Source of the DNA: Hyphomicrobium facile
Lineage (GTDB): Bacteria > Pseudomonadota > Alphaproteobacteria > Rhizobiales > Hyphomicrobiaceae
Assembly: GCF_900116175.1 (NCBI RefSeq)
Contig: NZ_FPCH01000003.1
Span: 248,001-312,000 of the forward strand
Reading direction: 5' to 3'
DNA length: 64,000 nt
The number at the start of each line of letters is the position of its first letter. Position 1 is the stretch's first letter. This document shows, piece by piece, positions 1 to 64,000 of this stretch. Below the pieces are notes generated by a model that worked only from the letters and a program-made list of their open reading frames with translations, was not told where the DNA came from and searched no databases. Position numbers and translations under genes: made by a program.

Positions 1-67
1 AATTTGTGTAGAACCCTGGCGCGCCGGGCCCCGCAGTGCAACTCCGAATAGTGCCGCGCCTGAAACA

Positions 68-94
68 CAAGAGGCGGCTGTGGGCCGCCTCTTG
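68..94 (-). terminator. Rho-independent terminator after the cox operon
   Basis: An 11-bp perfect stem (68-78 pairs with 84-94) closes a 5-nt loop. On the minus strand it is followed by a short T-rich stretch (TTGTGTTT). It lies about 30 nt past the stop codon of the subunit III gene, so it probably ends the cytochrome oxidase transcript. Confidence 0.75.
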
Positions 95-125
95 GAAAGA
101 TCGATTGGCTCGACGTGACGGCCTC

Positions 126-1064
126 TTATTCCGCGCCCGCCGGGATCGCGCCGGCGCCCCAAACGTAGATGCAGGCGAACAGGAACAGCCAGACGACGTC
201 GACGAAGTGCCAGTACCAGGCAGCCGCCTCGAAGCCGAAATGCTGCTGCGGAGTGAATGCTCCGCGCATAGCCCGGATCAAGCAGACCGCAAGGAAGATC
301 GTGCCGACGATGACATGGAAGCCATGGAAGCCGGTCGCCATGAAGAATGTCGCACCGTAGCTATGGCCAGGGAAGCTGAACGCAGCGTGGCTGTATTCAA
401 GCGCCTGGAGAGCCGTGAACGACAGGCCGAGCAGAACCGTGAGGATCAGGCCGATGACGAGGCCACGACGGTCGTTCTTCAGAAGCGCGTGGTGCGCCCA
501 GGTTACCGTGCAGCCCGAGGTCAACAGAATGAGCGTGTTGACGAGCGGGAGGCCCCAGGGGTCGAACGTGTGCTTGAAGTAGCCGGGAACGATGGCCGAG
601 GTCGGATCGACGGCTGCCGGCGGCCAGTGGCCACCAAAAAGCTCGTCACGTGCGACCAAGCCGACGATCTGGCCTGGGTTGTTCATCAGTTCGTGAACGC
701 CCGCCGGAAAAAGCGCGGCATCGAAATAAGCCCAGAACCAAGCGACGAAGAACATCACCTCCGAGGCGATGAACAGGATCATGCCGTAGCGGAGATGCAG
801 CTGAACGACGGGTGTCTGGAATCCCTGATTGGCTTCACGGATGACATCGATCCACCACGCCCATGCAGCCGCCAAAACTGCGAACCCGCCGACCGCAAAG
901 AGCCACGGCCCCTTGACGCCAAGGACGCCTTCGCCATCGACGTGCGTACGCATCCATGCGATGGCGCCGACCGCCATGATGAACGCAGCTACGGAGGCCG
1001 CAACCGGCCAAGGGCTCGGATTTACGAGATGATAGTCGTGGTGTTTTGCGTGCGTATCAGCCAT
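126..1064 (-). CDS. coxC: Cytochrome c oxidase subunit III
   Basis: This is subunit III of an aa3-type haem-copper oxidase in the inner membrane. It has no redox centre and stabilises proton pumping by subunit I. The 312-residue product opens with a His-rich stretch (MADTHAKHHDYHLV), as alphaproteobacterial CoxC does. It carries the seven-helix pattern and family signatures such as FWAYFDAALFP and the C-terminal WYWHFVDVVWLFLF. The length is slightly above the roughly 260-290 residues common in the family. It is the last gene of the minus-strand cox cluster and is followed by a hairpin terminator. There is a 126-nt gap from ctaG. Family assignment is secure. Confidence 0.97.
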   Translation of the reverse strand: MADTHAKHHDYHLVNPSPWPVAASVAAFIMAVGAIAWMRTHVDGEGVLGVKGPWLFAVGGFAVLAAAWAWWIDVIREANQGFQTPVVQLHLRYGMILFIASEVMFFVAWFWAYFDAALFPAGVHELMNNPGQIVGLVARDELFGGHWPPAAVDPTSAIVPGYFKHTFDPWGLPLVNTLILLTSGCTVTWAHHALLKNDRRGLVIGLILTVLLGLSFTALQALEYSHAAFSFPGHSYGATFFMATGFHGFHVIVGTIFLAVCLIRAMRGAFTPQQHFGFEAAAWYWHFVDVVWLFLFACIYVWGAGAIPAGAE

Positions 1065-1190
1065 TTCCGTCTCCGTCCCCTTCAGGCTCTGGCCCGTTCT
1101 TGCTTGGATCGAAAGCTTGACGCGGCGGTGTTAACGCCCCGTCTCGTCCTTCGATCCTCTTTCGTGTTTTCTTCAGTCTGCATTTCGTCT

Positions 1191-1811
1191 TCAGCCCCCC
1201 GTCTTCGGCGGCGCGGGCGCAACCTCGGCTGTCGCCTTCGGGTGCTCGGCTGCGAAGAAGGAATACGACAGCGTGACCTCAGGCTGGAGTGCCGTGGAAC
1301 TGTCTTCGACCAGCTTCGGGTCGAGGAAGAAGGTCACCGGCATTTCCACACTCTGGTGCGGCTGCAGCGTCTGCTCCTTGAAGCAGAAGCATTCGATCTT
1401 GTTGAAGTACGAGCCAAACGCTTCGGGCGTGACGTTGAACGTCGCCTGCCCTGTCACCGGCTTGTCGGAATTGTTTGTTGCACGGAAGAAAGCCAGCGCC
1501 GTCTCGCCGATCTTCACTTCCATCTTTCGAACGTCCGGCTCGAAGGTCCAAGCAAGACCCGGCGCAATGTTTGAATCGAACCGCACCGTGATCGTGCGAT
1601 CGAGCACCTTACCGTCGTTGGCATCGGCGCGCTGCGTCGTGCCGCCGTATCCGGTCGCCTTGCAGAACATCGTGTAGAGCGTCGGCGAGGCCGCGGTTAT
1701 CGAGCCCATCACTGCGAGGGCTGCGAGGCAGCCATAAACAGCCCGCCGGTTCTGGCGAACGGTCTTTGCGGCGGCTTCGGCGTCCTGCTGTCCGAGTGGG
1801 TTCTGCGTCAT
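1191..1811 (-). CDS. ctaG: Cytochrome c oxidase assembly protein CtaG/Cox11
   Basis: This membrane-anchored periplasmic copper chaperone delivers copper to the CuB site of subunit I. The 206-residue product has one N-terminal transmembrane segment (about residues 25-45), a conserved Cys near residue 50 and the diagnostic copper-binding CFCF motif at 141-144, followed by the immunoglobulin-like Cox11 domain. The C-terminus is a short Ala/Pro-rich tail. It lies 3 nt downstream of the small coxF-like gene and upstream of coxC, the usual alphaproteobacterial order. The assignment is secure. Confidence 0.96.
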   Translation of the reverse strand: MTQNPLGQQDAEAAAKTVRQNRRAVYGCLAALAVMGSITAASPTLYTMFCKATGYGGTTQRADANDGKVLDRTITVRFDSNIAPGLAWTFEPDVRKMEVKIGETALAFFRATNNSDKPVTGQATFNVTPEAFGSYFNKIECFCFKEQTLQPHQSVEMPVTFFLDPKLVEDSSTALQPEVTLSYSFFAAEHPKATAEVAPAPPKTGG

Positions 1812-1814
1812 GCC

Positions 1815-1979
1815 TTAGAACGTTCCTTTTGCGACGTTGCCGCCGAGGTGAACAAACGTTGCGACGTAGAAGGCTATAACCATAAAGCCGAGCGTCAGCG
1901 CGATCGCGATCGAGCGCCGGCGGCGGACCTTCTCAGCGGCCGGATCAAGGCGTTGGGGAATTTTGGGATCGTCGGTCAA
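1815..1979 (-). CDS. coxF: Small membrane protein, CoxF-like (TTG start)
   Basis: A 54-residue single-span membrane protein sits between ctaB and ctaG, where alphaproteobacteria usually encode CoxF, a small cytochrome-oxidase-associated protein of unknown role. I chose the TTG at 1977-1979 because a GAGG ribosome-binding site overlaps the ctaB stop codon 5 nt upstream. Longer in-frame extensions read antisense-like sequence inside ctaB. The product has an acidic N-terminus (LTDDPKIPQRLD), a basic RRRR patch, then one hydrophobic helix ending in FVHLGGNVA, which is typical of the family. The start codon is the main uncertainty. Confidence 0.75.
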   Translation of the reverse strand: MTDDPKIPQRLDPAAEKVRRRRSIAIALTLGFMVIAFYVATFVHLGGNVAKGTF

Positions 1980-1986
1980 AGGAGCC

Positions 1987-2910
1987 TCACGCAAAAAAAC
2001 GATGGAAAATAGCTTCACCAAAAAGAACTGCGAACAGCACGTAGAGATAAAGTATCGAGAACCAGAAAAGCTGCCGTGCCGCCGTATCGGCTTCACGGCC
2101 TTCCGTCGTCACGTAGACGCGAAGGGCGAGCCCCAAGAAGACTGCTCCGAGCGCCACTGAACAGACGAGATACGTCATTCCGCCGAGACCGGTAAAGAAA
2201 GGCACTACCGCCAGCGGCACGAGGATGATGGAGTAGAGAACGATCTGCTTCCGCGTCTCGGCCAGGCCTGCAACGACCGGCAGCATCGGCACGCCGACGC
2301 GCTCGTAGTCACGGCAGCGATAGAGAGCGAGCGCCCAGAAGTGCGGGGGCGTCCACATGAAGATGATGAGGAACAGCAGGATGCTATCGATGCTGATGCT
2401 TCCCGTTACGGCTGCCCAGCCGACCATCGGAGGGAATGCGCCGGCCGCGCCGCCGATGACGATATTGTAGGGCGTCCGCCGCTTCAGCCACATCGTGTAA
2501 ACGAAAAGATAGAAGGCGATCGTAACCGCCAACAGCGCTCCGGCCGTCCAGTTGACCAAGACGCCGAGCGTCAGAACGGAGCAAACGCTCAACACGCCGC
2601 CAAAGTTCAGCGCCTCTTCGCCCGTGACGCGGCCACGCGGCAAGGGTCGAGCGGCCGTCCGCGCCATGCGCGCGTCGATATCGGCGTCGTACCACATGTT
2701 GAGGGCGCCCGAAGCGCCCGCGCCGATGGCGATGGATATGATCGCGATGGCGCCGAGAATTGGATTGATCGGGCCCGGGGCCGCGAGCATTGCGGCAAGT
2801 GCCGTAAACACGACAAGCGTCATCACCCGCGGCTTCATCAGCTGGATGAAATCGCTAACGCTGGGTTCCAGCGTCAGGTCTGCTTGGCCGACTTCACTTT
2901 GAATGCTCAT
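1987..2910 (-). CDS. ctaB: Protohaem IX farnesyltransferase (haem O synthase)
   Basis: This polytopic UbiA-family enzyme transfers a farnesyl group to haem b to give haem O, the precursor of the haem a used by subunit I. The 307-residue product contains the prenyltransferase Asp-rich motif [12 protein letters not shown] near residues 71-82, a second Asp-containing loop ([15 protein letters not shown]) and multiple hydrophobic helices. It lies between coxA and the coxF-like gene in the canonical cox assembly order. An 85-nt gap containing a strong hairpin separates it from coxA. Confidence 0.96.
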
Positions 2911-2952
2911 ATCGCGGGCGCCGTCTTAGAAATTTAGCTTCGTAACCGGATG

Positions 2953-2981
2953 GCGACGGGGCTGATGCCTCGCCCCGTCGC
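2953..2981 (-). other. Intra-operon hairpin between coxA and ctaB
   Basis: A 10-bp perfect GC-rich stem (2953-2962 with 2972-2981) with a 9-nt loop lies 15 nt after the coxA stop codon. No T-tract follows on the minus strand, so it is not a classical terminator. It could protect the 3' end of a coxBA message or attenuate read-through into the assembly genes. Confidence 0.5.
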
Positions 2982-2995
2982 TCACCCATTTATCG

Positions 2996-4621
2996 TCAGT
3001 GATGGTCCGTCGCGGCGATCCGCGGCAGCGTTTCATAAGAATGGAACGGTGGCGGTGACGACAGCGTCCATTCCAGGGTTGTCGCTCCGACGCCCCACGG
3101 GTTCGCCGCCGCTTTTTCCTTACGGATGAAGTAGGCGTAGAACATCCCGAACAGGAAGACGACCACGCCAAGCGTCGTGATGTACGAGCCGTAAGACGAG
3201 ATGCGGTTCCAGTAGGCGAAAGCCTCGGGATAATCGGCGTAGTGGCGCTGCATGCCCGACAGACCAAGGAAGTGCTGCGGGAAGAACAGCACGTTGGCGC
3301 CGATGAACGTCAGCCAGAAGTGAATCTTGCCGAGCGTCTCATTGTACATGTAGCCGGACATCTTCGGGAACCAGTAGTACCAGCCCGCGAAGATCGAGAA
3401 CACGGCGCCGAGTGACAGCACGTAGTGGAAGTGCGCCACGACGTAATACGTGTTGTGCAGCGAACGATCGATGCCCGCGTTAGCGCACATCACGCCCGTC
3501 ACGCCGCCGACGGTGAAGAGGAAGATGAATCCCAGCGCCCAGAGCATGGGCACGCGGAACTGAAGCGAGCCGCCCCACATCGTTGCGATCCACGAGAACA
3601 CCTTGATGCCGGTCGGCACCGCGATGACCATCGTTGCGAACATGAAGTAGGCCTGCGTATCGACGCTCAGACCCGCCGTATACATGTGGTGGGCCCAGAC
3701 GATGAAGCCGACGAGGCCGATAGCGACCATCGCGTACGCCATTCCGAGGTAACCGAAGATCGGCTTCCGCGAGAACGTGGACACGATGTGGCTGATCATG
3801 CCGAAGCCGGGCAGGATGAGAATGTAAACTTCCGGGTGGCCGAAGAACCAGAAGAGGTGAGCGTAGAGAAGAGGATCGCCGCCACCTGCCGGATCGTAGA
3901 AGGTCGTACCGAAGTTGCGGTCCGTCAGCAGCATCGTGATGGCGCCGGCCAGAACCGGCAGCGACAGAAGCAGCAGGAACGCAGTCACGAGCACCGACCA
4001 GGCGAACAGCGGCATCTTATGCAGCGTCATGCCCGGGGCACGCATGTTGAAGATCGTCGTGATGAAGTTGATGGCGCCGAGGATCGACGACGCGCCAGCA
4101 AGATGGAGCGCCAGGATACCGAAATCGACCGCGGGACCGGGGTGACCGATTCTGCCCGACAACGGAGCGACCAGGATCCAGCCTGCGCCGACGCCATCGG
4201 CGTCTGCAGTGCCCGGCACGAACAACGAAATAAGCAGAAGCGCGAACGCCGCCGGCAACAGCCAGAACGAGATGTTGTTCATGCGCGGGAACGCCATGTC
4301 AGGCGCACCGATCATCAACGGCACGAACCAGTTGCCGAAGCCGCCGATCATCGCGGGCATGACCATGAAGAAGACCATGATCAAACCGTGACCCGTGACG
4401 AAGACGTTATAGATGCCTTCGTTGGCGAAATACTGCAGGCCCGGCTCCTGAAGTTCCAGTCGCATCATCACCGACAGGAACAAGCCGATGCAGCCCGCGA
4501 AGATCGCGAACAACAGGTAGAGGGTGCCGATATCCTTGTGGTTCGTCGAAAAGAACCAGCGTTTAAAAAATGGCGGGGCGTGATCGTGCCCGTCGCCTTC
4601 TGCGTATGCCGTGCTTCCCAT
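2996..4621 (-). CDS. coxA: Cytochrome c oxidase subunit I (aa3 type)
   Basis: This is the catalytic subunit, carrying haem a and the haem a3-CuB oxygen-reduction site in the inner membrane. The 541-residue protein has the complete twelve-helix family sequence, including [18 protein letters not shown], where the Glu marks the A1 subfamily and the His-Tyr pair forms the CuB crosslink. It also has the distal histidines in [15 protein letters not shown]. The start ATG at 4621 gives the short hydrophilic N-terminus normal for CoxA. It lies downstream of coxB, with a 93-nt gap that holds a hairpin. Confidence 0.98.
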
Positions 4622-4680
4622 TTCGTAGAGCCCTTGTCCCGGAAGTTTTGTCTGATCTTTTTTTCTTGAGCGTCAGATCT

Positions 4681-4698
4681 GCCGGGCTATTGCCCGGC
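4681..4698 (-). other. Hairpin between coxB and coxA
   Basis: A 7-bp perfect GC stem (4681-4687 with 4692-4698) with a TATT loop lies between coxB and coxA. It is followed on the minus strand by mixed sequence and then an A-rich stretch, not a T-tract. It may be an mRNA processing or stability element. Termination is unlikely because coxA has to be expressed. Confidence 0.4.
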
Positions 4699-4714
4699 CA
4701 TCAATGAACCGCCG

Positions 4715-5695
4715 TTACTGCGCTTGAGCTACCGACTGAATCTCAGCCTTGCTCGCAGTGTCCGCATCAAGGATCTGCTGCGCCTTCTTCTTGTCCTTGG
4801 CTTTCAGCGCCGCCATCCATGCATCATAGACCGGCTGATCGACAACGCGAACGGCGATCGGCATGGCCGAGTGGAGCTTACCGCATAGCACCGCGCACTG
4901 GCCGTGGTAGGAGCCGACCTTCGTCGCCTTGAACCAAACAGCCGCGACGCGACCCGGAACGGCCTGCATCTTTACGCCAAACGAAGGGATCGTCCAGGAA
5001 TGGATGACGTCGTTAGACGTGACCAGAACGTCGACCACCTTATTGACCGGCACTGCGATCTCTTGATCGACCGCCAAGCGCCGGAGCTTCTTCTCTTCGT
5101 TCCAGATCGGAAGCGAAGCTTGATAGAGAGCGTTGTGGAGTGCGGCGCCTTCGAGCGAGCCGAACTGCTTGTCGTAAGCCTCGTCGCCGATTTTCGCCCG
5201 CAGCACGTCCTCGTCGTTGACCATGTTCGAGGTGATCGTCACCTTGTCATCGACATACTCATGCTCCCAGAACCAGGCGTTGCCGGTTGCCTTGATCGTC
5301 AGATCGGGCTTGGGAAAATTGTATTGATTGAAGAGCAGGTGGAAGGAGGGGATCGAAATACCAACGAGGATCAGGATCGGAAGGATCGTCCAGGCAACCT
5401 CAAGCATCGTGTTGTGCGAGGTTCTGGATGGGGTGGGGTTACGCTTCTCGTTGAAGCGATACATCACGTAAACCATCAACACGAGAACGAACAAAACGAT
5501 GACCGTGATGATCGTATTGATGACATGAAAGAGGTCGAAGATCTGGCCCATGATCGGGGTCGCAGGAAGCTGCAGACCGAGCTCACCATCCGTGGGCTGC
5601 CCGAGCCCGGCCAACGCTGGGGCCAACCCACCAAGGCCAACTGCCAAACACGCGGCCGCCATAATGGCAACCGCGCCAAACATCCTATTCGACAT
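4715..5695 (-). CDS. coxB: Cytochrome c oxidase subunit II
   Basis: Subunit II accepts electrons from cytochrome c through its periplasmic CuA centre. I chose the ATG at 5695 (326 residues) because it gives a clean signal sequence and a GGGAG site about 7 nt upstream; an upstream in-frame ATG would add 28 unlikely residues. There are two transmembrane helices (about 55-78 and 100-120) and an aromatic electron-entry patch (AWFWEHEY, about 140-147). CuA ligands are His232, Cys267, Cys271, His275 and Met278. An insertion of roughly 50 residues lies between the aromatic patch and the CuA loop. It is the first gene of the operon. Confidence 0.96.
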   Translation of the reverse strand: MSNRMFGAVAIMAAACLAVGLGGLAPALAGLGQPTDGELGLQLPATPIMGQIFDLFHVINTIITVIVLFVLVLMVYVMYRFNEKRNPTPSRTSHNTMLEVAWTILPILILVGISIPSFHLLFNQYNFPKPDLTIKATGNAWFWEHEYVDDKVTITSNMVNDEDVLRAKIGDEAYDKQFGSLEGAALHNALYQASLPIWNEEKKLRRLAVDQEIAVPVNKVVDVLVTSNDVIHSWTIPSFGVKMQAVPGRVAAVWFKATKVGSYHGQCAVLCGKLHSAMPIAVRVVDQPVYDAWMAALKAKDKKKAQQILDADTASKAEIQSVAQAQ

Positions 5696-6134
5696 TCCTT
5701 CGCTCCCAATTCGTCGGTTCAGATCCCCCTGGACCGACAGCCTCCCAGATTTACCTGACACCCCGGGCCGGCGTGTCATTCCCGTTCTTTATTGCCCAGT
5801 TGCGCACTGGGAAATGGCCCGCCGACGTCGCGGACCGAATGCCTCATCGTTTTGTTAAGGCGGGTTGATACAGAGCACAATCTCTTCACGCGCCTCAAGT
5901 CAAGCTTTCTGCGTCATTTCTTCGCGAAACAGCTGTGCCGAATCGGCGAATCGATCATCCTCCCTGGTGAGTGGCGTGATTTTTCGCGACAGAATTCGGC
6001 CGGATTCCTAGACGACGAAGCGCGCTCTTCCTTCGTCGCTTTATCAATTGGGCGCCGCCCGCGAAAGCAAGGATCATCGATTGTCACTGCATAAAACGGG
6101 CTTCTGGGGCCCTCCGGCAATTCATTTGCGCAAA
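5696..6134. promoter_or_regulatory. Divergent intergenic region, coxB / ialB-like gene
   Basis: This stretch of about 440 nt separates the minus-strand cox operon from the plus-strand IalB-family gene, so it should contain both promoters. I see no convincing -35/-10 pair or riboswitch. A few TCGCGA-type short palindromes are present, too weak to call. Confidence 0.35.
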
Positions 6135-6674
6135 ATGATCGCTAACCGGATGCCGATCGTGGGCGCGATCGCCGGCCTTCTCGCAATTGCACAACTGGTG
6201 GGCGGGCTTGCCTTGCCGGACAAAGCGTTCGCCGTCGATGCGCCGGAGGGAACGGTCAAGTCGCAGCACGGCGACTGGCAGGTCGTCTGCAAAGATCCGC
6301 CACCGGGTTCCAAGAATCCGATCTGCGCCCTTGTTCAGAGCGTGACAGCCGAAGACAAGAACAACATCGGCCTCACCGTCTACTTCCAGAAATTCTCGAA
6401 CGGAACGCGGGTACTCAGGGTTTTTGCGCCGCTCGGCGTGCTGCTGCCGCCGGGACTGGGCCTCAAGATCGACGACAAGGATGTCGGTCATGCACCATTT
6501 CTCCGGTGCCACAGCTTCGCGTGCTATGCCCAGGTCGTTGTCGAGGACTCCCTCGTCGAGCAGCTGAAGACGGGGAAGACCGCGATCTTCATCATTTTCC
6601 AGACCGAGGAAGCGGGCATCGGCATCCCCATTTCGCTAAAAGGCTTTGGCGACGCGTTGATCGAGCTCAAATGA
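6135..6674 (+). CDS. Invasion-associated locus B (IalB) family protein
   Basis: This is a periplasmic or envelope protein of the IalB family, common in Rhizobiales and named after a Bartonella protein; its biochemical function is not known. From the ATG at 6135 the product is 179 residues. It has a hydrophobic signal segment ending near ALPDKAFAVDA, then the family core: HGDWQVVCK near the start, CALVQS, a PLGVLLPPGLGLKID loop, and paired cysteines in FLRCHSFACYAQV. A second ATG five codons later is an alternative start. It is monocistronic and followed by a strong hairpin. Confidence 0.85.
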   Translation: MIANRMPIVGAIAGLLAIAQLVGGLALPDKAFAVDAPEGTVKSQHGDWQVVCKDPPPGSKNPICALVQSVTAEDKNNIGLTVYFQKFSNGTRVLRVFAPLGVLLPPGLGLKIDDKDVGHAPFLRCHSFACYAQVVVEDSLVEQLKTGKTAIFIIFQTEEAGIGIPISLKGFGDALIELK

Positions 6675-6677
6675 CGA

Positions 6678-6703
6678 AGGCCGATTGGCGAACCAATCGG
6701 CCT
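6678..6703. terminator. Hairpin between convergent genes
   Basis: An 11-bp perfect stem (6678-6688 with 6693-6703) with a CGAA tetraloop lies between the stop codons of the IalB-family gene and the phasin-like gene. There is no strong T-tract on either side, but the position and stability fit a bidirectional terminator. Confidence 0.6.
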
Positions 6704-6738
6704 CTACATCGGTAGGTCTCGGTTGACTGACGCAGACG

Positions 6739-7161
6739 TCAGGCGACCCTGCGCTCGGGCGTTCCGCCGGAAGGCTGCCGATCCAGAAGTATCAAACCGT
6801 CCCGAGCCGGCTTGGCCGGCAAGGGCAGCACCTTCGGCGTGACGGCCTCGGCAGCTTTCTCAACCGCCGCCGCGACGCGCGGGACGGTCTCGATGTATTG
6901 CCCGGTGACCGTCGCCCAAAAATGAGCATGCGCACTGAAAACGTCGACCGGTGTCGCCGGCTGCATCATTCGATGTGCCCAATGGACAAACGCCTGGGCT
7001 TGACGCGCATGCAAGCTCGCGACCTCAAGCTGCGTGCGGCCAGCAGCTTTCAGAAAAGGCTGCCAGAACATCGATGTACTGTCGGCCCATTCAAAGGCTT
7101 GCTGATAGAGCGGATAGTATAGCGAAGTATTCGTCGTACGCGTGCCCTCTTCATATGCCAT
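6739..7161 (-). CDS. Phasin-like protein
   Basis: This small, mostly helical, soluble protein resembles alphaproteobacterial phasin-family proteins, which coat polyhydroxyalkanoate granules. The ATG at 7161 is preferred (140 residues) because GGAGG lies 8 nt upstream; the longer reading adds 16 residues without a ribosome-binding site. The amphipathic segment about residues 15-90 (FEWADSTSMFWQPFLKAAGR, then AQAFVHWAHRMMQ) and the AAAVEKAAEAV helix are phasin-like. The C-terminus is Pro/Arg-rich. No PHA synthase gene is nearby, so the role rests on family resemblance alone. Confidence 0.6.
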   Translation of the reverse strand: MAYEEGTRTTNTSLYYPLYQQAFEWADSTSMFWQPFLKAAGRTQLEVASLHARQAQAFVHWAHRMMQPATPVDVFSAHAHFWATVTGQYIETVPRVAAAVEKAAEAVTPKVLPLPAKPARDGLILLDRQPSGGTPERRVA

Positions 7162-7593
7162 TGCTGCGTCCTCCCAGACACAAAATATGCTGCGGCCTTT
7201 GACGGCCAACTTTTTAAAGCTTCTGCGCCAATAACTCTGACTTGCGCTAATTGTGGGTCAGTACCACGGCAGCCCGAGGGCCGCAGTTCACAGATGCGTG
7301 CTCTGGTAATTCATTCAAGGGCAGCAATTGCATCTCTACGATCCGCTAAGGATTGTACGCTGCCTTCACTGCAGTTCGATGACTCAGATCAAATGCAATC
7401 GAGTTGAGAAATGTCCGTAGGCTGAAAATTACACGCTACACAACCATAGTTATACAATCGTAAACTTCACTTATCTCTAATTGAACTTAAGAACTTTGCT
7501 TGGTTCATCTTGCGTTCTTCTTGACGCTCTTCATTTCATCCAGCGTTATGTTCAACTTGGTTAATACAAGCGTTTGTAAGAGCGTCGGCGTCA
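7162..7593. other. AT-rich intergenic region
   Basis: About 430 nt lie between the divergent phasin-like and BcsS-like genes. The part from about 7370 to 7560 is visibly richer in A and T than its neighbours and presumably carries the promoters. No RNA gene or clear operator was recognised, and the short open frame at 7500-7703 has no coding features. Confidence 0.4.
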
Positions 7594-8448
7594 ATGTTGC
7601 GTCTGGGGGAGTGCCGGTCGGGCCTGCTCTCCGTTGTGGCCAACCTGGTCATCGCGGCCTCACAGATTTTCGCTGCCAGCGCCGCTTCAGCGCAATCGAG
7701 TGATCCACCTACTGACTGGGTCCAGGAGAAATACGGCTGGCGAGAAGCTTACGGCGGGTTCGACGTGGCTCGCGATCAGTGGCTCGCCTATTCGGGAATG
7801 ACTTTCGCCCTCGGCAGCCCGGATATCTACAGCGACGGATGGCGTCTTCGCCTGGGCGGAGGGTATGGCCGGTACGGCTACGACAGCATCCAGTCGCACA
7901 CGAATTGCGGTGACGCGACCTCGAACGACATTTGCGGTGAAGACGAGCGCAGCCGGAAGCACTACCAAGTCGGACATTCCTACGCCGAGGTTCTTCTTGG
8001 ATACTATCTGCAGTTGGGCCGGCTGACCGCGAAAGCGTTCGCGGGTGCTGCGATGTCTTCGAAGGATCATCTCAAGAGCGATCCGGATAACAGCGATGAC
8101 GGTACCCGTTACGGCGCCAAAGGCGCGCTCGAATTCTGGCTCACACTCAGCGCGGATTCATGGACATCGCTCGACCTCAGCTATTCGACAGCGAGGAACG
8201 AGTCCGCGTCTCAGTGGCGGTCCGGCTGGCGTGTTTCGCCGAAGCTATCGATCGGACCCGAGCTTCGCTATGACAAGAATGTCGAAACGGGCGACGGCGC
8301 CTGGAATGGACGGGCCGGCCTGTTCACGCGTTACGAATGGAGCGGCGGCGAGATTTCAGCAGCCGGAGGCGGGCTTTGGAGGGTCGAGAATTGGGCGGCG
8401 AAAAATCCCTCGGCCTATGGAACCGTCAATGTGCTTTTTCAATACTGA
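7594..8448 (+). CDS. Outer-membrane beta-barrel protein, BcsS-like
   Basis: The 284-residue product has a signal peptide (cleavage near residues 33-35, SAASAQSS) followed by alternating aromatic and glycine strands typical of a small outer-membrane barrel, ending in the aromatic FQY. The opening YSGMTFALGSPDIYSDGWRL and GGGYGRYGYD match my memory of the alphaproteobacterial cellulose biosynthesis protein BcsS family. A Cys pair sits in the CGDATSNDICGEDE loop. No cellulose synthase genes are present, so a role in cellulose export cannot be inferred. It may be co-transcribed with the small secreted protein 56 nt downstream. Confidence 0.65.
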   Translation: MLRLGECRSGLLSVVANLVIAASQIFAASAASAQSSDPPTDWVQEKYGWREAYGGFDVARDQWLAYSGMTFALGSPDIYSDGWRLRLGGGYGRYGYDSIQSHTNCGDATSNDICGEDERSRKHYQVGHSYAEVLLGYYLQLGRLTAKAFAGAAMSSKDHLKSDPDNSDDGTRYGAKGALEFWLTLSADSWTSLDLSYSTARNESASQWRSGWRVSPKLSIGPELRYDKNVETGDGAWNGRAGLFTRYEWSGGEISAAGGGLWRVENWAAKNPSAYGTVNVLFQY

Positions 8449-8504
8449 GCCGTGTCATATGGATTGATTACAAAGCGGCGGAGCAATCTTCGGGGATAAA
8501 CAAA

Positions 8505-8813
8505 ATGAATACGTCTCTGGCGAGGATCTCGGCTCAGATGCTCGCTTTGCTTTTTCTACTCGCCGCCTTTCCAATATCGGTTCTCGCGGGCAGCTGCGCT
8601 TCTTCGCCGGTTGTCGCGCGAGGCGAAGAAGCCCGTTACGTCTGGCTCGCGAAAACGAAGGCCCGAGCGAACTGGCGTGCAAAGGTTCGCGCAATTCCAG
8701 AACTTGGGCCGAACTTCGCAAATTGGGCGCGCGCTCAAGATACGGAAGAACGCTGTCTGACCGGGCCAGCGGGAACGTTGTGCATTTTTACAGGAAAGCC
8801 CTGCGCACCCTGA
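8505..8813 (+). CDS. Small secreted Cys-containing protein
   Basis: This 102-residue hypothetical protein starts at the ATG at 8505. A hydrophobic signal peptide (LLFLLAAFPISVLAGS) is followed by an Ala/Arg-rich helix (AKTKARANWRAKVRAIPELG) and a C-terminus with spaced cysteines (ERC, TLCIF, KPC). This is the pattern of short periplasmic proteins common in Rhizobiales. No function is known. It lies directly behind the BcsS-like gene. Confidence 0.6.
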   Translation: MNTSLARISAQMLALLFLLAAFPISVLAGSCASSPVVARGEEARYVWLAKTKARANWRAKVRAIPELGPNFANWARAQDTEERCLTGPAGTLCIFTGKPCAP

Positions 8814-8928
8814 TCACGTGAGGCATTTCAATCTCACCTCGCCGCGGATTCCATTCAATCAACGCTTATCGGGAAACATTTTAGCGATTTAAGAATTGGG
8901 CTTCCTGGAAGTGCGCTATAAGATGGGG

Positions 8929-9237
8929 GATTAGACGCGCCCATGTTGATTGCACTGCCGATCACCGAGGGCCCGCGATACCGATGACGAACGAAATTAC
9001 TCAATGCCTGCGCATTTCATTGCCGTTTGCGATGTTCGGATTACCGTTTAGAGGCGCGCCCATATGAGGCGAAGTACTTCTTCGATCACATAATCGATTT
9101 CAGCGATTGCGCGGGGCCGTTTGGCCGCCGCCTGCAGAGCGCTATCGATATCGCGAGATTGCGGAATCCGCCCGGCCGTAGGCTCGGGCGGTTGAGAGAG
9201 GAGCGGTGGGCTGCGGGACCTACTGCTCCTCTTTTTT
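8929..9237 (+). ncRNA. Candidate small RNA ending in a strong terminator
   Basis: This non-coding stretch lies between a secreted-protein gene and tetR and ends in a textbook terminator (9197-9237). A weak promoter-like pair (TTGGGC at 8896-8901, TATAAG at 8917-8922, 15-nt spacer) could start a transcript near 8930. Within it, TTAGACGCGCCCATG (8931-8945) and TTAGAGGCGCGCCCATA (9049-9064) look like a diverged repeat. I could not match it to 6S RNA, tmRNA, RNase P or SRP RNA. The boundaries are inferred. A long 3' tail of the upstream mRNA is the alternative. Confidence 0.3.
9197..9237 (+). terminator. Rho-independent terminator
   Basis: A long stem (9197-9210 with 9219-9232, including two G:T pairs) with an 8-nt loop is followed by TTTTTT at 9232-9237. 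It is the clearest intrinsic terminator in the window. It has no annotated gene directly upstream, and the preceding stop codon is at 8813. Confidence 0.75.
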
Positions 9238-9359
9238 GCAGAGACGATGTTTCTGCCTTGGCCCGGCTGACCAACCACGCATTTTTGCTCGCGGGAGCAT
9301 CAGGTTGCTGCTGCACCGACCCCGTGGCCCCGTGGGATCACCCTAAAAATTTTACAAAA

Positions 9360-9373
9360 CGAACACCTGTTCG
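9360..9373. promoter_or_regulatory. Candidate TetR operator 1
   Basis: The inverted repeat CGAAC-ACCT-GTTCG lies 80 nt before the tetR start. It shares the CGAAC/GTTCG half-sites with the second palindrome 27 nt downstream, which suggests two operator copies for the adjacent repressor. Confidence 0.4.
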
Positions 9374-9399
9374 CCTTGACCTTTCCGCAATCCTCCAAC

Positions 9400-9420
9400 A
9401 AACGGAACGCTCGTTCGTTT
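9400..9420. promoter_or_regulatory. Candidate TetR operator 2
   Basis: AAACGGAACGCTCGTTCGTTT is an imperfect palindrome (AACG/CGTT core, AAACG/CGTTT flanks) 33 nt upstream of the tetR start. AACGAACG/CGTTCGTT-type repeats are typical operators of TetR repressors that control RND pumps. It probably mediates autoregulation of the whole operon. Confidence 0.55.
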
Positions 9421-9452
9421 TTATCGTAGATCACCCACGGACCATCGCCGCG

Positions 9453-10094
9453 ATGCCGAAGCTCAAACCAGACACACAGCGCGCCCGACGAGAGCACATT
9501 CTCGACGCGGCTCTCACGTGCTTTGCTCGTGGCGGATTTCACGCCACCACGATGCAGACGATCTGCCGGGAAGCAGGCGTCAGCCCAGGCGCGCTCTACG
9601 TTTATTTCGATAGCAAGGAAGCGCTGATCGCGGGGCTCTGTGAGCGCGACCGCGCGGAATTTGCCGAACGTTTCGCTTCGCTCGCCACCGCGCCGGACTT
9701 CCTCGAGGCTCTCAACGCCATCGGTCAGCACTACTTCATCGACGAGGGCGCCGAGAAGCAGCGGTTCGTCATCGAGATGGGTATCGAGGCGACGCGCAAT
9801 CCGCGCATCGCCGAAATCTTCATGAGCGTCGACCAATTCTGTTCCGACAACTTCGAAGCGTTGTTTCGCCGTCTCCAAGAAGAGGGGCGCATCGCGCCAC
9901 GGACTGACATCCAGACACTGGTCAAGGTTTTCAATGTCATCGGCGACGGCATGTTCTGGCGCCGCGCCATCCATCCGACGGCAGACATGCGCGCCGTCCT
10001 CCCAGTCATGATCGACCTCATCGGCACATTGCTCAATCCAGTGGAGCCGAAGCCTTCCCATTCGAAAGTTTCCGCACGCGAGGCGCGCCGATGA
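9453..10094 (+). CDS. TetR-family transcriptional regulator of RND efflux
   Basis: The 213-residue one-component repressor has an N-terminal helix-turn-helix (about residues 28-52, FHATTMQTICREAGVSPGAL, then YVYFDSKEALI) and a C-terminal ligand-binding helical domain. The ATG at 9453 gives the normal TetR N-terminus (MPKLKPDTQRARREHILDAA). The much longer open frame upstream covers the operator region and is not credible. Its stop codon overlaps the start of the adaptor gene as ATGA, so it is the first gene of the efflux operon. It likely represses the operon through the palindromes at 9360-9420. Confidence 0.9.
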   Translation: MPKLKPDTQRARREHILDAALTCFARGGFHATTMQTICREAGVSPGALYVYFDSKEALIAGLCERDRAEFAERFASLATAPDFLEALNAIGQHYFIDEGAEKQRFVIEMGIEATRNPRIAEIFMSVDQFCSDNFEALFRRLQEEGRIAPRTDIQTLVKVFNVIGDGMFWRRAIHPTADMRAVLPVMIDLIGTLLNPVEPKPSHSKVSAREARR

Positions 10095-11305
10095 ATATGA
10101 GAACGTTTTTCTTCGGCCTTCTCGCTGCAAGCGCTGTGGCTGGCGGGGGCTACGTCTACCTCGAGAAAAAACACGCAGCCGCTGTGCAGGCCGAAAGGCT
10201 CGAAGCGGCGAAGCCGGTCGCGGCTCCGACAATCACCGTCTCGAAGGTCGGCATCGACAATTTCGTCGAGACGGCCGCAGTTTCTGGCTCGCTCGTGCCG
10301 CGTGAAGAGATCCTCGTTTCTCCCGAGGTCGAGGGTTTGCGGGTTCTCGAGCTTCTCGCGGACGAGGGCGATAAAGTCAAAAAGGGTCAGGTTCTCGCCC
10401 GCCTCGTCGCGGAGCAGCTCGATGCGCAGCTCGCACAAAACGACGCCAATCTCGCGCGCTCGGACGCTGCGATCGCGCAGGCCGAAAGCCAAATCGTGCA
10501 ATTCGAAGCGCAGTCGAAGGAGGCCGCCGCGCAGTTCGACCGTGCGGTGCCGCTGAAGCAGTCCGGCTATCTTTCGGGCGCCACCTACGACCAGCGCGAG
10601 AGTGCTGCGCACACAACAGCGGCGCAGCTCATTGCGGCGCGCGATGGGTTGACGGCGGCGAAAGCCGAGAAGGCGCAAGTCGAGGCCCAGCGCCGCGAAC
10701 TCATGTGGCGGCGGAACAATACCGAAGTGACGGCACCTGCGGACGGCGTCATCAGCCGGCGCATGGCGCGCATCGGTGCGATGGCTTCGACGGCCGGCGA
10801 GCCGATGTTTCGCATCATCCAGAACGGCGAGATCGAACTCGACGCCGAGATCGTCGAGACAGAGTTGAAGAGGGTCAAAGTCGGGCAAAAGGCTGTGGTG
10901 ACGGTGCCGCAGAACGGCGACTTCGAAGGGAAGGTTCGCCTCGTCTCGCCCGAAGTCGACAAGGCTACGCGGCTCGGCCGAGTCAAGATTTTCCTCGGCG
11001 ACAATCCCTCGCTGCGAATCGGCTCCTATGCGCGCGGGCGGATAGAAACAGCGCGGAGCCGCGGCCTTGCCGTGCCTTCTTCCGCAGTGACATTCGATCA
11101 GGGTCTCGCGTCCGTGCAGGTCGTCAAGGACGACAAGGTTCAAAAGCACTCCGTCACGGTGGGCCTGATCGCGGGCGATCGCGTCGAGATCAAGAAGGGC
11201 GTCAACGAGGGCGATCTGGTGGTGACGAGAGCCGGGACATTCCTTCGCGACGGTGACGTCGTGCGTCCCGTTATTCCCGAGCCGCGGCTGAGCGAGGCGA
11301 AGTAA
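10091..11305 (+). CDS. RND efflux periplasmic adaptor (MFP) subunit
   Basis: This 404-residue HlyD/AcrA-type adaptor links the inner-membrane RND pump to an outer-membrane channel. It has an N-terminal signal/anchor segment (FFFGLLAASAVAGGGYVYL), a lipoyl-like domain (SPEVEGLRVLELLADEGDKV, then KKGQVLARL), an alpha-helical hairpin about residues 115-205 and a beta-barrel and membrane-proximal domain (TFDQGLASVQVVKDDKVQKH). The start overlaps the tetR stop by 4 nt and the stop shares one base with the pump start, so the three genes are translationally coupled. No outer-membrane factor is encoded here. Confidence 0.93.
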   Translation: MNMRTFFFGLLAASAVAGGGYVYLEKKHAAAVQAERLEAAKPVAAPTITVSKVGIDNFVETAAVSGSLVPREEILVSPEVEGLRVLELLADEGDKVKKGQVLARLVAEQLDAQLAQNDANLARSDAAIAQAESQIVQFEAQSKEAAAQFDRAVPLKQSGYLSGATYDQRESAAHTTAAQLIAARDGLTAAKAEKAQVEAQRRELMWRRNNTEVTAPADGVISRRMARIGAMASTAGEPMFRIIQNGEIELDAEIVETELKRVKVGQKAVVTVPQNGDFEGKVRLVSPEVDKATRLGRVKIFLGDNPSLRIGSYARGRIETARSRGLAVPSSAVTFDQGLASVQVVKDDKVQKHSVTVGLIAGDRVEIKKGVNEGDLVVTRAGTFLRDGDVVRPVIPEPRLSEAK

Positions 11306-14300
11306 TGCGCATCAACGTCTCAGCCTGGTCGATCCGCCGGCCCGTCCCTGCCATCGTGCTCTTCGCAGTCCTGATGCTGCTCGGCGTCCTGAGCTTCAAG
11401 TCGCTGCCCGTGACGCGCTTTCCGAACATCGACGTGCCGATCGTTTCGGTGAAGGTCACGCAGTCGGGCGCCGCACCTGCGGAACTCGAAACGCAGGTGA
11501 CGAAAGTCATCGAAGACTCCGTGGCGAACATCACGGGCGTCAAACACATCACGTCAACGCTGACCGACGGCTTGTCGGCGACTGTCCTGGAATTCCGCCT
11601 CGAAACAAATACCGACCGGGCTTTGAACGACGTCAAAGACGCGATTGCGAAAATTCGAGCCGATCTGCCACGCACCATCGACGAGCCCGTCATCGAGCGC
11701 ATCGATGTCGAAGGACAAGCGATCCTGTCGTTTGCGGCGACGTCGCCTGGCATGACGCTCGAAGAGCTTTCGTGGCACGTCGACGATGTCATAAAGCGGA
11801 GGCTGCAGGCGACGAAGGGCGTGGGACGCGTCGAGCGTTACGGCGGTGTCGACAGAGAAATTCGCGTCAATCTCGATCCCGATAAGCTTCTTGCCTATGG
11901 CATAACGGCGGCACAGGTGAATGCCCAAGTCCGCTCGACGAACGTCGATCTCGGATCCGGCCGCGGGGAAGTCGGCAGCCAGGAACAAGCGATCCGGACG
12001 CTTGCCGGCGCGCGCGAGGTCGAAGCCTTCGCCGACGGAAAAATCATTCTTGCCGGAGGCCGCGAGGTTCGTCTTCGCGATCTCGGCCGCGTCATTGACG
12101 ACGCCAGCGAACAGCGGTCGTTTGGCCGCCTGAATGGCCAACCCGTCGTCTCGTTCTCGATCTTCCGCACGAAGGGAACGAGCGACCTTTCGGTTTCCGA
12201 TGCCGTCAACGCTTCTCTGAAGGCGCTCGAAGCGGAGTATCCCGACGTCAAGCTAACAAAGATCGACGACGCGGTCGCATATACGCGCGGCAACTATATC
12301 GCGGCGATGGAAACGCTGATCGAGGGCGCCGTGCTGGCGGTTCTCGTCGTGCTCGTCTTTTTGCGCAATTGGCGGGCGACGGCGATTGCGGCCGTTGCGC
12401 TGCCGCTCGCCGCGATCCCGACGTTCTGGGCAATGAGCTCTCTCGGCTTTTCGCTCAACCTCGTCAGCCTGCTCGGCATAACGCTCGCAACCGGCATTCT
12501 CGTTGACGACGCGATCGTCGAGATCGAGAATATCGTGCGCCATATGCACATGGGCAAATCCCCTTATCGTGCGGCGCTCGAAGCCGCGGACGAAATCGGT
12601 CTTGCCGTCATCGCCATCACGCTGACGATCGTCGCGATTTTCGCGCCCGTGTCGTTCATGGGCGGCATTGCCGGACAATACTTCAAGCAGTTCGGCATGA
12701 CCGTCGCGGTCGCGGTGCTCATTTCGCTGTTGGTCGCGCGCCTCATCACGCCAATGATGGCCGCATATCTCTTGCGGCCCATTCCAGAGAAACCGCATGT
12801 GGACGGCGCAATCATGCGCGCCTACACCCGCTTTCTTTCGGCAACGCTTCGTTGGCGCTACCTGACGCTTCTATCGGGCGTAGCGTTGTTCTCCGCTTCG
12901 ATCTACGCGACAACGCTGCTTCCCACCGGCTTTTTGCCGGACGAAGATACGTCTCGCGTCGTCGTTGCAGTTGAACTTCCGCCGGGGACGCAGCTGAACG
13001 AAACGCGAGACAAGACAGACCAACTCGTCAAATCGCTGAGGACCATTCCGGAAGTCAGCCAAGTGTTCGTGCTTGGCGGGACGAGCCCGACGGGCCAACT
13101 CGAAATTCGCCGCGCGGCGCTTTTCGTGAAGCTCGTTCCAAAGACACAGCGCAAGCTCACGCAGAAACAGCTCAAGGCCATCATCGCCGCGAAGATTTCG
13201 GACGTTCCCGATACGCGCGCCTGGTACGTCAATGAGCGCGGCGAACGGGAGCTGTCGTTCTCGATGCTGTCGCGCAGCGGCGAAGATCTCAATCTTGCAA
13301 TCGGCAAGGTGGAGACGGCGTTGCGCAGTGTTCCGGGCTTCCGCAATGTTGCTGCGTCCGGTTCGACGGAACGGCCGGAGATCCGGATCGTCCCGCGCCT
13401 CGACGAAGCCGCTCGCCTCGGCGTGGCGCCCGATCAGATCGCAGAGGCCATTCGCGTCGCGACGATCGGGGACGCTGGTTTCAACCTCGCAAAGTTTACG
13501 GTCGGCGACCGGCAAATTCCCATCCGCGTGCAGCTTGAAGAAAACACGCGCACCGATCTGAAACAGATCGAGCAGTTGCGCGTGACAAACGCGGCCGGCA
13601 AAGCGATCCCGTTGACAGCTGTCGCGACAGTCGAATTCGGGCGCGGACCGGCGTCCGTCGAACGCTACGACCGGTTGCGGCGCGCCGTCGTCGGTGTCGA
13701 TCTCGATCGCGGCGTCGCCCTGAGCACGGCCCGCGAAAAGTTTCTCGATGTCGTCAATGAGCTGAAGCTGCCCGCATCGGTAACGTTGCAGCCATCAGGC
13801 GATGCCGAAGTTCAGGACGAAGTCGCCGACGGTTTCATCACGGCGATGGGAACGGGCATTCTGATCGTGCTCGGGCTGCTGCTCCTGCTGTTCGGCAGCG
13901 TCTTCCAGCCTATCACTATCTTGCTGTCGTTGCCGCTGTCGTTCGGCGGCGTGGCGTTGGGCTTGCTCGTCACCAATAATCCGATCAGCATGCCGGTTTA
14001 TATCGGCCTATTGATGCTCATGGGCATCGTGACGAAAAATGCGATCATGCTCGTCGACTTCGCAATCGAGGAGATCGCTGCGGGAGTGGACCGCGGCGTG
14101 GCGATCATCGATGCTGGCCGCAAACGGGCGCGTCCCATCATCATGACGACGCTCGCCATGGCCGCCGGCATGCTTCCCAGCGCGTTCGCTCTCGGAGACG
14201 GCGGCGAATTCCGTGCGCCTATGGCGATCGCGGTGATCGGCGGCCTCTTGGTTTCGACGATGCTGTCGCTGGTGTTCGTGCCGTCGTTCTTCACCGTCAT

Positions 14301-14469
14301 GGATGACCTCGGCAAGCTGATGCAGCGCATTTTCGGGCGCTTCATCGGTCCGACGGACGAGCCGGATGACGAAACCAAGCCGGCGCACGGCTCGCCTGGG
14401 ACCCCGCCCGGGACCCCTGGCCATCAGAGCGAGCAGGGCCATCGTCCAATGCCTCTCGCGGCGGAATAA
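11305..14469 (+). CDS. RND multidrug efflux transporter (HAE1 family)
   Basis: This is the 1054-residue proton-driven inner-membrane pump of an AcrB/MexB-like tripartite efflux system. Twelve transmembrane helices and two large periplasmic loops follow the normal repeat layout. The proton-relay aspartates are in TGILVDDAIVEIENI (helix 4). Other RND signatures are the N-terminal RRPVPAIVLFAVLMLLG and MLMGIVTKNAIMLVDFAIEE in the second half. A Gly/Pro-rich hydrophilic tail of about 45 residues closes the protein. Substrates cannot be predicted from sequence. Confidence 0.95.
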   Translation: MRINVSAWSIRRPVPAIVLFAVLMLLGVLSFKSLPVTRFPNIDVPIVSVKVTQSGAAPAELETQVTKVIEDSVANITGVKHITSTLTDGLSATVLEFRLETNTDRALNDVKDAIAKIRADLPRTIDEPVIERIDVEGQAILSFAATSPGMTLEELSWHVDDVIKRRLQATKGVGRVERYGGVDREIRVNLDPDKLLAYGITAAQVNAQVRSTNVDLGSGRGEVGSQEQAIRTLAGAREVEAFADGKIILAGGREVRLRDLGRVIDDASEQRSFGRLNGQPVVSFSIFRTKGTSDLSVSDAVNASLKALEAEYPDVKLTKIDDAVAYTRGNYIAAMETLIEGAVLAVLVVLVFLRNWRATAIAAVALPLAAIPTFWAMSSLGFSLNLVSLLGITLATGILVDDAIVEIENIVRHMHMGKSPYRAALEAADEIGLAVIAITLTIVAIFAPVSFMGGIAGQYFKQFGMTVAVAVLISLLVARLITPMMAAYLLRPIPEKPHVDGAIMRAYTRFLSATLRWRYLTLLSGVALFSASIYATTLLPTGFLPDEDTSRVVVAVELPPGTQLNETRDKTDQLVKSLRTIPEVSQVFVLGGTSPTGQLEIRRAALFVKLVPKTQRKLTQKQLKAIIAAKISDVPDTRAWYVNERGERELSFSMLSRSGEDLNLAIGKVETALRSVPGFRNVAASGSTERPEIRIVPRLDEAARLGVAPDQIAEAIRVATIGDAGFNLAKFTVGDRQIPIRVQLEENTRTDLKQIEQLRVTNAAGKAIPLTAVATVEFGRGPASVERYDRLRRAVVGVDLDRGVALSTAREKFLDVVNELKLPASVTLQPSGDAEVQDEVADGFITAMGTGILIVLGLLLLLFGSVFQPITILLSLPLSFGGVALGLLVTNNPISMPVYIGLLMLMGIVTKNAIMLVDFAIEEIAAGVDRGVAIIDAGRKRARPIIMTTLAMAAGMLPSAFALGDGGEFRAPMAIAVIGGLLVSTMLSLVFVPSFFTVMDDLGKLMQRIFGRFIGPTDEPDDETKPAHGSPGTPPGTPGHQSEQGHRPMPLAAE

Positions 14470-14559
14470 ATTCGGGAGGAAAGTACCGGCATCGGATTGT
14501 CGACGACAGGGTGCGTGCCTACCTTTCAGCCAGCGGCCGCAACTGAAGGAACCCCCGAT

Positions 14560-15735
14560 ATGTTCGACGCCAAATCGTTGCTTGAAGCTGTTGTTCGCGG
14601 CGCAGCGCCCGCGGGACCATCGACATCGACATCGACATCAACTCCAACGCAGCAGCCAAACGGCGGCAGCAGCATTGGAGATATTTTGAATGAAATTCTC
14701 CGGAGTGCGGGAAGCGGAACCACTCCCCAAGGCGGAACTCAGAGCGCGCCTGGCGGAAGCGGCGGGGTTGGCGATATCCTGAACCAGATCAGCCGGAGCC
14801 TATCGCAGGGCCAGCCTCGATCACCCGGAGACGCGCCAGCTCAAACCGGAACTCAATCGGGAGATGCCGGCGCCGATCTTGGAGCCATCCTCAGTCAGAT
14901 CAGGGACAAGCTTGGGCAAGCCGGAGGCTCGGTGTCAGCGAGCGGCGGCATCGGCGATATTCTGGGGCGAGTTCTCGCGCAGGCCACACAAGGCGTCAAA
15001 GAAGGTTCAGCACGGATCGGGCAAGAAACCGGTGCAAGCGATGCTCTCGGGCGGCTAACCTCCGACCCGCAAACGGGTCAGCTGCTCGGCAAACTCAAAG
15101 ACCTCATTCAAAACAACCCTTATGCATCCAGCGCAGCTGCCGGCGGGCTCGGCGGTCTTCTGCTTGGAACACGCACTGGCCGGTCGGTGGCGGCAAGTTC
15201 AGCGAAGCTTGGCGCGCTCGCGATGCTCGGGGGTTTGGCCTACAAGGCCCTTCAGAACTACGAGGCGGGCAAGCCGCTTCTCACCGGCGACGATTCAGCA
15301 GACAAGACCGGCGCACCGCAGGCCGTGATGTCACCCGAACCGCCTCCCGCGGGATCGGGCTTCGAGCCGGCTGCGATGACGAACGATGCTGCGGTCCATT
15401 ATCTTCAGGCAATGATCGCAGCCGCCTTTGCCGATGGGCGCATAGACCCCAGCGAGCAAGAGAGGATCATGGGCGGGATCAAGCAGGCAGGCCTCGACGG
15501 CGAGGCCGAAGCGTTCCTGGCGAGCGAGCTCAATGATCCGCCAACCATCGAAGAGCTGGCGCAATCCGTCAGCACACCTCAGGAAGCTGTCCAGCTTTAC
15601 ATTGCGGCTCGCATTGCCGTTGCAGACAATTCACCAGCCGAAGAGCGGTTTTTGGCGTCACTCGCGAACGCGCTCAGGCTTGATCCGAAGTTAACAGCGC
15701 AGATCGATGCGACGGCGCGGCAGGCGGCCGCTTAA
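14560..15735 (+). CDS. DUF533 / TerB-like domain protein
   Basis: The ATG at 14560 has GAAGGA 9 nt upstream and gives 391 residues beginning MFDAKSLLEAVVRG, as DUF533 proteins do. A long Gly/Ser/Thr-rich linker contains four imperfect repeats of the type (G)DILN.I.R (SIGDILNEILRSAG, GVGDILNQISRSLS, DLGAILSQIRDKLG, GIGDILGRVLAQAT). A short Gly-rich hydrophobic segment (about 210-245) precedes a C-terminal TerB-like helical domain (FADGRIDPSEQERIM, IAVADNSPAEERFLASLA). The function is unknown; the TerB fold is often linked to envelope or metal stress. Confidence 0.8.
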   Translation: MFDAKSLLEAVVRGAAPAGPSTSTSTSTPTQQPNGGSSIGDILNEILRSAGSGTTPQGGTQSAPGGSGGVGDILNQISRSLSQGQPRSPGDAPAQTGTQSGDAGADLGAILSQIRDKLGQAGGSVSASGGIGDILGRVLAQATQGVKEGSARIGQETGASDALGRLTSDPQTGQLLGKLKDLIQNNPYASSAAAGGLGGLLLGTRTGRSVAASSAKLGALAMLGGLAYKALQNYEAGKPLLTGDDSADKTGAPQAVMSPEPPPAGSGFEPAAMTNDAAVHYLQAMIAAAFADGRIDPSEQERIMGGIKQAGLDGEAEAFLASELNDPPTIEELAQSVSTPQEAVQLYIAARIAVADNSPAEERFLASLANALRLDPKLTAQIDATARQAAA

Positions 15736-15767
15736 CCTCTGTTGCTCGGTCGAACGGCTACACAAAG

Positions 15768-15804
15768 AAAAAGGGCGCCCGCGAGAACCGCGGACGCCCT
15801 TTTT
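15768..15804. terminator. Bidirectional terminator
   Basis: A long, nearly perfect stem-loop (AAAAAGGGCGCCCGCG at the left, CGCGGACGCCCTTTTT at the right, AGAAC loop) has A- and T-runs at its base. It therefore works as an intrinsic terminator on both strands. It lies exactly between the convergent DUF533 and ABC-exporter adaptor genes. Confidence 0.9.
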
Positions 15805-15821
15805 GCTGTCAGGCTAAACTG

Positions 15822-16928
15822 TTAGTTGGCTTTCGCCGTGCTGGCCGATGCGTTCGCAGCTTGATTGTCGAGCTTGAAGAACGTGTCGACGCGCATGCCG
15901 GTGAAGAGCGGCGGATGATCGTCGAGGGAGACCATCACTTCGACGACTTCAACGTCATTTGGACGGCGGGGGCCACGGGTCGCGATCCGGGGAGCAGCCA
16001 ACGACTGCGAGATCGACGTAACGGTGCCTTCGAACGTCTTGTCGGGGAAGGCATCGGCCTTCACGACGACGCGCTGGCCGACATGAACTCTTGCGGCATC
16101 GCGCTCTTCGACTTCTGCGCGAAGGCGAAGGCTCGACATGTCGCCAAAGACGACGACGGAGCTCTCCGGCGAGGGTACGGCGGTTTCGCCGACGCGTCCC
16201 AAAACATTCAGAATGGTGCCGTCGGCGGGGGCGCGGATGCGCGTGCGCTCGAGGGCGAGTTCGGCAGAGGTCAGATCGGAACGGGCGAGAGCCAGCGATG
16301 ATTCCAGACGCTGCTGCAGCGGCATGTTTGCCTGAGCATTGACCTGCGCGAGCTTCGCCTTCGCAGCCGTCAACGCGTCTTGCTTGGCAACCAGATCCTT
16401 GCGGGCCTTGTCGACTGCTTCGGCATTGCCCTTGTCGGTTTTCGAAGCGCGGAATGCTGCGTCGAAAGCCTCATGGGCGGCGAAAACGCCACGCTGCGCT
16501 TTAGAGACTGCATCCTCGGCGTTGCGTCGATCGAGTGCCGGACCGGTTGCCGCTTCCTCACCGCGTTCACGTTCGCGAACGCTCGCTTCGGCGGAGGCGG
16601 CGGCAATCTTGTTGTAATAGTCTGCGTCGTCGAGACGGATCAGCAGATCGCCGGCCTTTACCTGGTCGTTCGTGTTGGCTAGGACTTCGGCAATCTTGCC
16701 GCCGACTTCGCTCGCTATGCGGACTTCACCATCCTTCGGCTCGACGCGCGCGGTGGCGGATGCCGCCCATTGCGCAGCCGGAGCCGTGGTGTCGGCATGT
16801 GCCGAGCCCGCGACGCTGGAGAAAAGCGTTTCGCTCTTCGTCAGCGTATTAAATGCAAAGCCACCTGACAGCGCTATGGCCGCAGCAACCACAATGGCTG
16901 AGACGGTGGGATCAATCTTCTTAAGCAT
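15822..16928 (-). CDS. HlyD-family adaptor of a DevBCA-type ABC exporter
   Basis: This 368-residue membrane-fusion protein has an N-terminal signal/anchor (about 8-28), a split lipoyl domain (ASEVGGKIAEVLANTNDQV, then KAGDLLIRLDDADY), a long coiled-coil hairpin (about 100-210, Ala/Lys/Glu-rich) and a beta-barrel domain (ERTRIRAPADGTILNVLGRV). It is the third gene of a minus-strand operon whose ATPase and permease are of the DevA/DevC type; in cyanobacteria that system exports glycolipids. Its start overlaps the ATPase stop by 8 nt. The substrate is unknown. Confidence 0.88.
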   Translation of the reverse strand: MLKKIDPTVSAIVVAAAIALSGGFAFNTLTKSETLFSSVAGSAHADTTAPAAQWAASATARVEPKDGEVRIASEVGGKIAEVLANTNDQVKAGDLLIRLDDADYYNKIAAASAEASVRERERGEEAATGPALDRRNAEDAVSKAQRGVFAAHEAFDAAFRASKTDKGNAEAVDKARKDLVAKQDALTAAKAKLAQVNAQANMPLQQRLESSLALARSDLTSAELALERTRIRAPADGTILNVLGRVGETAVPSPESSVVVFGDMSSLRLRAEVEERDAARVHVGQRVVVKADAFPDKTFEGTVTSISQSLAAPRIATRGPRRPNDVEVVEVMVSLDDHPPLFTGMRVDTFFKLDNQAANASASTAKAN

Positions 16929-17673
16929 GCAGCTTTCGCCTCTTCGTCAAATCCGTGATTTCGGGGGCATCTATGCCTTCCGGCCGGCGCTCTTCGCCGA
17001 CGATTCTGCCGTCTTCGATGCGTATGACGCGATCGGCGTAACCCAAGGTTCGCGGGTCGTGCGTTACGGCAAGCACGCTGCGATGTTGTTCCTTGGCGAT
17101 GCGAGATAGGAGAGCCATCACCGCGTGGCCATTCTCGCTGTCCAGAGCGGCGGTCGGCTCGTCAGCGAGCACGATCGACGGTGAACTTGCGATGGCGCGG
17201 GCAACGGCAACGCGCTGCTGTTCGCCGCCCGAGAGGTTGCGGGGATAGTTGGTCAGCCGATGGCCGAGACCCACTTCACGCAAAACCTCTTCCGAGCGGC
17301 TCGTGGCAGCGAAGCCCTTGATGCCCCTGACGTCGAGCGCAATGCGAACGTTTTCGATGGCGTTCAGCGTCGGGAACAGATTGTAGGACTGGAAGATGAA
17401 ACCGAGGTGCTCGCGCCGCACTTTGGCCAGATCTTCGGCGGAGAGACCGTCGATCACCGTATCCGCGATGCGGAGGGATCCCGATGTCGGTTTCATGATG
17501 CCGCCGAGGATCGACAGAAGCGTCGTCTTGCCGGAGCCCGAGGGCCCCATCAGGAGTGTCAGCTCGCCGGGGACCAGTTCCAGCGATACGCCTTTAACGG
17601 CGACCACCAGGCCAGCACCTGAGCCAAGCTCCTTGACGATATTGTCCGCCTGCATGACGGGAGTCGTTGTCAT
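16921..17673 (-). CDS. ABC transporter ATPase (DevA/LolD-like)
   Basis: This 250-residue nucleotide-binding subunit energises the neighbouring FtsX-type permease. It has Walker A (GPSGSGKTT), the Q-loop (FIFQSYNLFPTLNAIENV), the signature LSGGEQQR, Walker B followed by Glu (IVLADEPTAALD) and a switch His (AVTHD). The ATG at 17673 overlaps the permease stop as ATGA, which fixes the start; the 23 upstream in-frame residues would read through the permease end. Confidence 0.93.
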   Translation of the reverse strand: MTTTPVMQADNIVKELGSGAGLVVAVKGVSLELVPGELTLLMGPSGSGKTTLLSILGGIMKPTSGSLRIADTVIDGLSAEDLAKVRREHLGFIFQSYNLFPTLNAIENVRIALDVRGIKGFAATSRSEEVLREVGLGHRLTNYPRNLSGGEQQRVAVARAIASSPSIVLADEPTAALDSENGHAVMALLSRIAKEQHRSVLAVTHDPRTLGYADRVIRIEDGRIVGEERRPEGIDAPEITDLTKRRKLHA

Positions 17674-18800
17674 CGCGCAAACACCGTAGCCGGATCTATC
17701 TTCGTGACCTTGACGATGGCCGAAAGCGCCGAGATCGCGCACATGAAGAGCGTCAGTGCGAAAAGCCAGAATGCCAATCCCGGCGTCATCACCAGCGGCA
17801 ACGACGAATTCCTACTGAGGTAGAGTATTATTAAGGCGATTATCATGCCGAGCACGTAACCCATGATCGCGCTCAACCCGGCCTGAGCCAAGATCACCTT
17901 ATAGATATAGCCTCTGGACGATCCGAGCGCGCGCAGCGTGGCAAATTCGTGAATATGGTCTTTCGTGCTCGAATACAGCGTCTGCGCGACAATCACCGTG
18001 CCGACAAGACTGCCGAGGATAGCGCCGCCGATGAGGGCCAAGCCCGCACCCGTGCGGAACAGCCACTGCTTGAGGCTGCGGCTTTCGAATTCATCCTTGG
18101 TCAACACGTCAGCTGAATCGAGACGCTTCGCGAGATCGTTCTGAACTTCCGTGATGTTCGCTCCCGGGGCAAGCTTCACGAGAAGGAACGTCGACTTGTC
18201 ATCATCGGCGCCGAGCAACTGACGAGCACGGTTAAGCGTCGTGTAAGCATACGGCGATTGGGTGAAGGAGCGGATACCTTCCGTCAGCGCTCGGATCTTG
18301 ACGCGGCCACCAGCCGCCTGCGCGGTGTCACCGATGCCGTTGACGCCGAGTTCGCTCAAATAGGTGCTATCGACGGCGATGGCGTCAGGCGCTTTGATGT
18401 CCTCGACTGTCCCTTGAATGAGGCCCCACGGAAGGAGGCCCTGATCGTCGGCATCGGCGCCAACGAGGACCACGCGCGAGGAACCGCCCTCAGGCTTCCG
18501 CCATTCTGCAAAAGCGACGACGAGAGGCACGACGCTTTCTACGCCGGGCGTCGCCAAGGCTTGGTGGCGTTCGCGATCGCCCAAAAGGAGCCCGCCGTCC
18601 TCAAAGCTTTTGGCGCCGAAGGTCGTTACGATGAGATCGGCGTTGGAGCGGGCAATGTTGGCCGTGATCATCCGGCTCGACCCGAGGTACAAACCGAGTT
18701 GCACTGCCACAAGAACGATGGAGAAAAGAATTCCGATAAGCGTTACCGCCAAGCGAACGCGATCGTGCAACAAGTTACGAAGCGCGAGAGTAAAAACCAT
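17670..18800 (-). CDS. ABC transporter permease, FtsX/DevC family
   Basis: This 376-residue membrane protein has one N-terminal helix (about 15-38), a large periplasmic domain (about 45-250) and three C-terminal helices, the FtsX/MacB topology. LALRNLLHDRVRLAVTLIGI at the N-terminus and TLRALGSSRGYIYKVILAQA, the coupling segment, are typical of the DevC branch. It is the first gene of the permease-ATPase-adaptor operon. The set resembles DevBCA exporters, but no dedicated outer-membrane channel is adjacent. Confidence 0.9.
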   Translation of the reverse strand: MVFTLALRNLLHDRVRLAVTLIGILFSIVLVAVQLGLYLGSSRMITANIARSNADLIVTTFGAKSFEDGGLLLGDRERHQALATPGVESVVPLVVAFAEWRKPEGGSSRVVLVGADADDQGLLPWGLIQGTVEDIKAPDAIAVDSTYLSELGVNGIGDTAQAAGGRVKIRALTEGIRSFTQSPYAYTTLNRARQLLGADDDKSTFLLVKLAPGANITEVQNDLAKRLDSADVLTKDEFESRSLKQWLFRTGAGLALIGGAILGSLVGTVIVAQTLYSSTKDHIHEFATLRALGSSRGYIYKVILAQAGLSAIMGYVLGMIIALIILYLSRNSSLPLVMTPGLAFWLFALTLFMCAISALSAIVKVTKIDPATVFAR

Positions 18801-19105
18801 GTATCTGCCGGATCTCTCAGAATGTTTCTATTGGGCCTTAGGGCCTGCAACAGGCGCGAGCTCCGCATCAATACCGGCGCGCCTCATGCAGGGTCATATA
18901 GCTCTATTGTCTCGTCGCGACCACAGTGAAACGCGAAAACGATCCGCGTCACGTTCCGCCTCGAACCATGCCACCGGGGTTAATTGCCGACGGAAAAGGC
19001 TTTCTCCTAAAGCCTTAGCAACGGATTAACAAATAAGTTCCAATGTTTTGCCGTTTTCAGGGCATAGGAGTACTGAAGTTGAAATTCTATCTGCGGTTTA
19101 TTGTC
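18801..19105. promoter_or_regulatory. Divergent intergenic region with a hairpin
   Basis: About 300 nt separate the minus-strand ABC exporter operon from the DUF2147 gene. It contains an 8-bp perfect hairpin (AAGGCTTT at 18996-19003 with AAAGCCTT at 19009-19016), which lacks a T-tract and so is more likely a leader or operator element than a terminator. No clear promoter boxes were identified. Confidence 0.35.
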
Positions 19106-19792
19106 ATGCGTAATTTGAACATTGCGAATTGTTCAGGCGTTGCTCTGGTCGCCGCAGCTTGCTTACTCGGTTTCGCCAACCGCCCGACTGCGGCGGCGGC
19201 TGATCCCAAAGAAGTCGGCGTCTGGTACGACGACACCGGCAAGGGTGCGGTCAAGATCGAGATCTGCACTCCGACAACGCTCTGCGGAAAGATCTATTGG
19301 CTTCAAGAGCCGATGGCCGCCGACGGCCAACCCAAGATCGACAGATATAATCCCGATGCTTCGCGGCGCACGCGCCCGATTTGCGGCTTGCCGGTTTTGG
19401 GCAACCTCGAGCAGCTGTCGGGCGGGGGGTTCGACAACGGCTGGGTTTACGATCCGAAGGAAGGCAAATCCTACGATGTTGCCTTGGATCTCGTCGACGG
19501 CGACACCCTCAAGGTGACGGGCTACAAGGGAATGCGTTTTCTAGGCAAATCGTTCATCTGGACGCGAGCACCGGCAGATTTGCCATCGTGCGCTCCTGAT
19601 GCCGCAGCCGCGCCGACCCAAGTGAAGCAGGGCGATGCGAAAAAGCAGGCGGCAGGCACTGCGAAGAAGACGACGAAGTCCGCGTCAGACGCCTCCAAAC
19701 TCGGAGGCGCCAACGTCGCGACTGCGCCACATAAGAAAAAGGCTGCCGTAAAAGAGGCGGCTACTCAGCCGCCCCCAGCTGCTTCGAATTAG
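19106..19792 (+). CDS. DUF2147 secreted protein
   Basis: From the ATG at 19106 the 228-residue product has a signal peptide ending near RPTAAAADP, then a DUF2147 domain: GVWYDDTGKGAVKIEICTP, the CG-I sequence LCGKIYWLQEP, VLGNLEQLSGGGFDNGWVYD, and the closing LKVTGYKGMRFLGKSFIWTR. DUF2147 proteins are secreted, lipocalin-like and of unknown function. The C-terminal 60 residues are a Lys/Ala-rich low-complexity tail. The gene overlaps the convergent hydrolase gene by 32 nt. A GTG further upstream is an alternative start. Confidence 0.85.
   Translation: MRNLNIANCSGVALVAAACLLGFANRPTAAAADPKEVGVWYDDTGKGAVKIEICTPTTLCGKIYWLQEPMAADGQPKIDRYNPDASRRTRPICGLPVLGNLEQLSGGGFDNGWVYDPKEGKSYDVALDLVDGDTLKVTGYKGMRFLGKSFIWTRAPADLPSCAPDAAAAPTQVKQGDAKKQAAGTAKKTTKSASDASKLGGANVATAPHKKKAAVKEAATQPPPAASN
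19756..19773 (-). terminator. Terminator inside the convergent overlap
   Basis: A 7-bp perfect stem (GGCGGCT with AGCCGCC, ACTC loop) is followed on the minus strand by TCTTTTA. It spans the stop codon of the hydrolase gene and lies within the last codons of the DUF2147 gene, so it would end the hydrolase transcript without extra sequence. Confidence 0.5.
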
Positions 19793-20651
19793 TCGAAGCG
19801 GGCTTCTGAACCACGACCTTGTCGGCCTGGCGTGCCAACAGGCGGTCAACGAATTCCGTTGTCCGGTCAACGACATAGCCGCGCTGACGGTCAAGCGTGA
19901 CCAAGTGATAGCTATCGTCGAGAACTGAAACTTCAACCATGCCGCCGAGCTGGCGCTGGAGTGCCATCGTATTCTTGATGTCGCTCTGGTCGTCGTGGCG
20001 CGGATGGAAGATCAGCGTGTGCAGCTTCACGAGCGGCAGCATCGGCCGGACATTGCGCACGAGGCAGAAGAATTCGTAGACGGTGCCGCCACCACGCTCG
20101 GTGATGTCGGCCGGCATGTTATCGCTGCCGCGCATCGAATCGAGAGCGAAGTTGCGTACGCGCTCATCCTTGATGCCGTAAGGTGCCGGTGTGCGGAATT
20201 TGAAAAGGCGTGCGGTCCACTTGTCGGTGACGAGGTGGAAAAGCTTGATGGCTTTCGGAATGGCCCAGCCATTAACAGCAAGCGTCGGTGCATAAAGCAT
20301 CACGCCGCAGGCTTGGTCTTGACGGTAGGCCGCGAGCCGCAGAGCCAAGATAGAACCAGCCGAAGCGCCGCCGATGATGACGTTGTCACATACGCTGCGT
20401 AAATGATCGAAAGCGTCCGAGACCGACTTGTACCAGTCCTGCCACGTCGAAAGGCCGGAGACGTCGGTGCCAAACGTCAGTCCAGGAACAACCGGACAAT
20501 AAACCGTCAATCCCTTGCGGGAGAGCGCATGCGCAACGGCCTTCATCTCAAGCGGTGAACCGCCGAGAGAATGGACCAACAAAACCCCCGACTTCCCACC
20601 GGGAATGTAAACGCTTCCGCGAGGAGGCTGAAATTTTTCTTGGTTTTTCAT
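19761..20651 (-). CDS. Alpha/beta hydrolase (carboxylesterase/lysophospholipase-like)
   Basis: This 296-residue soluble serine hydrolase shows the oxyanion HSLGGSP loop near residue 28, the nucleophile elbow GGASAGS (about residues 93-99), an acid candidate in FHPRHDDQSD and the catalytic His in DDSYHLVTLD. It resembles the serine aminopeptidase/Est30-like carboxylesterase group. There is no signal peptide. The substrate is unknown. It is monocistronic and overlaps tail-to-tail with the DUF2147 gene by 32 nt. Confidence 0.85.
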   Translation of the reverse strand: MKNQEKFQPPRGSVYIPGGKSGVLLVHSLGGSPLEMKAVAHALSRKGLTVYCPVVPGLTFGTDVSGLSTWQDWYKSVSDAFDHLRSVCDNVIIGGASAGSILALRLAAYRQDQACGVMLYAPTLAVNGWAIPKAIKLFHLVTDKWTARLFKFRTPAPYGIKDERVRNFALDSMRGSDNMPADITERGGGTVYEFFCLVRNVRPMLPLVKLHTLIFHPRHDDQSDIKNTMALQRQLGGMVEVSVLDDSYHLVTLDRQRGYVVDRTTEFVDRLLARQADKVVVQKPASTNSKQLGAAE

Positions 20652-21143
20652 TACCTACGTTGAACTCGTTATTACCCTGTGGAACGCTAATTACGACGCA
20701 GCAGCTTCAGATGCCAACGCAACTTTGTCGCGTCGCCGCAGATTTGAGCTTTTTTGCATATACCCGCAGTTGAGATTTTGTTTGTGAAGGTATTACGAAG
20801 TTGCTGAAAACACCATAGGTTTTGACGTCAGGTTACTGACGATTGGTTAAGGTGGACTTCATGCCGCGCCGCGGTTTGCCGCTCGAAGTTGCTGCATTGC
20901 AGCATCGAAATGGCGACTTTTTGGCAGACACTTTGATTCATTTCAGTTCCTCGCGTCACAGGCTCATCCCAGATCGCGTTTTGGGCGCGAAAATAGGAAA
21001 TGGGGTCCGCATCGGACGATTATCGACCAACCCAAAGCTTCTAGACACTGTTCCCGCGGAAACGATGCTTTATACTTAAACTGGCGTTACCGGCCGCGTC
21101 CCGCGGAAGCCCACCGGTAGGACCTGCCGGGGACTGAGTTGAA
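20652..21143. promoter_or_regulatory. Divergent intergenic region
   Basis: About 490 nt separate the hydrolase gene (minus) from the 604-residue envelope protein gene (plus). A small perfect hairpin (CGTCAG-GTTA-CTGACG, 20826-20841) is present. A 78-codon open frame (20843-21079) shows no signal peptide, domain or ribosome-binding site. I see no RNA gene. Confidence 0.35.
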
Positions 21144-22958
21144 GTGACTGTTTCCTTGCGCCTGCCCGTTTCGCTGCTGACAGCCGCGGCTTTGGTGTTG
21201 TGTCAGCTACCTCTGCCGATCGCCGTTGCAGACCCGATCAGCCGTGCGGACTATGAGGCCTGTCAGGCAAAGGACGACGGGGCTTTGAAGGCCGCCGTGA
21301 TCGCTATCGCGACAGACGCCATCTCGAACGGCACAAAGACCATCGACTACAATGCGTTAGTCGCGGATCAATGGCGGCAAAGGAATCTCGACCAGATCAT
21401 CGACAGCCGCGTCGATATCGCGGTCGCGGAGATAACGAACGAGACGAGCTGGTCCGACCGGCTCCAGTCCCTCGCCAACAGTGAAAAGTCCCAGCAGCTC
21501 GCCACGATGGTCGCCGAGCGCGTGTATCGTTCGGACGCGGTCAAGACCGGCATCGAGGATCTGGCGTCCGGCGTCGCCGCGGAAGTCGGCAAGTCCATCG
21601 AATTCGCAAGCTCGGACGCAACGGGCCCGCTGCTCGATTGCCTCAAAGCCTATGTCGGTCCGCGCTACGGAAGCGCCGTCGCGGATGCTCTTGCCAGCGA
21701 CGCCAGCAAAGGCGTCGTGGTCGATCCGAACAAAGGATCGGGCGGCGTCGGGGCAGGTTCGGTGCTGAAGGAAACGAGCGGTGGACTTGCTGGCGCAACG
21801 ATCCTGATCGTACGCCGGCAGCTTGCAAATCTCGCCCAGCGCGTCGGCCAGCGCATCGTCGGCAGCGTTCTTTCGCGACTCGTGTCGGTCGTGGCGGGCG
21901 GCGTCGGCCTGGTCCTGATCGCGAAAGACCTCTGGGACTTCCGCAACGGCGTGTTGCCGATCATCGCCACCGAAATGAAGGCTCCGGCGACGAAGGACAA
22001 GGTTCGCGAAGAACTTGCCAATACTCTCAAAGAGCAGATGAACGAACACGTGGCGGCGATCGCGAACGCGGCAGCCGATAACGTCATCAACGTTTGGCAG
22101 ACGTTCCGGCGGGCGCACGCGCTCGTGCTTCGGATCGCGGACGAGAATGGCGAATTCCGGAAATTCCTCGACGGCGTGAAGCCCGACGCCTTGCCGCGGC
22201 TCGATGAGGTGGTGTCGATCCTCGTCGCGTCAGAAGGCGAGCCGTCGATCCTGCAGCGTCTTCAGGACGGTTCACTCAACAGCGCCGTACACCTGATGCC
22301 CGATAAGGGCCTCGACATCGCGCGCGACTTGAAATCGGTCGGCGCAGGCCTCGACTGGACGGCGCTTGCCGGCGATCGCCTCGGGAGCGTAACCGACTAC
22401 GAGTTGCATAAGCGAATGTCGCCGAAGGACCTCACCCGGGCTTCGCTCGACCGCATCCTCGCTCTCAACGACCGGATTGCGATCATCAGGATCGCGAGCG
22501 TACCTCCCGCGGCGCGCGAGATGCTGTTCACGCTCAACTCGAGCGATCTCGACAGCCTGCTCAGGTCACTTTCGGAAGACGAGCTTCGGGCGCTGGCGGG
22601 TTACCTCTCAGGATTGAAGCCGGGCCCGCGTGAGAAGGTTTTGCGGGCCGTCTCGGCTGATCCCGCCAAAATGCAAATCCTCGCCTCGCGACACGTTCGC
22701 GAACGCATTTTAGCAAGCAGCGATCAGGGCGCCGCGGCCGACATGATGCTCGCGCCATCGTCAGGCTATTCCACCAAGGTGCTGGGGGATGATCTGAAGC
22801 TCGTCTGGGATGGCCGTGTCGCGCCGCTGTTGCTGTGGGACAAGCATCCGCAAGCGGTCGCGGGCGCCGGCATCGCCGGCTTGATCCTGCTCGCCTGGTT
22901 CGCCCGGCTGCTCCGTCCGAGGCGGGTGCCCGGTGGCGCATCGGCTGGCCGCACCTAG
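21144..22958 (+). CDS. Large envelope protein of unknown function
   Basis: This 604-residue protein (GTG start) has a signal peptide (LLTAAALVLCQLPLPIAVAD), a long helical extracytoplasmic region, an internal Gly/Val-rich hydrophobic hairpin (about 225-260, VGQRIVGSVLSRLVSVVAGG then VGLVLIA) and a C-terminal transmembrane helix with a basic tail (AVAGAGIAGLILLAWFARLL). The segment about 470-540 consists of short helical repeats (LNSSDLDSLLRSLSEDELRA) that recall MgtE-N/FliG-type armadillo repeats. I do not recognise the family. The topology suggests a periplasmic domain anchored at both ends. It stands alone. Confidence 0.7.
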   Translation: MTVSLRLPVSLLTAAALVLCQLPLPIAVADPISRADYEACQAKDDGALKAAVIAIATDAISNGTKTIDYNALVADQWRQRNLDQIIDSRVDIAVAEITNETSWSDRLQSLANSEKSQQLATMVAERVYRSDAVKTGIEDLASGVAAEVGKSIEFASSDATGPLLDCLKAYVGPRYGSAVADALASDASKGVVVDPNKGSGGVGAGSVLKETSGGLAGATILIVRRQLANLAQRVGQRIVGSVLSRLVSVVAGGVGLVLIAKDLWDFRNGVLPIIATEMKAPATKDKVREELANTLKEQMNEHVAAIANAAADNVINVWQTFRRAHALVLRIADENGEFRKFLDGVKPDALPRLDEVVSILVASEGEPSILQRLQDGSLNSAVHLMPDKGLDIARDLKSVGAGLDWTALAGDRLGSVTDYELHKRMSPKDLTRASLDRILALNDRIAIIRIASVPPAAREMLFTLNSSDLDSLLRSLSEDELRALAGYLSGLKPGPREKVLRAVSADPAKMQILASRHVRERILASSDQGAAADMMLAPSSGYSTKVLGDDLKLVWDGRVAPLLLWDKHPQAVAGAGIAGLILLAWFARLLRPRRVPGGASAGRT

Positions 22959-23117
22959 GCAAATCGGCACCGCTCGAAGCTTTCCACATGCAATCGCCGG
23001 AGGCCGGTCTCAAGGCGCAGCGACGCCTGCTATAAAGATTCGCGATTGTGAACCCATGAGACCAAGGGGGGCAGACACATGCGCGTTCGATTTAGAGCCG
23101 AGGAGGGAGTGCACGAC

Positions 23118-23294
23118 ATGGGATTGAAGGCGCCAGGTATTGTAACTTTTATGCTTTCAGTAATCCTGACGGTGATTGTTTTGATGTCGAAATTCTTCGG
23201 TGCAGAGATCCCTTGGCTGACCGGAAACGAATCCTGGGCGATGCTCACTTCGTACGCGATCCTTATGCTCGGTTGCATGGTCCGAGGGATGTAA
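23118..23294 (+). CDS. Small two-helix membrane protein
   Basis: The 58-residue product starts at the ATG at 23118, preceded by AGGAGGG 10-11 nt upstream; the upstream ATG at 23079 lacks this site. It has two hydrophobic helices (IVTFMLSVILTVIVLMSKFF and SWAMLTSYAILMLGCMVRG) joined by a short polar loop. Such proteins are common and uncharacterised in Hyphomicrobiales. The function is unknown. Confidence 0.6.
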   Translation: MGLKAPGIVTFMLSVILTVIVLMSKFFGAEIPWLTGNESWAMLTSYAILMLGCMVRGM

Positions 23295-23414
23295 GAGCGC
23301 GCCGAAATCGATCACCGTTCACTGAGGGTTTGAAGCAATTTTTCTTCTTTATGAGACCGTCTGTTCACGATGTGCGCTGGTGTCGCGCGGCATCCGGCGG
23401 ACTAGAGCCACGTC

Positions 23415-23660
23415 ATGCTGCTGAGTATCGGTCAAGGCATGACGAAAGAGATTCCTCAAGTCTTTGCACGGCGCGCGCGGCTTTCATCGAAAGCCATCGT
23501 GACTGCTGTTGCGTTGACGCTTGCGGCTCTCGCGGCGATCGCCGTTGCTTCTCATCACGAGACGAAGAATTCCGTGAAGACGGTAAGCCCCGTCTCGCAA
23601 TGGCCCGTCGATAACGGCGCCGACAAAGGATCAGTCCTGGTGCCTGTGGTCGCCCGATAG
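23415..23660 (+). CDS. Possible small single-span membrane protein
   Basis: The 81-codon frame has one transmembrane segment (AIVTAVALTLAALAAIAVAS) after a basic stretch and a short periplasmic tail. An internal ATG at 23439 is an alternative start. It overlaps the convergent pabBC gene by 30 nt. The hydrophobic profile argues for a real gene, but there is no recognised homologue, so the call is tentative. Confidence 0.35.
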   Translation: MLLSIGQGMTKEIPQVFARRARLSSKAIVTAVALTLAALAAIAVASHHETKNSVKTVSPVSQWPVDNGADKGSVLVPVVAR

Positions 23661-25535
23661 GCGAGGCACAAGAGGCTCGGCGCGAACAAGTCCGCGCACC
23701 GAGTTTCCGAGGTAGATCGCGCGTGCCGAGTTGATATCCTCAATCCTCAGCGGGGCCTCGACGGCCCTCCCCTCATCGATAAGCGCCGCCCGAAGCGTTC
23801 CGGGCAAAAGACCCGCGGCGAGGCGTGGCGTTACGAGCTTGCCATCCCTTTCGATGAAGATCGTAGTGCGGCTGCCTTCCGTGAGCTCGCCGTTCTCGTT
23901 GAGGTAGATGACTTCATCGGCGCCGAGCGTATCGGAATAGTGCTTCCATTCCCGGTCATAGAGCTCTCGACGCGTGGTCTTGTGGTAGAGAAACAAATCG
24001 CCACTGTTCAAGCGCGTGTCGGAGATGACGTAGCGCATGACGGCATCGGCCGCGGTTTCCGGCTGGGGAGTTGCGGTTGCCGAGACTGCCCCATCCTCAT
24101 CGAGAAGGAGCCTTACGCGCAGCCGGTTATCGGGCTGTTCCGCGATTGCTGCATCGATTGCGTCGCGCACCTTCGTCGCGTCGTAGGCAAATCCGAAATA
24201 AGCCGCCGATGCGGCCAGCCGTGCGAGGTGATAGCCCCTGAGCCACACGCCGTCGCCCGGCACGTAGACCATCGTTTCGATCAGCTCGAAGCGGCGAACG
24301 GGGTCGGTCAGAAACTTCATCTTGAGCAAGCACTCGGCATATTCTTTCGGCCCGTCGGAATCCGCAACAATGCCTGAGCCTATGCCCATTTCGCCGGCGC
24401 CCTTGCGATCGATCACAGCCGTGCGGATCACGACGTTGAATTGCGCCGAACCGTCCGGCGAGAAATTTCCGATGGCGCCGCAATAGACGCCGCGAGCTTC
24501 GGTTTCGAGTTCGCGGATCAGCTCCATCGCCCTGATCTTCGGAGCGCCGGTGATGGAACCCGGCGGAAAGATAGCCTTCAGAATGTCGGTGATGCCGACG
24601 CCGTCCTTCAGATGTGCGCGAACGCCCGATGTCATCTGATGAAGGGTCTTGAATGTCTCGATCGTGAAGAGATCCGTCACGCTTACGGATCCGAGGTCGG
24701 CGATCCGGCCCAAGTCATTGCGCATCAAATCGACGATCATCAAGTTTTCGGCGCGGTTTTTAACGTCGGTCGAAAGTCCCTGGCGCACTTCCGCCTCGCC
24801 TTCGGGCGTGCCGGCACGAGGCGCGGTTCCCTTCATCGGCCGAGTTTCAATGAGGCGATCATGGAGATCGATGAAGAGCTCCGGCGACGCGGAGAGGATC
24901 GTGACGTCGCCCGTATCGACGAGCCCCGCATAAGCGACGCGCTGTTTCAGGCGCAGGTCGCGGTAGAGGGCGAGCGGCGAGCCTTCGAGATTGAACTTCG
25001 CTTTGAAGGTGAGGTTGAGCTGGTAGATGTCGCCACTTCGGATGTTCTTTTGAACTTCTTCGAAGCGCTTCAAATACGAGACGCTATCCCAGCTATGAGC
25101 CAGCTCGCCCAGCGTCGGATTGCCGATCGCCTCTCGCGTCAGCCAGCCCTGGACCTCGGCGCCCGTCATTTCGCGGGGCGCGGTGTATAGGCCGAACCAG
25201 AAGAGGGGCACCTTGCGCTGCGCCGGGAGAAGGTGCGTCAGCCTCGGTTCAAGCAGATATCCGAGCTCGTAAGAGAAAAACCCGGCCGCGTGCAGGCCTC
25301 GGGCAATGCCGGCCTGAAGGGCCGCAAGCGCCGCTTCGACGTCTTCTGGAGCGTCGGCGCGAATGATCTCGATCGGCTTCTCGAAGAGCTTCGATACGGC
25401 GTCCAGGCTTGTGCTGTTGTCGAGCAGCACGAAGCCTTCCGCGAGGGTCGGCGTGGGCCTGACCGATCCTTCAGAGCCCACATTGGACGGGGCCGCAGCG
25501 GCGACCCCTGCGCTTTTTGAGGAAGAGGAATTCAT
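23631..25535 (-). CDS. pabB: Fused aminodeoxychorismate synthase I and lyase (PabB-PabC)
   Basis: This bifunctional folate enzyme makes 4-amino-4-deoxychorismate from chorismate and then cleaves it to p-aminobenzoate. Residues about 20-390 are the chorismate-binding domain (GDIYQLNLTFKAKF; ETRPMKGTAPR; GSITGAPKIRAMELI). Residues about 395-630 are a class IV aminotransferase/lyase domain, with the PLP-type HKTTRRELYD sequence and LNENGELTEGSRTTIFIERD. The 634-residue length fits PabBC fusions. The glutamine amidotransferase PabA is not adjacent. The N-terminus is low-complexity (Ser/Ala), so the exact start is uncertain. Confidence 0.93.
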   Translation of the reverse strand: MNSSSSKSAGVAAAAPSNVGSEGSVRPTPTLAEGFVLLDNSTSLDAVSKLFEKPIEIIRADAPEDVEAALAALQAGIARGLHAAGFFSYELGYLLEPRLTHLLPAQRKVPLFWFGLYTAPREMTGAEVQGWLTREAIGNPTLGELAHSWDSVSYLKRFEEVQKNIRSGDIYQLNLTFKAKFNLEGSPLALYRDLRLKQRVAYAGLVDTGDVTILSASPELFIDLHDRLIETRPMKGTAPRAGTPEGEAEVRQGLSTDVKNRAENLMIVDLMRNDLGRIADLGSVSVTDLFTIETFKTLHQMTSGVRAHLKDGVGITDILKAIFPPGSITGAPKIRAMELIRELETEARGVYCGAIGNFSPDGSAQFNVVIRTAVIDRKGAGEMGIGSGIVADSDGPKEYAECLLKMKFLTDPVRRFELIETMVYVPGDGVWLRGYHLARLAASAAYFGFAYDATKVRDAIDAAIAEQPDNRLRVRLLLDEDGAVSATATPQPETAADAVMRYVISDTRLNSGDLFLYHKTTRRELYDREWKHYSDTLGADEVIYLNENGELTEGSRTTIFIERDGKLVTPRLAAGLLPGTLRAALIDEGRAVEAPLRIEDINSARAIYLGNSVRGLVRAEPLVPRLSGDHRHQD

Positions 25536-25645
25536 AGGGCGCTTCTAGCCCGGCCGCCGTGGGATTACCACACCGTCGTCAACGGCAAATCTGCGCGATT
25601 TCGCCCTCATGCCTTCCCTCCACTCGACCGCTGCCATCCCCGGGC

Positions 25646-28600
25646 TCAGCCAGCCGGATGGCTCTTGTCGGCCGAGCCATGCCCGAAATAGGTTTTGGCG
25701 CGTTCGCGGATCGTCTGGAACACGACATACAGCATCGGGATTATGAAAATTCCGATGAGGCTGGCGGCGAGCATGCCGGCGAAGACAGGCGTTCCCACGG
25801 CGCGTCTGCTTATCATTGCCGCCCCGGTCGCGATGACGAGCGGAAGCAGGCCAAGGATGAATGCGATGGACGTCATGATGACGGCGCGAAACCGCATCTC
25901 GGAGCCGAGGATGGCCGCTTCGTGAATCGACAGACCCTCATCCCGGCGCTCCTTCGCGAATTCGACGATCAGGATACCGTTCTTCGCGGCGAGCGCGATG
26001 AGAACGACGAGCCCGATCTGCGCGTAGATGTCGAGCGACAGTCCTGCGAGCTTAATTCCAACGTATGAGCCCAGAACGCCGACTGTAACCGAAAGGAGAA
26101 CTGGAATCGGGATCATCCAGCTTTCATAGAGCCCGACGAGGAAGAGGAACGCGAACAGGACCGCGAGACCTAGGATTATGCCGGTCTGCTCTTGCGATTC
26201 ATGCTCCTGATAGGCAGTCCCGGTCCATTCGAAGCCATAACCGGGCGGCAGGGTCTTCGCCGAAATCTCCGTCATCGCCTGCAGCGCGGTGCCCGAAGAG
26301 ACGCCGGGCGCCGGCGAGCCATTGATCGTTATCGAGCGATAGTTGTTGTAGCGGGTGATTGTCTGGGGCCCGAGGACTGTCGATATGTTTGCGACGGAAC
26401 GCAGTGGCACCATCTGGCCGGTGTTGTTGCGAACGTAAATTTTCCAAATCGCATCTATCTTGCTGCGATCGGCTGCCTCGCCCTGAAGGTTGACCTGCCA
26501 GGTGCGTCCGTAAAGATTGAAATCGTTGATGTAGGTGCCGCCGAGGGTCGATTGGAGGGCTGAGAAGATGCTGGCGATCTCCAAGCCCAAAGCCTGCGCC
26601 TTCGCGCGATCGATATCCAGGTAGATCGAGGGATTGGACGCGGTGAACGTCGAGAACACGCGCCGCAAATCCGGGTTCTGATTTGCAGCGGCGATCAACC
26701 CCTGCATGACGCTGCCCATTGCCTCGGGACTTGCCCCTTCGAGATTCTCGAGCTGATACTGGAAACCACCGGTCGTCGACAGGCCGACGATGGGCGGCAC
26801 ATTGAATGCGGAGATTTGCGCGGTGCTGATCCGTTGCACGGCTTCCGTCACCTTGGCGATCAAGGCCTGGGCGGAATCCCCCGGGGCCGTGCGTTCGGCA
26901 AATGGCTTCAGACGGGCAACCATAAAGGCGGAATTCGGCTGCGCGCCGCTGTCCAGGATCGAGAAGCCGATGATTGCGATCATGTCTTTGATCTGGGGCA
27001 TTCCCCTCAAGACATCTTCGACCTGCTCGACGACGCCGGTCGTGCGATTGACGGATGCGCCATCCGGCAACTGAACCGAAATGAAGAATGCGCCCTGGTC
27101 CTCCTCGGGGATGAATCCGGTCGGCGTGATTTTCGACATCAGCAATATTCCGACGCCACACGCGATGATCGCTATTACGCTCAGGAAGGATACGCGGACC
27201 AACCGCCGGACTATCAATCCATATCCGCCCCGCACGCGGTCAATCCATCTGAGGACGTATCCCATCACGCCGCGCTTCTCCTGAGGCCGGAGAAAGAGCG
27301 CGCATAGCGCGGGCGAAAGGGTCAGAGCGTTCAATGCAGAAATCAGCATTGCCGCCGAAATCGTTACTGCGAACTGACGGAAGAGTTCGCCAGTCAGGCC
27401 CGGAATGAAGGCGATGGGAACGAACACCGAAAGCAGCACGAGCGTGATGGCGATCACCGGCCCCGTGATCTGCCGCATCGCTTTCTTAGTTGCTTCAACC
27501 GGCGAGATTTCCGGCTCCTCTTCCATCACGCGCTCAACGTTTTCGACGACCACGATCGCATCGTCGATGACGATGCCAATGGCCAGAACGAGCGCGAGAA
27601 GCGAGACGGTGTTCGCCGAATAGCCCATCGCAACCATGACGGCGAAGGCGCCGACCAGGCTGACTGGAATGGCGACCGCCGGAATGATCGTCGCGCGCAG
27701 ACTTCCGAGGAAGAGGTAGACGACGAGGATAACCAAAACAAAGCCTTCGAAAATCGTACGAATGACTTCGTGGATCGTATCGCCGACAAATGTCGAGCTA
27801 TCATAGACGATGCGCGTTTTAAGCCCTTCGGGGAATCTCGTGGACAGCTCATCCAGTGCTTTGGCGACGCTCGCCGACGTCCTCACCGCGTTGGCGCCGG
27901 GAGAGAGATAAATGGCTATCGAAACGGCGGGCTTGCCGTTCAAGCGGCTGTGAGTGTCGAGGCTTTGAGCGCCCATCTCCGTTCGGGCTACGTCGCGTAT
28001 GCGAAGCAACGAGCCGTCGGGATTTGAACGAATGACGATATTGCCAAATTGCTCGGGAGTCGCGAGCCTTCCCTGCGTCTGCAGGTTCATTTGAAACTGC
28101 TGATCCGGCAAGGCGGGCTGTGCGCCGATACGTCCAATCGGCGCTTGCACGTTTTGCGCCTGAACAGCCGCAACGACATCGGACGGTTGAAGCCCCAGGT
28201 TGGTGAGGCGTTGCGCGTTGAACCAAATGCGCATCGAGTATTTCTGCGCACCGGAGAGGCTCGCTTGGCCGACACCATCGATGCGGGACAAGCGATCAAG
28301 AACATTGATCGTCGCGTAGTTCGTTATGAATAGCGGATCTTTCTTGCCGTTATCGGAGTAAAGAAAAACGTACTGCAAGATTGCCGACGATCGCTTTTGC
28401 GTCGTGATGCCCTGGTGTTGGACTTCTTGGGGAAGTCTCGAAAGAGCTGCCTGTACACGATTGTTGACGTTGACCGTATTGATGTCGGGATCGGTTCCCA
28501 ACTCGAACGACACGGTGAGACCGTAGCTGCCATCGTTGGCGCTATTCGACTTCATATAGAGCATCTTGTCGACGCCGATCACCTGCGCTTCGAGAGGCTG

Positions 28601-28789
28601 GGCGACGGAGGATTCAACCACGATGGCCGAGGCGCCCGGAAATGTCGTCGACACTTGGACCTGTGGCGGGACGAGGTTTGGAAACTGCTCGACGGGAATC
28701 TGCGAGAGCGCGAGCAGACCGGCGATCGTAATAATGAGAGCAATGACAATCGCTAAGCGGGGCCTATCAATGAAGATGGCTGAGAACAT
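25646..28789 (-). CDS. RND multidrug efflux transporter (second, HAE1 family)
   Basis: This 1047-residue proton-driven pump is closer to the AcrB/MexF branch than the pump at 11.3 kb. It opens with [20 protein letters not shown] and contains [20 protein letters not shown] and the proton-relay helix [20 protein letters not shown]. The large-loop sequence [20 protein letters not shown] is typical of HAE1 pumps. It begins 2 nt after its adaptor gene. No outer-membrane factor or regulator is adjacent. Confidence 0.95.
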
Positions 28790-28791
28790 TA

Positions 28792-29976
28792 TTATTGACC
28801 GTGGGATTTGGTCGGGTCGGAACCGGCCGGTTGCGGCACCACTTTGATATCCGGCCGGACTCGCTGGATTCCTTCTGTAACGACCCTTTCGCCTTCACTC
28901 AGTCCGGTCGACACCATCGCCAAGGCCGGCGTCGACTGACCGAGTTGAATCCGGCGTTGCGTTACGACGTCGTCCGGGTTGATCACGTACACATAGTCGC
29001 CCTGCTGGTCCGCCAGGACGGCGGACCGCGGGATCGCCAACGCGATGACTGGCTCCACGCCTTCGATGAGCGCGGTGATGAATTCACCGTCGATGAGCGG
29101 GCGGATCGTAATTTCCCCCGGCTTCGCGGGCTTTGCGAGCGGATTGGGAATCTCGCCTCGCACCAGGACCGTATCGGTGCTGGTCGCGACCGTTGGATCG
29201 ACGAAGTCGAGCTTGCCCTTCTGGGGATACAGCGAGCCGTCGGGTAAGCGGATGCGCAGAACGACCGCTTTGAAGCCGCCTTTCGGCAAGTACATTTTTC
29301 GCAGCTCCATAAGCGTCGGAGCGGGCACCGGAAAGACGACGTACATCGGGTCCTGGCTCACGATCTTCGTGAGCGTTCCGGAATTCGGCCCGACGATGTT
29401 GCCAACGTTGACGGCCGTGCGGCCGATCTTGCCGTCGATCGGCGCGGTGATCGTCGTGTAGCCGAGATTGATTTCTGCAGTCTTGAGCTGCGCCTCGGCA
29501 CCGAGAATCTGAGCTTCATAGGCGTGCTGCTGCGCGATTGCGCTGTCGACACTCGCTTGTTGGCCGGCTGGCCCGGACAGCAGGGACTTGGCGCGCCCCG
29601 TGGTCAGCACGGCGTTGCGAAGGAGCGCCTTATATTGATTTACGGCCGCTTGTGCGTTTTGAACGAGCGCCTCAAAAGGCGGGCGTTCGAGCCGATAAAG
29701 AACGTCACCTTTTTTTACCTCGGCCCCTTCGACGAAGGTCGTCTCTTCCAGCTGTCCCGTGACGCGGGCAACAACGTTGACCGTGTTCACCGCTTCGATG
29801 CGGCCGATGAATTCCTCGACCTGCGTGACCGGCTTCTTTTCGGCAATCGTATATCCGACGACCGGCGGACCGGTCGGCATTTGCGCAAGGACGGGAGCTG
29901 CAAAAAATGCGATGGCGAACGTGGCGGCTAGCGAATGAACAGAACCGCGAAGCATATGCGCATGTGCTAGTGTCAT
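28792..29976 (-). CDS. RND periplasmic adaptor (MexE/AcrA-like)
   Basis: This 394-residue membrane-fusion protein has a signal peptide ([17 protein letters not shown]), a lipoyl-like domain interrupted by a helical hairpin ([20 protein letters not shown] near residues 72-91; [20 protein letters not shown] near 160) and a C-terminal beta-barrel ([20 protein letters not shown]). A GGGAAGG site lies just before the ATG at 29976; the ATG seven codons later is an alternative. It forms a two-gene operon with the pump. A perfect palindrome 145 nt upstream may be a control site. Confidence 0.92.
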
Positions 29977-30120
29977 AGCCTTCCCTGCGGCGGCAGAAGT
30001 TCGGGCTCAAGCACTAACGCTTGGGCTGGAGAACTTAGCTCATAGCCACAATGGGAGGTTAGGAAACTCAATTCCGTCTTAAGCGGAAAGCTTGCATTTC
30101 ATTTGTGATATCGCCGCGTG

Positions 30121-30147
30121 CAAGAGATCGGACGTACCGATCTCTTG
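30121..30147. promoter_or_regulatory. Perfect 11-bp inverted repeat upstream of the RND operon
   Basis: CAAGAGATCGG at 30121-30131 and CCGATCTCTTG at 30137-30147 form a perfect palindrome around ACGTA. It lies 145 nt before the adaptor start and 80 nt past the 2TM gene. No T-tract follows on either strand. It is either an operator for an unlinked regulator or a terminator of the 2TM gene. Confidence 0.45.
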
Positions 30148-30226
30148 CCATGCGCGCATGCAGGATCATCTCTCGCCGGAGGCTTGCGAAGCACTCGCTG
30201 CGATCGTCAGGGCTCGCTTCGTATGG

Positions 30227-30442
30227 TCAATGACGTATGGGCCGCACGGGCCTCACAGGGCGAGACGGGGCTCGCCACACCGCATAGCCGTGCGCCAAAA
30301 GACCGATGCCCCAGCCGAGAAGCACCCAGTAGAACCAGATCGTCTCGGGGTTCATCAGATTTATGATTATAAGGATCACATTGACGATCACGTAGGCCGT
30401 CAAGTGAATCCTGAAGCCTTGGTTTTGCAGCAGTCTGTTCAT
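30227..30442 (-). CDS. 2TM-domain small membrane protein
   Basis: This 71-residue protein matches the short 2TM-domain family: FRIHLTAYVIVNVILIIINL forms helix 1 and WFYWVLLGWGIGLLAHGYAV forms helix 2, with the conserved HL..Y..VN and GWGIGLLAHG patterns. The C-terminus is a basic RPVRPVRPIRH tail. The function is unknown; in other bacteria the domain is often fused to regulators. It is divergently transcribed from the small hydrophilic protein gene at 30.6 kb. Confidence 0.75.
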   Translation of the reverse strand: MNRLLQNQGFRIHLTAYVIVNVILIIINLMNPETIWFYWVLLGWGIGLLAHGYAVWRAPSRPVRPVRPIRH

Positions 30443-30623
30443 TTCGGTCTCCGACCGTTAAATTCAGTGCTGTGTTTATCGGTTTTTCTCAGCTCGCGCT
30501 CGAATTTCTATTCTTAATCGGCCGTTCGCCGTATCGGAACTGCTGCTTTGACTAGAACGTTCGGTCAGATGGAGCCTAATCTGCCACGCATCGGCTGGTG
30601 GTGGGCGCTTGGAGAAAACCTCA

Positions 30624-30830
30624 ATGAGTAACGAGAAGCCGAAGGCTCAAGTGGACAAAGAGCTGAATGAAGCTTTGAAGGAAACCTTCCCCGGTAGCGA
30701 TCCGATAGCGGTCGATCGCACGGAGGACGAACCTGTGCGGCCCATCGATCGCAGACCGCCCCTTATCGATAAAGATCTCGTCGAGAAGCTGTCAGAAAAA
30801 GCAAAATCCGAACAATCCAAATCGAAATAG
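30624..30830 (+). CDS. Small conserved hydrophilic protein
   Basis: This 68-residue charged protein starts at the ATG at 30624, with GGAG 9 nt upstream. It contains the short motif LNEALKETFPGSDPIAVDR, seen in small alphaproteobacterial proteins of unknown function, followed by a Lys/Glu-rich C-terminus. It is probably cytosolic and partly disordered. A hairpin terminator follows. Confidence 0.65.
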   Translation: MSNEKPKAQVDKELNEALKETFPGSDPIAVDRTEDEPVRPIDRRPPLIDKDLVEKLSEKAKSEQSKSK

Positions 30831-30871
30831 TCCGACGTTGCACAATACCGGTTGCGCTAGTTCATAAAGAC

Positions 30872-30892
30872 GGCCCGGATAGCAACCGGGCC
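30872..30892. terminator. Hairpin between convergent small genes
   Basis: A 7-bp perfect GC stem (GGCCCGG with CCGGGCC, 7-nt loop) sits between the stop codons at 30830 (plus) and 30917 (minus). On the minus strand it is followed by GTCTTTATG, a weak T-rich tail. Confidence 0.5.
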
Positions 30893-30916
30893 ACAGTCAT
30901 ACCCTGGTTTTCGCTC

Positions 30917-31177
30917 TTAAGGACCGGGGTTCGGCGATGGAGCCGGCTGTGTCGGGCTTGCCTTCGGCAACGGAGGCGACGGAATGGGGGCGGTAACCGT
31001 GGACGCGCCGGTATTGGTCGTATCGACAGTCGGACTGACGCGGCCGAAGAAATACCAGCTGATGAGCGCCAGCACGATCAAGAGTGCAACGATCCCAAGC
31101 GACGAACTCGTAGTGGGGCGCGAAAGATCGTCGACTTCCCGGCGCTGACCCGTTTGGGGATCGGTATAGAGAGCCAT
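30917..31177 (-). CDS. Small membrane-anchored Pro-rich protein
   Basis: This 86-residue protein has a soluble N-terminus (MALYTDPQTGQRREVDDLSR), one transmembrane helix (LGIVALLIVLALISWYFFG) and a periplasmic Pro/Ser/Thr-rich tail of about 35 residues. There is no recognised domain. It is divergent from the Nudix gene. Confidence 0.6.
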   Translation of the reverse strand: MALYTDPQTGQRREVDDLSRPTTSSSLGIVALLIVLALISWYFFGRVSPTVDTTNTGASTVTAPIPSPPLPKASPTQPAPSPNPGP

Positions 31178-31315
31178 TATGGATTTTCCTCTAGCGATAC
31201 TCTGGCAAAATAACAGGGCCCGTGGGAGGAAGGTTCCGGAAACGCGTTAAAGCCCCGTTCCGTCAAATCGGTGATATGGGCGCCATCGCCTGTCTGCTGG
31301 AATGGACGACAATTT

Positions 31316-31729
31316 ATGACAATTCTACAGGTTGGAGCTCTTCCGGTCCGCAAGTCGCGCGGCGGTTTCGAGATCCTTCTCATATCTTCCAGAGAAACGG
31401 GACGGTGGGTCATTCCGAAAGGTTGGCCATCGAAGCGGCTGAGCGATCCCGACGCGGCTGCGCGGGAGGCCAAACAGGAGGCGGGCGTAACGGGCAAGAT
31501 CTCCCGCGTCCCGGTCGGCAGCTATCGCTACCGGAAGAAAACGGTCGAACACATTCGCGTCCTCACCGTCACCTGCTACGTTCTGTGGGTGAAGAAAGAA
31601 CGGAAGCGGTGGCGCGAGCAGGACCAGCGAACGCGCGTGTGGTTTTCGCAAGAAGATGCGGTCAAAAAGGTCCGGGAACCGGGATTGAAAATACTCATCG
31701 CGAGTCTTGAAGTCCGGCCGAAAAGCTAG
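31316..31729 (+). CDS. Nudix hydrolase with a variant Nudix box
   Basis: This 137-residue member of the Nudix superfamily hydrolyses nucleoside-diphosphate-linked compounds, or possibly diphosphoinositol/Ap4A-type substrates. The ATG at 31316 gives the usual ILQVGALPVRK first strand; the upstream ATG at 31271 is less likely. The box reads PKGWPSKRLSDPDAAAREAKQEAGV in the two parts PKGWPSKRL and REAKQEAGV, so the canonical first Glu is Leu and the EE pair is QE. The WVIPKGWP form is shared with a known alphaproteobacterial Nudix subgroup. It ends in a CTAG shared with the convergent DUF763 stop codon. Confidence 0.8.
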   Translation: MTILQVGALPVRKSRGGFEILLISSRETGRWVIPKGWPSKRLSDPDAAAREAKQEAGVTGKISRVPVGSYRYRKKTVEHIRVLTVTCYVLWVKKERKRWREQDQRTRVWFSQEDAVKKVREPGLKILIASLEVRPKS

Positions 31730-32998
31730 CGCGCTCCGCCAGCCTTGGTCATCGGCGCCGTAACACCTTCCCAACCGAAAACGGAGCGGCCGCCGAGAGA
31801 CGGCGAGGCTGCTCGTTCGAGGGCGATATGTGTTTCGAATAGTGGGCCGTTGGCCGTGCGTTCCAGCATTCTTGCCTGATCATCGAGCCTCTTCAGCGCG
31901 GCGAGCGTTTCGCTATTTCCAAGCTTGGCTTTTTGGACTGCGGACTTCAGGACTTTAATCGTTTCGTCGTAGACGCTTGTTGCAACCGGATAGGGATGGC
32001 TGTCCTTGCCGCCGTGCGCGAGTGAAAATCGTGCGGGATCCTGAAACCGATACGGCGCGCCGTGCACGACTTCGGCGACCATGGCAAGCGATTGAACGGT
32101 TCTTGCGCCTACTCCGGGTATCAGGAGCAGGTCAGGAAAATCTGTAGGACCTTGCTCGGCAGCGGCAGCCAGCGTTCCGTGCAGGCGGCGGATGAAGACG
32201 TCACTCGATCGCACGTCGTGATGAGCAGGCATCTCGAGATGCGGCAGCGACAGCTGCTCGGATGGTTCGGGCTTCGACTGCTCCAACAGCTCGTCCAACA
32301 GCTCGGCGACTATTTTATCCTTTATCCGGCCCTAATGTCGATAGCAGGTCGAGTTGTGCCGATCGCGACGCGTTCGCCCGCCGATCGGTCAGGTTGACGA
32401 TTTCACCCTGTGCTGGGCCATCTATTGCGGCATGGGGCTCATCAATGAAGTTCGATCGCGATTTGGAAAACCAATGGTAGCGGCGAGCCTGTCCCTTATC
32501 CGTGTTCATGCCTTGTTGGACGACGGTCCAGTTACCTTCGCGGGTGACGAAGAAGCCGTGGAGATAAAGATCGAAGCCATCCTGAACGGCCGCGCTGTCG
32601 ACCTTGGCGACGAGACGGCTTGCTTTGGTCAGCGCGTCGGCATCGATGCCGACGTGTTCACCGATTGCTCTCAATTCCTCCGGCGTGCGCCGCGAATGCT
32701 TACCCCGACCGCCACAAACGTAGATGCCGAGCTCGTCCTGCACGGGTTCAAGCCCGCGCTTCAATGCTCCGATGACTGTGGTTGTCACGCCGGATGAATG
32801 CCAGTCCATGCCCATGACGGCACCGAACGACTGGAACCAAAAAGGATGGGCGAGACGGCTCAGTAATTCGTCTCGCCCATATTCCTGTACGATCGCCTCG
32901 CAGATCACGGCGCCGAGCGAAGCCATCCGGGCCGAGAGCCACGCGGGCACATGGCCGCCATGCAGCGGAAGATCAGCGCTTCCTGTACGTTGTGCCAT
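31726..32998 (-). pseudogene. DUF763 protein gene, broken by a +1 frameshift
   Basis: Two adjacent minus-strand frames together encode one DUF763 protein. The 5' part (32998-32315) has RTGSADLPLHGGHVPAWLS and MDWHSSGVTTTVIGALKRGL. The 3' part (31726 to about 32335) has the helix-hairpin-helix LLLIPGVGARTVQSLAMVAE and FSLAHGGKDSHPYPV. Frame 1 stops at a TAA at 32315-32317; the second frame is open upstream of that point (RIKDKIVAELLDELL). Deleting one base in GGGCCGG (about 32327-32333) restores a single reading frame. DUF763 proteins are uncharacterised and probably nucleic-acid binding through the HhH. This could be a true pseudogene, a sequencing error or recoding. Confidence 0.8.
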
Positions 32999-33173
32999 CG
33001 GCTCCATCAGAACTGCTTCTTATGAAAGTATGATGAGTCGCCGGACGCGACCATAGCGCCGTACCTTCGGACAATTTCAAATCGCGGCGAGCCCGCTCAA
33101 AGGCCTCCTCATATTTCGCCTTCTTGTCCAACCGGGACGCACGTGCGCGCCGCGTGAATTCGCTCAACTTCAT
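32973..33173 (-). CDS. Possible small basic protein
   Basis: A 66-codon frame (MKLSEFTRRARASRLDKKAK at the start) fills part of the gap upstream of the DUF763 gene and overlaps its start by about 26 nt. The N-terminal half is Lys/Arg/Glu-rich and helical, like small Rhizobiales proteins. No domain is recognised, so the gene call is weak. Confidence 0.3.
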   Translation of the reverse strand: MKLSEFTRRARASRLDKKAKYEEAFERARRDLKLSEGTALWSRPATHHTFIRSSSDGADGTTYRKR

Positions 33174-33369
33174 GCACCGATTCCTCTGTGAATGCAGAAA
33201 CCCCGCGGAAAATATCGCGGTCGCTTTTCCTCAAAAGTTTGGAGCCTTGGCCCCTCGCCGATCAAGAACAACGCCTGAGGTTGGTTGTTCCCGAACACAG
33301 CGTTCAAACCTATTTCTTGCGGCGAACGAACGCAGGCGTCAGCGGAGATGTCCCAGCCGAAGCAATCTG

Positions 33370-33990
33370 CTAACGGCCCGAGCTTCGGCTCGATGATCTC
33401 CCGATTCCAATTGAGCTTCGGGTCGACGTTGCGCCAGGAGTGCTAGACGCCCCGGTTGGGTTAGCGCCCGGCGGCAAAGCGCTGCCGGTGGTTACCCCGA
33501 TCCCCGTCAAACCGCCAGGAAACCGCGATAGAAAGGCCGCCGTAGAGGCCGGTACAGCAAGTGGCGATGGGTAGAAGCTCGGAGAAGTCGCCGAGGGAGC
33601 GGGCGGGGCCGATAGTCCTGACTGAGTCACAAAAGCATTGAGTGCGAGTCCGGTTGCGGGCGGCGTCGATGACGTTATCACGTCGCCATTGAGCACTGCG
33701 GTGTTGGAATTCGTGGGGCCGATCACGAGACTGAGTGAACTCGGCGCGGTCGGATCTATTCTGATCCTCTCGAGGGGGGATTGCACAAGAAACGATGGCA
33801 GCTGCGAACTCGATTGCGAGGTCGTGGCGTTGTTCGTGAGCAGCGGGTTGGCAATCGTCGGGGTCAGCGGGCTGCTCGTCGCGCTGGTCGTCGCCGTTGC
33901 GCCTACGGGTGCTGTCGTGCTCTGCGCGAACGCAGCTGACGACATACCGACGATCAAGCCGGATGAGAGCGCGATTAAAAATTTCGTCAT
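33370..33990 (-). CDS. Secreted Ser/Thr/Pro-rich low-complexity protein
   Basis: From the ATG at 33990 this 206-residue product has a signal peptide (FLIALSSGLIVGMSSAAFAQ), then Ser/Thr/Ala/Pro-rich sequence with few charged residues, ending in an Arg/Ser-rich tail (SSIGIGRSSSRSSGR). A semi-ordered middle (LERIRIDPTAPSSLSLVIGP) may be a short domain. No family is recognised. The composition resembles surface or matrix-associated proteins. Confidence 0.55.
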   Translation of the reverse strand: MTKFLIALSSGLIVGMSSAAFAQSTTAPVGATATTSATSSPLTPTIANPLLTNNATTSQSSSQLPSFLVQSPLERIRIDPTAPSSLSLVIGPTNSNTAVLNGDVITSSTPPATGLALNAFVTQSGLSAPPAPSATSPSFYPSPLAVPASTAAFLSRFPGGLTGIGVTTGSALPPGANPTGASSTPGATSTRSSIGIGRSSSRSSGR

Positions 33991-34284
33991 CATACTTCAA
34001 TCCTATTCGCCCCATCTTCACATAGGAACTTAGGAGCCAAATCACAGTTCCGGACGAGAAGCCGGAGTGGGTTTTCGGATGAGTATGTTCGTAATGATCA
34101 GCAGTCTCAGGCTGGGTTAACCAGTCGCAGCCCCGCGACGTTCGATAGCCGCATCTGCAGAGTTGAATAAAATACGTAGCTTTTAAAATTGGCGCTCGAC
34201 CGCGTCTTCCGGGAACGTTGCGAACTGAGGCCGAAGTTCAAGCCCGCCAAATTAAAATGCCCAGAGTCTTGAGGGAAGCGCATC

Positions 34285-36051
34285 TTGACCAGCGACTTGT
34301 CGGCTTTTGCAAAGCACCCATACCGTTTCATCATTGCAATCCTTGGCAGCTACCGCTGGAGCCATATCGCAATACTGGCGTCGGTCATCGCGGCCGTCAC
34401 ATTTTCCGTGTCGACGCAGTACGGCCTGAAGAAGCTGGTCGACGCATTATCAAATCCATCACAACACGGAGCTGTTTGGGTCGCCTTTGCGATGGTCATC
34501 GGCTTCATCGCCGCCGATAATCTGTCGTGGCGCCTCGCGGCGTGGATCGGTCACTCGACCTTTACCGGCGTTTCCGGGCGCGTCCGGCGAAAGCTCTTCC
34601 GGCATCTGACCGGACATGCTCCGAGCTTTTTTCATGGGCAGGCGCCTGGCGCTCTCACGAGCCGGATCACAGCCACCGCAAACGCGCTCTACACGACCGA
34701 GACCATGGTTACGTTCAATGCCATGCCTCCGCTCGTCGCGACTGTCGTCGCCATCATTTATCTCATGACCGTCAGCGTCGCGATGGCATTGACGTTGACC
34801 GGCGTTGTCGGGGTCATTGTCGTCTTCATGTTCTACTGGGCGGCTCGCGGCACGCCGCTTCACCACGCCTATGCGCGCGAAGCCGCAAACGTCGATGGAG
34901 ACATGATCGACGTCATTTCGAATATTTCGGTGGTGAAGGCTTTCGGGCGTATGCGCAGCGAGCATCGCCGTCTCGGGGGCGTCATCAGCCGGGAGGTGCG
35001 AGCACGGAAGGAAAGTTTATATTTCCTCGAACGGCTCCGAATTTTTCACGCTATCGCGACGGCAGTGCTGACGTGCTGCGTTCTCGCTTGGTCGATCGTT
35101 CTTTGGCAGCGAGGCGAGGCGACCGCCGGCGACGTTGTGCTCGTCTCCACGCTCGGCATTTCCATTTTGAGCGCTACGCGCGATCTGGCCGTCGCCCTCG
35201 TCGATGTTACGCAGCACTTGGCGCGCTTTTCGGAAGCTTTGCGGACGCTCCTGACTCCGCACGCGCTTCCCCTTGTTTCGTCCGCAAAGCGTGTGGCAGC
35301 GGCGCGCGGAGCGGTGGAGTTCCGCGATGTCGGCTTCTCCTATCCTGATGGCAAGCAAGTTTTCTCGTCGTTGAACCTCAAGATCGATCCTGGAATGCGA
35401 GTTGGTATCGTCGGGCCGTCGGGTGCGGGGAAATCGACGATCTTTTCGCTCATCCAGAGATTTTATGACGTTCAATCCGGCGCAATTCTGATTGATGGCG
35501 AAGTCGGCGCGTTGTTGCCAGACGACGCTCTCCGAAAAGCCATTGCCGTCGTCCCTCAAGACGTGAGCCTCTTCCATCGTACGCTGAGAGAGAACATTCG
35601 CTATGGGCGGCCGGGCGCGCGTGACGACGAGGTTATGGAAGCGGCGCGGATGGCGCGGTGCGAGAACTTCATCGAGCAGCTGCCTGCCGGTCTCGACACG
35701 ATTGTCGGCGACCGGGGCGCGAAACTCTCTGGCGGACAACGGCAACGCGTTGCGATCGCGCGCGCATTCTTGAAGAACGCGCCGATACTTCTTCTCGACG
35801 AGGCGACGTCCGCGCTCGACAGTCATTCAGAGGAGCTGATCAGAGAAGCGCTCACGACGCTGATGAAGGGAAGAACGGTAATTGCCATTGCGCACCGTCT
35901 TTCGACGCTGAGGAATTTCGACCGCATCGTCGTCATTCAGAACGGCAAGGTGGTGCAGGACGATACGCCCGAGACCTTGATCAGCAAGGCCGGCGCCTAC
36001 AAATCCCTCGTTGATCTCGAGGTGCGGCGTCTCAAATCGGCGGCGGCGTAA
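34285..36051 (+). CDS. ABC exporter, fused permease and ATPase
   Basis: This 588-residue half-transporter has a six-helix membrane domain (about 20-310) and a C-terminal nucleotide-binding domain with Walker A GPSGAGKST, signature LSGGQRQR, Walker B ILLLDEATSALD and the H-loop IAIAHRLST. It starts at a TTG (34285) preceded by GAGGGAAG; no ATG is available at a sensible N-terminus (LTSDLSAFAKHPYRF). It is of the MsbA/lipid-exporter-like type, probably a homodimer. The substrate is unknown. It converges on the glucosidase gene with only 24 nt between stop codons. Confidence 0.9.
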   Translation: MTSDLSAFAKHPYRFIIAILGSYRWSHIAILASVIAAVTFSVSTQYGLKKLVDALSNPSQHGAVWVAFAMVIGFIAADNLSWRLAAWIGHSTFTGVSGRVRRKLFRHLTGHAPSFFHGQAPGALTSRITATANALYTTETMVTFNAMPPLVATVVAIIYLMTVSVAMALTLTGVVGVIVVFMFYWAARGTPLHHAYAREAANVDGDMIDVISNISVVKAFGRMRSEHRRLGGVISREVRARKESLYFLERLRIFHAIATAVLTCCVLAWSIVLWQRGEATAGDVVLVSTLGISILSATRDLAVALVDVTQHLARFSEALRTLLTPHALPLVSSAKRVAAARGAVEFRDVGFSYPDGKQVFSSLNLKIDPGMRVGIVGPSGAGKSTIFSLIQRFYDVQSGAILIDGEVGALLPDDALRKAIAVVPQDVSLFHRTLRENIRYGRPGARDDEVMEAARMARCENFIEQLPAGLDTIVGDRGAKLSGGQRQRVAIARAFLKNAPILLLDEATSALDSHSEELIREALTTLMKGRTVIAIAHRLSTLRNFDRIVVIQNGKVVQDDTPETLISKAGAYKSLVDLEVRRLKSAAA

Positions 36052-36075
36052 GGCCAGCAGTCGCTGATAGCGGAT

Positions 36076-38256
36076 TCATGCCAAGACGACTTTCGCGCCG
36101 CCGCTACACTTCGTGATATCGATTTTCACAGCCCCGTTTTCCCGTCGCAAGACAAAATCGGCGGCCCCTTCGCCGGCGCGCATATTCCGCACCGTTATCT
36201 CACCTGCTCTCTCCGGCAAATGAGGAGAGTTCAGCGTTACGGTCCGGGAAGCGCCGTCGATTTCGATGCCCAGCAACGACCCCAAGAGATACGGCATCGA
36301 GCCGCTCGCCCAAGCTTGCGGCGAGCATGCCACCGGGTAAAGAATGGGAGCGCGTCCAGCCCGGCGCCGAAAACCGCAGAACAACTCCGGAAGTCTGGCT
36401 TGCGACATGTTGAGGGCCGCATCGAGCAGCCCGTTAAATACGGATTCGAGCTGCTCCGACTTTCCGTAGCGCGCGAAACCTGCACCGATCATCGCGTTGT
36501 CGTGCGGCCAGATCGACCCGTTGTGATAGGACATCGGGTTGTATCTGGCTTCGGTGGTCGCGATCGTTCTGATGCCCCAGCCAGAGAAGAAGGTCGCGTC
36601 CAACATTTGCTTGATGACGCGCGATGCCCGGTCCGAACTGGCGATGCCGGAGCTCAGAACGTGACCGGCGTTGCTCGATCGGACGTCGACACGATTTTTG
36701 CGCCCATCCAGCGCAAGCGCGTACATGCCGATGTCTGGGGACCAAAACTTCTCCTCGAATTTTCTTTGGAGATCGACAGCTTCGGCCTTCAGGCGGCGGC
36801 TCAATACATCATCGCCAAGCATAGAGGCCATGCGCGCAGCAACAATCTTCGCCTCGTACACGTAGCCTTGAACTTCGACCAGCGCGAGCGGACCCTCTGC
36901 GAGGCTTCCATCCTTGTTGAAGATCGAATCGTGACTGTCTTTCCATCCCTGGTTCGACAATCCATCTTCGGTCTCGCGTGCATATTCGACGAACCCGTCG
37001 CCGTCCGGATCGCCAGGGCCGTTGATCCATTCGAGAGCCCTGAGGATTGCCGGCCAAATTTCGCGGAGGAAATCCTTGTCGTCAGTCGCCGCAACGTAGG
37101 CTCCGGCCAAGACAACGAAGAGCGGGGTAGAATCGACGCTGCCGTAATAGAGGCCAAACGGAATTTCGCGCAGCGCCGCCATTTCGCCGTTGCGCATTTC
37201 GTGGAGAATTTTTCCGGGCTGAGCGTCGGCTGCCGCATCGTGCTCACTTGCCTGAAAACGGGCGAGCCGGCGAAGCACGCCGCGAGCGATGGACGGGTCG
37301 AGCCATAGCACCTGAAGCGCCGTTATCAACGCGTCCCGACCGAAGGTCGTCGAATACCAAGGCGTTCCCGCATAAGGATAAGGGCCGTCGGCGGTTTCCG
37401 TGATCAGCAATCGCAGATCCGCCATCGAGCGCTTCAGCACGTGGTTGAGATCGGGATGTGAAACCTCGATGCTCGTCGCCTGCAATTCCGACCGGCGCAG
37501 GCGCAGGTACGCATCGTGCAATCCCTTAATGTAAGAGCACGGCGGGCTTAGGCGATCGCCTTCGGCCAAGGCGGTCACGTAAATGCGTCGCGACTGCTTC
37601 GCCGGGATGTGAAGCCGAAAGAATGCAGACGTCTCTCTCAGTGATTGGGGCTCGGGGTCTATATGAACCGACGTTTTCCGAACGATGCGATCGAGCCCCG
37701 TATAGCTGAAGCTGACGGAATCTGAGGAATCCACAGCTCGGTGAACCGTTCCGCGCTTCTCGCGGCGCATACCGCGCACTTCAAAGATGTCCAAGAAATC
37801 GCAATCAAAGAAGACCGATACCGGCAGGTAAAGATCAATATTCGAGTGGTTCGTGAGAACGAGCCGCTGTCGCAGACTTGCGTCACGGACGTATGTCGTT
37901 CTGAAAACGTGGACGACGTCTTTATGAAGCCATAGCGAACCGTTCGAGTAGACATCGGTATTCGTGAGGTCGGAGCAGAGCTGAAGGTCCTTCCTGTCGA
38001 GCGTCGAACCGAGGAGCAACGGCGGGCGCCTCGCTATCAGCAGCTCAAGGCGCGACAGGTAGCGCGTGTCGTTGAAAAAGAAGCCATCTCCGTGATTGCC
38101 AAACGCGCCGATATCGCCGTGCGTATCGACGACGACGAAGGCATCGTCGTGCTTCAGCGTTTCGTGGGCTCGCGGCGAACTATCGGCCTCAGCGTGGATT
38201 TGCTCAGGCTCGTGCTCAGGCGGATGATCCGGCTGCCGCGATGGCGCAATTGCCAT
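36076..38256 (-). CDS. Amylo-alpha-1,6-glucosidase / glycogen-debranching-type glycoside hydrolase
   Basis: This 726-residue protein has an N-terminal glycogen-debranching beta-sandwich domain (KHDDAFVVVDTHGDIGAFGN; DGFFFNDTRYLSRLELLI, about 35-75) and a C-terminal (alpha/alpha)6 hydrolase domain (GTPWYSTTFGRDALITALQV; NGSIWPHDNAMIGAGFARYG; the GWKDSHDS active-site loop). The family cleaves alpha-1,6 or related glucosidic linkages of storage or osmotic glycans. It has no signal peptide. It forms a likely operon with the upstream GT4 glycosyltransferase (74-nt gap), suggesting synthesis and trimming of one glucan. Confidence 0.9.
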   Translation of the reverse strand: MAIAPSRQPDHPPEHEPEQIHAEADSSPRAHETLKHDDAFVVVDTHGDIGAFGNHGDGFFFNDTRYLSRLELLIARRPPLLLGSTLDRKDLQLCSDLTNTDVYSNGSLWLHKDVVHVFRTTYVRDASLRQRLVLTNHSNIDLYLPVSVFFDCDFLDIFEVRGMRREKRGTVHRAVDSSDSVSFSYTGLDRIVRKTSVHIDPEPQSLRETSAFFRLHIPAKQSRRIYVTALAEGDRLSPPCSYIKGLHDAYLRLRRSELQATSIEVSHPDLNHVLKRSMADLRLLITETADGPYPYAGTPWYSTTFGRDALITALQVLWLDPSIARGVLRRLARFQASEHDAAADAQPGKILHEMRNGEMAALREIPFGLYYGSVDSTPLFVVLAGAYVAATDDKDFLREIWPAILRALEWINGPGDPDGDGFVEYARETEDGLSNQGWKDSHDSIFNKDGSLAEGPLALVEVQGYVYEAKIVAARMASMLGDDVLSRRLKAEAVDLQRKFEEKFWSPDIGMYALALDGRKNRVDVRSSNAGHVLSSGIASSDRASRVIKQMLDATFFSGWGIRTIATTEARYNPMSYHNGSIWPHDNAMIGAGFARYGKSEQLESVFNGLLDAALNMSQARLPELFCGFRRRAGRAPILYPVACSPQAWASGSMPYLLGSLLGIEIDGASRTVTLNSPHLPERAGEITVRNMRAGEGAADFVLRRENGAVKIDITKCSGGAKVVLA

Positions 38257-38329
38257 CTCAAAACTCCGTTCAAAAACAGACCGCGCCGGACCACTATGTT
38301 AGGCGCTTGAAGTGGCAAGTGCCACTGCG

Positions 38330-39421
38330 TCAGTTGACGAGGGTCTCGTGGACGGGCCGGATTTCGTCGCTGCGCGAGGCCGGCAAGCGGCCGGTTGCGG
38401 CAGGAACGCGCTCGTAAAGCGCAACGTAAGCTTGAGCCATCGATGCAGCTGTGAATCTCTCGTCGAACCGCCGGCGAATGCGCCTGCGATCGAGCGCCAG
38501 GACACTCGGCAACGCTGAGACGGCGCTTTCGACATCATCCACGATGAAGCCTGTTATGCCCTCGTCGATAACCTCTCTGACCGACCCGTGGTCGAATGCC
38601 AGAACCGGAGTGCCGCATGCCATTGCCTCGATCATCACCATGCCGAAAGGTTCCGGCCAGTCGATCGGAAACAGCAATGCGGACGCTTCTCCGAGAAATT
38701 TCGTCTTCTCGCGGTCGTTGATCTCGCCAACGAATTGTATGTCATCGCCATGAAGCAGCGGTCTGATCTTGGCCTCGAAATATTCTACGTCTACCGCATC
38801 GACCTTGGCCGCGATTTTGAGCGGGAAGCCCGCGGCGCGAGCGATTTCAATCGCGCGATCGAGCCGCTTTTCGGGGGAGATGCGCCCCAAGAAAGCGAGG
38901 TAGCCGCCGCGCGGATCGAATGTCGGGCGGTGCAGATCGTCAGGCAGGCCGTGATAGACCGTTCCGGCGAAATTGGCGTAGGGGATCGGCCTACGCTGGG
39001 AATCCGAAATGGAAACGAGGCTCATCTCGGGAAACGCGCGATAGAGGAGCTGCAGGTCCGGAAGGTCCTGGCGTCCGTGAAGCGTCGTCAGCGTTTTATG
39101 AGCGATCGTCCGAAAGACCGGAAACTGGAACTGATCGATGTGAAAATGGATGACGTCGAAGGTCGAGGCCATGCGGCGAATTTTGTCGACCATCATCAGG
39201 TAGTAGGGAATTGGATCGCGTACGGCGGGATTGGACCTAAGCGATTTTTCGCAACAAGGCACGAGCTTCGCCGACGTTATAGAGTCGCCGCTTGCGAAGA
39301 GCGTTACCTCGTGCCCCTGGGTCACGAGCTCTTCGGTAATGTAGGAAACAACACGCTCGGTTCCCCCGTATAGTTTTGGCGGGACGCTCTCAATCAACGG
39401 CGCAACCTGTGCAATCTTCAT
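38330..39421 (-). CDS. Glycosyltransferase family 4
   Basis: This 363-residue GT-B enzyme has the Rossmann start MKIAQVAPLIESVPPKLYGG, the YLAFLGRISPEKRLDRAIEI nucleotide-sugar domain and the retaining EX7E motif in WPEPFGMVMIEAMACGTPV. It transfers a sugar from a nucleotide donor with retention; the acceptor is unknown. It is the first gene of a two-gene operon with the debranching-type glucosidase. A similar GT4/glucosidase pair is common in Proteobacteria. Confidence 0.92.
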   Translation of the reverse strand: MKIAQVAPLIESVPPKLYGGTERVVSYITEELVTQGHEVTLFASGDSITSAKLVPCCEKSLRSNPAVRDPIPYYLMMVDKIRRMASTFDVIHFHIDQFQFPVFRTIAHKTLTTLHGRQDLPDLQLLYRAFPEMSLVSISDSQRRPIPYANFAGTVYHGLPDDLHRPTFDPRGGYLAFLGRISPEKRLDRAIEIARAAGFPLKIAAKVDAVDVEYFEAKIRPLLHGDDIQFVGEINDREKTKFLGEASALLFPIDWPEPFGMVMIEAMACGTPVLAFDHGSVREVIDEGITGFIVDDVESAVSALPSVLALDRRRIRRRFDERFTAASMAQAYVALYERVPAATGRLPASRSDEIRPVHETLVN

Positions 39422-39742
39422 ACGTTGGTCCTTCCCGTGTTCGGAAGGTTCAACGTAGCGACACCAGATTCGTTCCCGGATTACGTGCGGCGCGCTGACC
39501 GCCGGCGTTGGAAACTAAAGAAATTCCGAGCGAAGCCGTCAACCGGCAGAAATCGTCAGCTCACACGCATTTCCCAGCGCAGTGCTGGAAGGCTTTGGCC
39601 AGGCGCTTCGGACCAGGAAAGATTTCGGCCGTGGCCCCGCGTCGCGCGGGCCCACGACGATGACTGCCGACGATAAGGGTTACCGTGGATAGAGCTCGGG
39701 AGCTCAGAGCTTCAACCGAGCGATACGTCTCGAAGGCGACGC
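39422..39742. promoter_or_regulatory. Intergenic region with GC hairpin
   Basis: About 320 nt lie upstream of the GT4 operon. It contains an 11-bp stem with one mismatch (39631-39641 with 39645-39655, TCG loop), about 88 nt past the stop of the small secreted protein gene on the same strand, and it may terminate that transcript. The rest should hold the GT4 promoter; no clear boxes were seen. Confidence 0.35.
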
Positions 39743-40003
39743 CTAGCGGTTGCTGCGGAGGCTCGGGTTCCGCTGCGTCGGGTCATTGAACAGCGGGTCG
39801 TAGTATTGCTTTATCGGCTTCGGGTATGTGGCCTCGGGCGACGATGTATTCAGTTCGGAAACGCCGGTACCGGGAAGGCTCGACGGGGGAATTCTAATCA
39901 TCGGCGCATTGGCGCCCGGAGTCGGCGTGCGAAGCCGCGTTTGCGCAAAGGCAGGCGACGCGGCGAACACCGCGAGCGCGGCAGTTGCGAGAATCTTTTT
40001 CAT
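39743..40003 (-). CDS. Small secreted protein
   Basis: The ATG at 40003, with a GGAGGGGAAG site directly upstream, gives 86 residues: a signal peptide (MKKILATAALAVFAASPAFA), then a Pro/Ser/Asn-rich chain with SSLPGTGVSELNTSSPEATY and KQYYDPLFNDPTQRNPSL. The longer open frame upstream has no supporting ribosome-binding site. The function is unknown. Confidence 0.6.
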   Translation of the reverse strand: MKKILATAALAVFAASPAFAQTRLRTPTPGANAPMIRIPPSSLPGTGVSELNTSSPEATYPKPIKQYYDPLFNDPTQRNPSLRSNR

Positions 40004-40355
40004 CTTCCCCTCCGTTTCCCCGATCGATAGTGCGAGACGCGCATGGTGGCAACGCCTCCGGACGCCGATCCCCCATGCATCCCTTGAAAACCCGGGTTGC
40101 GCGTGATTGCGAAACTGCGGGTTCGGCGACGAATCGTAGTCGCTCGATGAACTGGCCAAGATTTGTCATCGCCTCCGAACATCGCGCTCTGCCCCAAATC
40201 GCAAGCGAGTCCGCCGTGTAACACTTGCTTTAGCAACTCTCTTCCAGTGAACCAAAAAGAGGGCGAAACAGCGAGAGCGCTGAAGACGGCCATGGCCGAC
40301 GCGTGCCAGCATGGTTTTGGTCTGAACTTCTGTTGCTGATGCGGAAGGTGAGCCT
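40004..40355. promoter_or_regulatory. Divergent intergenic region
   Basis: About 350 nt separate two divergent small genes. I see no RNA gene or strong palindrome. Open frames here lack coding features. Confidence 0.3.
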
Positions 40356-40613
40356 ATGGGAAAACTGGTTCTGCTGAGTGGCGAGCGCGCAAAGAAAGAG
40401 TTGGAAGAAAAGCAGCGCATTATCGCCGGATTGAAGGAGCTTTTAGCTCGCGCCGAATGCGGCGATCTCAAAGCGATTTGCTACGCAAGCGTGGACACCG
40501 ACGGCCAGAACGTCACGCTCGGAATTCTGCAGGACGACAAAACGGGCCTGCATGAGCTGATCGGGCTATCGCAAATGTTAAGCGACGCCATTCTGCAAAG
40601 CGCACGCGATTGA
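40356..40613 (+). CDS. Small conserved cytosolic protein
   Basis: This 85-residue protein has a GGAAGGTGAG site upstream of the ATG. A helical N-terminus (ERAKKELEEKQRIIAGLKEL) is followed by LARAECGDLKAICYASVDTD and LHELIGLSQMLSDAILQSAR. The pattern matches small Rhizobiales proteins of unknown function that contain a short alpha/beta fold. There are no membrane segments. Confidence 0.65.
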   Translation: MGKLVLLSGERAKKELEEKQRIIAGLKELLARAECGDLKAICYASVDTDGQNVTLGILQDDKTGLHELIGLSQMLSDAILQSARD

Positions 40614-40802
40614 GCCTGCGGGCTCCCAGATCCTGATGGCCTGGGGGCCCATGCCCGGGATTCGTCCTCTTTTGGGGCGCTCATTCGAGCCCCCGAAACC
40701 GTGCGCACAAATACCTCCCTCTCCGCTGAGCGATTGATAGGCGGCGGCAATCATTGTGCTCAACGATGCCGTTTGCATCCGCACGTCAATTGGAGAGAGA
40801 CC

Positions 40803-41135
40803 GTGAAGACAATCGCAATCGCCTTCATAGCTTGCGCGACCATCGCAAGCAGCGCGGTGGCAGCTTCCGTCGGCGTGATCCCCCAGATGGACAATTCCAT
40901 CGTGCAGAAGACGCACGATCATGGCGGAGGCGGTGGCGGCGGTGGCAGAGGCGGATGGGGCGGTCCTGGTGTCGGCGTCGTCGTCGATGTCCCGTGGGAA
41001 GCCATGGGTTATGGCAACCAGCCGAGTCCTGATCCTGCCCCTAATCGCTGTCGCGAAGCGCGTCACGCTTGCTTCGACCAGTGGGGAACGGATGGCCGCG
41101 GATACGGCCAGTGCATGCGGGCCAGCGGTTGCTGA
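40803..41135 (+). CDS. Small secreted Gly-rich protein with C-terminal cysteines
   Basis: The GTG at 40803, with GGAGAGA upstream, gives 110 residues: a signal peptide (AIAFIACATIASSAVAA), a His/Gly-rich linker (THDHGGGGGGGGRGGWGG) and a short C-terminal module with three Cys (NRCREARHACFDQWGTDGRG, then YGQCMRASGC). The HDH and poly-Gly section could bind metal, but this is speculative. Family unknown. Confidence 0.6.
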   Translation: MKTIAIAFIACATIASSAVAASVGVIPQMDNSIVQKTHDHGGGGGGGGRGGWGGPGVGVVVDVPWEAMGYGNQPSPDPAPNRCREARHACFDQWGTDGRGYGQCMRASGC

Positions 41136-41188
41136 TCGAAGAGCTAACTCGAAACGGCGCGCGCGGCGCAAAAAACTTCGAAAAAAGC

Positions 41189-41216
41189 GAGGTGAGAGGC
41201 GCTTGCCGCTCACCTC
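41189..41216 (-). terminator. Rho-independent terminator of the His/Lys-rich gene
   Basis: An 8-bp outer stem (GAGGTGAG with CTCACCTC) plus an inner GGCG/GCC pairing is followed on the minus strand by GCTTTTTTCG. It lies 9 nt past the stop codon at 41225. Confidence 0.8.
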
Positions 41217-41224
41217 ATTGATCG

Positions 41225-41482
41225 TTAAGCGACAGGCTTGTGCGTGCGCTTAGAGACGATGTGCTTATGCGTATGCTTCGATGCGTAGTGCTTCTTGCCG
41301 GGCTTCGAAGCGATGTGTTTGTGCGTGTGCTTCGAAGCATAGTGCTTTCCAGACTTAAGCGTCGAATGGGCCTGATGATGGGAATGATGCGTATGCTTCA
41401 CGACCTTCTCTGCCGCGCCTGCAACGCCTGCGCCAAGCATCATCGCGACTGCGGCCATCGCCACTGTCAAAGCTGTCTTCAT
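41225..41482 (-). CDS. Secreted His/Lys-repeat protein
   Basis: This 85-residue protein has a signal peptide (MAAVAMMLGAGVAGAAEK), then a strongly basic region rich in His and Lys with an imperfect tandem repeat: HYASKHTHKHIASK and HYASKHTHKHIVSK, preceded by VKHTHHSHHQAHS. About one residue in four of the mature chain is His. Such sequences often bind transition metals or polyanions, but function is unproven. It lies downstream of, and on the same strand as, the response-regulator gene (168-nt gap), next to the copper-oxidase/T2SS locus. Confidence 0.65.
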   Translation of the reverse strand: MKTALTVAMAAVAMMLGAGVAGAAEKVVKHTHHSHHQAHSTLKSGKHYASKHTHKHIASKPGKKHYASKHTHKHIVSKRTHKPVA

Positions 41483-41650
41483 TTTTTGGCTCCTGAGTTT
41501 TGAAACGTCTCATCGACGTGGTGCCCAGGTCATAAGGCGCTTTGCCTGTCACAGAGATGAACAAATGAGCCGTTTTGACATACAGTTTCGTAAGGTGGGT
41601 GCGGTCGTTAATTAGAGGTTTATTCCGCCGCGAGAGAAGCGCTCTGGGGA

Positions 41651-42310
41651 TCAGTTATCTCTCGCGCAATAGCCCAGACCTCGACGGGTCTCGATTATTT
41701 TCACACCGAGCTTTCGCCTGAGGCGCAGAATAAGCGCCTCAATGGCGTTGGCTTCGCGCGGCTCATCGTTGCGATAGAGACGATCGCCGAGTTCCGTGCC
41801 GGGCACCACACGACCCTTGTGATGAAGCAGATAGCTGAGCAGCCGGTATTCCAACGCCGATAGGCGAATTGGACGACCTTCAACGGCCACCCTCATCGTG
41901 CTGGTGTCGAGCACCACGTCGCCTGCCGTTAGATGTGGCGCCGAATACCCATGCTTCCTGCGCAAAACTGCGCGGGCGCGAGCGATCAATTCCTCCATCT
42001 GAAACGGCTTCGTCAGAAAATCGTCGGCGCCCAAGTTGATGGCTTCGACCCGGGGCGACCATCCGGCTTTTTCGGCCATCGCGATGACGGCCATATCGCG
42101 GCCTTGCGTTCGCCAACGGCGCAACACGGTGAGGCCATCAAGCTGAGGAAGTGTCAGATCCAGGAAAACAACGTCGAAGTCTTCCGTCGCTCCGAGGAAC
42201 CAAGCATCGTCACCTTGCCTACAAACTTCCACGACGAAGCCAGCGGCAGCTAAACTCGATGCCATGACCTCCGCTGTGGTGACATCATCCTCGACGACGA
42301 GCGTTCGCAT
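41651..42310 (-). CDS. Orphan OmpR/KdpE-type response regulator
   Basis: From the ATG at 42310 this is a 219-residue two-domain regulator. The receiver domain has the acidic pair (VVEDDV, about 6-9), phospho-acceptor Asp51 (VVFLDLTLPQLDG) and Lys101 (LTKPFQ). The conserved switch Thr/Ser position is Ala (VIAMAEKAG). The C-terminal winged helix is OmpR-type (LSALEYRLLSYLLHHKGRVV; VIETRRGLGY-like end, with IIETRRGLGYCARDN). No histidine kinase gene is adjacent. It is divergent from the 661-residue secreted protein gene and is a candidate regulator of the T2SS cluster. Confidence 0.88.
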   Translation of the reverse strand: MRTLVVEDDVTTAEVMASSLAAAGFVVEVCRQGDDAWFLGATEDFDVVFLDLTLPQLDGLTVLRRWRTQGRDMAVIAMAEKAGWSPRVEAINLGADDFLTKPFQMEELIARARAVLRRKHGYSAPHLTAGDVVLDTSTMRVAVEGRPIRLSALEYRLLSYLLHHKGRVVPGTELGDRLYRNDEPREANAIEALILRLRRKLGVKIIETRRGLGYCARDN

Positions 42311-42907
42311 GTCCGTTCCGAGTCCGGGTATCGAGGCCCGCTTCCCTGCCCTCAAATAGAAGCGATCACTTATAACTTTGGTCGCTGAGGACGCGTTCAG
42401 CTTCAGTGCCGATGACTATTGATACCTAGAGACGCCGCGCTCTGCATCGGGCGGGAGACGAAGCATCGTCGCCCAAAGGTCTTACCCGGCCGGGACGAAG
42501 GTCTGACGCCAGGGACAGGCGTTCGCTCAGCTAACGAACGTTTTTTCGAAGGCTGTCATCATCGATCAACGATGGCCTCTTCAATTCGACTCGCGGCTGG
42601 TCGCCCGAGAGTTCCGGAACCTTTGCGTGCCCCCTTCGACCTAGGTCTCAGTTCGCTTCTTCGAAGGTCGGACCGGAACGACCCATCAGGATCAGCAAAA
42701 TCGCAGCCCGTTCGACCGTACCGGCCGGAAGCCATCCGCTTTAGCGTCAAAGCTGGAGCAATCCGCGCTCCGGCAATTCGTATTCCGCGTCGGCTACCGC
42801 CGCACCGGAAATGGCAGGCTCGGACAATCGCTCGAATGACGGTCATCAAGGATGAAGCGGCTCATCAGTTGGAGGGTGGTTCAGTGCTAAGGAGTGACGA
42901 ATACAAA
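42311..42907. promoter_or_regulatory. Divergent intergenic region, regulator / secreted protein
   Basis: This region of nearly 600 nt separates the response regulator from the secreted protein gene. It contains GGAGGG followed by GTG at 42884 and AAGGAG before the ATG at 42908, the two candidate starts. The sequence AACGAACGTTTTTTCG (42534-42549) is a candidate regulator site, not proven. The open frame from 42419 is low-quality (Arg/Pro-rich) and was not used. Confidence 0.4.
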
Positions 42908-44893
42908 ATGTCGAATTCAAAGGCGGCTCCGGCTGAGCAAGGAAAGCGCATTGTCAAATTCGCGGTCGCCATCGCGGCCTGTGTCGCTTTCGGCGCGACA
43001 ATGGCACTCGCAAAAGGCGGCACGGCCAAACCGCCGAACCCGAAGAACCCGCCGCCACCTGTCGGCGTGCTTCCGGCTCCTAGTCCTTTAACGAGGCTCA
43101 CTCCGGCTACGGTCAAACTATTGACTCCGCCGAGCGCCGCCGCGGATGCAGCAATCCACGGTTTCGACGTTACCGGATTTGTCGAAAGCTATGACGCATC
43201 GGCCACGTGCGCAGGCGGTGGTTCGGGCGGCAACGTCACGATCAACGGCACAAAAATCGTCATACCGTGTAATCTCGTCATCCAGATGCCGGCAAACACC
43301 ATCGCCTGGGCAGATTTTGTCTCCGGGCTCACAGGGCAAGTATCGCCTGAGCCCTACGATCTGGCATCGATCACAAGTGGCAGTCAGAATCCTTCGTTCG
43401 AACTTCACCTCGTCGGCAACATCGTCAATGGCACTTACATTGCGGCTCTCGGCTTTGCCTCGCAGCAATCCGTCAATAGCGGTGCCGGTATCATTTCAAG
43501 CATCGACCTATCGAACGGGCACATTGTCGTCGCGTCGAATGCCGGTACGACCGTCGAGCTTGAAATCAACGATCCGAGGGGCCGGTTCGGGCGCGTCACA
43601 AGCCGCGATGATCGGCTTTCCGTGGACGATGCCAATCCGACGATTGTCGCGTCGACCGGTTATCCGATGTGCGTGCCACGCTCCGCCAATGATCCGGAGT
43701 GCCCGCAGAAAAACCGTCCGACGAGCGTTGCCGGGTGCCGGGATTTCATAACCCCCGGAACCGGTGTCGGTGTGACGCCGGGCACCGCCGGAGCGGGCGT
43801 CTTCTTCAACAACGGCGCTAACGGCGGCCCAGCACCGGGCGGCGGCGTTTATTGCACCAGTTTCGTCATGAAAGCGCCCCCCGGGACAGCGCCAGATCCG
43901 ACCACCCTTTATCCGCCGCCTTCAGCGATAGCCTCGGCAACGGAACCTGATGCAACGAAGCAAGCTCCCTTCGAGCCCGGCGACCACATCACGTGGTCCG
44001 GATCTCTGATGCGTGGCGTTCCCGGCGCGAACGGCGTTGACGTCATCTCGGTGCACACGATCACCGCGGATATCGGCATCTTCACACAGCCGGGCACCCT
44101 CCCCGTATATCTGCATATGGGTGAATTCGGCTTGGCTGGCGACATCAACGCTGCCGGTCTTTCGATCGCCGGCATTCCTGAAGAAGTGCAAAATCGCATA
44201 TTCCTCGAGGCCGACGTCACCGACATCACGGCAATCGTTGATGCTTATCTCGTCGATCAGGATGGCTCAGGTTCGGGTTTTGAGGTCCAGCGCTGGATTA
44301 CACCGCTCAATATGACCGGCAGAACGAACGCCGGTTTGGACAGCGCGAAAGCAAGACCTATCGGATTTCAGGGCGGCGGTGTCGTGCCTGGTTCCGGCGT
44401 AGTATTTCCGAAGCCTGCAGGATTCGGAATTGAAGGTGGTATCGTTACGCAATTGGACGGCGCGCAGATCAGCCGGGCGCGGCTTCGGGCGACAAAAGCT
44501 ACTCCAGGGATCCTGACGTCACCGACCCGGACCATTCGCATCGTCGCAAGATCACTCTGCACACCGGCGAATATCAATCCGACTGACGGCGGCCTTTCCT
44601 ACTCGGGAGTTCCGTCGCTCACCACGACCCTCGGATGGACAGGCGTAAACAAATCGAACCCCAACGGCGCCACCGGCACCGCCGCCATCACTTCGGACGG
44701 CGCCACTTGTGTCAATCGGGCGATTGCCGGCAACGGCCTCTCGACCGGGCAGTATGTTGCTCCGGTATTCGAATTCATCTTCCCGGAAAATGTCGGCAGA
44801 GGCGATCCTATCGTCTCCAACAATTTCTGGGATCTGAATTTCCTTTCCGGAGATGCGACCGCGCCGGGCCCGCTCGTTCCTCAGCCGTGGTGA
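42908..44893 (+). CDS. Large secreted protein of unknown family
   Basis: From the ATG at 42908 the product is 661 residues; a GTG at 42884 with a better-spaced GGAGG would add 8. A signal peptide (IVKFAVAIAACVAFGATMALA) is followed by a Pro-rich linker, an OB-like segment (DVTGFVESYDASATCAGGGS, then TINGTKIVIPCNLVIQMPA), beta-rich Gly/Ala/Thr-rich domains, a Cys-containing middle (PMCVPRSANDPECPQ, GCRDF) and a Trp-terminated end (PLVPQPW). There is no transmembrane segment, so it is probably fully exported. It lies next to T2SS genes and is a strong candidate substrate. I do not recognise the family. Confidence 0.7.
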   Translation: MSNSKAAPAEQGKRIVKFAVAIAACVAFGATMALAKGGTAKPPNPKNPPPPVGVLPAPSPLTRLTPATVKLLTPPSAAADAAIHGFDVTGFVESYDASATCAGGGSGGNVTINGTKIVIPCNLVIQMPANTIAWADFVSGLTGQVSPEPYDLASITSGSQNPSFELHLVGNIVNGTYIAALGFASQQSVNSGAGIISSIDLSNGHIVVASNAGTTVELEINDPRGRFGRVTSRDDRLSVDDANPTIVASTGYPMCVPRSANDPECPQKNRPTSVAGCRDFITPGTGVGVTPGTAGAGVFFNNGANGGPAPGGGVYCTSFVMKAPPGTAPDPTTLYPPPSAIASATEPDATKQAPFEPGDHITWSGSLMRGVPGANGVDVISVHTITADIGIFTQPGTLPVYLHMGEFGLAGDINAAGLSIAGIPEEVQNRIFLEADVTDITAIVDAYLVDQDGSGSGFEVQRWITPLNMTGRTNAGLDSAKARPIGFQGGGVVPGSGVVFPKPAGFGIEGGIVTQLDGAQISRARLRATKATPGILTSPTRTIRIVARSLCTPANINPTDGGLSYSGVPSLTTTLGWTGVNKSNPNGATGTAAITSDGATCVNRAIAGNGLSTGQYVAPVFEFIFPENVGRGDPIVSNNFWDLNFLSGDATAPGPLVPQPW

Positions 44894-45012
44894 GGAACGG
44901 GTACTGAATGCCCGCGGACGCGCGAGTGCTGCTGCACTTGGGCGTCCGCTTCCTGAATGGAATAGCCCGCATCATTTTCGGGGCGGAATGCAAAGCTGTG
45001 GAGGATGTTTCA

Positions 45013-45594
45013 ATGCCCTTACCGTTTGCATCCGCGCTCGTTCGGAGCCGCTGCTTCGTCTCTCTCACCTTCGCCTTGTTGGGTGCTGGTGGAGTTTCGG
45101 CGGCGAACGTTTCACTCGAAATGGCGGCGGGGGACGCGCACGTCGTGGTCGAGGCCCAGGACGCGACTGTCCAGGACGTCTTGACGAAACTCTCCGAAAG
45201 CCGCGGCTTCAAAGTGGAACGCGCGGATCAAGCGCGAGACGACGCCAAAATAAGCGGTCGCTTTGAAGGGCCGTTCTCGCACGTTCTCGAGCGTGTCCTC
45301 GAGAAGGAAAATCATTTCATTGAGCACGGCCTGAACGAGTCCGGCACCATTGCCCGCGTCGTACTTTATGGCGCGCAGCCGGCTGCAACACCGCCAGCCG
45401 ACACGCCGACTTCATCCGCAGCGGTCGCTTCGCCCCCGCGCCCGAATCTCGTCGAGATCAAACCGCCCCAAAGAATACAGGCGACACCTTCTCAGCGCGC
45501 AACGAAACCTGCGTTTCTTCGGCGTTTAGTTCTCAACCGGCAAAAGCGGCCGTTGCAGACAATTGCGAATTCGGCTCCGCAGGCTGCGAAATAG
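45013..45594 (+). CDS. STN-like periplasmic protein, possible secretin accessory
   Basis: The ATG at 45013 has GGAGGA 7 nt upstream and gives 193 residues. A signal peptide (LVRSRCFVSLTFALLGAGGV then SAANV) precedes a domain that reads like the secretin/TonB short N-terminal fold: VVEAQDATVQDVLTKLSESR, then DDAKISGRFEGPFSHVLERV. The rest is a Pro/Thr/Ser-rich linker and a basic C-terminus. It is encoded between the 661-residue secreted protein and pseudopilin gspK1, ending 14 nt from the gspK1 stop. It may bind or pilot the secretin; this is inferred from fold resemblance. Confidence 0.6.
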   Translation: MPLPFASALVRSRCFVSLTFALLGAGGVSAANVSLEMAAGDAHVVVEAQDATVQDVLTKLSESRGFKVERADQARDDAKISGRFEGPFSHVLERVLEKENHFIEHGLNESGTIARVVLYGAQPAATPPADTPTSSAAVASPPRPNLVEIKPPQRIQATPSQRATKPAFLRRLVLNRQKRPLQTIANSAPQAAK

Positions 45595-45608
45595 GCGACG
45601 CGCCAAGA

Positions 45609-46514
45609 TCAATTGCCGGCGGCCAAAACGGAATACACGCACGAATCCAGTTCATCGCTTCCGGCGTTGCCGATGAGCTGATCGCCTTTGCGCCACTCCT
45701 TCAACAGGAAGCCGCCCCGCACGCGCGGCTCAAGTAGAATTGCTGCTTCTCGCGTAAAGCCGACCTTGGCATTCTTGCTTGAACGAACAGACACGCGGAT
45801 GCGGAGTGATCTTCTATCGGGCCGGTTTGAAACCTGGGCGGGAAGCGACAATGCCAATACTTCCGGACTCGCGATGGTGATGTCCGGCGCCGAACGACCG
45901 GAGTGCGTCGTGACAAGCGAACGGGCGCGCGCCAACACTTCCGGCGTCATGCCGAGAACCTGATCGAGTTCGCCCACGGTCAGGAATGGTGCGTTTTGTG
46001 GCCGATGGGCGAGCCCCGCCGCTTGATACTCCGGGGCTTCCGCGCCGCCGGGCGACGTTTCGGCGTCGGCATCACGGAAGTCGATGACTGCAGCGGTCAG
46101 GCTTTTTGGATTGTCGGCTCCGACGTGAGAGAAGAGCGCTTCAAGCACGTCGTTCGATGCAGAATTGATATCGATCAAGCCGGCCGCGGCGTTGACGGAA
46201 ATGGTGGCGACCTTATTGGAGACCGCGCAGCTGACCGGGGTGCCGTTCAGACGGAACGATCCGATGCGATCGATATCGCCACTCTTCCCCACGAGGTAGC
46301 GAATTGTGAGACGGGCGATGCCGTCGCTCAGCTCTCCGACTTCAGCGCCCCGAAGAATATTGGCATTCTGCTTAATATCGGTTGCGACGGTCCGCGAGAG
46401 GACGATGCTGACGAGCGCCAGGAGCGCCAGCGTAAAGAGGACGGGCAGAAGTATGAACCCGCCATCCCTCCGGTCGTCAGTCCCCGGGCGCACGAGTGTG
46501 GCGGCCATTCCCAT
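45609..46514 (-). CDS. gspK: T2SS minor pseudopilin GspK, set 1
   Basis: This 301-residue protein has a prepilin-like N-terminus (DDRRDGGFILLPVLFTLALL) without the Glu5 of other pseudopilins, as GspK normally does. The globular region contains the GspK SAM-like-domain signature ATISVNAAAGLIDINSASND, then VLEALFSHVG, and a metal-site-like FRDADAETSPGGAEAPEYQA. GspK caps the pseudopilus tip with GspI and GspJ. It is transcribed on its own, divergent from gspH1. A second, different gspK lies at 48.7 kb. Confidence 0.88.
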   Translation of the reverse strand: MGMAATLVRPGTDDRRDGGFILLPVLFTLALLALVSIVLSRTVATDIKQNANILRGAEVGELSDGIARLTIRYLVGKSGDIDRIGSFRLNGTPVSCAVSNKVATISVNAAAGLIDINSASNDVLEALFSHVGADNPKSLTAAVIDFRDADAETSPGGAEAPEYQAAGLAHRPQNAPFLTVGELDQVLGMTPEVLARARSLVTTHSGRSAPDITIASPEVLALSLPAQVSNRPDRRSLRIRVSVRSSKNAKVGFTREAAILLEPRVRGGFLLKEWRKGDQLIGNAGSDELDSCVYSVLAAGN

Positions 46515-46685
46515 TTACGATGTTCGATCCTGCTCCCGTAAAGCACAGCATAACAAAAACGGCCCAATCCGGCAAAGCATCCGCTATTTTCGATGAATGC
46601 TCTTATGGTACTTCAATCACGCACCGGAACCGCAAGATTCGAGTCCGCAATGCCAATCTGGCCAATACGCCGCCTAAAGAGCGAA

Positions 46686-47132
46686 ATGCGTGCGCCGGAT
46701 GCCGGCTTTACGCTTCTGGAGGTGCTCGTCGTTCTCGTGATCGTTGGACTGACGATCTCCGTCGCATGGGCGACAGTCCGCTCCAAAGAACCCGATCTTC
46801 GGATGCTGTCCACTCAGCTCGCGACGGAATTGAACTTCGCTCGCGTCTCGGCGATCGCCGAAAACCGCTCTGTTGCTATGATCGTCGACCAAAGCAGCAG
46901 AAGCCTGCGATCGACCTCGTCGCGGTCGGGGATGCATCTGCCTGACGCGGTTCGCATGACATTCTCGCCATTGGAAGGTATCGGCCGCGCAAGCGCCGGT
47001 AGCGGCCTCGTATTCTTCGCGGACGGTAGTTCTTCGGGAGGCGCGTTCAAGTTATCCGGTGGCTCGCACGCCGTCGTCGTTCGCGTCGATTGGCTGTCCG
47101 GTGCGGTGACGCGAGAGGAAGTCCGCCGATGA
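46686..47132 (+). CDS. gspH: T2SS minor pseudopilin GspH, set 1
   Basis: The ATG at 46686 gives 148 residues with a short prepilin leader (MRAPDAG then FTLLEVLVVLVIVGLTISV) and the Glu5 that docks pseudopilins together. The globular part (STQLATELNFARVSAIAENR) is GspH/FimT-like. Longer starts (46593, 46650) would give an unusually long leader. It is the first gene of an H-I-J operon, coupled to gspI by an ATGA overlap. Confidence 0.85.
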   Translation: MRAPDAGFTLLEVLVVLVIVGLTISVAWATVRSKEPDLRMLSTQLATELNFARVSAIAENRSVAMIVDQSSRSLRSTSSRSGMHLPDAVRMTFSPLEGIGRASAGSGLVFFADGSSSGGAFKLSGGSHAVVVRVDWLSGAVTREEVRR

Positions 47133-47527
47133 GTCGCGCTGACGGCAAGGACGCGGGCTTTGGACTTTTGGAGGCCCTCGTTGCTCTCGTGATCGTGGCG
47201 CTTACGCTTTCCGCGTTTTGGGCAACCATCGGCAGCGCGTACCGAGCGTCTCAGCGCTCCAAGAGCTACGCCGCATCAATCATTGCTGCGCGTTCTCAGC
47301 TCGATAGGATCGGCATGGATGACGCCCTGCAAAGCGGGATCTTTACCGGCACGTATCCGAATAGAGTTCACTGGCGAATGACCGTCACGCCGCTCGACAA
47401 GCAGGGGCCGGAAGGCGCTCAGCCACGGAATTCGCCCGCCTATTGGATATCGCTCGAAGTTCTAGATCGGCAGGGGAAAGACCTGTTTGTATTGGAAACC
47501 GCGAAAGTCGCCGGCGGCATGCCATGA
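47129..47527 (+). CDS. gspI: T2SS minor pseudopilin GspI, set 1
   Basis: This 132-residue protein starts at the ATG at 47129, overlapping the gspH1 stop by 4 nt. It has the prepilin leader MSRADGKDAG then FGLLEALVALVIVALTLSAF, with Glu5, and a small globular domain that carries GspI-like features (ASIIAARSQLDRIGMDD). Its stop overlaps gspJ1 by 4 nt. GspI is the partner that assembles with J and K at the tip. Confidence 0.86.
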   Translation: MSRADGKDAGFGLLEALVALVIVALTLSAFWATIGSAYRASQRSKSYAASIIAARSQLDRIGMDDALQSGIFTGTYPNRVHWRMTVTPLDKQGPEGAQPRNSPAYWISLEVLDRQGKDLFVLETAKVAGGMP

Positions 47528-48192
47528 CCAATCAGACCGACGTTCGCTCAGGGGAAGCCGGATTCACGTTGATCGAGATGCTGGTGTCGCTCGCCCTTCT
47601 TGCACTTATTTCGGTGACTCTCATCCAGATGATCTACGGAGCCCGCCGGGTATTGAACTTCGTCGACCGGGCGAATGCCGCCGCGCCCATCATGAGTGCG
47701 CAGAATTATTTGCATGATGCCTTGGTGGATTTGCAGCCAATCGATACCGCGGCGGTCGGCAACCGAACTGTTCCCGGCGTGCAGGGGGATTCAAATCATA
47801 TCGCCTTCACAACGGCGCATGCGCCGCGCGGGGCCTATCAGGGGCTTTATAGGGTCAGTGTCGGACCCTCGCCGAACGGGCGAGGCGGCTTCGATCTCGT
47901 TGCCGAGCAGGAGCTCTTTCGTCCGAATGCGGATGAGGCAGCGTCTGCTCCGCGTCTGAGATCGAAGCTTGTCGAGAATATAGCGAGCGTAAACTTTTCG
48001 TACTTCGCGAAACGCGATGACGAAGGCGGCAGTCATTGGCAATCGAATTGGAATTCCGGCATTCCCGACATGATATCGGTCGACGTTGTCTTCCCCAAGA
48101 ACGACGTCCGAAGGTGGGAACGGATGATCGTCTCCGTTGCAGCGGCCGCAACGTACGGCATCAGGTGCCCCAATCGCGTCAATTGCGACTGA
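47524..48192 (+). CDS. gspJ: T2SS minor pseudopilin GspJ, set 1
   Basis: The 222-residue protein begins at the ATG at 47524 (ATGA overlap with gspI1). The leader and first helix are DVRSGEAG then FTLIEMLVSLALLALISVTL. The globular domain includes GFDLVAEQELFRPNADEAAS and the C-terminal RCPNRVNCD with two Cys. It is the last gene of the H-I-J operon and ends 10 nt from the convergent small Cys-rich gene. Confidence 0.86.
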   Translation: MTNQTDVRSGEAGFTLIEMLVSLALLALISVTLIQMIYGARRVLNFVDRANAAAPIMSAQNYLHDALVDLQPIDTAAVGNRTVPGVQGDSNHIAFTTAHAPRGAYQGLYRVSVGPSPNGRGGFDLVAEQELFRPNADEAASAPRLRSKLVENIASVNFSYFAKRDDEGGSHWQSNWNSGIPDMISVDVVFPKNDVRRWERMIVSVAAAATYGIRCPNRVNCD

Positions 48193-48202
48193 CGCCTATT
48201 AT

Positions 48203-48517
48203 CTAATGCTGTCTTCGCGGCCCGCCGAGCTTCATCGGGTATCCGGCGCCGTGCGGCGCTTCGTAGAATGGTCCCTGCGGGTATGCCGAGCGTTCGCGCT
48301 CCGTGCAATAGCGCTGGCCATTGACCTCGGTGTAGCAGTAGCGGCCACAATACTCCCTCTGCCGCATCCAATAGCAACCGCGATGTTCCGGGCCCGCCGG
48401 ATTGGGATATGCCGGAACCGGATGGATTCGGCCTGCCTGGACCGGTTCACTGCCGATCATGAGAGTGGCTGCTGTACACGCCAGCAAGGTCACGGCCAGA
48501 AACTGGATTATTCGCAT
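48203..48517 (-). CDS. Small secreted Cys-rich protein within the T2SS cluster
   Basis: From the ATG at 48517 this is a 104-residue protein: a signal peptide (FLAVTLLACTAATLMIGSEP, then VQA), then an Arg/Pro/Tyr-rich chain with four Cys in the compact section GCYWMRQREYCGRYCYTEVN, then GQRYCTERER. The short cystine-like core suggests a disulfide-bonded periplasmic or secreted peptide. No family is recognised. It sits between gspJ1 and gspK2 and is transcribed with gspK2, 176 nt downstream of it. Confidence 0.6.
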   Translation of the reverse strand: MRIIQFLAVTLLACTAATLMIGSEPVQAGRIHPVPAYPNPAGPEHRGCYWMRQREYCGRYCYTEVNGQRYCTERERSAYPQGPFYEAPHGAGYPMKLGGPRRQH

Positions 48518-48693
48518 CGGAGTCCTGCGCCTGCGTTCATCCATCACGTTCCGCGAACGGCTTTCTTTCGGAGTAGGGAAGCGGTCATCCGCGACGAGGG
48601 ATCATCATTGAACATATTATTTCGGCGAGTTTATCCGAATTCGCTTCATCCCGCAGGTGCCGGCGCGCCACATCCTGGCCAGTATCAACTGCG

Positions 48694-49626
48694 TCAGCAA
48701 CGCGGCAGTCCGACTATCGAGGGCCATTGACGTTGCTGGCTCGTTCCGCGTGCGCGGTTCCAGATTTTGAAGACGGGCATGGCGCCCTTTCCGGTTGGAA
48801 TTTCGAATCCGGCTTCGCGAACGAATGTTGCTCCGCCGTCCAGACGAGCGGCGACGGTTATTTCAAAAAAGTGGCGTCCCGAGGCGACGATGAATTCCGA
48901 AGGCAACCGGCCTTGCGCCAACGACGATACGTCCGCATGCGGAAGTTGACCGTACCCGCGCGTTACGATGTCGGCCAACCGGGCCGACGTGGTCTCTGGA
49001 TCAAGTCCCGCCGTGCCCGAATAGAGCGTTACGTAGGGCCATATCGCTTCGATCATTTTAGGATCGAGCCCGAGGACTTGATGTAGTTCTTCGCGACTAT
49101 CGAACGCCGTATTCTTCGGTCCCCACGTTCCGCCAGCTGCTAAGTATTCGTCGCGCTCCGCCCCATTTATCCGCCTGTCGTCATCGCGATCCCTGAAATC
49201 GATGATGCGATCGGCGTAAAGGGTTGCAGCGACCGGCGTGGCTCCGAGACCGATGAAAAGCGCGGACAGCAACTGATCGTCGGCCAAGTTCAGGTTGATT
49301 TTTCCGCCGGCTTCTTGAACCGCGATGACGAGTTCTGCGCCCTCGTCGGTGTGACAGGCCCATTCGGCTCCGTCGATCGGGAAGCGGCGTGTGCGACCCG
49401 TATCGCGCTCTGTCGCAAGCTCGAGGGCCGCGATATTGACGCCCGCGTCGGCGGCAAACTCTGCCTGCGCGGAATGCGCAATGCCGGATGCCTCGCGCAG
49501 ATAGCTCTGCACGGCGCGGGAAAAGACAGCGGCAACGAGCCCGAGCAGGATGCACATCGCCAAAACGACGACGAGGATGAAGCCGCCTTCGTCGTGCCTA
49601 TCGGGGCGCATTTGCGTCGAGCCCAT
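48694..49626 (-). CDS. gspK: T2SS minor pseudopilin GspK, set 2
   Basis: This 310-residue pseudopilin has the N-terminus PDRHDEGGFILVVVLAMCIL, again lacking Glu5, and the family sequence EAGGKINLNLADDQLLSALF, with FRDRDDDRRINGAERDEYLA resembling the calcium-binding region of GspK. It is clearly different from the first GspK. It begins 26 nt after gspD on the same strand, so the secretin and this tip protein are probably co-expressed. Confidence 0.9.
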   Translation of the reverse strand: MGSTQMRPDRHDEGGFILVVVLAMCILLGLVAAVFSRAVQSYLREASGIAHSAQAEFAADAGVNIAALELATERDTGRTRRFPIDGAEWACHTDEGAELVIAVQEAGGKINLNLADDQLLSALFIGLGATPVAATLYADRIIDFRDRDDDRRINGAERDEYLAAGGTWGPKNTAFDSREELHQVLGLDPKMIEAIWPYVTLYSGTAGLDPETTSARLADIVTRGYGQLPHADVSSLAQGRLPSEFIVASGRHFFEITVAARLDGGATFVREAGFEIPTGKGAMPVFKIWNRARGTSQQRQWPSIVGLPRC

Positions 49627-49652
49627 GAGCCTACCGATGTTCAGGTACCGGC

Positions 49653-52010
49653 CTAGCGAATCAGCTGGTCGATTCGCTCCCGGGTGTCAGGCGGGGTCCG
49701 GCGCTGCGGCCGCGTCGAGAAATTGAGCTTGTCGCGGTATTCGGCTGTGACTTGATCAATCTGGAGATGGTCGCGGATGACTTGCGGAGTGATCGCGATG
49801 ACAAGCTCCGTGCGTTTAATCGAGTCATCCTTCTGCTTGAAAAGATTGCCGACGTACGGAATGTTGCCGAGGACCGGGACCTGCCCGCGGTCGCGGCTGG
49901 CACGGTCTTGAATGAGGCCGGCAAGCACGATGCTCTGGCCGTCTTGCACGTTGACCGTCGTCTTGATGCGGCGCTGCTGAATCGTCGGCGAGTCGATCTG
50001 AGATGTCGTCGTTTTGATAACGTCACTGACTTCCTGCTCGATGTCCAACACGACGTTACCGCTATCGCTCACTCGTGGCGTGATACCGAGGATGACGCCC
50101 GTATTGCGGAAGGAGACGGTGTTGACGAGAGGTGCGTCAGCCGTAACCGTGGAGACGGCAGATTGCGTGACGATCGGCACTTCATCGCCAACCTGCAAGA
50201 CGGCTCGCTTGTTCTCGACGACCATCAAGGTTGGAGATGAGACGACATTGACGTCGGTGATCGTGCTGAGCGCGTTGATGGCGACCTTTATGTTGGCGAC
50301 GTTCAGGAAATAAGAGAAGCCTGGAAACGCCGTAGAAATCGCGCTCGACTGGATGTCGCTCAAGCCGAAGTTATTTCCGCCTTTTTGAAAGAACCAGCGA
50401 ACGCCATACTTGAGTTCGTCAGTCAGCGTCACCTCAGCGATCGTTGCTTCGATCATCACCTGATTTCCGGCGATATCGATGGATCTCAAGATATTGCTAA
50501 CGCGTTTGTACTCGGACTTCGTTGCCGTGATCACGAGCGAATTGTTCGGCTCATCGGCGACGATGGAGATTCCTGCGGCGCGATCATCCGGCGGCGCACC
50601 GCCTCCGAAAGCAGAGCGCTGACCACCTCCGGTATCGGCCTGCGTTGCATCCTGGGCATTGGCAGCTGCGTCGCTGCCACTATCGGAGCCTTTGGGCGCC
50701 GGCGCGGGAGACAATCCTGCCGTTTGACCAGGAGCGTTGATGACGGGCGCGGCGACCGGAGCGACGTCCAAACCGCCGCCGTCGCCGGGGGTGAACTGCG
50801 TGTTCCCGGGCGCATTCGAACTTTGCGAAGGGCCGCCAAGCGACGATTGCTGATTTGAACTTCCGGATTTGTAGACCTTCTGCAGAAGCTGCGCGAGATC
50901 GGCGGCCGGGCGGTTCTGCACGTGATAGACGAACACCTGCTTTTCCGTCGCTTGGTTCGCGAGGTCGATCCGTGCCATCCACGTTTCGGCTTTCTTCAGG
51001 TACTCGGGTCGCGAGCTGATGACGAGGACCGACTTGAGCCGTTGATTTGGGATGAAGCGCACAATTCCCTTCGTCGGACTGTCCTTGTCGTTCGCAAAAA
51101 TGACGTCCAGCTCCGACGCGATGGCTGCGGGATCGCCCGTCTCGACCGGCAGTATCGCGAAGGACATGCCGCGCATCCAGTCGACGTCGAAGACTCCGAC
51201 GAGTTCCTTCATTGAATTCAGTTCCGACTGCGTGCCGGAGATGAGAAGAAGATTCCGATTTGTATCGACGCGCAGCACGCTCGCTTCAGGCGCGGCCGAT
51301 TTCAGTATGCGCTCCATTTCCGGAGCGGCAACGAAAGTCAGCGGAACGATTTCGTTGGCGACGCCGATCTGGTTGCCGTTTCTTGTACGACGAGTTTGCA
51401 GCGGAGCGCCGGTGGCCGCCGCGTCCGCGGATGGAACGACTTTATAGACGCCGCCATCGGCCACGACCGAGATGTCTTCGGCACGAAGAACGGATTGGAA
51501 AATCTCGAGTAGTCCGGCCTTGTCGACAGGATGCACGGTGCGGAGGGTGACGTAGGATTTTATCTTGTCGCTCACCACGTAGTTGACGCCCAGGATATCG
51601 CCCAGGATCGTTTTGGCGACCTCCGGAACCGAAGCGTTCACCAGATTTATCGTGATGCCAGCCGAATTGACTTCGCTCGCTGGCTGAAGAGGGGCAACGC
51701 CGTTCGTTGCGCCGGCGACCGTTGCTCCTGTCGTGACCGGGGAAGCGCCCGGCGTTGCCGCATCACCAAGGCGCTTCTCAGGTTCTTTCGCAAATTCGCC
51801 TGAGCCTGTGTACACGCGCGTTTCATTGACCGACTGCGGTGAGGAACTCGCAAGGGGCGTTCCCGTAGGACGTGAGGCCAAGGCTGACCTGCCGTCCTTT
51901 GGTGGGCCGGTAATGGGATCTGGCAACGACAGCTGCGCATACGGCAACGAACAGCCCGCTAACGCCAGGCTGCAGATGACAAGCAGGAAATGTCGATAAT
52001 CAGTCAGCAT
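49653..52010 (-). CDS. gspD: T2SS secretin GspD, lipoprotein type
   Basis: This outer-membrane channel of the T2SS is 785 residues from the ATG at 52010 (a second ATG 12 nt upstream is possible). The N-terminus is a lipobox, FLLVICSLALAGC, so it is probably lipidated. Domains are N0 (ITINLVNASVPEVAKTILGD, about 118-195), N1 (NEIVPLTFVAAPEMERILKS), N2 (SFAILPVETGDPAAIASELD), N3 (KQVFVYHVQNRPAADLAQLL) with a Ser/Gly/Ala-rich insert of about 110 residues, and the secretin barrel (VVSSPTLMVVENKRAVLQVG; VPVLGNIPYVGNLFKQ). Lipid-anchored secretins such as HxcQ need no pilotin. Confidence 0.95.
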   Translation of the reverse strand: MLTDYRHFLLVICSLALAGCSLPYAQLSLPDPITGPPKDGRSALASRPTGTPLASSSPQSVNETRVYTGSGEFAKEPEKRLGDAATPGASPVTTGATVAGATNGVAPLQPASEVNSAGITINLVNASVPEVAKTILGDILGVNYVVSDKIKSYVTLRTVHPVDKAGLLEIFQSVLRAEDISVVADGGVYKVVPSADAAATGAPLQTRRTRNGNQIGVANEIVPLTFVAAPEMERILKSAAPEASVLRVDTNRNLLLISGTQSELNSMKELVGVFDVDWMRGMSFAILPVETGDPAAIASELDVIFANDKDSPTKGIVRFIPNQRLKSVLVISSRPEYLKKAETWMARIDLANQATEKQVFVYHVQNRPAADLAQLLQKVYKSGSSNQQSSLGGPSQSSNAPGNTQFTPGDGGGLDVAPVAAPVINAPGQTAGLSPAPAPKGSDSGSDAAANAQDATQADTGGGQRSAFGGGAPPDDRAAGISIVADEPNNSLVITATKSEYKRVSNILRSIDIAGNQVMIEATIAEVTLTDELKYGVRWFFQKGGNNFGLSDIQSSAISTAFPGFSYFLNVANIKVAINALSTITDVNVVSSPTLMVVENKRAVLQVGDEVPIVTQSAVSTVTADAPLVNTVSFRNTGVILGITPRVSDSGNVVLDIEQEVSDVIKTTTSQIDSPTIQQRRIKTTVNVQDGQSIVLAGLIQDRASRDRGQVPVLGNIPYVGNLFKQKDDSIKRTELVIAITPQVIRDHLQIDQVTAEYRDKLNFSTRPQRRTPPDTRERIDQLIR

Positions 52011-52510
52011 CGCTACTCTCATGTGCGATTCGTGGCCGATGCTCAGTCTCGAATTGAATATATAGGGTGGGTTACTAACAACCCTGGAAAAAGCCGTTTC
52101 ATTCCCTCACTACCGGGTATCTCGCGAACCCTCCGCATTCCTCCCTTCAGTCAACAGACCATATCACTATTTGCACAGATCATTTTGCGCAAACGCGTGA
52201 TGGCGATTTGGATCCCTCTGCGCGAGTCTGTTGTATATTTGACCCGCGCCGATTTCGTTCGCGCCACGACTCCCCTCGCAAATTGCGCAGCCCAGCCGCG
52301 GCGCATCAGACCAAAGTCTGATCGCATTCAGGACGAAGGGGCATGCTTGAGCGACCTAATCACCCGGAAACAGGTGCGTAGCGGATTTGCGAAGACTTCC
52401 ATTAACTCGACGGGCACCGATGTGCCGCTTGGCAGGGTCGGAGGCGTTCGTTCCCGGGCGATTACTCGGGCAGTTGTCGTTTGTTTCATCCAGTGCGCGG
52501 GGCAATTTCC
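52011..52510. promoter_or_regulatory. Divergent intergenic region, gspD / multicopper oxidase
   Basis: About 500 nt separate gspD (minus) from the multicopper oxidase gene (plus). An imperfect inverted repeat (AGGGTGGGTTACTAACAACC, then CT, starting near 52064) is close to the gspD start. I found no confident promoter boxes. The open frames here have no coding signature. Confidence 0.4.
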
Positions 52511-54955
52511 ATGTATCTACCCAAGGACGCATCCAAAATTCGTCAGCGCGAAGCCGAAAACGCGCGCCGCAATCGCGCCGAGATCGTCAAGGCGCTGGCT
52601 GACGGCCAAATTACGAAGCGAGATCTTTTCAGGCTGGGAATTTTTACAGCGGGTGGCGTTCTGATTGCGAAGAATGGCCTCAGTCCGTTTGCGCGCAGCG
52701 CCTTCGCGAGCGGGCCGACCGGGGTGCCTCGTACGCCGCTCGGCGCAGCGACGCCTTTCTCTCAACCGCTGCCGCGGCTTAGGGAACAGACGCCAATTCA
52801 GATGACGCGCGTGACGCCGAACGGCAGCTCCAATCCGGCCGATCTTGCCGCCACCGATCCAAAACTCCACCAGGGCGATTGGGGACAACCGCACGAGCGC
52901 TGCAAGCGTCTCTCGTACCACGACGATTACACCAATTATCAGAGTGGCCAATCCAACAAGAACCCGTCAACGAACGGGAATCCTTATGTGAATCCGACGA
53001 CCGGGCGCGGTCCGCTCGAAGGCAGGCCCCCGGGAGAAGCGTTCTCCCATCAACGGTGGGATGAATTCTTCCCTAAGGTCGGCTACTACATGTCCCTCGC
53101 CCAGTGCGATGACGGCACGAAGTTCCATCCGCTGCTACCATCGCAGAATCCCAACAGCGTCTGGTGTTATGGAACCGGCACGAATGCGCGTGGCTTGATG
53201 CCGCCGCCGCTCATCAAGCTCCGCTACGGCGAGCCGGTGATGATGCGCGTTTACAATCGCCTGCCGACCGACCAAACGCAGAACGGCGGCTTCGGGCGCA
53301 ACCAGAGCCAGCTGCATTTTCACAACATGCACAACGGCGCGGAGAGCGATGGCGCAGCCAACGTCCATCACTTCCCTGGTACCTTTTACGATTACCGTTG
53401 GAGCCTGACGCTCGCCCGGCGCGATTACATCAACACTGCGGCGACGGATGATCGCGCGTCGGGTCCAGACGGCAACGGCGGCCTCGTCAATGTTCCCGGC
53501 GACTGGAAAGAGCTAGTCGGGACGATGTGGGCCCACGACCATCGCTTCTTCTTCACGGCTGAGAATGTCTACAAAGGCAATCTCATGATGAACAATGTGT
53601 ACAGCGGTCGGGATCGCGGCAATGAGCGGCCTCTCGGTAATGCGAGAAGCGATGCGGTCGGCCTGCGCCTGCCGAGCGGATACGTTCACGACTGGGGCAA
53701 CACGGATTTTGACGTCAACATCATTCATTCCGACGGGGCAACAGATTCGAACGGCCAATATTTCTTCGATATTTTCACCACCGACGGCTTCGTCGGCGAT
53801 CTGCCTCTGGTAAATTTTGCCTACAAGCCCGTGTTGGAAGTTCTACCACGGAAGTACCGCTTCAGAATTCTGAACGCCAGCATGTCGCGTTTCATTCAGC
53901 TGGCAATTGCCGACTCGAAGGCGAAGGCGGTCCCGTTCCAGTTCATCGCCAACGACGGCAATCTCGTCGTCAGTCCGCTGACGCTCACGCAGCTCGATCA
54001 GCAGGGCATCGCCGAGCGATATGACATCGTCGTCGATTTCTCAAAATACTCGGTCGGCGACGAATTATTCCTGGTCAACGTTCTGCAGCAGACCGGCGGC
54101 AACAAGCCGGACGGTGCGCTGTCGCTCGCCGATGCATTCGCCGGAAAATCGCCGGACCCCGTGGTCGGCAAAAACTTGAAATTCAAGATTGTCAGTCAGC
54201 TTCAGAGTGTGGACGATCCGACGCAGACGCTTCACGCATCCGACCCTGATCTCAGCCAGGTTCCGACTACGCTCACGGAGCAGATCCCGATCGTTACGCC
54301 TGTGCGCACCCGTGTTGTCGAGTTCGGCCGGGGCAATGGCGACTCGCGGGGCGCCAACGGCCAGTGCACGCCTGACTGCTCAGAGGTCGTACAGGGCTTC
54401 CCGTGGATCATAAAGGTGAACGGCCAATCCGCTCATTCCATGAATGCCAATCGGATTTCGGAACTCATTCGTCCACTGAAGCCCGGCGAGGCCGAGCACT
54501 GGACATACATCAACAGTGGCGGCGGGTGGGATCATCCAATCCATCTGCACTTCGAGGAAGGCGTCACGATGAATCGTGGCAAGGACAGCATTCCGGCAAC
54601 AGAAAAACTGGTGCGAAAGGATGTGTGGCGACTCCGCCCCTCGGGTCAGGTGCAGTTCCAGGTGCGGTTCGGTGAATACGGCGGATCATACGTGAACCAC
54701 TGCCACAACACGGTGCACGAAGACTTCGCGCTTTTGATGCGCATTCAGGTTCTCGGTGGAGACCGCACGGAGATCACTCCGACGCCCAACCCGACGGAAG
54801 ACGGCATCGTCTGGACGACGCCGCAAGTTCTACCCGAGGGCGATCCGAACAATACAAAGTTCTTTAATCAGAGTGTGAGCGGCGGCGGCTCGTCGTCAGG
54901 GTCAGGTAGCTCATCGGCTTCCGGCGGCTCCGGAAGTTCTTCGGGCAAAGGCTAA
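52511..54955 (+). CDS. Tat-exported multicopper oxidase (CotA-like)
   Basis: From the ATG at 52511 the product is 814 residues. It has a Tat-like signal (TKRDLFRLGIFTAGGVLIAK, KR instead of RR; cleavage near AFA-66) and all four copper motifs: LHFHNMH (268-274), WAHDH (340-344), HPIHLH (675-680) and HCHNTVHEDFALL (730-742). T1 ligands are His675, Cys731, His736; the axial residue is Leu741, which usually raises the redox potential. The long N-terminal linker and Ser/Gly-rich C-terminus are unusual. Such enzymes oxidise phenolics or metals (Mn(II), Fe(II), Cu(I)). Its neighbours are SCO-cytochrome c and T2SS genes. Confidence 0.92.
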   Translation: MYLPKDASKIRQREAENARRNRAEIVKALADGQITKRDLFRLGIFTAGGVLIAKNGLSPFARSAFASGPTGVPRTPLGAATPFSQPLPRLREQTPIQMTRVTPNGSSNPADLAATDPKLHQGDWGQPHERCKRLSYHDDYTNYQSGQSNKNPSTNGNPYVNPTTGRGPLEGRPPGEAFSHQRWDEFFPKVGYYMSLAQCDDGTKFHPLLPSQNPNSVWCYGTGTNARGLMPPPLIKLRYGEPVMMRVYNRLPTDQTQNGGFGRNQSQLHFHNMHNGAESDGAANVHHFPGTFYDYRWSLTLARRDYINTAATDDRASGPDGNGGLVNVPGDWKELVGTMWAHDHRFFFTAENVYKGNLMMNNVYSGRDRGNERPLGNARSDAVGLRLPSGYVHDWGNTDFDVNIIHSDGATDSNGQYFFDIFTTDGFVGDLPLVNFAYKPVLEVLPRKYRFRILNASMSRFIQLAIADSKAKAVPFQFIANDGNLVVSPLTLTQLDQQGIAERYDIVVDFSKYSVGDELFLVNVLQQTGGNKPDGALSLADAFAGKSPDPVVGKNLKFKIVSQLQSVDDPTQTLHASDPDLSQVPTTLTEQIPIVTPVRTRVVEFGRGNGDSRGANGQCTPDCSEVVQGFPWIIKVNGQSAHSMNANRISELIRPLKPGEAEHWTYINSGGGWDHPIHLHFEEGVTMNRGKDSIPATEKLVRKDVWRLRPSGQVQFQVRFGEYGGSYVNHCHNTVHEDFALLMRIQVLGGDRTEITPTPNPTEDGIVWTTPQVLPEGDPNNTKFFNQSVSGGGSSSGSGSSSASGGSGSSSGKG

Positions 54956-55040
54956 GGGCGATATAAGTCTGACATGCTGAGGCAAATCTCTGCATGTCGC
55001 GGAATTGCTCATGCCAGCTTGAGCTTTTGATGGAGCGAGC

Positions 55041-56060
55041 GTGCGTCGTTTAAAAATTTCCAGGCTCCCCACAGCCGCCGTCGTCGCGATGGCGGCTGCG
55101 GGCGCCACTGGACTCACGCTGGCGTGGAAAAGCTCTGTCTTCACACCACGAACCGACGCGTCGTTTTCCACGGCCAGTGCGGACGCGCGTTGGGGCGGAA
55201 GCTACATGCCGAACCTTCCGGTCGTCGACCAGGATGGAAACAAGTTCCGATTCTACGATGACCTGATCAAAGGCCGGAAGGTCATCATCAATTTCATTTA
55301 CACGAGCTGTTCGCAGATCTGTCCGCTGACGACATCACGGCTTGCAATTCTCCAGGAGAAGCTTGGCGACACTGTTGGCCGTGATTTTTTCATGTATTCG
55401 ATCACTATCGATCCTGAGCATGACGGACCTGCAGAACTCAAGAAGCACGCCGATGCCTTTCACGTGGGACCCGGATGGCGCTTTCTCACGGGCAAGCCTG
55501 AAGACATTGCCGAGATCCGGTACAAGCTCGGCGAGAGAAGCAAGACGCTCAACGATCACAAGCAGGAAATTCTGCTCGGCAACGATGCGACGGGCAGCTG
55601 GTCGCGCGATTCTGTTTTTGGTGACGTCGATCAGCTCGCCCTCACCATTCGGTCAATGGATCCCGACTTCAGGGTCTCAGACGCCTTGGTGGCAAGCGCT
55701 GCAGAGCCCGCCGGCGTCGAATTGGCTCCCGGTCAAATGCTGTTCGCCAGTATGTGTGCGGGTTGCCACACGATTGGCGGGGGAGATCGCACCGGACCCG
55801 ACTTGAAGAACGTGGCGAGCCGCCGCGATCATTCGTGGCTGCAGAATTTTATTTCCAGACCCGACCAAATGTTTGCGCGACTGGATCCCATCGCGACGAG
55901 CCTTGCGCAGAGGTATACTGCGGTCCGCATGCCGAACCTTGGACTGTCGCTGTCGGACGCAGAGGACGTCATCTCATACGTGGCGTCTGTATCCCAGCCG
56001 CAGCCAAGCACCCACGTCGTCGCCCACGATTTGAAGGGCACACAACGAAGTCCAGAGTGA
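55041..56060 (+). CDS. SCO1/SenC-cytochrome c fusion protein
   Basis: This 339-residue protein (GTG start, GGAG upstream) has an N-terminal signal/anchor, an SCO thioredoxin-like copper domain with Cys90 and Cys94 (YTSCSQICP) and His173 (NDHKQEILLG), and a C-terminal class I cytochrome c domain with the haem site CAGCH (239-243) and axial Met297 (RMPNLGL). SCO proteins deliver copper or reduce thiols; the haem domain could carry electrons. It lies 85 nt behind the multicopper oxidase, so it is a likely maturation or electron partner. It ends flush with the convergent gspC-like stop. Confidence 0.9.
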   Translation: MRRLKISRLPTAAVVAMAAAGATGLTLAWKSSVFTPRTDASFSTASADARWGGSYMPNLPVVDQDGNKFRFYDDLIKGRKVIINFIYTSCSQICPLTTSRLAILQEKLGDTVGRDFFMYSITIDPEHDGPAELKKHADAFHVGPGWRFLTGKPEDIAEIRYKLGERSKTLNDHKQEILLGNDATGSWSRDSVFGDVDQLALTIRSMDPDFRVSDALVASAAEPAGVELAPGQMLFASMCAGCHTIGGGDRTGPDLKNVASRRDHSWLQNFISRPDQMFARLDPIATSLAQRYTAVRMPNLGLSLSDAEDVISYVASVSQPQPSTHVVAHDLKGTQRSPE

Positions 56061-56621
56061 CTACCTGTTGAGAGCGGCCGCTTTGATATCCGATGACCGC
56101 GCGTCATAGGAGATCCGCAGTTCGTACTGCTTGCCTTCGCTTTCTATGACGGCCATTTCGCTGCTGATCGTGCGGACTCGCCAACCCTGGATCGAGTCAC
56201 CGATCAGCATCCAGCTTCCCAGATCATCGCTCGCTTCCCGGATCAATGCGCGATCGTCGCCCACGCCGATGTGGAGTATGCCGACGAGCAGCAACTGCTC
56301 CGGTGCGACCGTCGCCGCTGCGGGAACAGGTGTCGCATCGGCCACCGCTACTTTCTTCGCTTCGACCGGCCGGCGGGAAGCATTGAATATTGGCCGCGTC
56401 GTCGTCTCAGAAAGATTGCCCGGCCGAGGCGGCGGTGCGATTGCGGTTGCGTCGGCGTCCGCGATCGTCTTTTCGCCAGCCGCGGCGCCGTCGAGGTCGG
56501 CCGATATGTCGATCGGTCGAGACCACAGATCCCAGGCTATGTACGCAAAGGCGACATTTGTCGCCACGAGAGCAGCGATATTCAAATGGCTGCCGGAGAT
56601 CTTGCTTTTACTCGCTGACAT
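56061..56621 (-). CDS. T2SS GspC/GspN-like inner-membrane protein
   Basis: From the ATG at 56621 (187 residues) this is a single-span protein (LNIAALVATNVAFAYIAWDL) with a periplasmic homology-region-like domain: TTTRPIFNASRRPVEAKK, EQLLLVGILHIGVGDDRALI and SWMLIGDSIQGWRVRTISSE. GspC bridges the inner-membrane platform and the secretin N0 domain. There is no PDZ domain, so it is a minimal version. The much longer upstream frame overlaps gspM and is not used. It is the last gene of the L-M-C operon, starting 1 nt after the gspM stop. Confidence 0.75.
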   Translation of the reverse strand: MSASKSKISGSHLNIAALVATNVAFAYIAWDLWSRPIDISADLDGAAAGEKTIADADATAIAPPPRPGNLSETTTRPIFNASRRPVEAKKVAVADATPVPAAATVAPEQLLLVGILHIGVGDDRALIREASDDLGSWMLIGDSIQGWRVRTISSEMAVIESEGKQYELRISYDARSSDIKAAALNR

Positions 56622-56622
56622 A

Positions 56623-57201
56623 TCACTCACTCTTCGCACGCAACGCCACCGCATATACGTCAAACCGCGCATCGAGCGCGCCGGCATCATCCTCGTTCGA
56701 TCCGCCCCCCGACGGGGAAGGCGTGATTTGCAGATAATCGACGAGCAAAGCCGGCTGGTGCCCTTCGATGTCGAGAAGAACCTTTTGCAGCTTTTCGATG
56801 GGCGCCACGATCTGCACTTGCGCACCGACGAGGTGGAGATCACCGCGATCGCGGCCAGGAAGACCGCGCGTCAATCTCGGCTTCACGCCATCGGCCGCCA
56901 TGATCTGCGCCAGCTGCGACTGAACGGAGGCCAGTCGAATGGCTTCACTCGCGCCTTCAATGAATAGTCCGCCGTTTCGCGCGGCCTCAGCCTGCTGGTC
57001 CAAATCGCGAATGGAGTCACGATCGTTGACGATCGTCTGCAACCGGCCCAGCACCTTGCGCTCGCGTTCCAGACTGTCCTTGAGTTCAGACTCGGGCGCC
57101 ATGAGCGGGATCACGGCAAGCACGGACACACACCCGACCACGAGCAGAACAAGGCCGACTGCAAGAAGTTGCCGCACTGGCTTCGAGACGCGGTAGATCA
57201 T
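56623..57201 (-). CDS. gspM: T2SS assembly-platform protein GspM
   Basis: This 192-residue bitopic protein has one N-terminal helix (LLAVGLVLLVVGCVSVLAVI), a helical stretch (ERERKVLGRLQTIVNDRDSI) and a ferredoxin-like periplasmic domain (VQIVAPIEKLQKVLLDIEGH). This matches the GspM/PilO-like group. It partners GspL in the inner-membrane platform. Its start overlaps the gspL stop by 4 nt. Confidence 0.82.
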   Translation of the reverse strand: MIYRVSKPVRQLLAVGLVLLVVGCVSVLAVIPLMAPESELKDSLERERKVLGRLQTIVNDRDSIRDLDQQAEAARNGGLFIEGASEAIRLASVQSQLAQIMAADGVKPRLTRGLPGRDRGDLHLVGAQVQIVAPIEKLQKVLLDIEGHQPALLVDYLQITPSPSGGGSNEDDAGALDARFDVYAVALRAKSE

Positions 57202-58301
57202 TGCGCTTCTTCCCCTGTCTTCTCCACGTCCTCCGGAACGTTGCGCAAGCGTACGCGAATGCCGAAGCGTTCCTTGTCCTGGAGTGGGTCAAAGGTCAGA
57301 GCGGAGGTCGACGTAGCATCGACAAACAGCGGAGACTTCTCGAGGATCGGAACAAGCGCGCTCGCAGATGCCGCGAGCCCGGAGATGTCCACCGTCACGC
57401 CGCTGATCTTAATGTCCGTCACCCAAGCCGAATCCGGCAGAAGCCGCGTCAGCTCTTCGAGGATGGCGACACGCGAAACCGATTCTCTCCGAAGCTGATT
57501 GAAACTCGCAATCGCTGACGCCGTGGACCGGTATTTCGTTGTCATGTCGCGAACGGACTTTGCTTCGACCTTCAGACTCGCCGTTTCGGACTGCAACTCG
57601 GCGAGCGCCGCTTGATGCCTCGCGATATCGATATACGCGCCAGCCGCCGCGAGCAGGAGGGCGAGACCGGCAAGCCCGATCAAGAGCTTGATCCGCGCAC
57701 CCGCACTGCGGGACGGCTCTTCGAGAAAATTTATTGGGACGATCGAACCGGCCTCGTTCGAGCACGCGACGGCGGTCACCTTGAGGCCTAGCGCCTCGAT
57801 GTCTGATCTCAGCGCATCGACGAGGGTTTTCTTGATGATGTATTGCCGGACCGATTGCTTCCAACCACCGCTTTGCGACTGGTCCACGGTGTAGGCGGTA
57901 TAAACATCATTTTGCTTGAATGGCGTCGAGCGCTCGAGATCGAGAGAGAGCAGCGTCGCGAAATCGCGGGCGGCAGCGCCCGGAAGAGTGACATTGCGTA
58001 CGAAACACGCCCGATGCGGGAGACGTATGCCAACCGTCGCCGACGGGTTTGCGCGAACGATACCAGCGAGCAGCGATAGCAACTCCGGCAATGCGAGAGG
58101 GGCCTCGTCCGAAGAATTCGTCGACGTCGTCCGGTGCCTGCGCGGTTCGATCAGGCGGTAACCCGCGGGTTGGAGGACGACCACCGTATAGATGTTGGGA
58201 TTATCTGAAGCCGCCGCGGGCGACGCCGATACGATGCCGGCCAGCTCTGCGCCCCACCACGTGAAAAAGCGTGAGAACGGATCGGAAATCGACGCCAACA
58301 T
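57198..58301 (-). CDS. gspL: T2SS assembly-platform protein GspL (PilN-domain)
   Basis: The 367-residue protein has a cytoplasmic actin-like part (IRLPHRACFVRNVTLPGAAA, ATLLSLDLERSTPFKQNDVY), a transmembrane helix (IKLLIGLAGLALLLAAAGAY) and a periplasmic PilN/GspL domain (VAILEELTRLLPDSAWVTDI, VDISGLAASASALVPILEKS). GspL recruits the GspE ATPase to the membrane. It heads the L-M-C operon, divergent from the prepilin peptidase gene. Confidence 0.82.
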   Translation of the reverse strand: MLASISDPFSRFFTWWGAELAGIVSASPAAASDNPNIYTVVVLQPAGYRLIEPRRHRTTSTNSSDEAPLALPELLSLLAGIVRANPSATVGIRLPHRACFVRNVTLPGAAARDFATLLSLDLERSTPFKQNDVYTAYTVDQSQSGGWKQSVRQYIIKKTLVDALRSDIEALGLKVTAVACSNEAGSIVPINFLEEPSRSAGARIKLLIGLAGLALLLAAAGAYIDIARHQAALAELQSETASLKVEAKSVRDMTTKYRSTASAIASFNQLRRESVSRVAILEELTRLLPDSAWVTDIKISGVTVDISGLAASASALVPILEKSPLFVDATSTSALTFDPLQDKERFGIRVRLRNVPEDVEKTGEEAQ

Positions 58302-58589
58302 AACAAAGAGCTCTACCGGTTACTCAAAAACTATCGCGTGGCTTGCCTGTGGGAATAAAGTAATAGCCATGAATTAGAATGCGCGCCCCTTTTTCTCCGC
58401 GTACTGCTAAATAAGCGCCTGGCGCGATAAATTGGCAAATCAATTTTGATGCGCGGCTTCACTTTCATTAATGTGACGTTGCTGCGGCGACCGCACCCAA
58501 TTAGAGTCTGGAAAGCGCGATAGTCGTATACTTTCTGAATCGAGTTAATTCCGGCAGCCGAAACTTGGGGCCGAGGGGAATTGGACAGC

Positions 58590-59195
58590 ATGCCCGACAC
58601 CAGAATACTCTGCCGATATCGAGACAGCGTGAAGGCCGAGGCGCACCAAGGACGTGCATCTCTATACGCAGTCGCATTCTCAGCTTTCTGGTTGCTGTAT
58701 CTGGCTAGCGCTTTACCGGTTGCGTCAGGCTTGGACACCGGCGCGATTGCTCTCTCGCTGGGTCTCGCAACAGCGCTTGCCCTCCTCAGCGCGATCGATG
58801 TTCAAATTCAGCGCTTGCCCGATAACCTTACGTTTCCACTCGCTTTTGCTGGCATTCTGGCAAGTTCAAGTGGCGGATGGGCGCAAGTGATCGGGCATGC
58901 GGGGGCCGCTTTATTGGGCTTCTTCACGTTGTACGGACTCGCCGCATTCTATCGTCATTTTAGAAACAAAGACGGGCTCGGCCTTGGAGATGCGAAGCTA
59001 CTCGCGGCCGCAGGCGCGTGGGTCGGCATCGACGGATTACCCAGTGTACTGTTGATTTCGAGTGGGGTAGCAGTTGTTGGCGTTCTTCTTGCAAAGCTTA
59101 TTGGAACGAACGTAACACGGGAAACTCGCATTGCCTTCGGGCCATTCTTGGCCTTTGGTCTATGGATTGTTTGGCTATATGGGCCTTTGGTCTGA
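58590..59195 (+). CDS. gspO: Minimal prepilin peptidase (A24 family)
   Basis: From the ATG at 58590 (GAGGGG about 11 nt upstream) the 201-residue polytopic protease contains both catalytic aspartates: SAIDVQIQRLPDNLTFPL and the GXGD motif in DGLGLGDAKLLAAAGAWVG. It removes the leader of pseudopilins. It lacks the N-terminal Cys-rich methyltransferase domain of PilD/GspO, so N-methylation would have to be done elsewhere or not occur. It is transcribed with gspG, 36 nt downstream. Confidence 0.85.
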   Translation: MPDTRILCRYRDSVKAEAHQGRASLYAVAFSAFWLLYLASALPVASGLDTGAIALSLGLATALALLSAIDVQIQRLPDNLTFPLAFAGILASSSGGWAQVIGHAGAALLGFFTLYGLAAFYRHFRNKDGLGLGDAKLLAAAGAWVGIDGLPSVLLISSGVAVVGVLLAKLIGTNVTRETRIAFGPFLAFGLWIVWLYGPLV

Positions 59196-59231
59196 ATCAG
59201 ATGGCTATTTGGCCGTATTAGGACTTTGCGA

Positions 59232-59699
59232 ATGAAAATACCTTTTAAGTGCGGCAATCGAAACGTCGCCAATGGCGTCGTTTATGACGATGCAAAAGAC
59301 GACTCCGGCTTTACATTGCTGGAGCTTCTCGTTGTGCTTGGAATTATCGCCCTTTTGGCGACCGTCGCCGCCCCGCAAGTGCTGGGCTATCTCGGCAAGG
59401 CACGCACGGGAACGTCGAAAGCGCAGATCTCCGCCATTTCGACGGCGCTCGAACTCTACGCTTTGGATATGGGCACCTACCCTTCACAGCAGGCGGGCCT
59501 CAATGCGTTAGTCCAGGCGCCGCCGCGCGCCGGTGCTTGGAAGGGCCCATACCTCAAGAAAGCCGAGGGGCTCGTCGATCCGTGGGGCCATCCGTATCAA
59601 TATAAATTTCCGGGGCCTGGCGGCGGTCCTCAAGTCTACACCCTCGGGCGTGACAACAATCCCGGCGGCACCGGCGAAGATCAGGATGTCTCGAATTGA
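59232..59699 (+). CDS. gspG: T2SS major pseudopilin GspG
   Basis: The ATG at 59232 gives 155 residues. The leader is fairly long (about 26 residues, ending DAKDDSG), then FTLLELLVVLGIIALLATVA, with Glu5. The globular domain is clearly GspG: YALDMGTYPSQQAGLNALVQ, GPYLKKAEGLVDPWGHPYQY and TLGRDNNPGGTGEDQDVSN, the calcium site. GspG polymerises into the pseudopilus fibre. It is the only GspG in the window, although two sets of minor pseudopilins are present. Confidence 0.93.
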   Translation: MKIPFKCGNRNVANGVVYDDAKDDSGFTLLELLVVLGIIALLATVAAPQVLGYLGKARTGTSKAQISAISTALELYALDMGTYPSQQAGLNALVQAPPRAGAWKGPYLKKAEGLVDPWGHPYQYKFPGPGGGPQVYTLGRDNNPGGTGEDQDVSN

Positions 59700-59708
59700 T
59701 GCGCAGCG

Positions 59709-60362
59709 CTACGGCTGTGGCCGAAGATGCAATTCAACGCGCCTCGAGCGAACTCCAGAACGGCCATCCGGCAACTTGTATGTAAATTCCACAAGTGTCG
59801 GCAGGGCGTCTTTTTTCGTCCATTTGTCAGTCCACTGTGCTTTTGTGCTGTGCGCCGAAGCGCCGAAGTAGCTCAGTGTGAAACCCGTTGCATCGGCCAG
59901 CAAAATCCGCTGGCCCTCGGACTGCGGCGCGTCCCGGTGATCGGAAACGGACCGGAATGGTTGCCAAGTCAGGGCAAGCGATTGACGATCATTCGATGCA
60001 GCAACCGTCGACAACGAAAACAGGAAGAGCCCGCTCTGTTGATCCCGGCTGATCATCGGCGCGACGAACTTTACCGCGCGGGGCTCGCCGCTGAACACCA
60101 TCGCGAGCATCCCATCGGGAGAATTTCGATAAATCGGCATCGCTTCCGACAGGTGGCGCTCGAGGAAGGCGAGCGAGGCGGTTGTAACAGATTCCTGGTC
60201 GAGCTTTGCCGTAACATTAAATGCGCTTTTGGTGATGCGCAGAGCATGCGGCAGCGCCGCCAACAAAAGCGAAATCAGCACCAACGACACGAGCACTTCG
60301 AGTAATGTAAACCCGGCCTCTTCTGGTTTGAGGCGCGTGTGTTCTCGCACGATGCTCGTCAT
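59709..60362 (-). CDS. gspJ: T2SS minor pseudopilin GspJ, set 2
   Basis: This 217-residue pseudopilin has the N-terminus EHTRLKPEEAG then FTLLEVLVSLVLISLLLAAL, with Glu5, and a globular domain with AMPIYRNSPDGMLAMVFSGE and DATGFTLSYFGASAHSTKAQ, typical of GspJ. It is the last gene of the E-F-H-I-J operon, overlapping gspI2 by ATGA. Its stop is 9 nt from the gspG stop. Confidence 0.86.
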   Translation of the reverse strand: MTSIVREHTRLKPEEAGFTLLEVLVSLVLISLLLAALPHALRITKSAFNVTAKLDQESVTTASLAFLERHLSEAMPIYRNSPDGMLAMVFSGEPRAVKFVAPMISRDQQSGLFLFSLSTVAASNDRQSLALTWQPFRSVSDHRDAPQSEGQRILLADATGFTLSYFGASAHSTKAQWTDKWTKKDALPTLVEFTYKLPDGRSGVRSRRVELHLRPQP

Positions 60363-60772
60363 GACGATGGGAAGAGCTTCAAGGTCGTCAGGCTGATTTT
60401 TCTCGGCCGCAGGCCGCCCTCACGCCAATTCACCTCGACAGTCACCCAGTATCCGTCGATTTTTGCCTGCGCTTCCGGGGGCGGCTCCGGCTTATATTTT
60501 GAAGCCGCCAACTCCCAAGACATTCCGCCGCTCACGCCAGTCTCGTGCCGCGCATCCTCGACGGCTTCTGAAGTGCCCGCCGATTGCAGAACGGATCGCG
60601 CGATTTCCAGGGCCTCAGCTTCTCCATTGGCGATCCGGATGCTCTGCATGCCCCGCCCGAGCGCATACTGCGCTACGACAAAGGCGCTGGCAAAAATGAC
60701 GAGGGCCACAATCGCTTCGATAAGGGTGAACCCGTCGTCACGGGTTCCTGAGAACTTAAAAGCTGCGGTCAA
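60359..60772 (-). CDS. gspI: T2SS minor pseudopilin GspI, set 2
   Basis: This 137-residue pseudopilin has the leader MTAAFKFSGTRDDG and helix FTLIEAIVALVIFASAFVVA, with Glu5. The mature domain (IANGEAEALEIARSVLQSAG; DGYWVTVEVNWREGG) fits GspI. It overlaps gspH2 by 17 nt and gspJ2 by 4 nt, indicating translational coupling. Confidence 0.85.
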   Translation of the reverse strand: MTAAFKFSGTRDDGFTLIEAIVALVIFASAFVVAQYALGRGMQSIRIANGEAEALEIARSVLQSAGTSEAVEDARHETGVSGGMSWELAASKYKPEPPPEAQAKIDGYWVTVEVNWREGGLRPRKISLTTLKLFPSS

Positions 60773-61223
60773 CTTGGGTTGCTCCGGTCATCCAATCGAC
60801 GATGACATGGGCCTTGCTTTTGCCGGCGCTGAGCGAAACCCTTCCGCCGGTAGAGCTGCCGTCCGGCTCAAAACTCAACGTCGCAAGCGCCGTCGATCCG
60901 GAATTGCCGAACGTTGCGGAAACCTCTACGGCCGCAGGGATCTGATGAGCGTTGCTCTCGCCGTCTGCCCAATACTTGCGCCGTGCGACATCGATCATGA
61001 CCGACCGGCTCGTGCTCGTGCGTATGGCATCGGCGCGCGCGGTGCGAAATTCAGCAGCGATACCTACGGCCGTGCTTCGGAGCGCCAACGCACCACTCTC
61101 GCCTCGCGTCTTCGGGAATGCGATGGCCGCCGTGACGGCGATGATGACCAGAACGACAAGCAATTCCAGCAGCGTGAATCCCGCCTCCGTCTCGACCACT
61201 GACCGATGCCGTCCGCGGATCAT
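60756..61223 (-). CDS. gspH: T2SS minor pseudopilin GspH, set 2
   Basis: The 155-residue protein has the leader MIRGRHRSVVETEAG and helix FTLLELLVVLVIIAVTAAIA, with Glu5, and a GspH/FimT-like globular domain (AAEFRTARADAIRTSTSRSV, LSFEPDGSSTGGRVSLSAGK). It overlaps the gspF stop by 4 nt. It resembles GspH1 in layout but differs clearly in sequence. Confidence 0.85.
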   Translation of the reverse strand: MIRGRHRSVVETEAGFTLLELLVVLVIIAVTAAIAFPKTRGESGALALRSTAVGIAAEFRTARADAIRTSTSRSVMIDVARRKYWADGESNAHQIPAAVEVSATFGNSGSTALATLSFEPDGSSTGGRVSLSAGKSKAHVIVDWMTGATQVDRSF

Positions 61224-62446
61224 TGCAAAGCCAGGTTGTTGACGCTCAGGATCGCGTTCATAACCGAGACAATGAGGCCACCGACCATCAGGCCGATAAG
61301 CAGCGTCAGCACGGGGGTAAGCAGCGTCATCAGGCGGGAAATCTGGCGCGCAAGCGTCGCCTCATAAATGGTGGCGACGCGCGTCAGCATCGGTTCGAGC
61401 TGGCCCGTTTGCTCGCCGACAGCGATCAAGCGGAGCGACAATTCGGAGAAAAGGCCCGACTGCTCGAGCGGCTTTGAAAGCGTGCCGCCTTCCTTCAAAG
61501 TTTCGCCGGCCTGCGTGACTGCTGTCGCGAATGCGCGGTTTCGGAGAACAGCTGCGGATATTCGAACAGCGTCGAGCATCGCGACGCCGTTGCGAGTGAG
61601 CGTCGCAAGCGTGCGCGCGAGACGGGCCGTTTCCCGGTTCGCGGAAAAGCGGCCAAGCAACGGCACGCGAAGAAACGCTCTATCCAGCCATCGACGGAAC
61701 CCTGAGTTGCGGAACACCAGTACAATCGCAACGACAAGCCCCGCGGCAACGGCCGCGGCGAGAGCCCAATTTTGCAAGACAAACGATTCCGCATCGACGA
61801 GAAACTGGAGAAACGGAGGCGGCGGAGCGCCTGCATCTTTGAATAGAGGCAGCACGGTCGGCACGAGTAGGGTCAGAATAACGCCGACGGCGACGGCTGC
61901 TGCCGCCATGAGGATCGCCGGGTAAACCAGGGCGGAAGATATTTGCGATCTAAGCTCCGCTGAGCGTTCGAGAAAGCCGCTTATGTCTTCGAGCACATCT
62001 CCAAGCGATCCGCTTGCTTCTCCGGACTCAACGAGCCTCCAATAATATTCAGGAAAATCCTGGCCGCGAGCCGCCATGGCACCTGACAGTGAAGAGCCCC
62101 CGCGCACGGCTTCGAGTATGGCCTGAGTGCACTTTCGGACTCGTGCCGGCATGAGAGGCTGGAGACTGACGATGCGCAGCGCTTCATCCAGCGGCAGATC
62201 AGCATTGATCAGGATTGAAAGTTCGCGGGTAAATAACGCCAAGCCGGAAAGGGGCAGCGAGCCGCCGCCGAAGACCTCGCGTTCCCACCACCGTTGTCTC
62301 CCCGTTGGCTTGGCCTCGAGGAGATCCAACGTGTAGAAACTTTGCTTATGAAGCGCTTCCAGCGCTGCTTCGCGCGAACGTGCCTCGATATCACCCTTCT
62401 TTAAGGCGCCGTGCTGATCGTAGGCTCTGTATCGGAATTGAGGCAT
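61220..62446 (-). CDS. gspF: T2SS inner-membrane platform protein GspF
   Basis: The 408-residue protein has the typical start MPQFRYRAYDQHGALKKGDI, two T2SSF helical repeats (LALFTRELSILINADLPLDE; RETARLARTLATLTRNGVAM) and hydrophobic helices near 170-190, 225-245 and 375-400. GspF is the polytopic core on which the GspE motor acts. The start lies 46 nt inside the 3' end of gspE in another frame, an unusually large overlap. Confidence 0.94.
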   Translation of the reverse strand: MPQFRYRAYDQHGALKKGDIEARSREAALEALHKQSFYTLDLLEAKPTGRQRWWEREVFGGGSLPLSGLALFTRELSILINADLPLDEALRIVSLQPLMPARVRKCTQAILEAVRGGSSLSGAMAARGQDFPEYYWRLVESGEASGSLGDVLEDISGFLERSAELRSQISSALVYPAILMAAAAVAVGVILTLLVPTVLPLFKDAGAPPPPFLQFLVDAESFVLQNWALAAAVAAGLVVAIVLVFRNSGFRRWLDRAFLRVPLLGRFSANRETARLARTLATLTRNGVAMLDAVRISAAVLRNRAFATAVTQAGETLKEGGTLSKPLEQSGLFSELSLRLIAVGEQTGQLEPMLTRVATIYEATLARQISRLMTLLTPVLTLLIGLMVGGLIVSVMNAILSVNNLALQ

Positions 62447-64000
62447 GTATCAAACCGGGCTACGCGCATAACTTCTTCGACCGTCGTCTCGCCTTTAAGT
62501 GCCTTCAGCAGTCCTGCTTGTAGCATGGTCGTCATACCCTGAGCCATGCTCACTCTTTCTATTTCCCCTTCTGAGTTACCGATCGAAATGGTGTCGCGAA
62601 TCTCTTCCGACATCGTGAGCAACTCATAGATCGTCGTGCGGCCGGAGAACCCCGTCTGCCGGCATGACGGACATCCGACCGCGCGGTGCAGCCGTGGTTC
62701 TTGGCCGTTCATCAGCGCGATCGGATCGGCCCCTGTCGACCGCAGCCAGCGCAAAACGCGAGGTGTTTCCGGCGATGGCTGCGAGCAGTTCGAGCAAAGC
62801 TTCCGAACAAGCCTTTGTGCGAGCACGCCCTTTACGGTGGACGCGAGCAGATATTTTTCAACGCCCATGTCCAACAGCCGTGTCAAGGTCGCAGCGGCGC
62901 TGTTGGTGTGAACGGTCGATAGCACCAGATGCCCGGTCAACGACGCCTGAATAGCGATCTGCGCCGTTTCGAGGTCGCGTATTTCGCCAACCATGATGAT
63001 GTCGGGATCCTGACGGAGGATCGAACGCAGGGCCGTCGCAAAGTTCAGGCCGATCTTTGGTTGCACTTGAATTTGATTGACGCCGGGAAGCTGGTACTCG
63101 ATCGGGTCTTCGACGGTGAACACCTTGCGTTCGGCCGAATTCAAAAGACTTAGCGCCGTATAAAGCGTCGTGGTCTTGCCGCTTCCGGTCGGGCCGGTGA
63201 CCAAGATTATTCCGTTCGGCTGGTCCAACAGCTGCCGGAGATCATCGTACGATCCCCCTGAGAAGCCGAGCTTCGGAAAGTCGAGCTCGACGCTGCTACG
63301 ATCAAGAAGCCGGAGGACGATGCTTTCGCCCCATAATGTCGGCATCGTCGAGACGCGGAGATCAATCTCTCGTCCGCGGACATTGACCTTGATGCGGCCG
63401 TCTTGGGGAAGGCGCCGTTCGGCAATATTCAGACGCGCCATGATCTTGACGCGTGAGCCAAGGGCCTCTCGGACGTTGATCGGCAGCGTCTCTATAGTAT
63501 GCAGAATGCCGTCGAGACGGATGCGCACCCGCACGCAGTCTTCGCGCGGTTCAATGTGGATGTCTGACGCCTGCTCGTTGGCGGCGCGCACGATGAGGTC
63601 TTGGACAAGGCGGATGACCGGCGCTTCGCTGGCCATGTCCTCAAGGCGCTGGACGTCAGCGTCACTCGCTTCGGCGGCCGACGCCGAGGAGCCGGCATCG
63701 ATTTCGGGCTTCGCGCCGTTGCTACCGTAGAGCTTCCCGATCGCTTTTTCGATGTCTCCGAAGGCTGCGATACAAAGTTCAATTGGCCGGCCCAGCAAGT
63801 AGGCGATCGCAGCAACGCCGTCGCGATTGAAGGGATCGGCGACCGCGAGCTCGATCATTTCGCCTTTGTCGGCCAGCGGTAGCACGCCGCTCTGCTTCAG
63901 AAAGGCGGCATCTATTTCCTCGGAGAATAGCGCTCGCTCCGGAAACGCGTTTTCCGAGACAAGCGGAAGGCCGCAGTATGCCGACAGGGCTTTCGCCATA
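62401..64000 (-). CDS. gspE: T2SS ATPase GspE (5' end outside the window)
   Basis: This hexameric ATPase drives pseudopilus assembly. The frame runs off the window end; the first visible ATG (63999) opens with MAKALSAYCGLPLVSENAF, which in relatives is internal, so about 30-50 N-terminal residues are probably missing. Visible landmarks (numbered from that ATG) are Walker A GPTGSGKT (269-276), Asp box and Walker B DPDIIMVGE (331-339), the His box (STVHTNSAAAT) and the zinc-binding pairs CSNC (402-405) and CPSC (443-446). It heads the E-F-H-I-J operon. Confidence 0.95.
   Translation of the reverse strand, partial: MAKALSAYCGLPLVSENAFPERALFSEEIDAAFLKQSGVLPLADKGEMIELAVADPFNRDGVAAIAYLLGRPIELCIAAFGDIEKAIGKLYGSNGAKPEIDAGSSASAAEASDADVQRLEDMASEAPVIRLVQDLIVRAANEQASDIHIEPREDCVRVRIRLDGILHTIETLPINVREALGSRVKIMARLNIAERRLPQDGRIKVNVRGREIDLRVSTMPTLWGESIVLRLLDRSSVELDFPKLGFSGGSYDDLRQLLDQPNGIILVTGPTGSGKTTTLYTALSLLNSAERKVFTVEDPIEYQLPGVNQIQVQPKIGLNFATALRSILRQDPDIIMVGEIRDLETAQIAIQASLTGHLVLSTVHTNSAAATLTRLLDMGVEKYLLASTVKGVLAQRLVRKLCSNCSQPSPETPRVLRWLRSTGADPIALMNGQEPRLHRAVGCPSCRQTGFSGRTTIYELLTMSEEIRDTISIGNSEGEIERVSMAQGMTTMLQAGLLKALKGETTVEEVMRVARFDTCLNSDTEPTISTAP

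Follow-up and report, generated by a model that had tools for sequence, protein, structure and literature searches.

The multicopper oxidase in the secretion gene cluster

The locus described here raises the question of whether a copper oxidase encoded among the genes of a type II secretion system (T2SS) is the cargo of that system, and what it would oxidise. The window, that is, the whole stretch of DNA analysed, comprises 64,000 nucleotides of Hyphomicrobium facile (assembly GCF_900116175.1, contig NZ_FPCH01000003.1, positions 248,001 to 312,000 of the forward strand), and the cluster occupies its positions 41651 to 64000. There, the genes of a Tat-type multicopper oxidase (MCO) with three domains and of a SCO-cytochrome c fusion are surrounded by T2SS genes, which run from a C-like gene to M and include two HIJK sets of minor pseudopilins. 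The original prediction had described these two genes and that of a 661-residue protein as interleaved with T2SS genes, and had seen in them a dedicated export system for an extracellular copper oxidase. All the genes were confirmed at their stated positions (Table 1), and the observation proved stronger than the original prediction had made it. We consider it fairly likely that the cluster encodes a copper-oxidase export module, comprising Tat transport, copper loading in the periplasm, release through the T2SS, and extracellular oxidation, most likely of Mn(II).

Table 1. Features of the cluster, in gene order (positions are those of the window).
Feature	Coordinates	Strand	Evidence and remarks
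OmpR-type response regulator	41651..42355	-	Pfam Response_reg 2e-24, Trans_reg_C 1e-16; paralogue at the other end of the cluster
661-aa protein, no known family, candidate co-exported partner	42908..44893	+	Signal peptide judged by eye
Small protein, "STN-like" in the original prediction	44908..45594	+	True start possibly further in
GspK, set 1	45609..46514	-	T2SSK_1st 2e-16; clusters with L097 GspK, 97/95
GspH, set 1	46593..47132	+	GspH 5e-7
GspI, set 1	47129..47527	+	N_methyl and XpsI-type matches; ATG start chosen in this analysis
GspJ, set 1	47524..48192	+	N_methyl, weak T2SSJ; clusters with L097 GspJ, 92/93; ATG start chosen in this analysis
GspK, set 2	48694..49626	-	T2SSK_1st 2e-14; clusters with L054 GspK, 99/98
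GspD secretin	49653..52022	-	TIGR02517 444 bits, cut-off 351
Divergent spacer, gspD/MCO	52023..52510	.	Divergent gspD/MCO arrangement also in 8 of 80 loci
Tat-type three-domain MCO, 814 aa, Gly/Ser-rich tail	52511..54955	+	Pfam, Cu ligands, fold
SCO1/SenC-cytochrome c fusion	55041..56060	+	SCO1-SenC 1e-18, Cytochrom_C 2e-10; CxxCH at 239
GspC-like	56061..56621	-	GspC_delta 17.7 bits, far under cut-off 150; placement and conservation next to M
GspM	56623..57201	-	T2SSM_b 5e-15
GspL	57198..58301	-	PilN domain 9e-13; position; no T2SS-L equivalog match
GspG major pseudopilin	59232..59699	+	T2SSG 1e-32; TIGR01710 130 bits, cut-off 89
GspJ, set 2	59709..60362	-	T2SSJ 2e-4; clusters with L054 GspJ, 82/91
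GspI, set 2	60359..60772	-	XpsI 4e-9, gspI 1e-4, both under cut-off
GspH, set 2	60756..61223	-	N_methyl 2e-6; homologues
GspF	61220..62446	-	T2SSF 2e-44; TIGR02120 346 bits, cut-off 424
GspE, truncated by the window edge	62401..64000	-	TIGR02533 622 bits on the truncated protein, cut-off 630

The MCO matches Pfam Cu-oxidase_2 (5e-10) and has all eleven copper ligands (ten His, one Cys), each of which is kept in 80-81 of 81 aligned sequences; the deviants are L113, at three sites, with part of one copper motif missing, and L055, at one site (L116 is a partial MCO). An AlphaFold2 model (mean pLDDT 72.6) has a cupredoxin fold over the chain and the overall fold of CotA, CueO and bilirubin oxidase (VIA Z 28.9, rmsd 2.6, 431 aligned). 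The protein scored below the NCBIfam cut-offs of the CopA and CueO equivalogs (30.4 vs 479 and 64.4 vs 525 bits). A Tat-type motif, by a pattern that admits KR, was found in 79 of the 81 sequences; in the window MCO it reads TKRDLFR and precedes a hydrophobic stretch, and Pfam TAT_signal gave no match to this protein. At the axial position of the T1 site the window MCO has Leu instead of the usual Met, as in 4/81 sequences in all. Relatives were also found in seven plasmid records (E 1e-50), all with less than 60% identity.

Among the secretion proteins, GspD and GspG passed the NCBIfam equivalog test for T2SS. The best equivalogs of GspE and GspF are also those of T2SS, with scores under the cut-off; E, F, H, I, J, K, L and M were all assigned from Pfam domains, best equivalog and gene order. 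The presence of two different HIJK sets had been overlooked in the original prediction.

Linkage among relatives

T2SS genes were found near the MCO in 40 of 80 related loci and were absent in 18, the remaining 22 having too little flank to judge. These 80 are the best of 369 relatives, so that more distant ones are outside the count. Since linkage could be called on short flanks, whereas its absence required 8 kb on each side, 40 of 58 decided loci is an inflated proportion; when the count is confined to loci with 8 kb in view to either side, 26/44 were linked. The nearest T2SS ORF in the 40 linked loci lies at a median of 277 bp from the MCO. None of 20 other MCO loci had T2SS genes, in an imperfect control: they were chosen by the CopA model, only three exceed its cut-off, and 12-20 kb were read at each. 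Linkage spans orders and phyla, with variable gene order, and the whole cluster is conserved in two relatives (G1228 and G1218). The original prediction had named a lack of conserved linkage in relatives as the result that would refute it, and it survives this test.

The family is rare and patchy in its distribution. It was detected in H. facile alone among 289 genomes of its class, and in 3 of 274 genomes of the class of G485. Six other genomes of the genus in our order sample lack the MCO, and two further ones carry it.

CueO and many other Tat MCOs reside in the periplasm, and a SCO-cytochrome c protein is a periplasmic kind of partner. Both facts would suit an MCO that stays in the periplasm, for copper tolerance or cytochrome-linked oxidation, while the T2SS exports other proteins and the two are brought together by common regulation or by transfer as one island. 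The 18 of 44 well-flanked loci without the T2SS set point the same way (one of them, L065, has a lone gspD-type gene); for 10 of the 18, the genome has a linked copy as well. We regard this explanation as quite unlikely, since linkage is found across orders and phyla with varied gene order, and export of the oxidase remains our preferred reading.

Other copper oxidases beside the same secretion lineage

H. facile has four other secretin loci of T2SS size, none of which showed an MCO or SCO gene within the 19-20 kb of sequence read per locus. In the GspE tree the window protein lies inside one clade of 12 sequences (100/100), separate from the three other GspE of the genome. We identified 25 genomes with this T2SS lineage. 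In 14, the same MCO family and a SCO gene are beside the T2SS. In four more, other copper oxidases and a SCO gene are beside gspC: in G344 they lie between gspD and gspC, and in G1262, G1254 and G1253, where gspD is out of view, they lie on the side of gspC. One genome has only a SCO gene, on a 5-kb contig, and the other six have no copper gene visible, three of them on contigs that end at once.

Thus, even where one oxidase family has given way to another, this T2SS lineage retains a neighbouring copper oxidase and SCO, which also argues against a periplasmic MCO with a merely neighbouring T2SS. The idea of a dedicated export system is supported, and suits the lineage as a copper-oxidase exporter (these 14 and 4 of the 25 genomes) better than it suits a single enzyme family; passage of the oxidase across the outer membrane has not been demonstrated. 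A strict pairing of the T2SS lineage with this MCO family alone was rejected, because some members of the lineage have a different copper oxidase beside them and others none that could be seen; MCO copies that are unlinked also speak against it.

A quick GspE tree, with long-branch warnings, hinted that each T2SS-MCO pairing had an independent origin. This was not upheld by the AU test, under which a single origin for the linked T2SS of Rhizobium type and Hyphomicrobium type remained tenable (p 0.30), so that independent pairings are not shown.

Partner genes

The SCO and cytochrome c domains are borne by a single protein. The 661-residue protein had no match in Pfam or NCBIfam, and none in PDB below E 0.1; an AlphaFold run from 4 sequences gave no usable structure (mean pLDDT 30). 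Its family was found in 2 of 299 genomes of the phylum, and homologues lie close to the MCO in Hyphomicrobiaceae, in Nitrospirota and in G739, from another class.

Past GspE, outside the window, lie genes for a LuxR-type and an OmpR-type response regulator, two histidine kinases and a MauG-like protein with two CxxCH haem sites, which scored under the NCBIfam cut-offs of MbnH (78.9 vs 363 bits) and MauG (67 vs 444). The OmpR-type regulator there resembles the one in the window (3e-74). Because two-component genes continue beyond the window, its regulator is not a lone one, and the term "orphan" had to be dropped. The "STN-like" label also found no support: the protein had no Pfam match at E 1 and no profile match to the GspD of the cluster (with a two-sequence profile). 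A homologue of this small protein adjoins another gspD of the same genome.

In Nitrospira L118 and in G739, a C-terminal module is common to the MCO, the MauG-like and the 661-aa-type proteins. The module is He_PIG (Ig repeats) in L118, where 101/179 positions are identical between the tails of MauG-like protein and MCO, and dockerin-like in G739 (68/102 between MauG-like and 661-aa-type proteins, 30/63 between MauG-like protein and MCO). The SCO proteins of both have neither He_PIG nor the dockerin-like module. These common tails are a further point against a periplasmic MCO.

It might be that the main T2SS cargo is the 661-residue protein or the MauG-like enzyme, with the MCO as accessory. 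The 661-residue gene does sit together with a whole minor-pseudopilin set, and L192 has a fusion of a 661-aa-type and a MauG-like part. However, within the available flanks the 661-aa family was found at only 5/80 and MauG-like proteins at 3/80 MCO loci, against 40 with T2SS genes, and we find this very unlikely. An elaboration that keeps the oxidase as cargo is tentative and, in our judgement, rather unlikely: one T2SS would use two exchangeable pseudopilus tips, HIJK set 1 paired with the 661-residue protein and HIJK set 2 with the oxidase, and would export a three-part extracellular redox complex, in which the copper oxidase is joined by a large scaffold and by a MauG-like enzyme that matures this scaffold chemically. 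Some lineages would tag all three with one C-terminal module (Ig repeats or dockerin) that fixes them together outside, the SCO loader staying untagged in the periplasm.

The link to Mn(II) oxidation

GE001273, an MCO of Georhizobium sp. MAB10, reportedly oxidises Mn(II) in vitro (PMC11708043). Its published primers match both ends of the L077 MCO without a mismatch; the latter has 87.2 kDa, and the SUMO fusion of GE001273 was reported at 100.7 kDa (PMC11708043). The L077 gene lies beside a T2SS, and its product is 60% identical to the window MCO and falls in the same clade of 22 sequences. By homology, through the primer identity of L077, the window MCO is assigned to the GE001273-type family. 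In the part of that article available to us, the activity is low, each umol of enzyme having yielded 5.84 umol of Mn oxide overnight with Cu added, and the outer-membrane placement is a prediction (PMC11708043). Because of its axial Leu, the Mn(II) activity of this tested relative need not carry over to the window MCO.

Aurantimonas manganoxydans also carries a T2SS-linked relative of the MCO (L075). In G1204 and G391, a giant protein with an animal haem peroxidase domain and haemolysin-type calcium repeats is encoded near this T2SS lineage (with a fragment at the contig edge in G1253), an architecture like that described for MopA, as far as the source was available (PMC6247904). A PF03098 search for such a peroxidase in H. 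facile gave no match, but the controls likewise had none, so that its absence does not follow.

It is possible, if somewhat unlikely, that the T2SS exports the module and the target is not Mn(II) but Fe(II), phenolics or lignin-like polymers, or that electrons are exchanged with solids, as proposed for Geobacter OmpB. The CotA/bilirubin-oxidase-like fold is a broad oxidase fold, and the one tested family member known has a low turnover. The primer match to L077, the family member in A. manganoxydans and the MopA-like peroxidases near the T2SS in G1204 and G391 weigh against it, within what the partly available sources allow. The MCO is probably a Mn(II) oxidase; the natural substrate is inferred, with no activity data for the window protein.

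Proposed pathway and comparison with known systems

In the export module that we favour, the MCO would cross the inner membrane folded, via Tat, as inferred from the conserved twin-arginine motif. Copper would enter it in the periplasm, presumably helped by the SCO-cytochrome c fusion, which would remain there; this loading, the transport by the co-encoded T2SS across the outer membrane and the location at the surface are likewise inferences, as T2SS substrates have no known sequence signal. Outside the cell, the MCO would then oxidise its substrate, for which Mn(II) is the likeliest candidate, with O2 as electron acceptor, and the 661-residue protein and MauG-like enzyme, where present, may reach the same place as partners.

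How Mn(II) oxidases leave the cell, and how a T2SS chooses its cargo, are open questions. Both can be put to a direct genetic test in culturable Rhizobium, Ensifer, Aurantimonas and Hyphomicrobium from soil and water, through a T2SS lineage whose neighbouring copper oxidase and SCO loader are maintained even where the oxidase family has been exchanged. The linkage predicts which of several T2SS per genome serves copper-oxidase export, and adds the MauG-like enzyme and the uncharacterised 661-residue protein as candidate partners. No published description of this linkage was found among the articles listed in our literature searches, which covered few subscription journals; such incomplete coverage makes this weak evidence of novelty.

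The window MCO shares the three-domain fold and the ligand set with CotA, bilirubin oxidase and CueO; unlike them, it is about 300 residues longer, T2SS-linked and under the cut-offs of the five NCBIfam models that it matched. In Pseudomonas putida GB-1, a Gsp-related pathway of the T2SS type has reportedly been tied to Mn oxidase secretion. The mnxG operon also contains a SCO-family gene, according to the available part of the source (PMC8218464). Geobacter OmpB is, by the title of Mehta 2006, an extracellular MCO tied to an atypical T2SS; a SCO1 and a cytochrome c gene are present in the ompB cluster, and OmpB itself bears a fibronectin-III module (PMC5566968). As differences, OmpB is described as a MofA homologue, and the available part of the same source describes no T2SS gene set beside ompB (PMC5566968). 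For GE001273, the available text ties neither a T2SS nor a SCO protein to the enzyme: the only mention of "type II secretion" is in the title of a cited work, and "sco" is absent (PMC11708043). GE001273 belongs by its primers to the same MCO family as L077, with an agreeing mass (PMC11708043), and from this L077 protein the window MCO differs, at 60% identity, by its Gly/Ser tail and axial Leu.

Cluster layout and genomic setting

The genome containing the window spans 4.43 Mb in 5 contigs, and T2SS genes are mixed with other genes across the final 22 kb of the window. The first half of the cluster runs in the order response regulator, 661-aa protein, small protein, K, H, I and J (set 1), K (set 2) and D; the second half comprises the divergent MCO and SCO-cytochrome c genes, a C-like gene, M, L, G, then J, I and H (set 2), F and E, with GspE cut by the window edge. 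Past GspE, locus L007 encodes two response regulators, one of LuxR type and one of OmpR type that resembles the window's (3e-74), as well as two histidine kinases and a MauG-like protein of 778 aa. Both the MCO and the 661-aa protein have one match only in their own genome. Five of this genome's secretins are of GspD size and one is shorter; at the other four GspD-size loci (19-20 kb each) we did not find any MCO, SCO, MauG-like or 661-aa homologue, and one of the four had a small-protein homologue. Two RND-type efflux genes lie elsewhere in the window.

Coordinates of the features discussed, by window or locus
Feature	Location	Position
MCO	window	52511-54955
MCO tail	window	about 54870-54955
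661-aa protein	window	42908-44893
Small protein	window	44908-45594
Minor-pseudopilin sets (H, I, J, K)	window	45609-49626 and 59709-61223
RND-type efflux genes	window	10091-14469 and 25646-28789
MauG-like, 661-aa type, MCO, SCO	L206 (G739)	3785-12605
MauG-like/661-aa-type fusion	L192 (G380)	11895-16250
Proteins with He_PIG Ig repeats, then a second MCO, SCO and GspG, F, E	L118 (Nitrospira)	558-22313
Two short copper-oxidase proteins and SCO	L232	13049-16459
MCO copy lacking part of a copper-binding motif	L113	10001-12082
Repeat-rich stretch	L251 (G1183)	about 9800-15700
Giant animal-haem-peroxidase/RTX protein near the same T2SS lineage	L227	5973-14264
Giant animal-haem-peroxidase/RTX protein near the same T2SS lineage	L250	10552-19998

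Linkage of copper oxidases to T2SS genes

The MCO is carried by 10 of 397 genomes of the order, and T2SS genes were found beside it in 4 of the 12 relative loci read in this sample; as a control, none of 20 other MCO loci of the order had a T2SS. A named collection yielded 369 MCO relatives, and linkage was counted on the best 80 of these, requiring at least two of D, E, F, G and L nearby (locus L093, with D plus K, being the exception). The expected co-occurrence of the gene set in relatives was upheld: among the best 80 of 369 loci, 40 had T2SS genes nearby, 18 had none and 22 could not be judged. With even flanks, 26 of 44 loci from the same best 80 were linked. Counted per genome, again on the best 80, 40 of 65 had a linked copy, 8 had only copies judged unlinked, and 17 remained undecided. 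Linked members include, among others, Hyphomicrobium, Rhizobium, Ensifer, Bosea, Aurantimonas, Rhodobacterales and Nitrospira. Culturable bacteria with the pairing include Rhizobium albus NBRC 110149, Aurantimonas manganoxydans SI85-9A1 and an Ensifer strain. SCO directly follows the MCO, 59 of 63 strong SCO ORFs being on the MCO's strand and starting close to where the MCO stops.

The window GspE falls within one 12-row clade (support 100/100), separate from the three other GspE of its own genome. Taking GspE at E below 1e-150 as lineage membership, 25 of the family's 103 genomes belong; the flanks were read in every one of them, in some cases on short contigs. Window-type MCO and SCO sit beside the T2SS in 14 of the 25; another four have other copper-oxidase proteins plus SCO (Cu-oxidase and SCO1 confirmed by Pfam), which lie between D and C in G344; in G1262, G1254 and G1253 they are on the C side and D falls outside the visible sequence. 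G1250 showed SCO alone, and no copper gene was seen in G391, G1184, G1192, G1194, G1188 and G1183, the contigs of the first three ending at once. The original prediction, a T2SS dedicated to copper oxidase export with copper loading and electron transfer co-encoded, is supported and widened. Two genomes of the same genus, G1228 (GspE 98%) and G1218 (93%), have the entire cluster, from the 661-aa gene through the MauG-like gene; the MCO was absent from six other genomes of the genus. A common origin for the linked T2SS of Rhizobium and that of Hyphomicrobium is possible but not established (AU p 0.30).

Two side observations concern these loci. The L232 genes fill the gspD-gspC slot instead of a window-type MCO, and by eye the first apparently lacks some copper ligands. 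The L251 repeats, just before gspE, read like a CRISPR array.

Features of the multicopper oxidase

The window MCO falls below every curated NCBIfam MCO cut-off; by sequence and fold (structure model with pLDDT 72.6), the nearest solved structures are bilirubin oxidase, CotA and CueO. Every one of the eleven copper ligands is conserved in 80-81 of the 81 rows formed by the window MCO and its 80 relatives, and a twin-arginine type motif is present in 79. The T1 axial site (residue 741) is Leu in the window MCO and in 4 of 81 rows overall, and Met in the remainder. In laccases, Leu at this site accompanies higher redox potential, which was not tested for the window MCO. MCO tails vary by lineage, being poly-Asp, Gly/Ser-rich, Ig or dockerin (L098, L103, L075 and the window). 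The MCO copy of L113 with the incomplete copper-binding motif adjoins a full T2SS; the gap may be a sequencing error or decay.

Pseudopilus sets and partner proteins

This single T2SS has two different H, I, J, K sets with single core genes. K1 groups with the K of locus L097 (97/95) and K2 with that of L054 (99/98); J1 and J2 pair in the same way with weaker support (92/93 and 82/91). Set 1 accompanies the 661-aa gene in the window; in L097 the set-1 type is the only set seen and the 661-aa gene is also present, and L054 likewise has an H more similar to set 1 next to its 661-aa gene. It is possible that the pseudopilus tips are specific to cargo, for which there are no experimental data.

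Few loci combine the MCO with the 661-aa or MauG-like family, and those that do are distant from one another. Of the 80 MCO loci, L054, L097 and L118 have both families, and L057 and L060 add the 661-aa family; a 661-aa-type homologue is also found with the MCO in G1238. In G739, from another class of the phylum, MauG-like, 661-aa-type, MCO and SCO genes are consecutive; their contig, 13.5 kb long, showed no T2SS. G380 has a 1452-aa open frame in which a MauG-like di-haem part is fused to a 661-aa-type part.

He_PIG Ig repeats terminate three otherwise unrelated proteins of Nitrospira L118, the MCO, MauG-like and 661-aa-type ones (101 of 179 residues identical between the MauG-like and MCO tails), and were not found at the SCO end. 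Similarly, dockerin-like repeats end the same three proteins in G739, that of the MCO being weak in Pfam (E 0.014) and clear by alignment, and were not found in SCO. Since the same C-terminal repeats occur on all three proteins and not on SCO, we infer, from sequence alone, that the common module may be a shared address outside the cell. Further along L118 come a second, different MCO, SCO and GspG, F and E.

Manganese as a candidate substrate

According to PMC11708043, the recombinant Georhizobium MCO GE001273 yielded overnight 5.84 umol of Mn oxide for each umol of enzyme. Both primers given there fit the L077 MCO, from Rhizobium albus, at its two ends with zero mismatch; the mass of the L077 protein, 87.2 kDa, compares with 100.7 kDa given for the SUMO fusion of GE001273. 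A T2SS adjoins the L077 MCO. In the tree this MCO is sister to that of Aurantimonas manganoxydans, which is T2SS-linked as well. In A. manganoxydans, reported Mn(II) oxidation is due to a haem peroxidase, so its MCO may be a second oxidase or have another role.

G1204 has an open frame of 3149 aa in which haem-peroxidase and calcium domains recur; it is situated some 3.4 kb from gspK of the T2SS whose locus includes a window-type MCO. A similar giant peroxidase adjoins the T2SS of G391. Their architecture is that described for MopA in PMC6247904. Taken together, the match of GE001273 to L077, the T2SS-linked Aurantimonas sister and the MopA-like peroxidases near the T2SS make Mn(II) the leading candidate substrate of the MCO, without proof. 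T2SS export of a metal-active MCO is a kind of system already known, and the window cluster, its export being inferred, is new within that kind.
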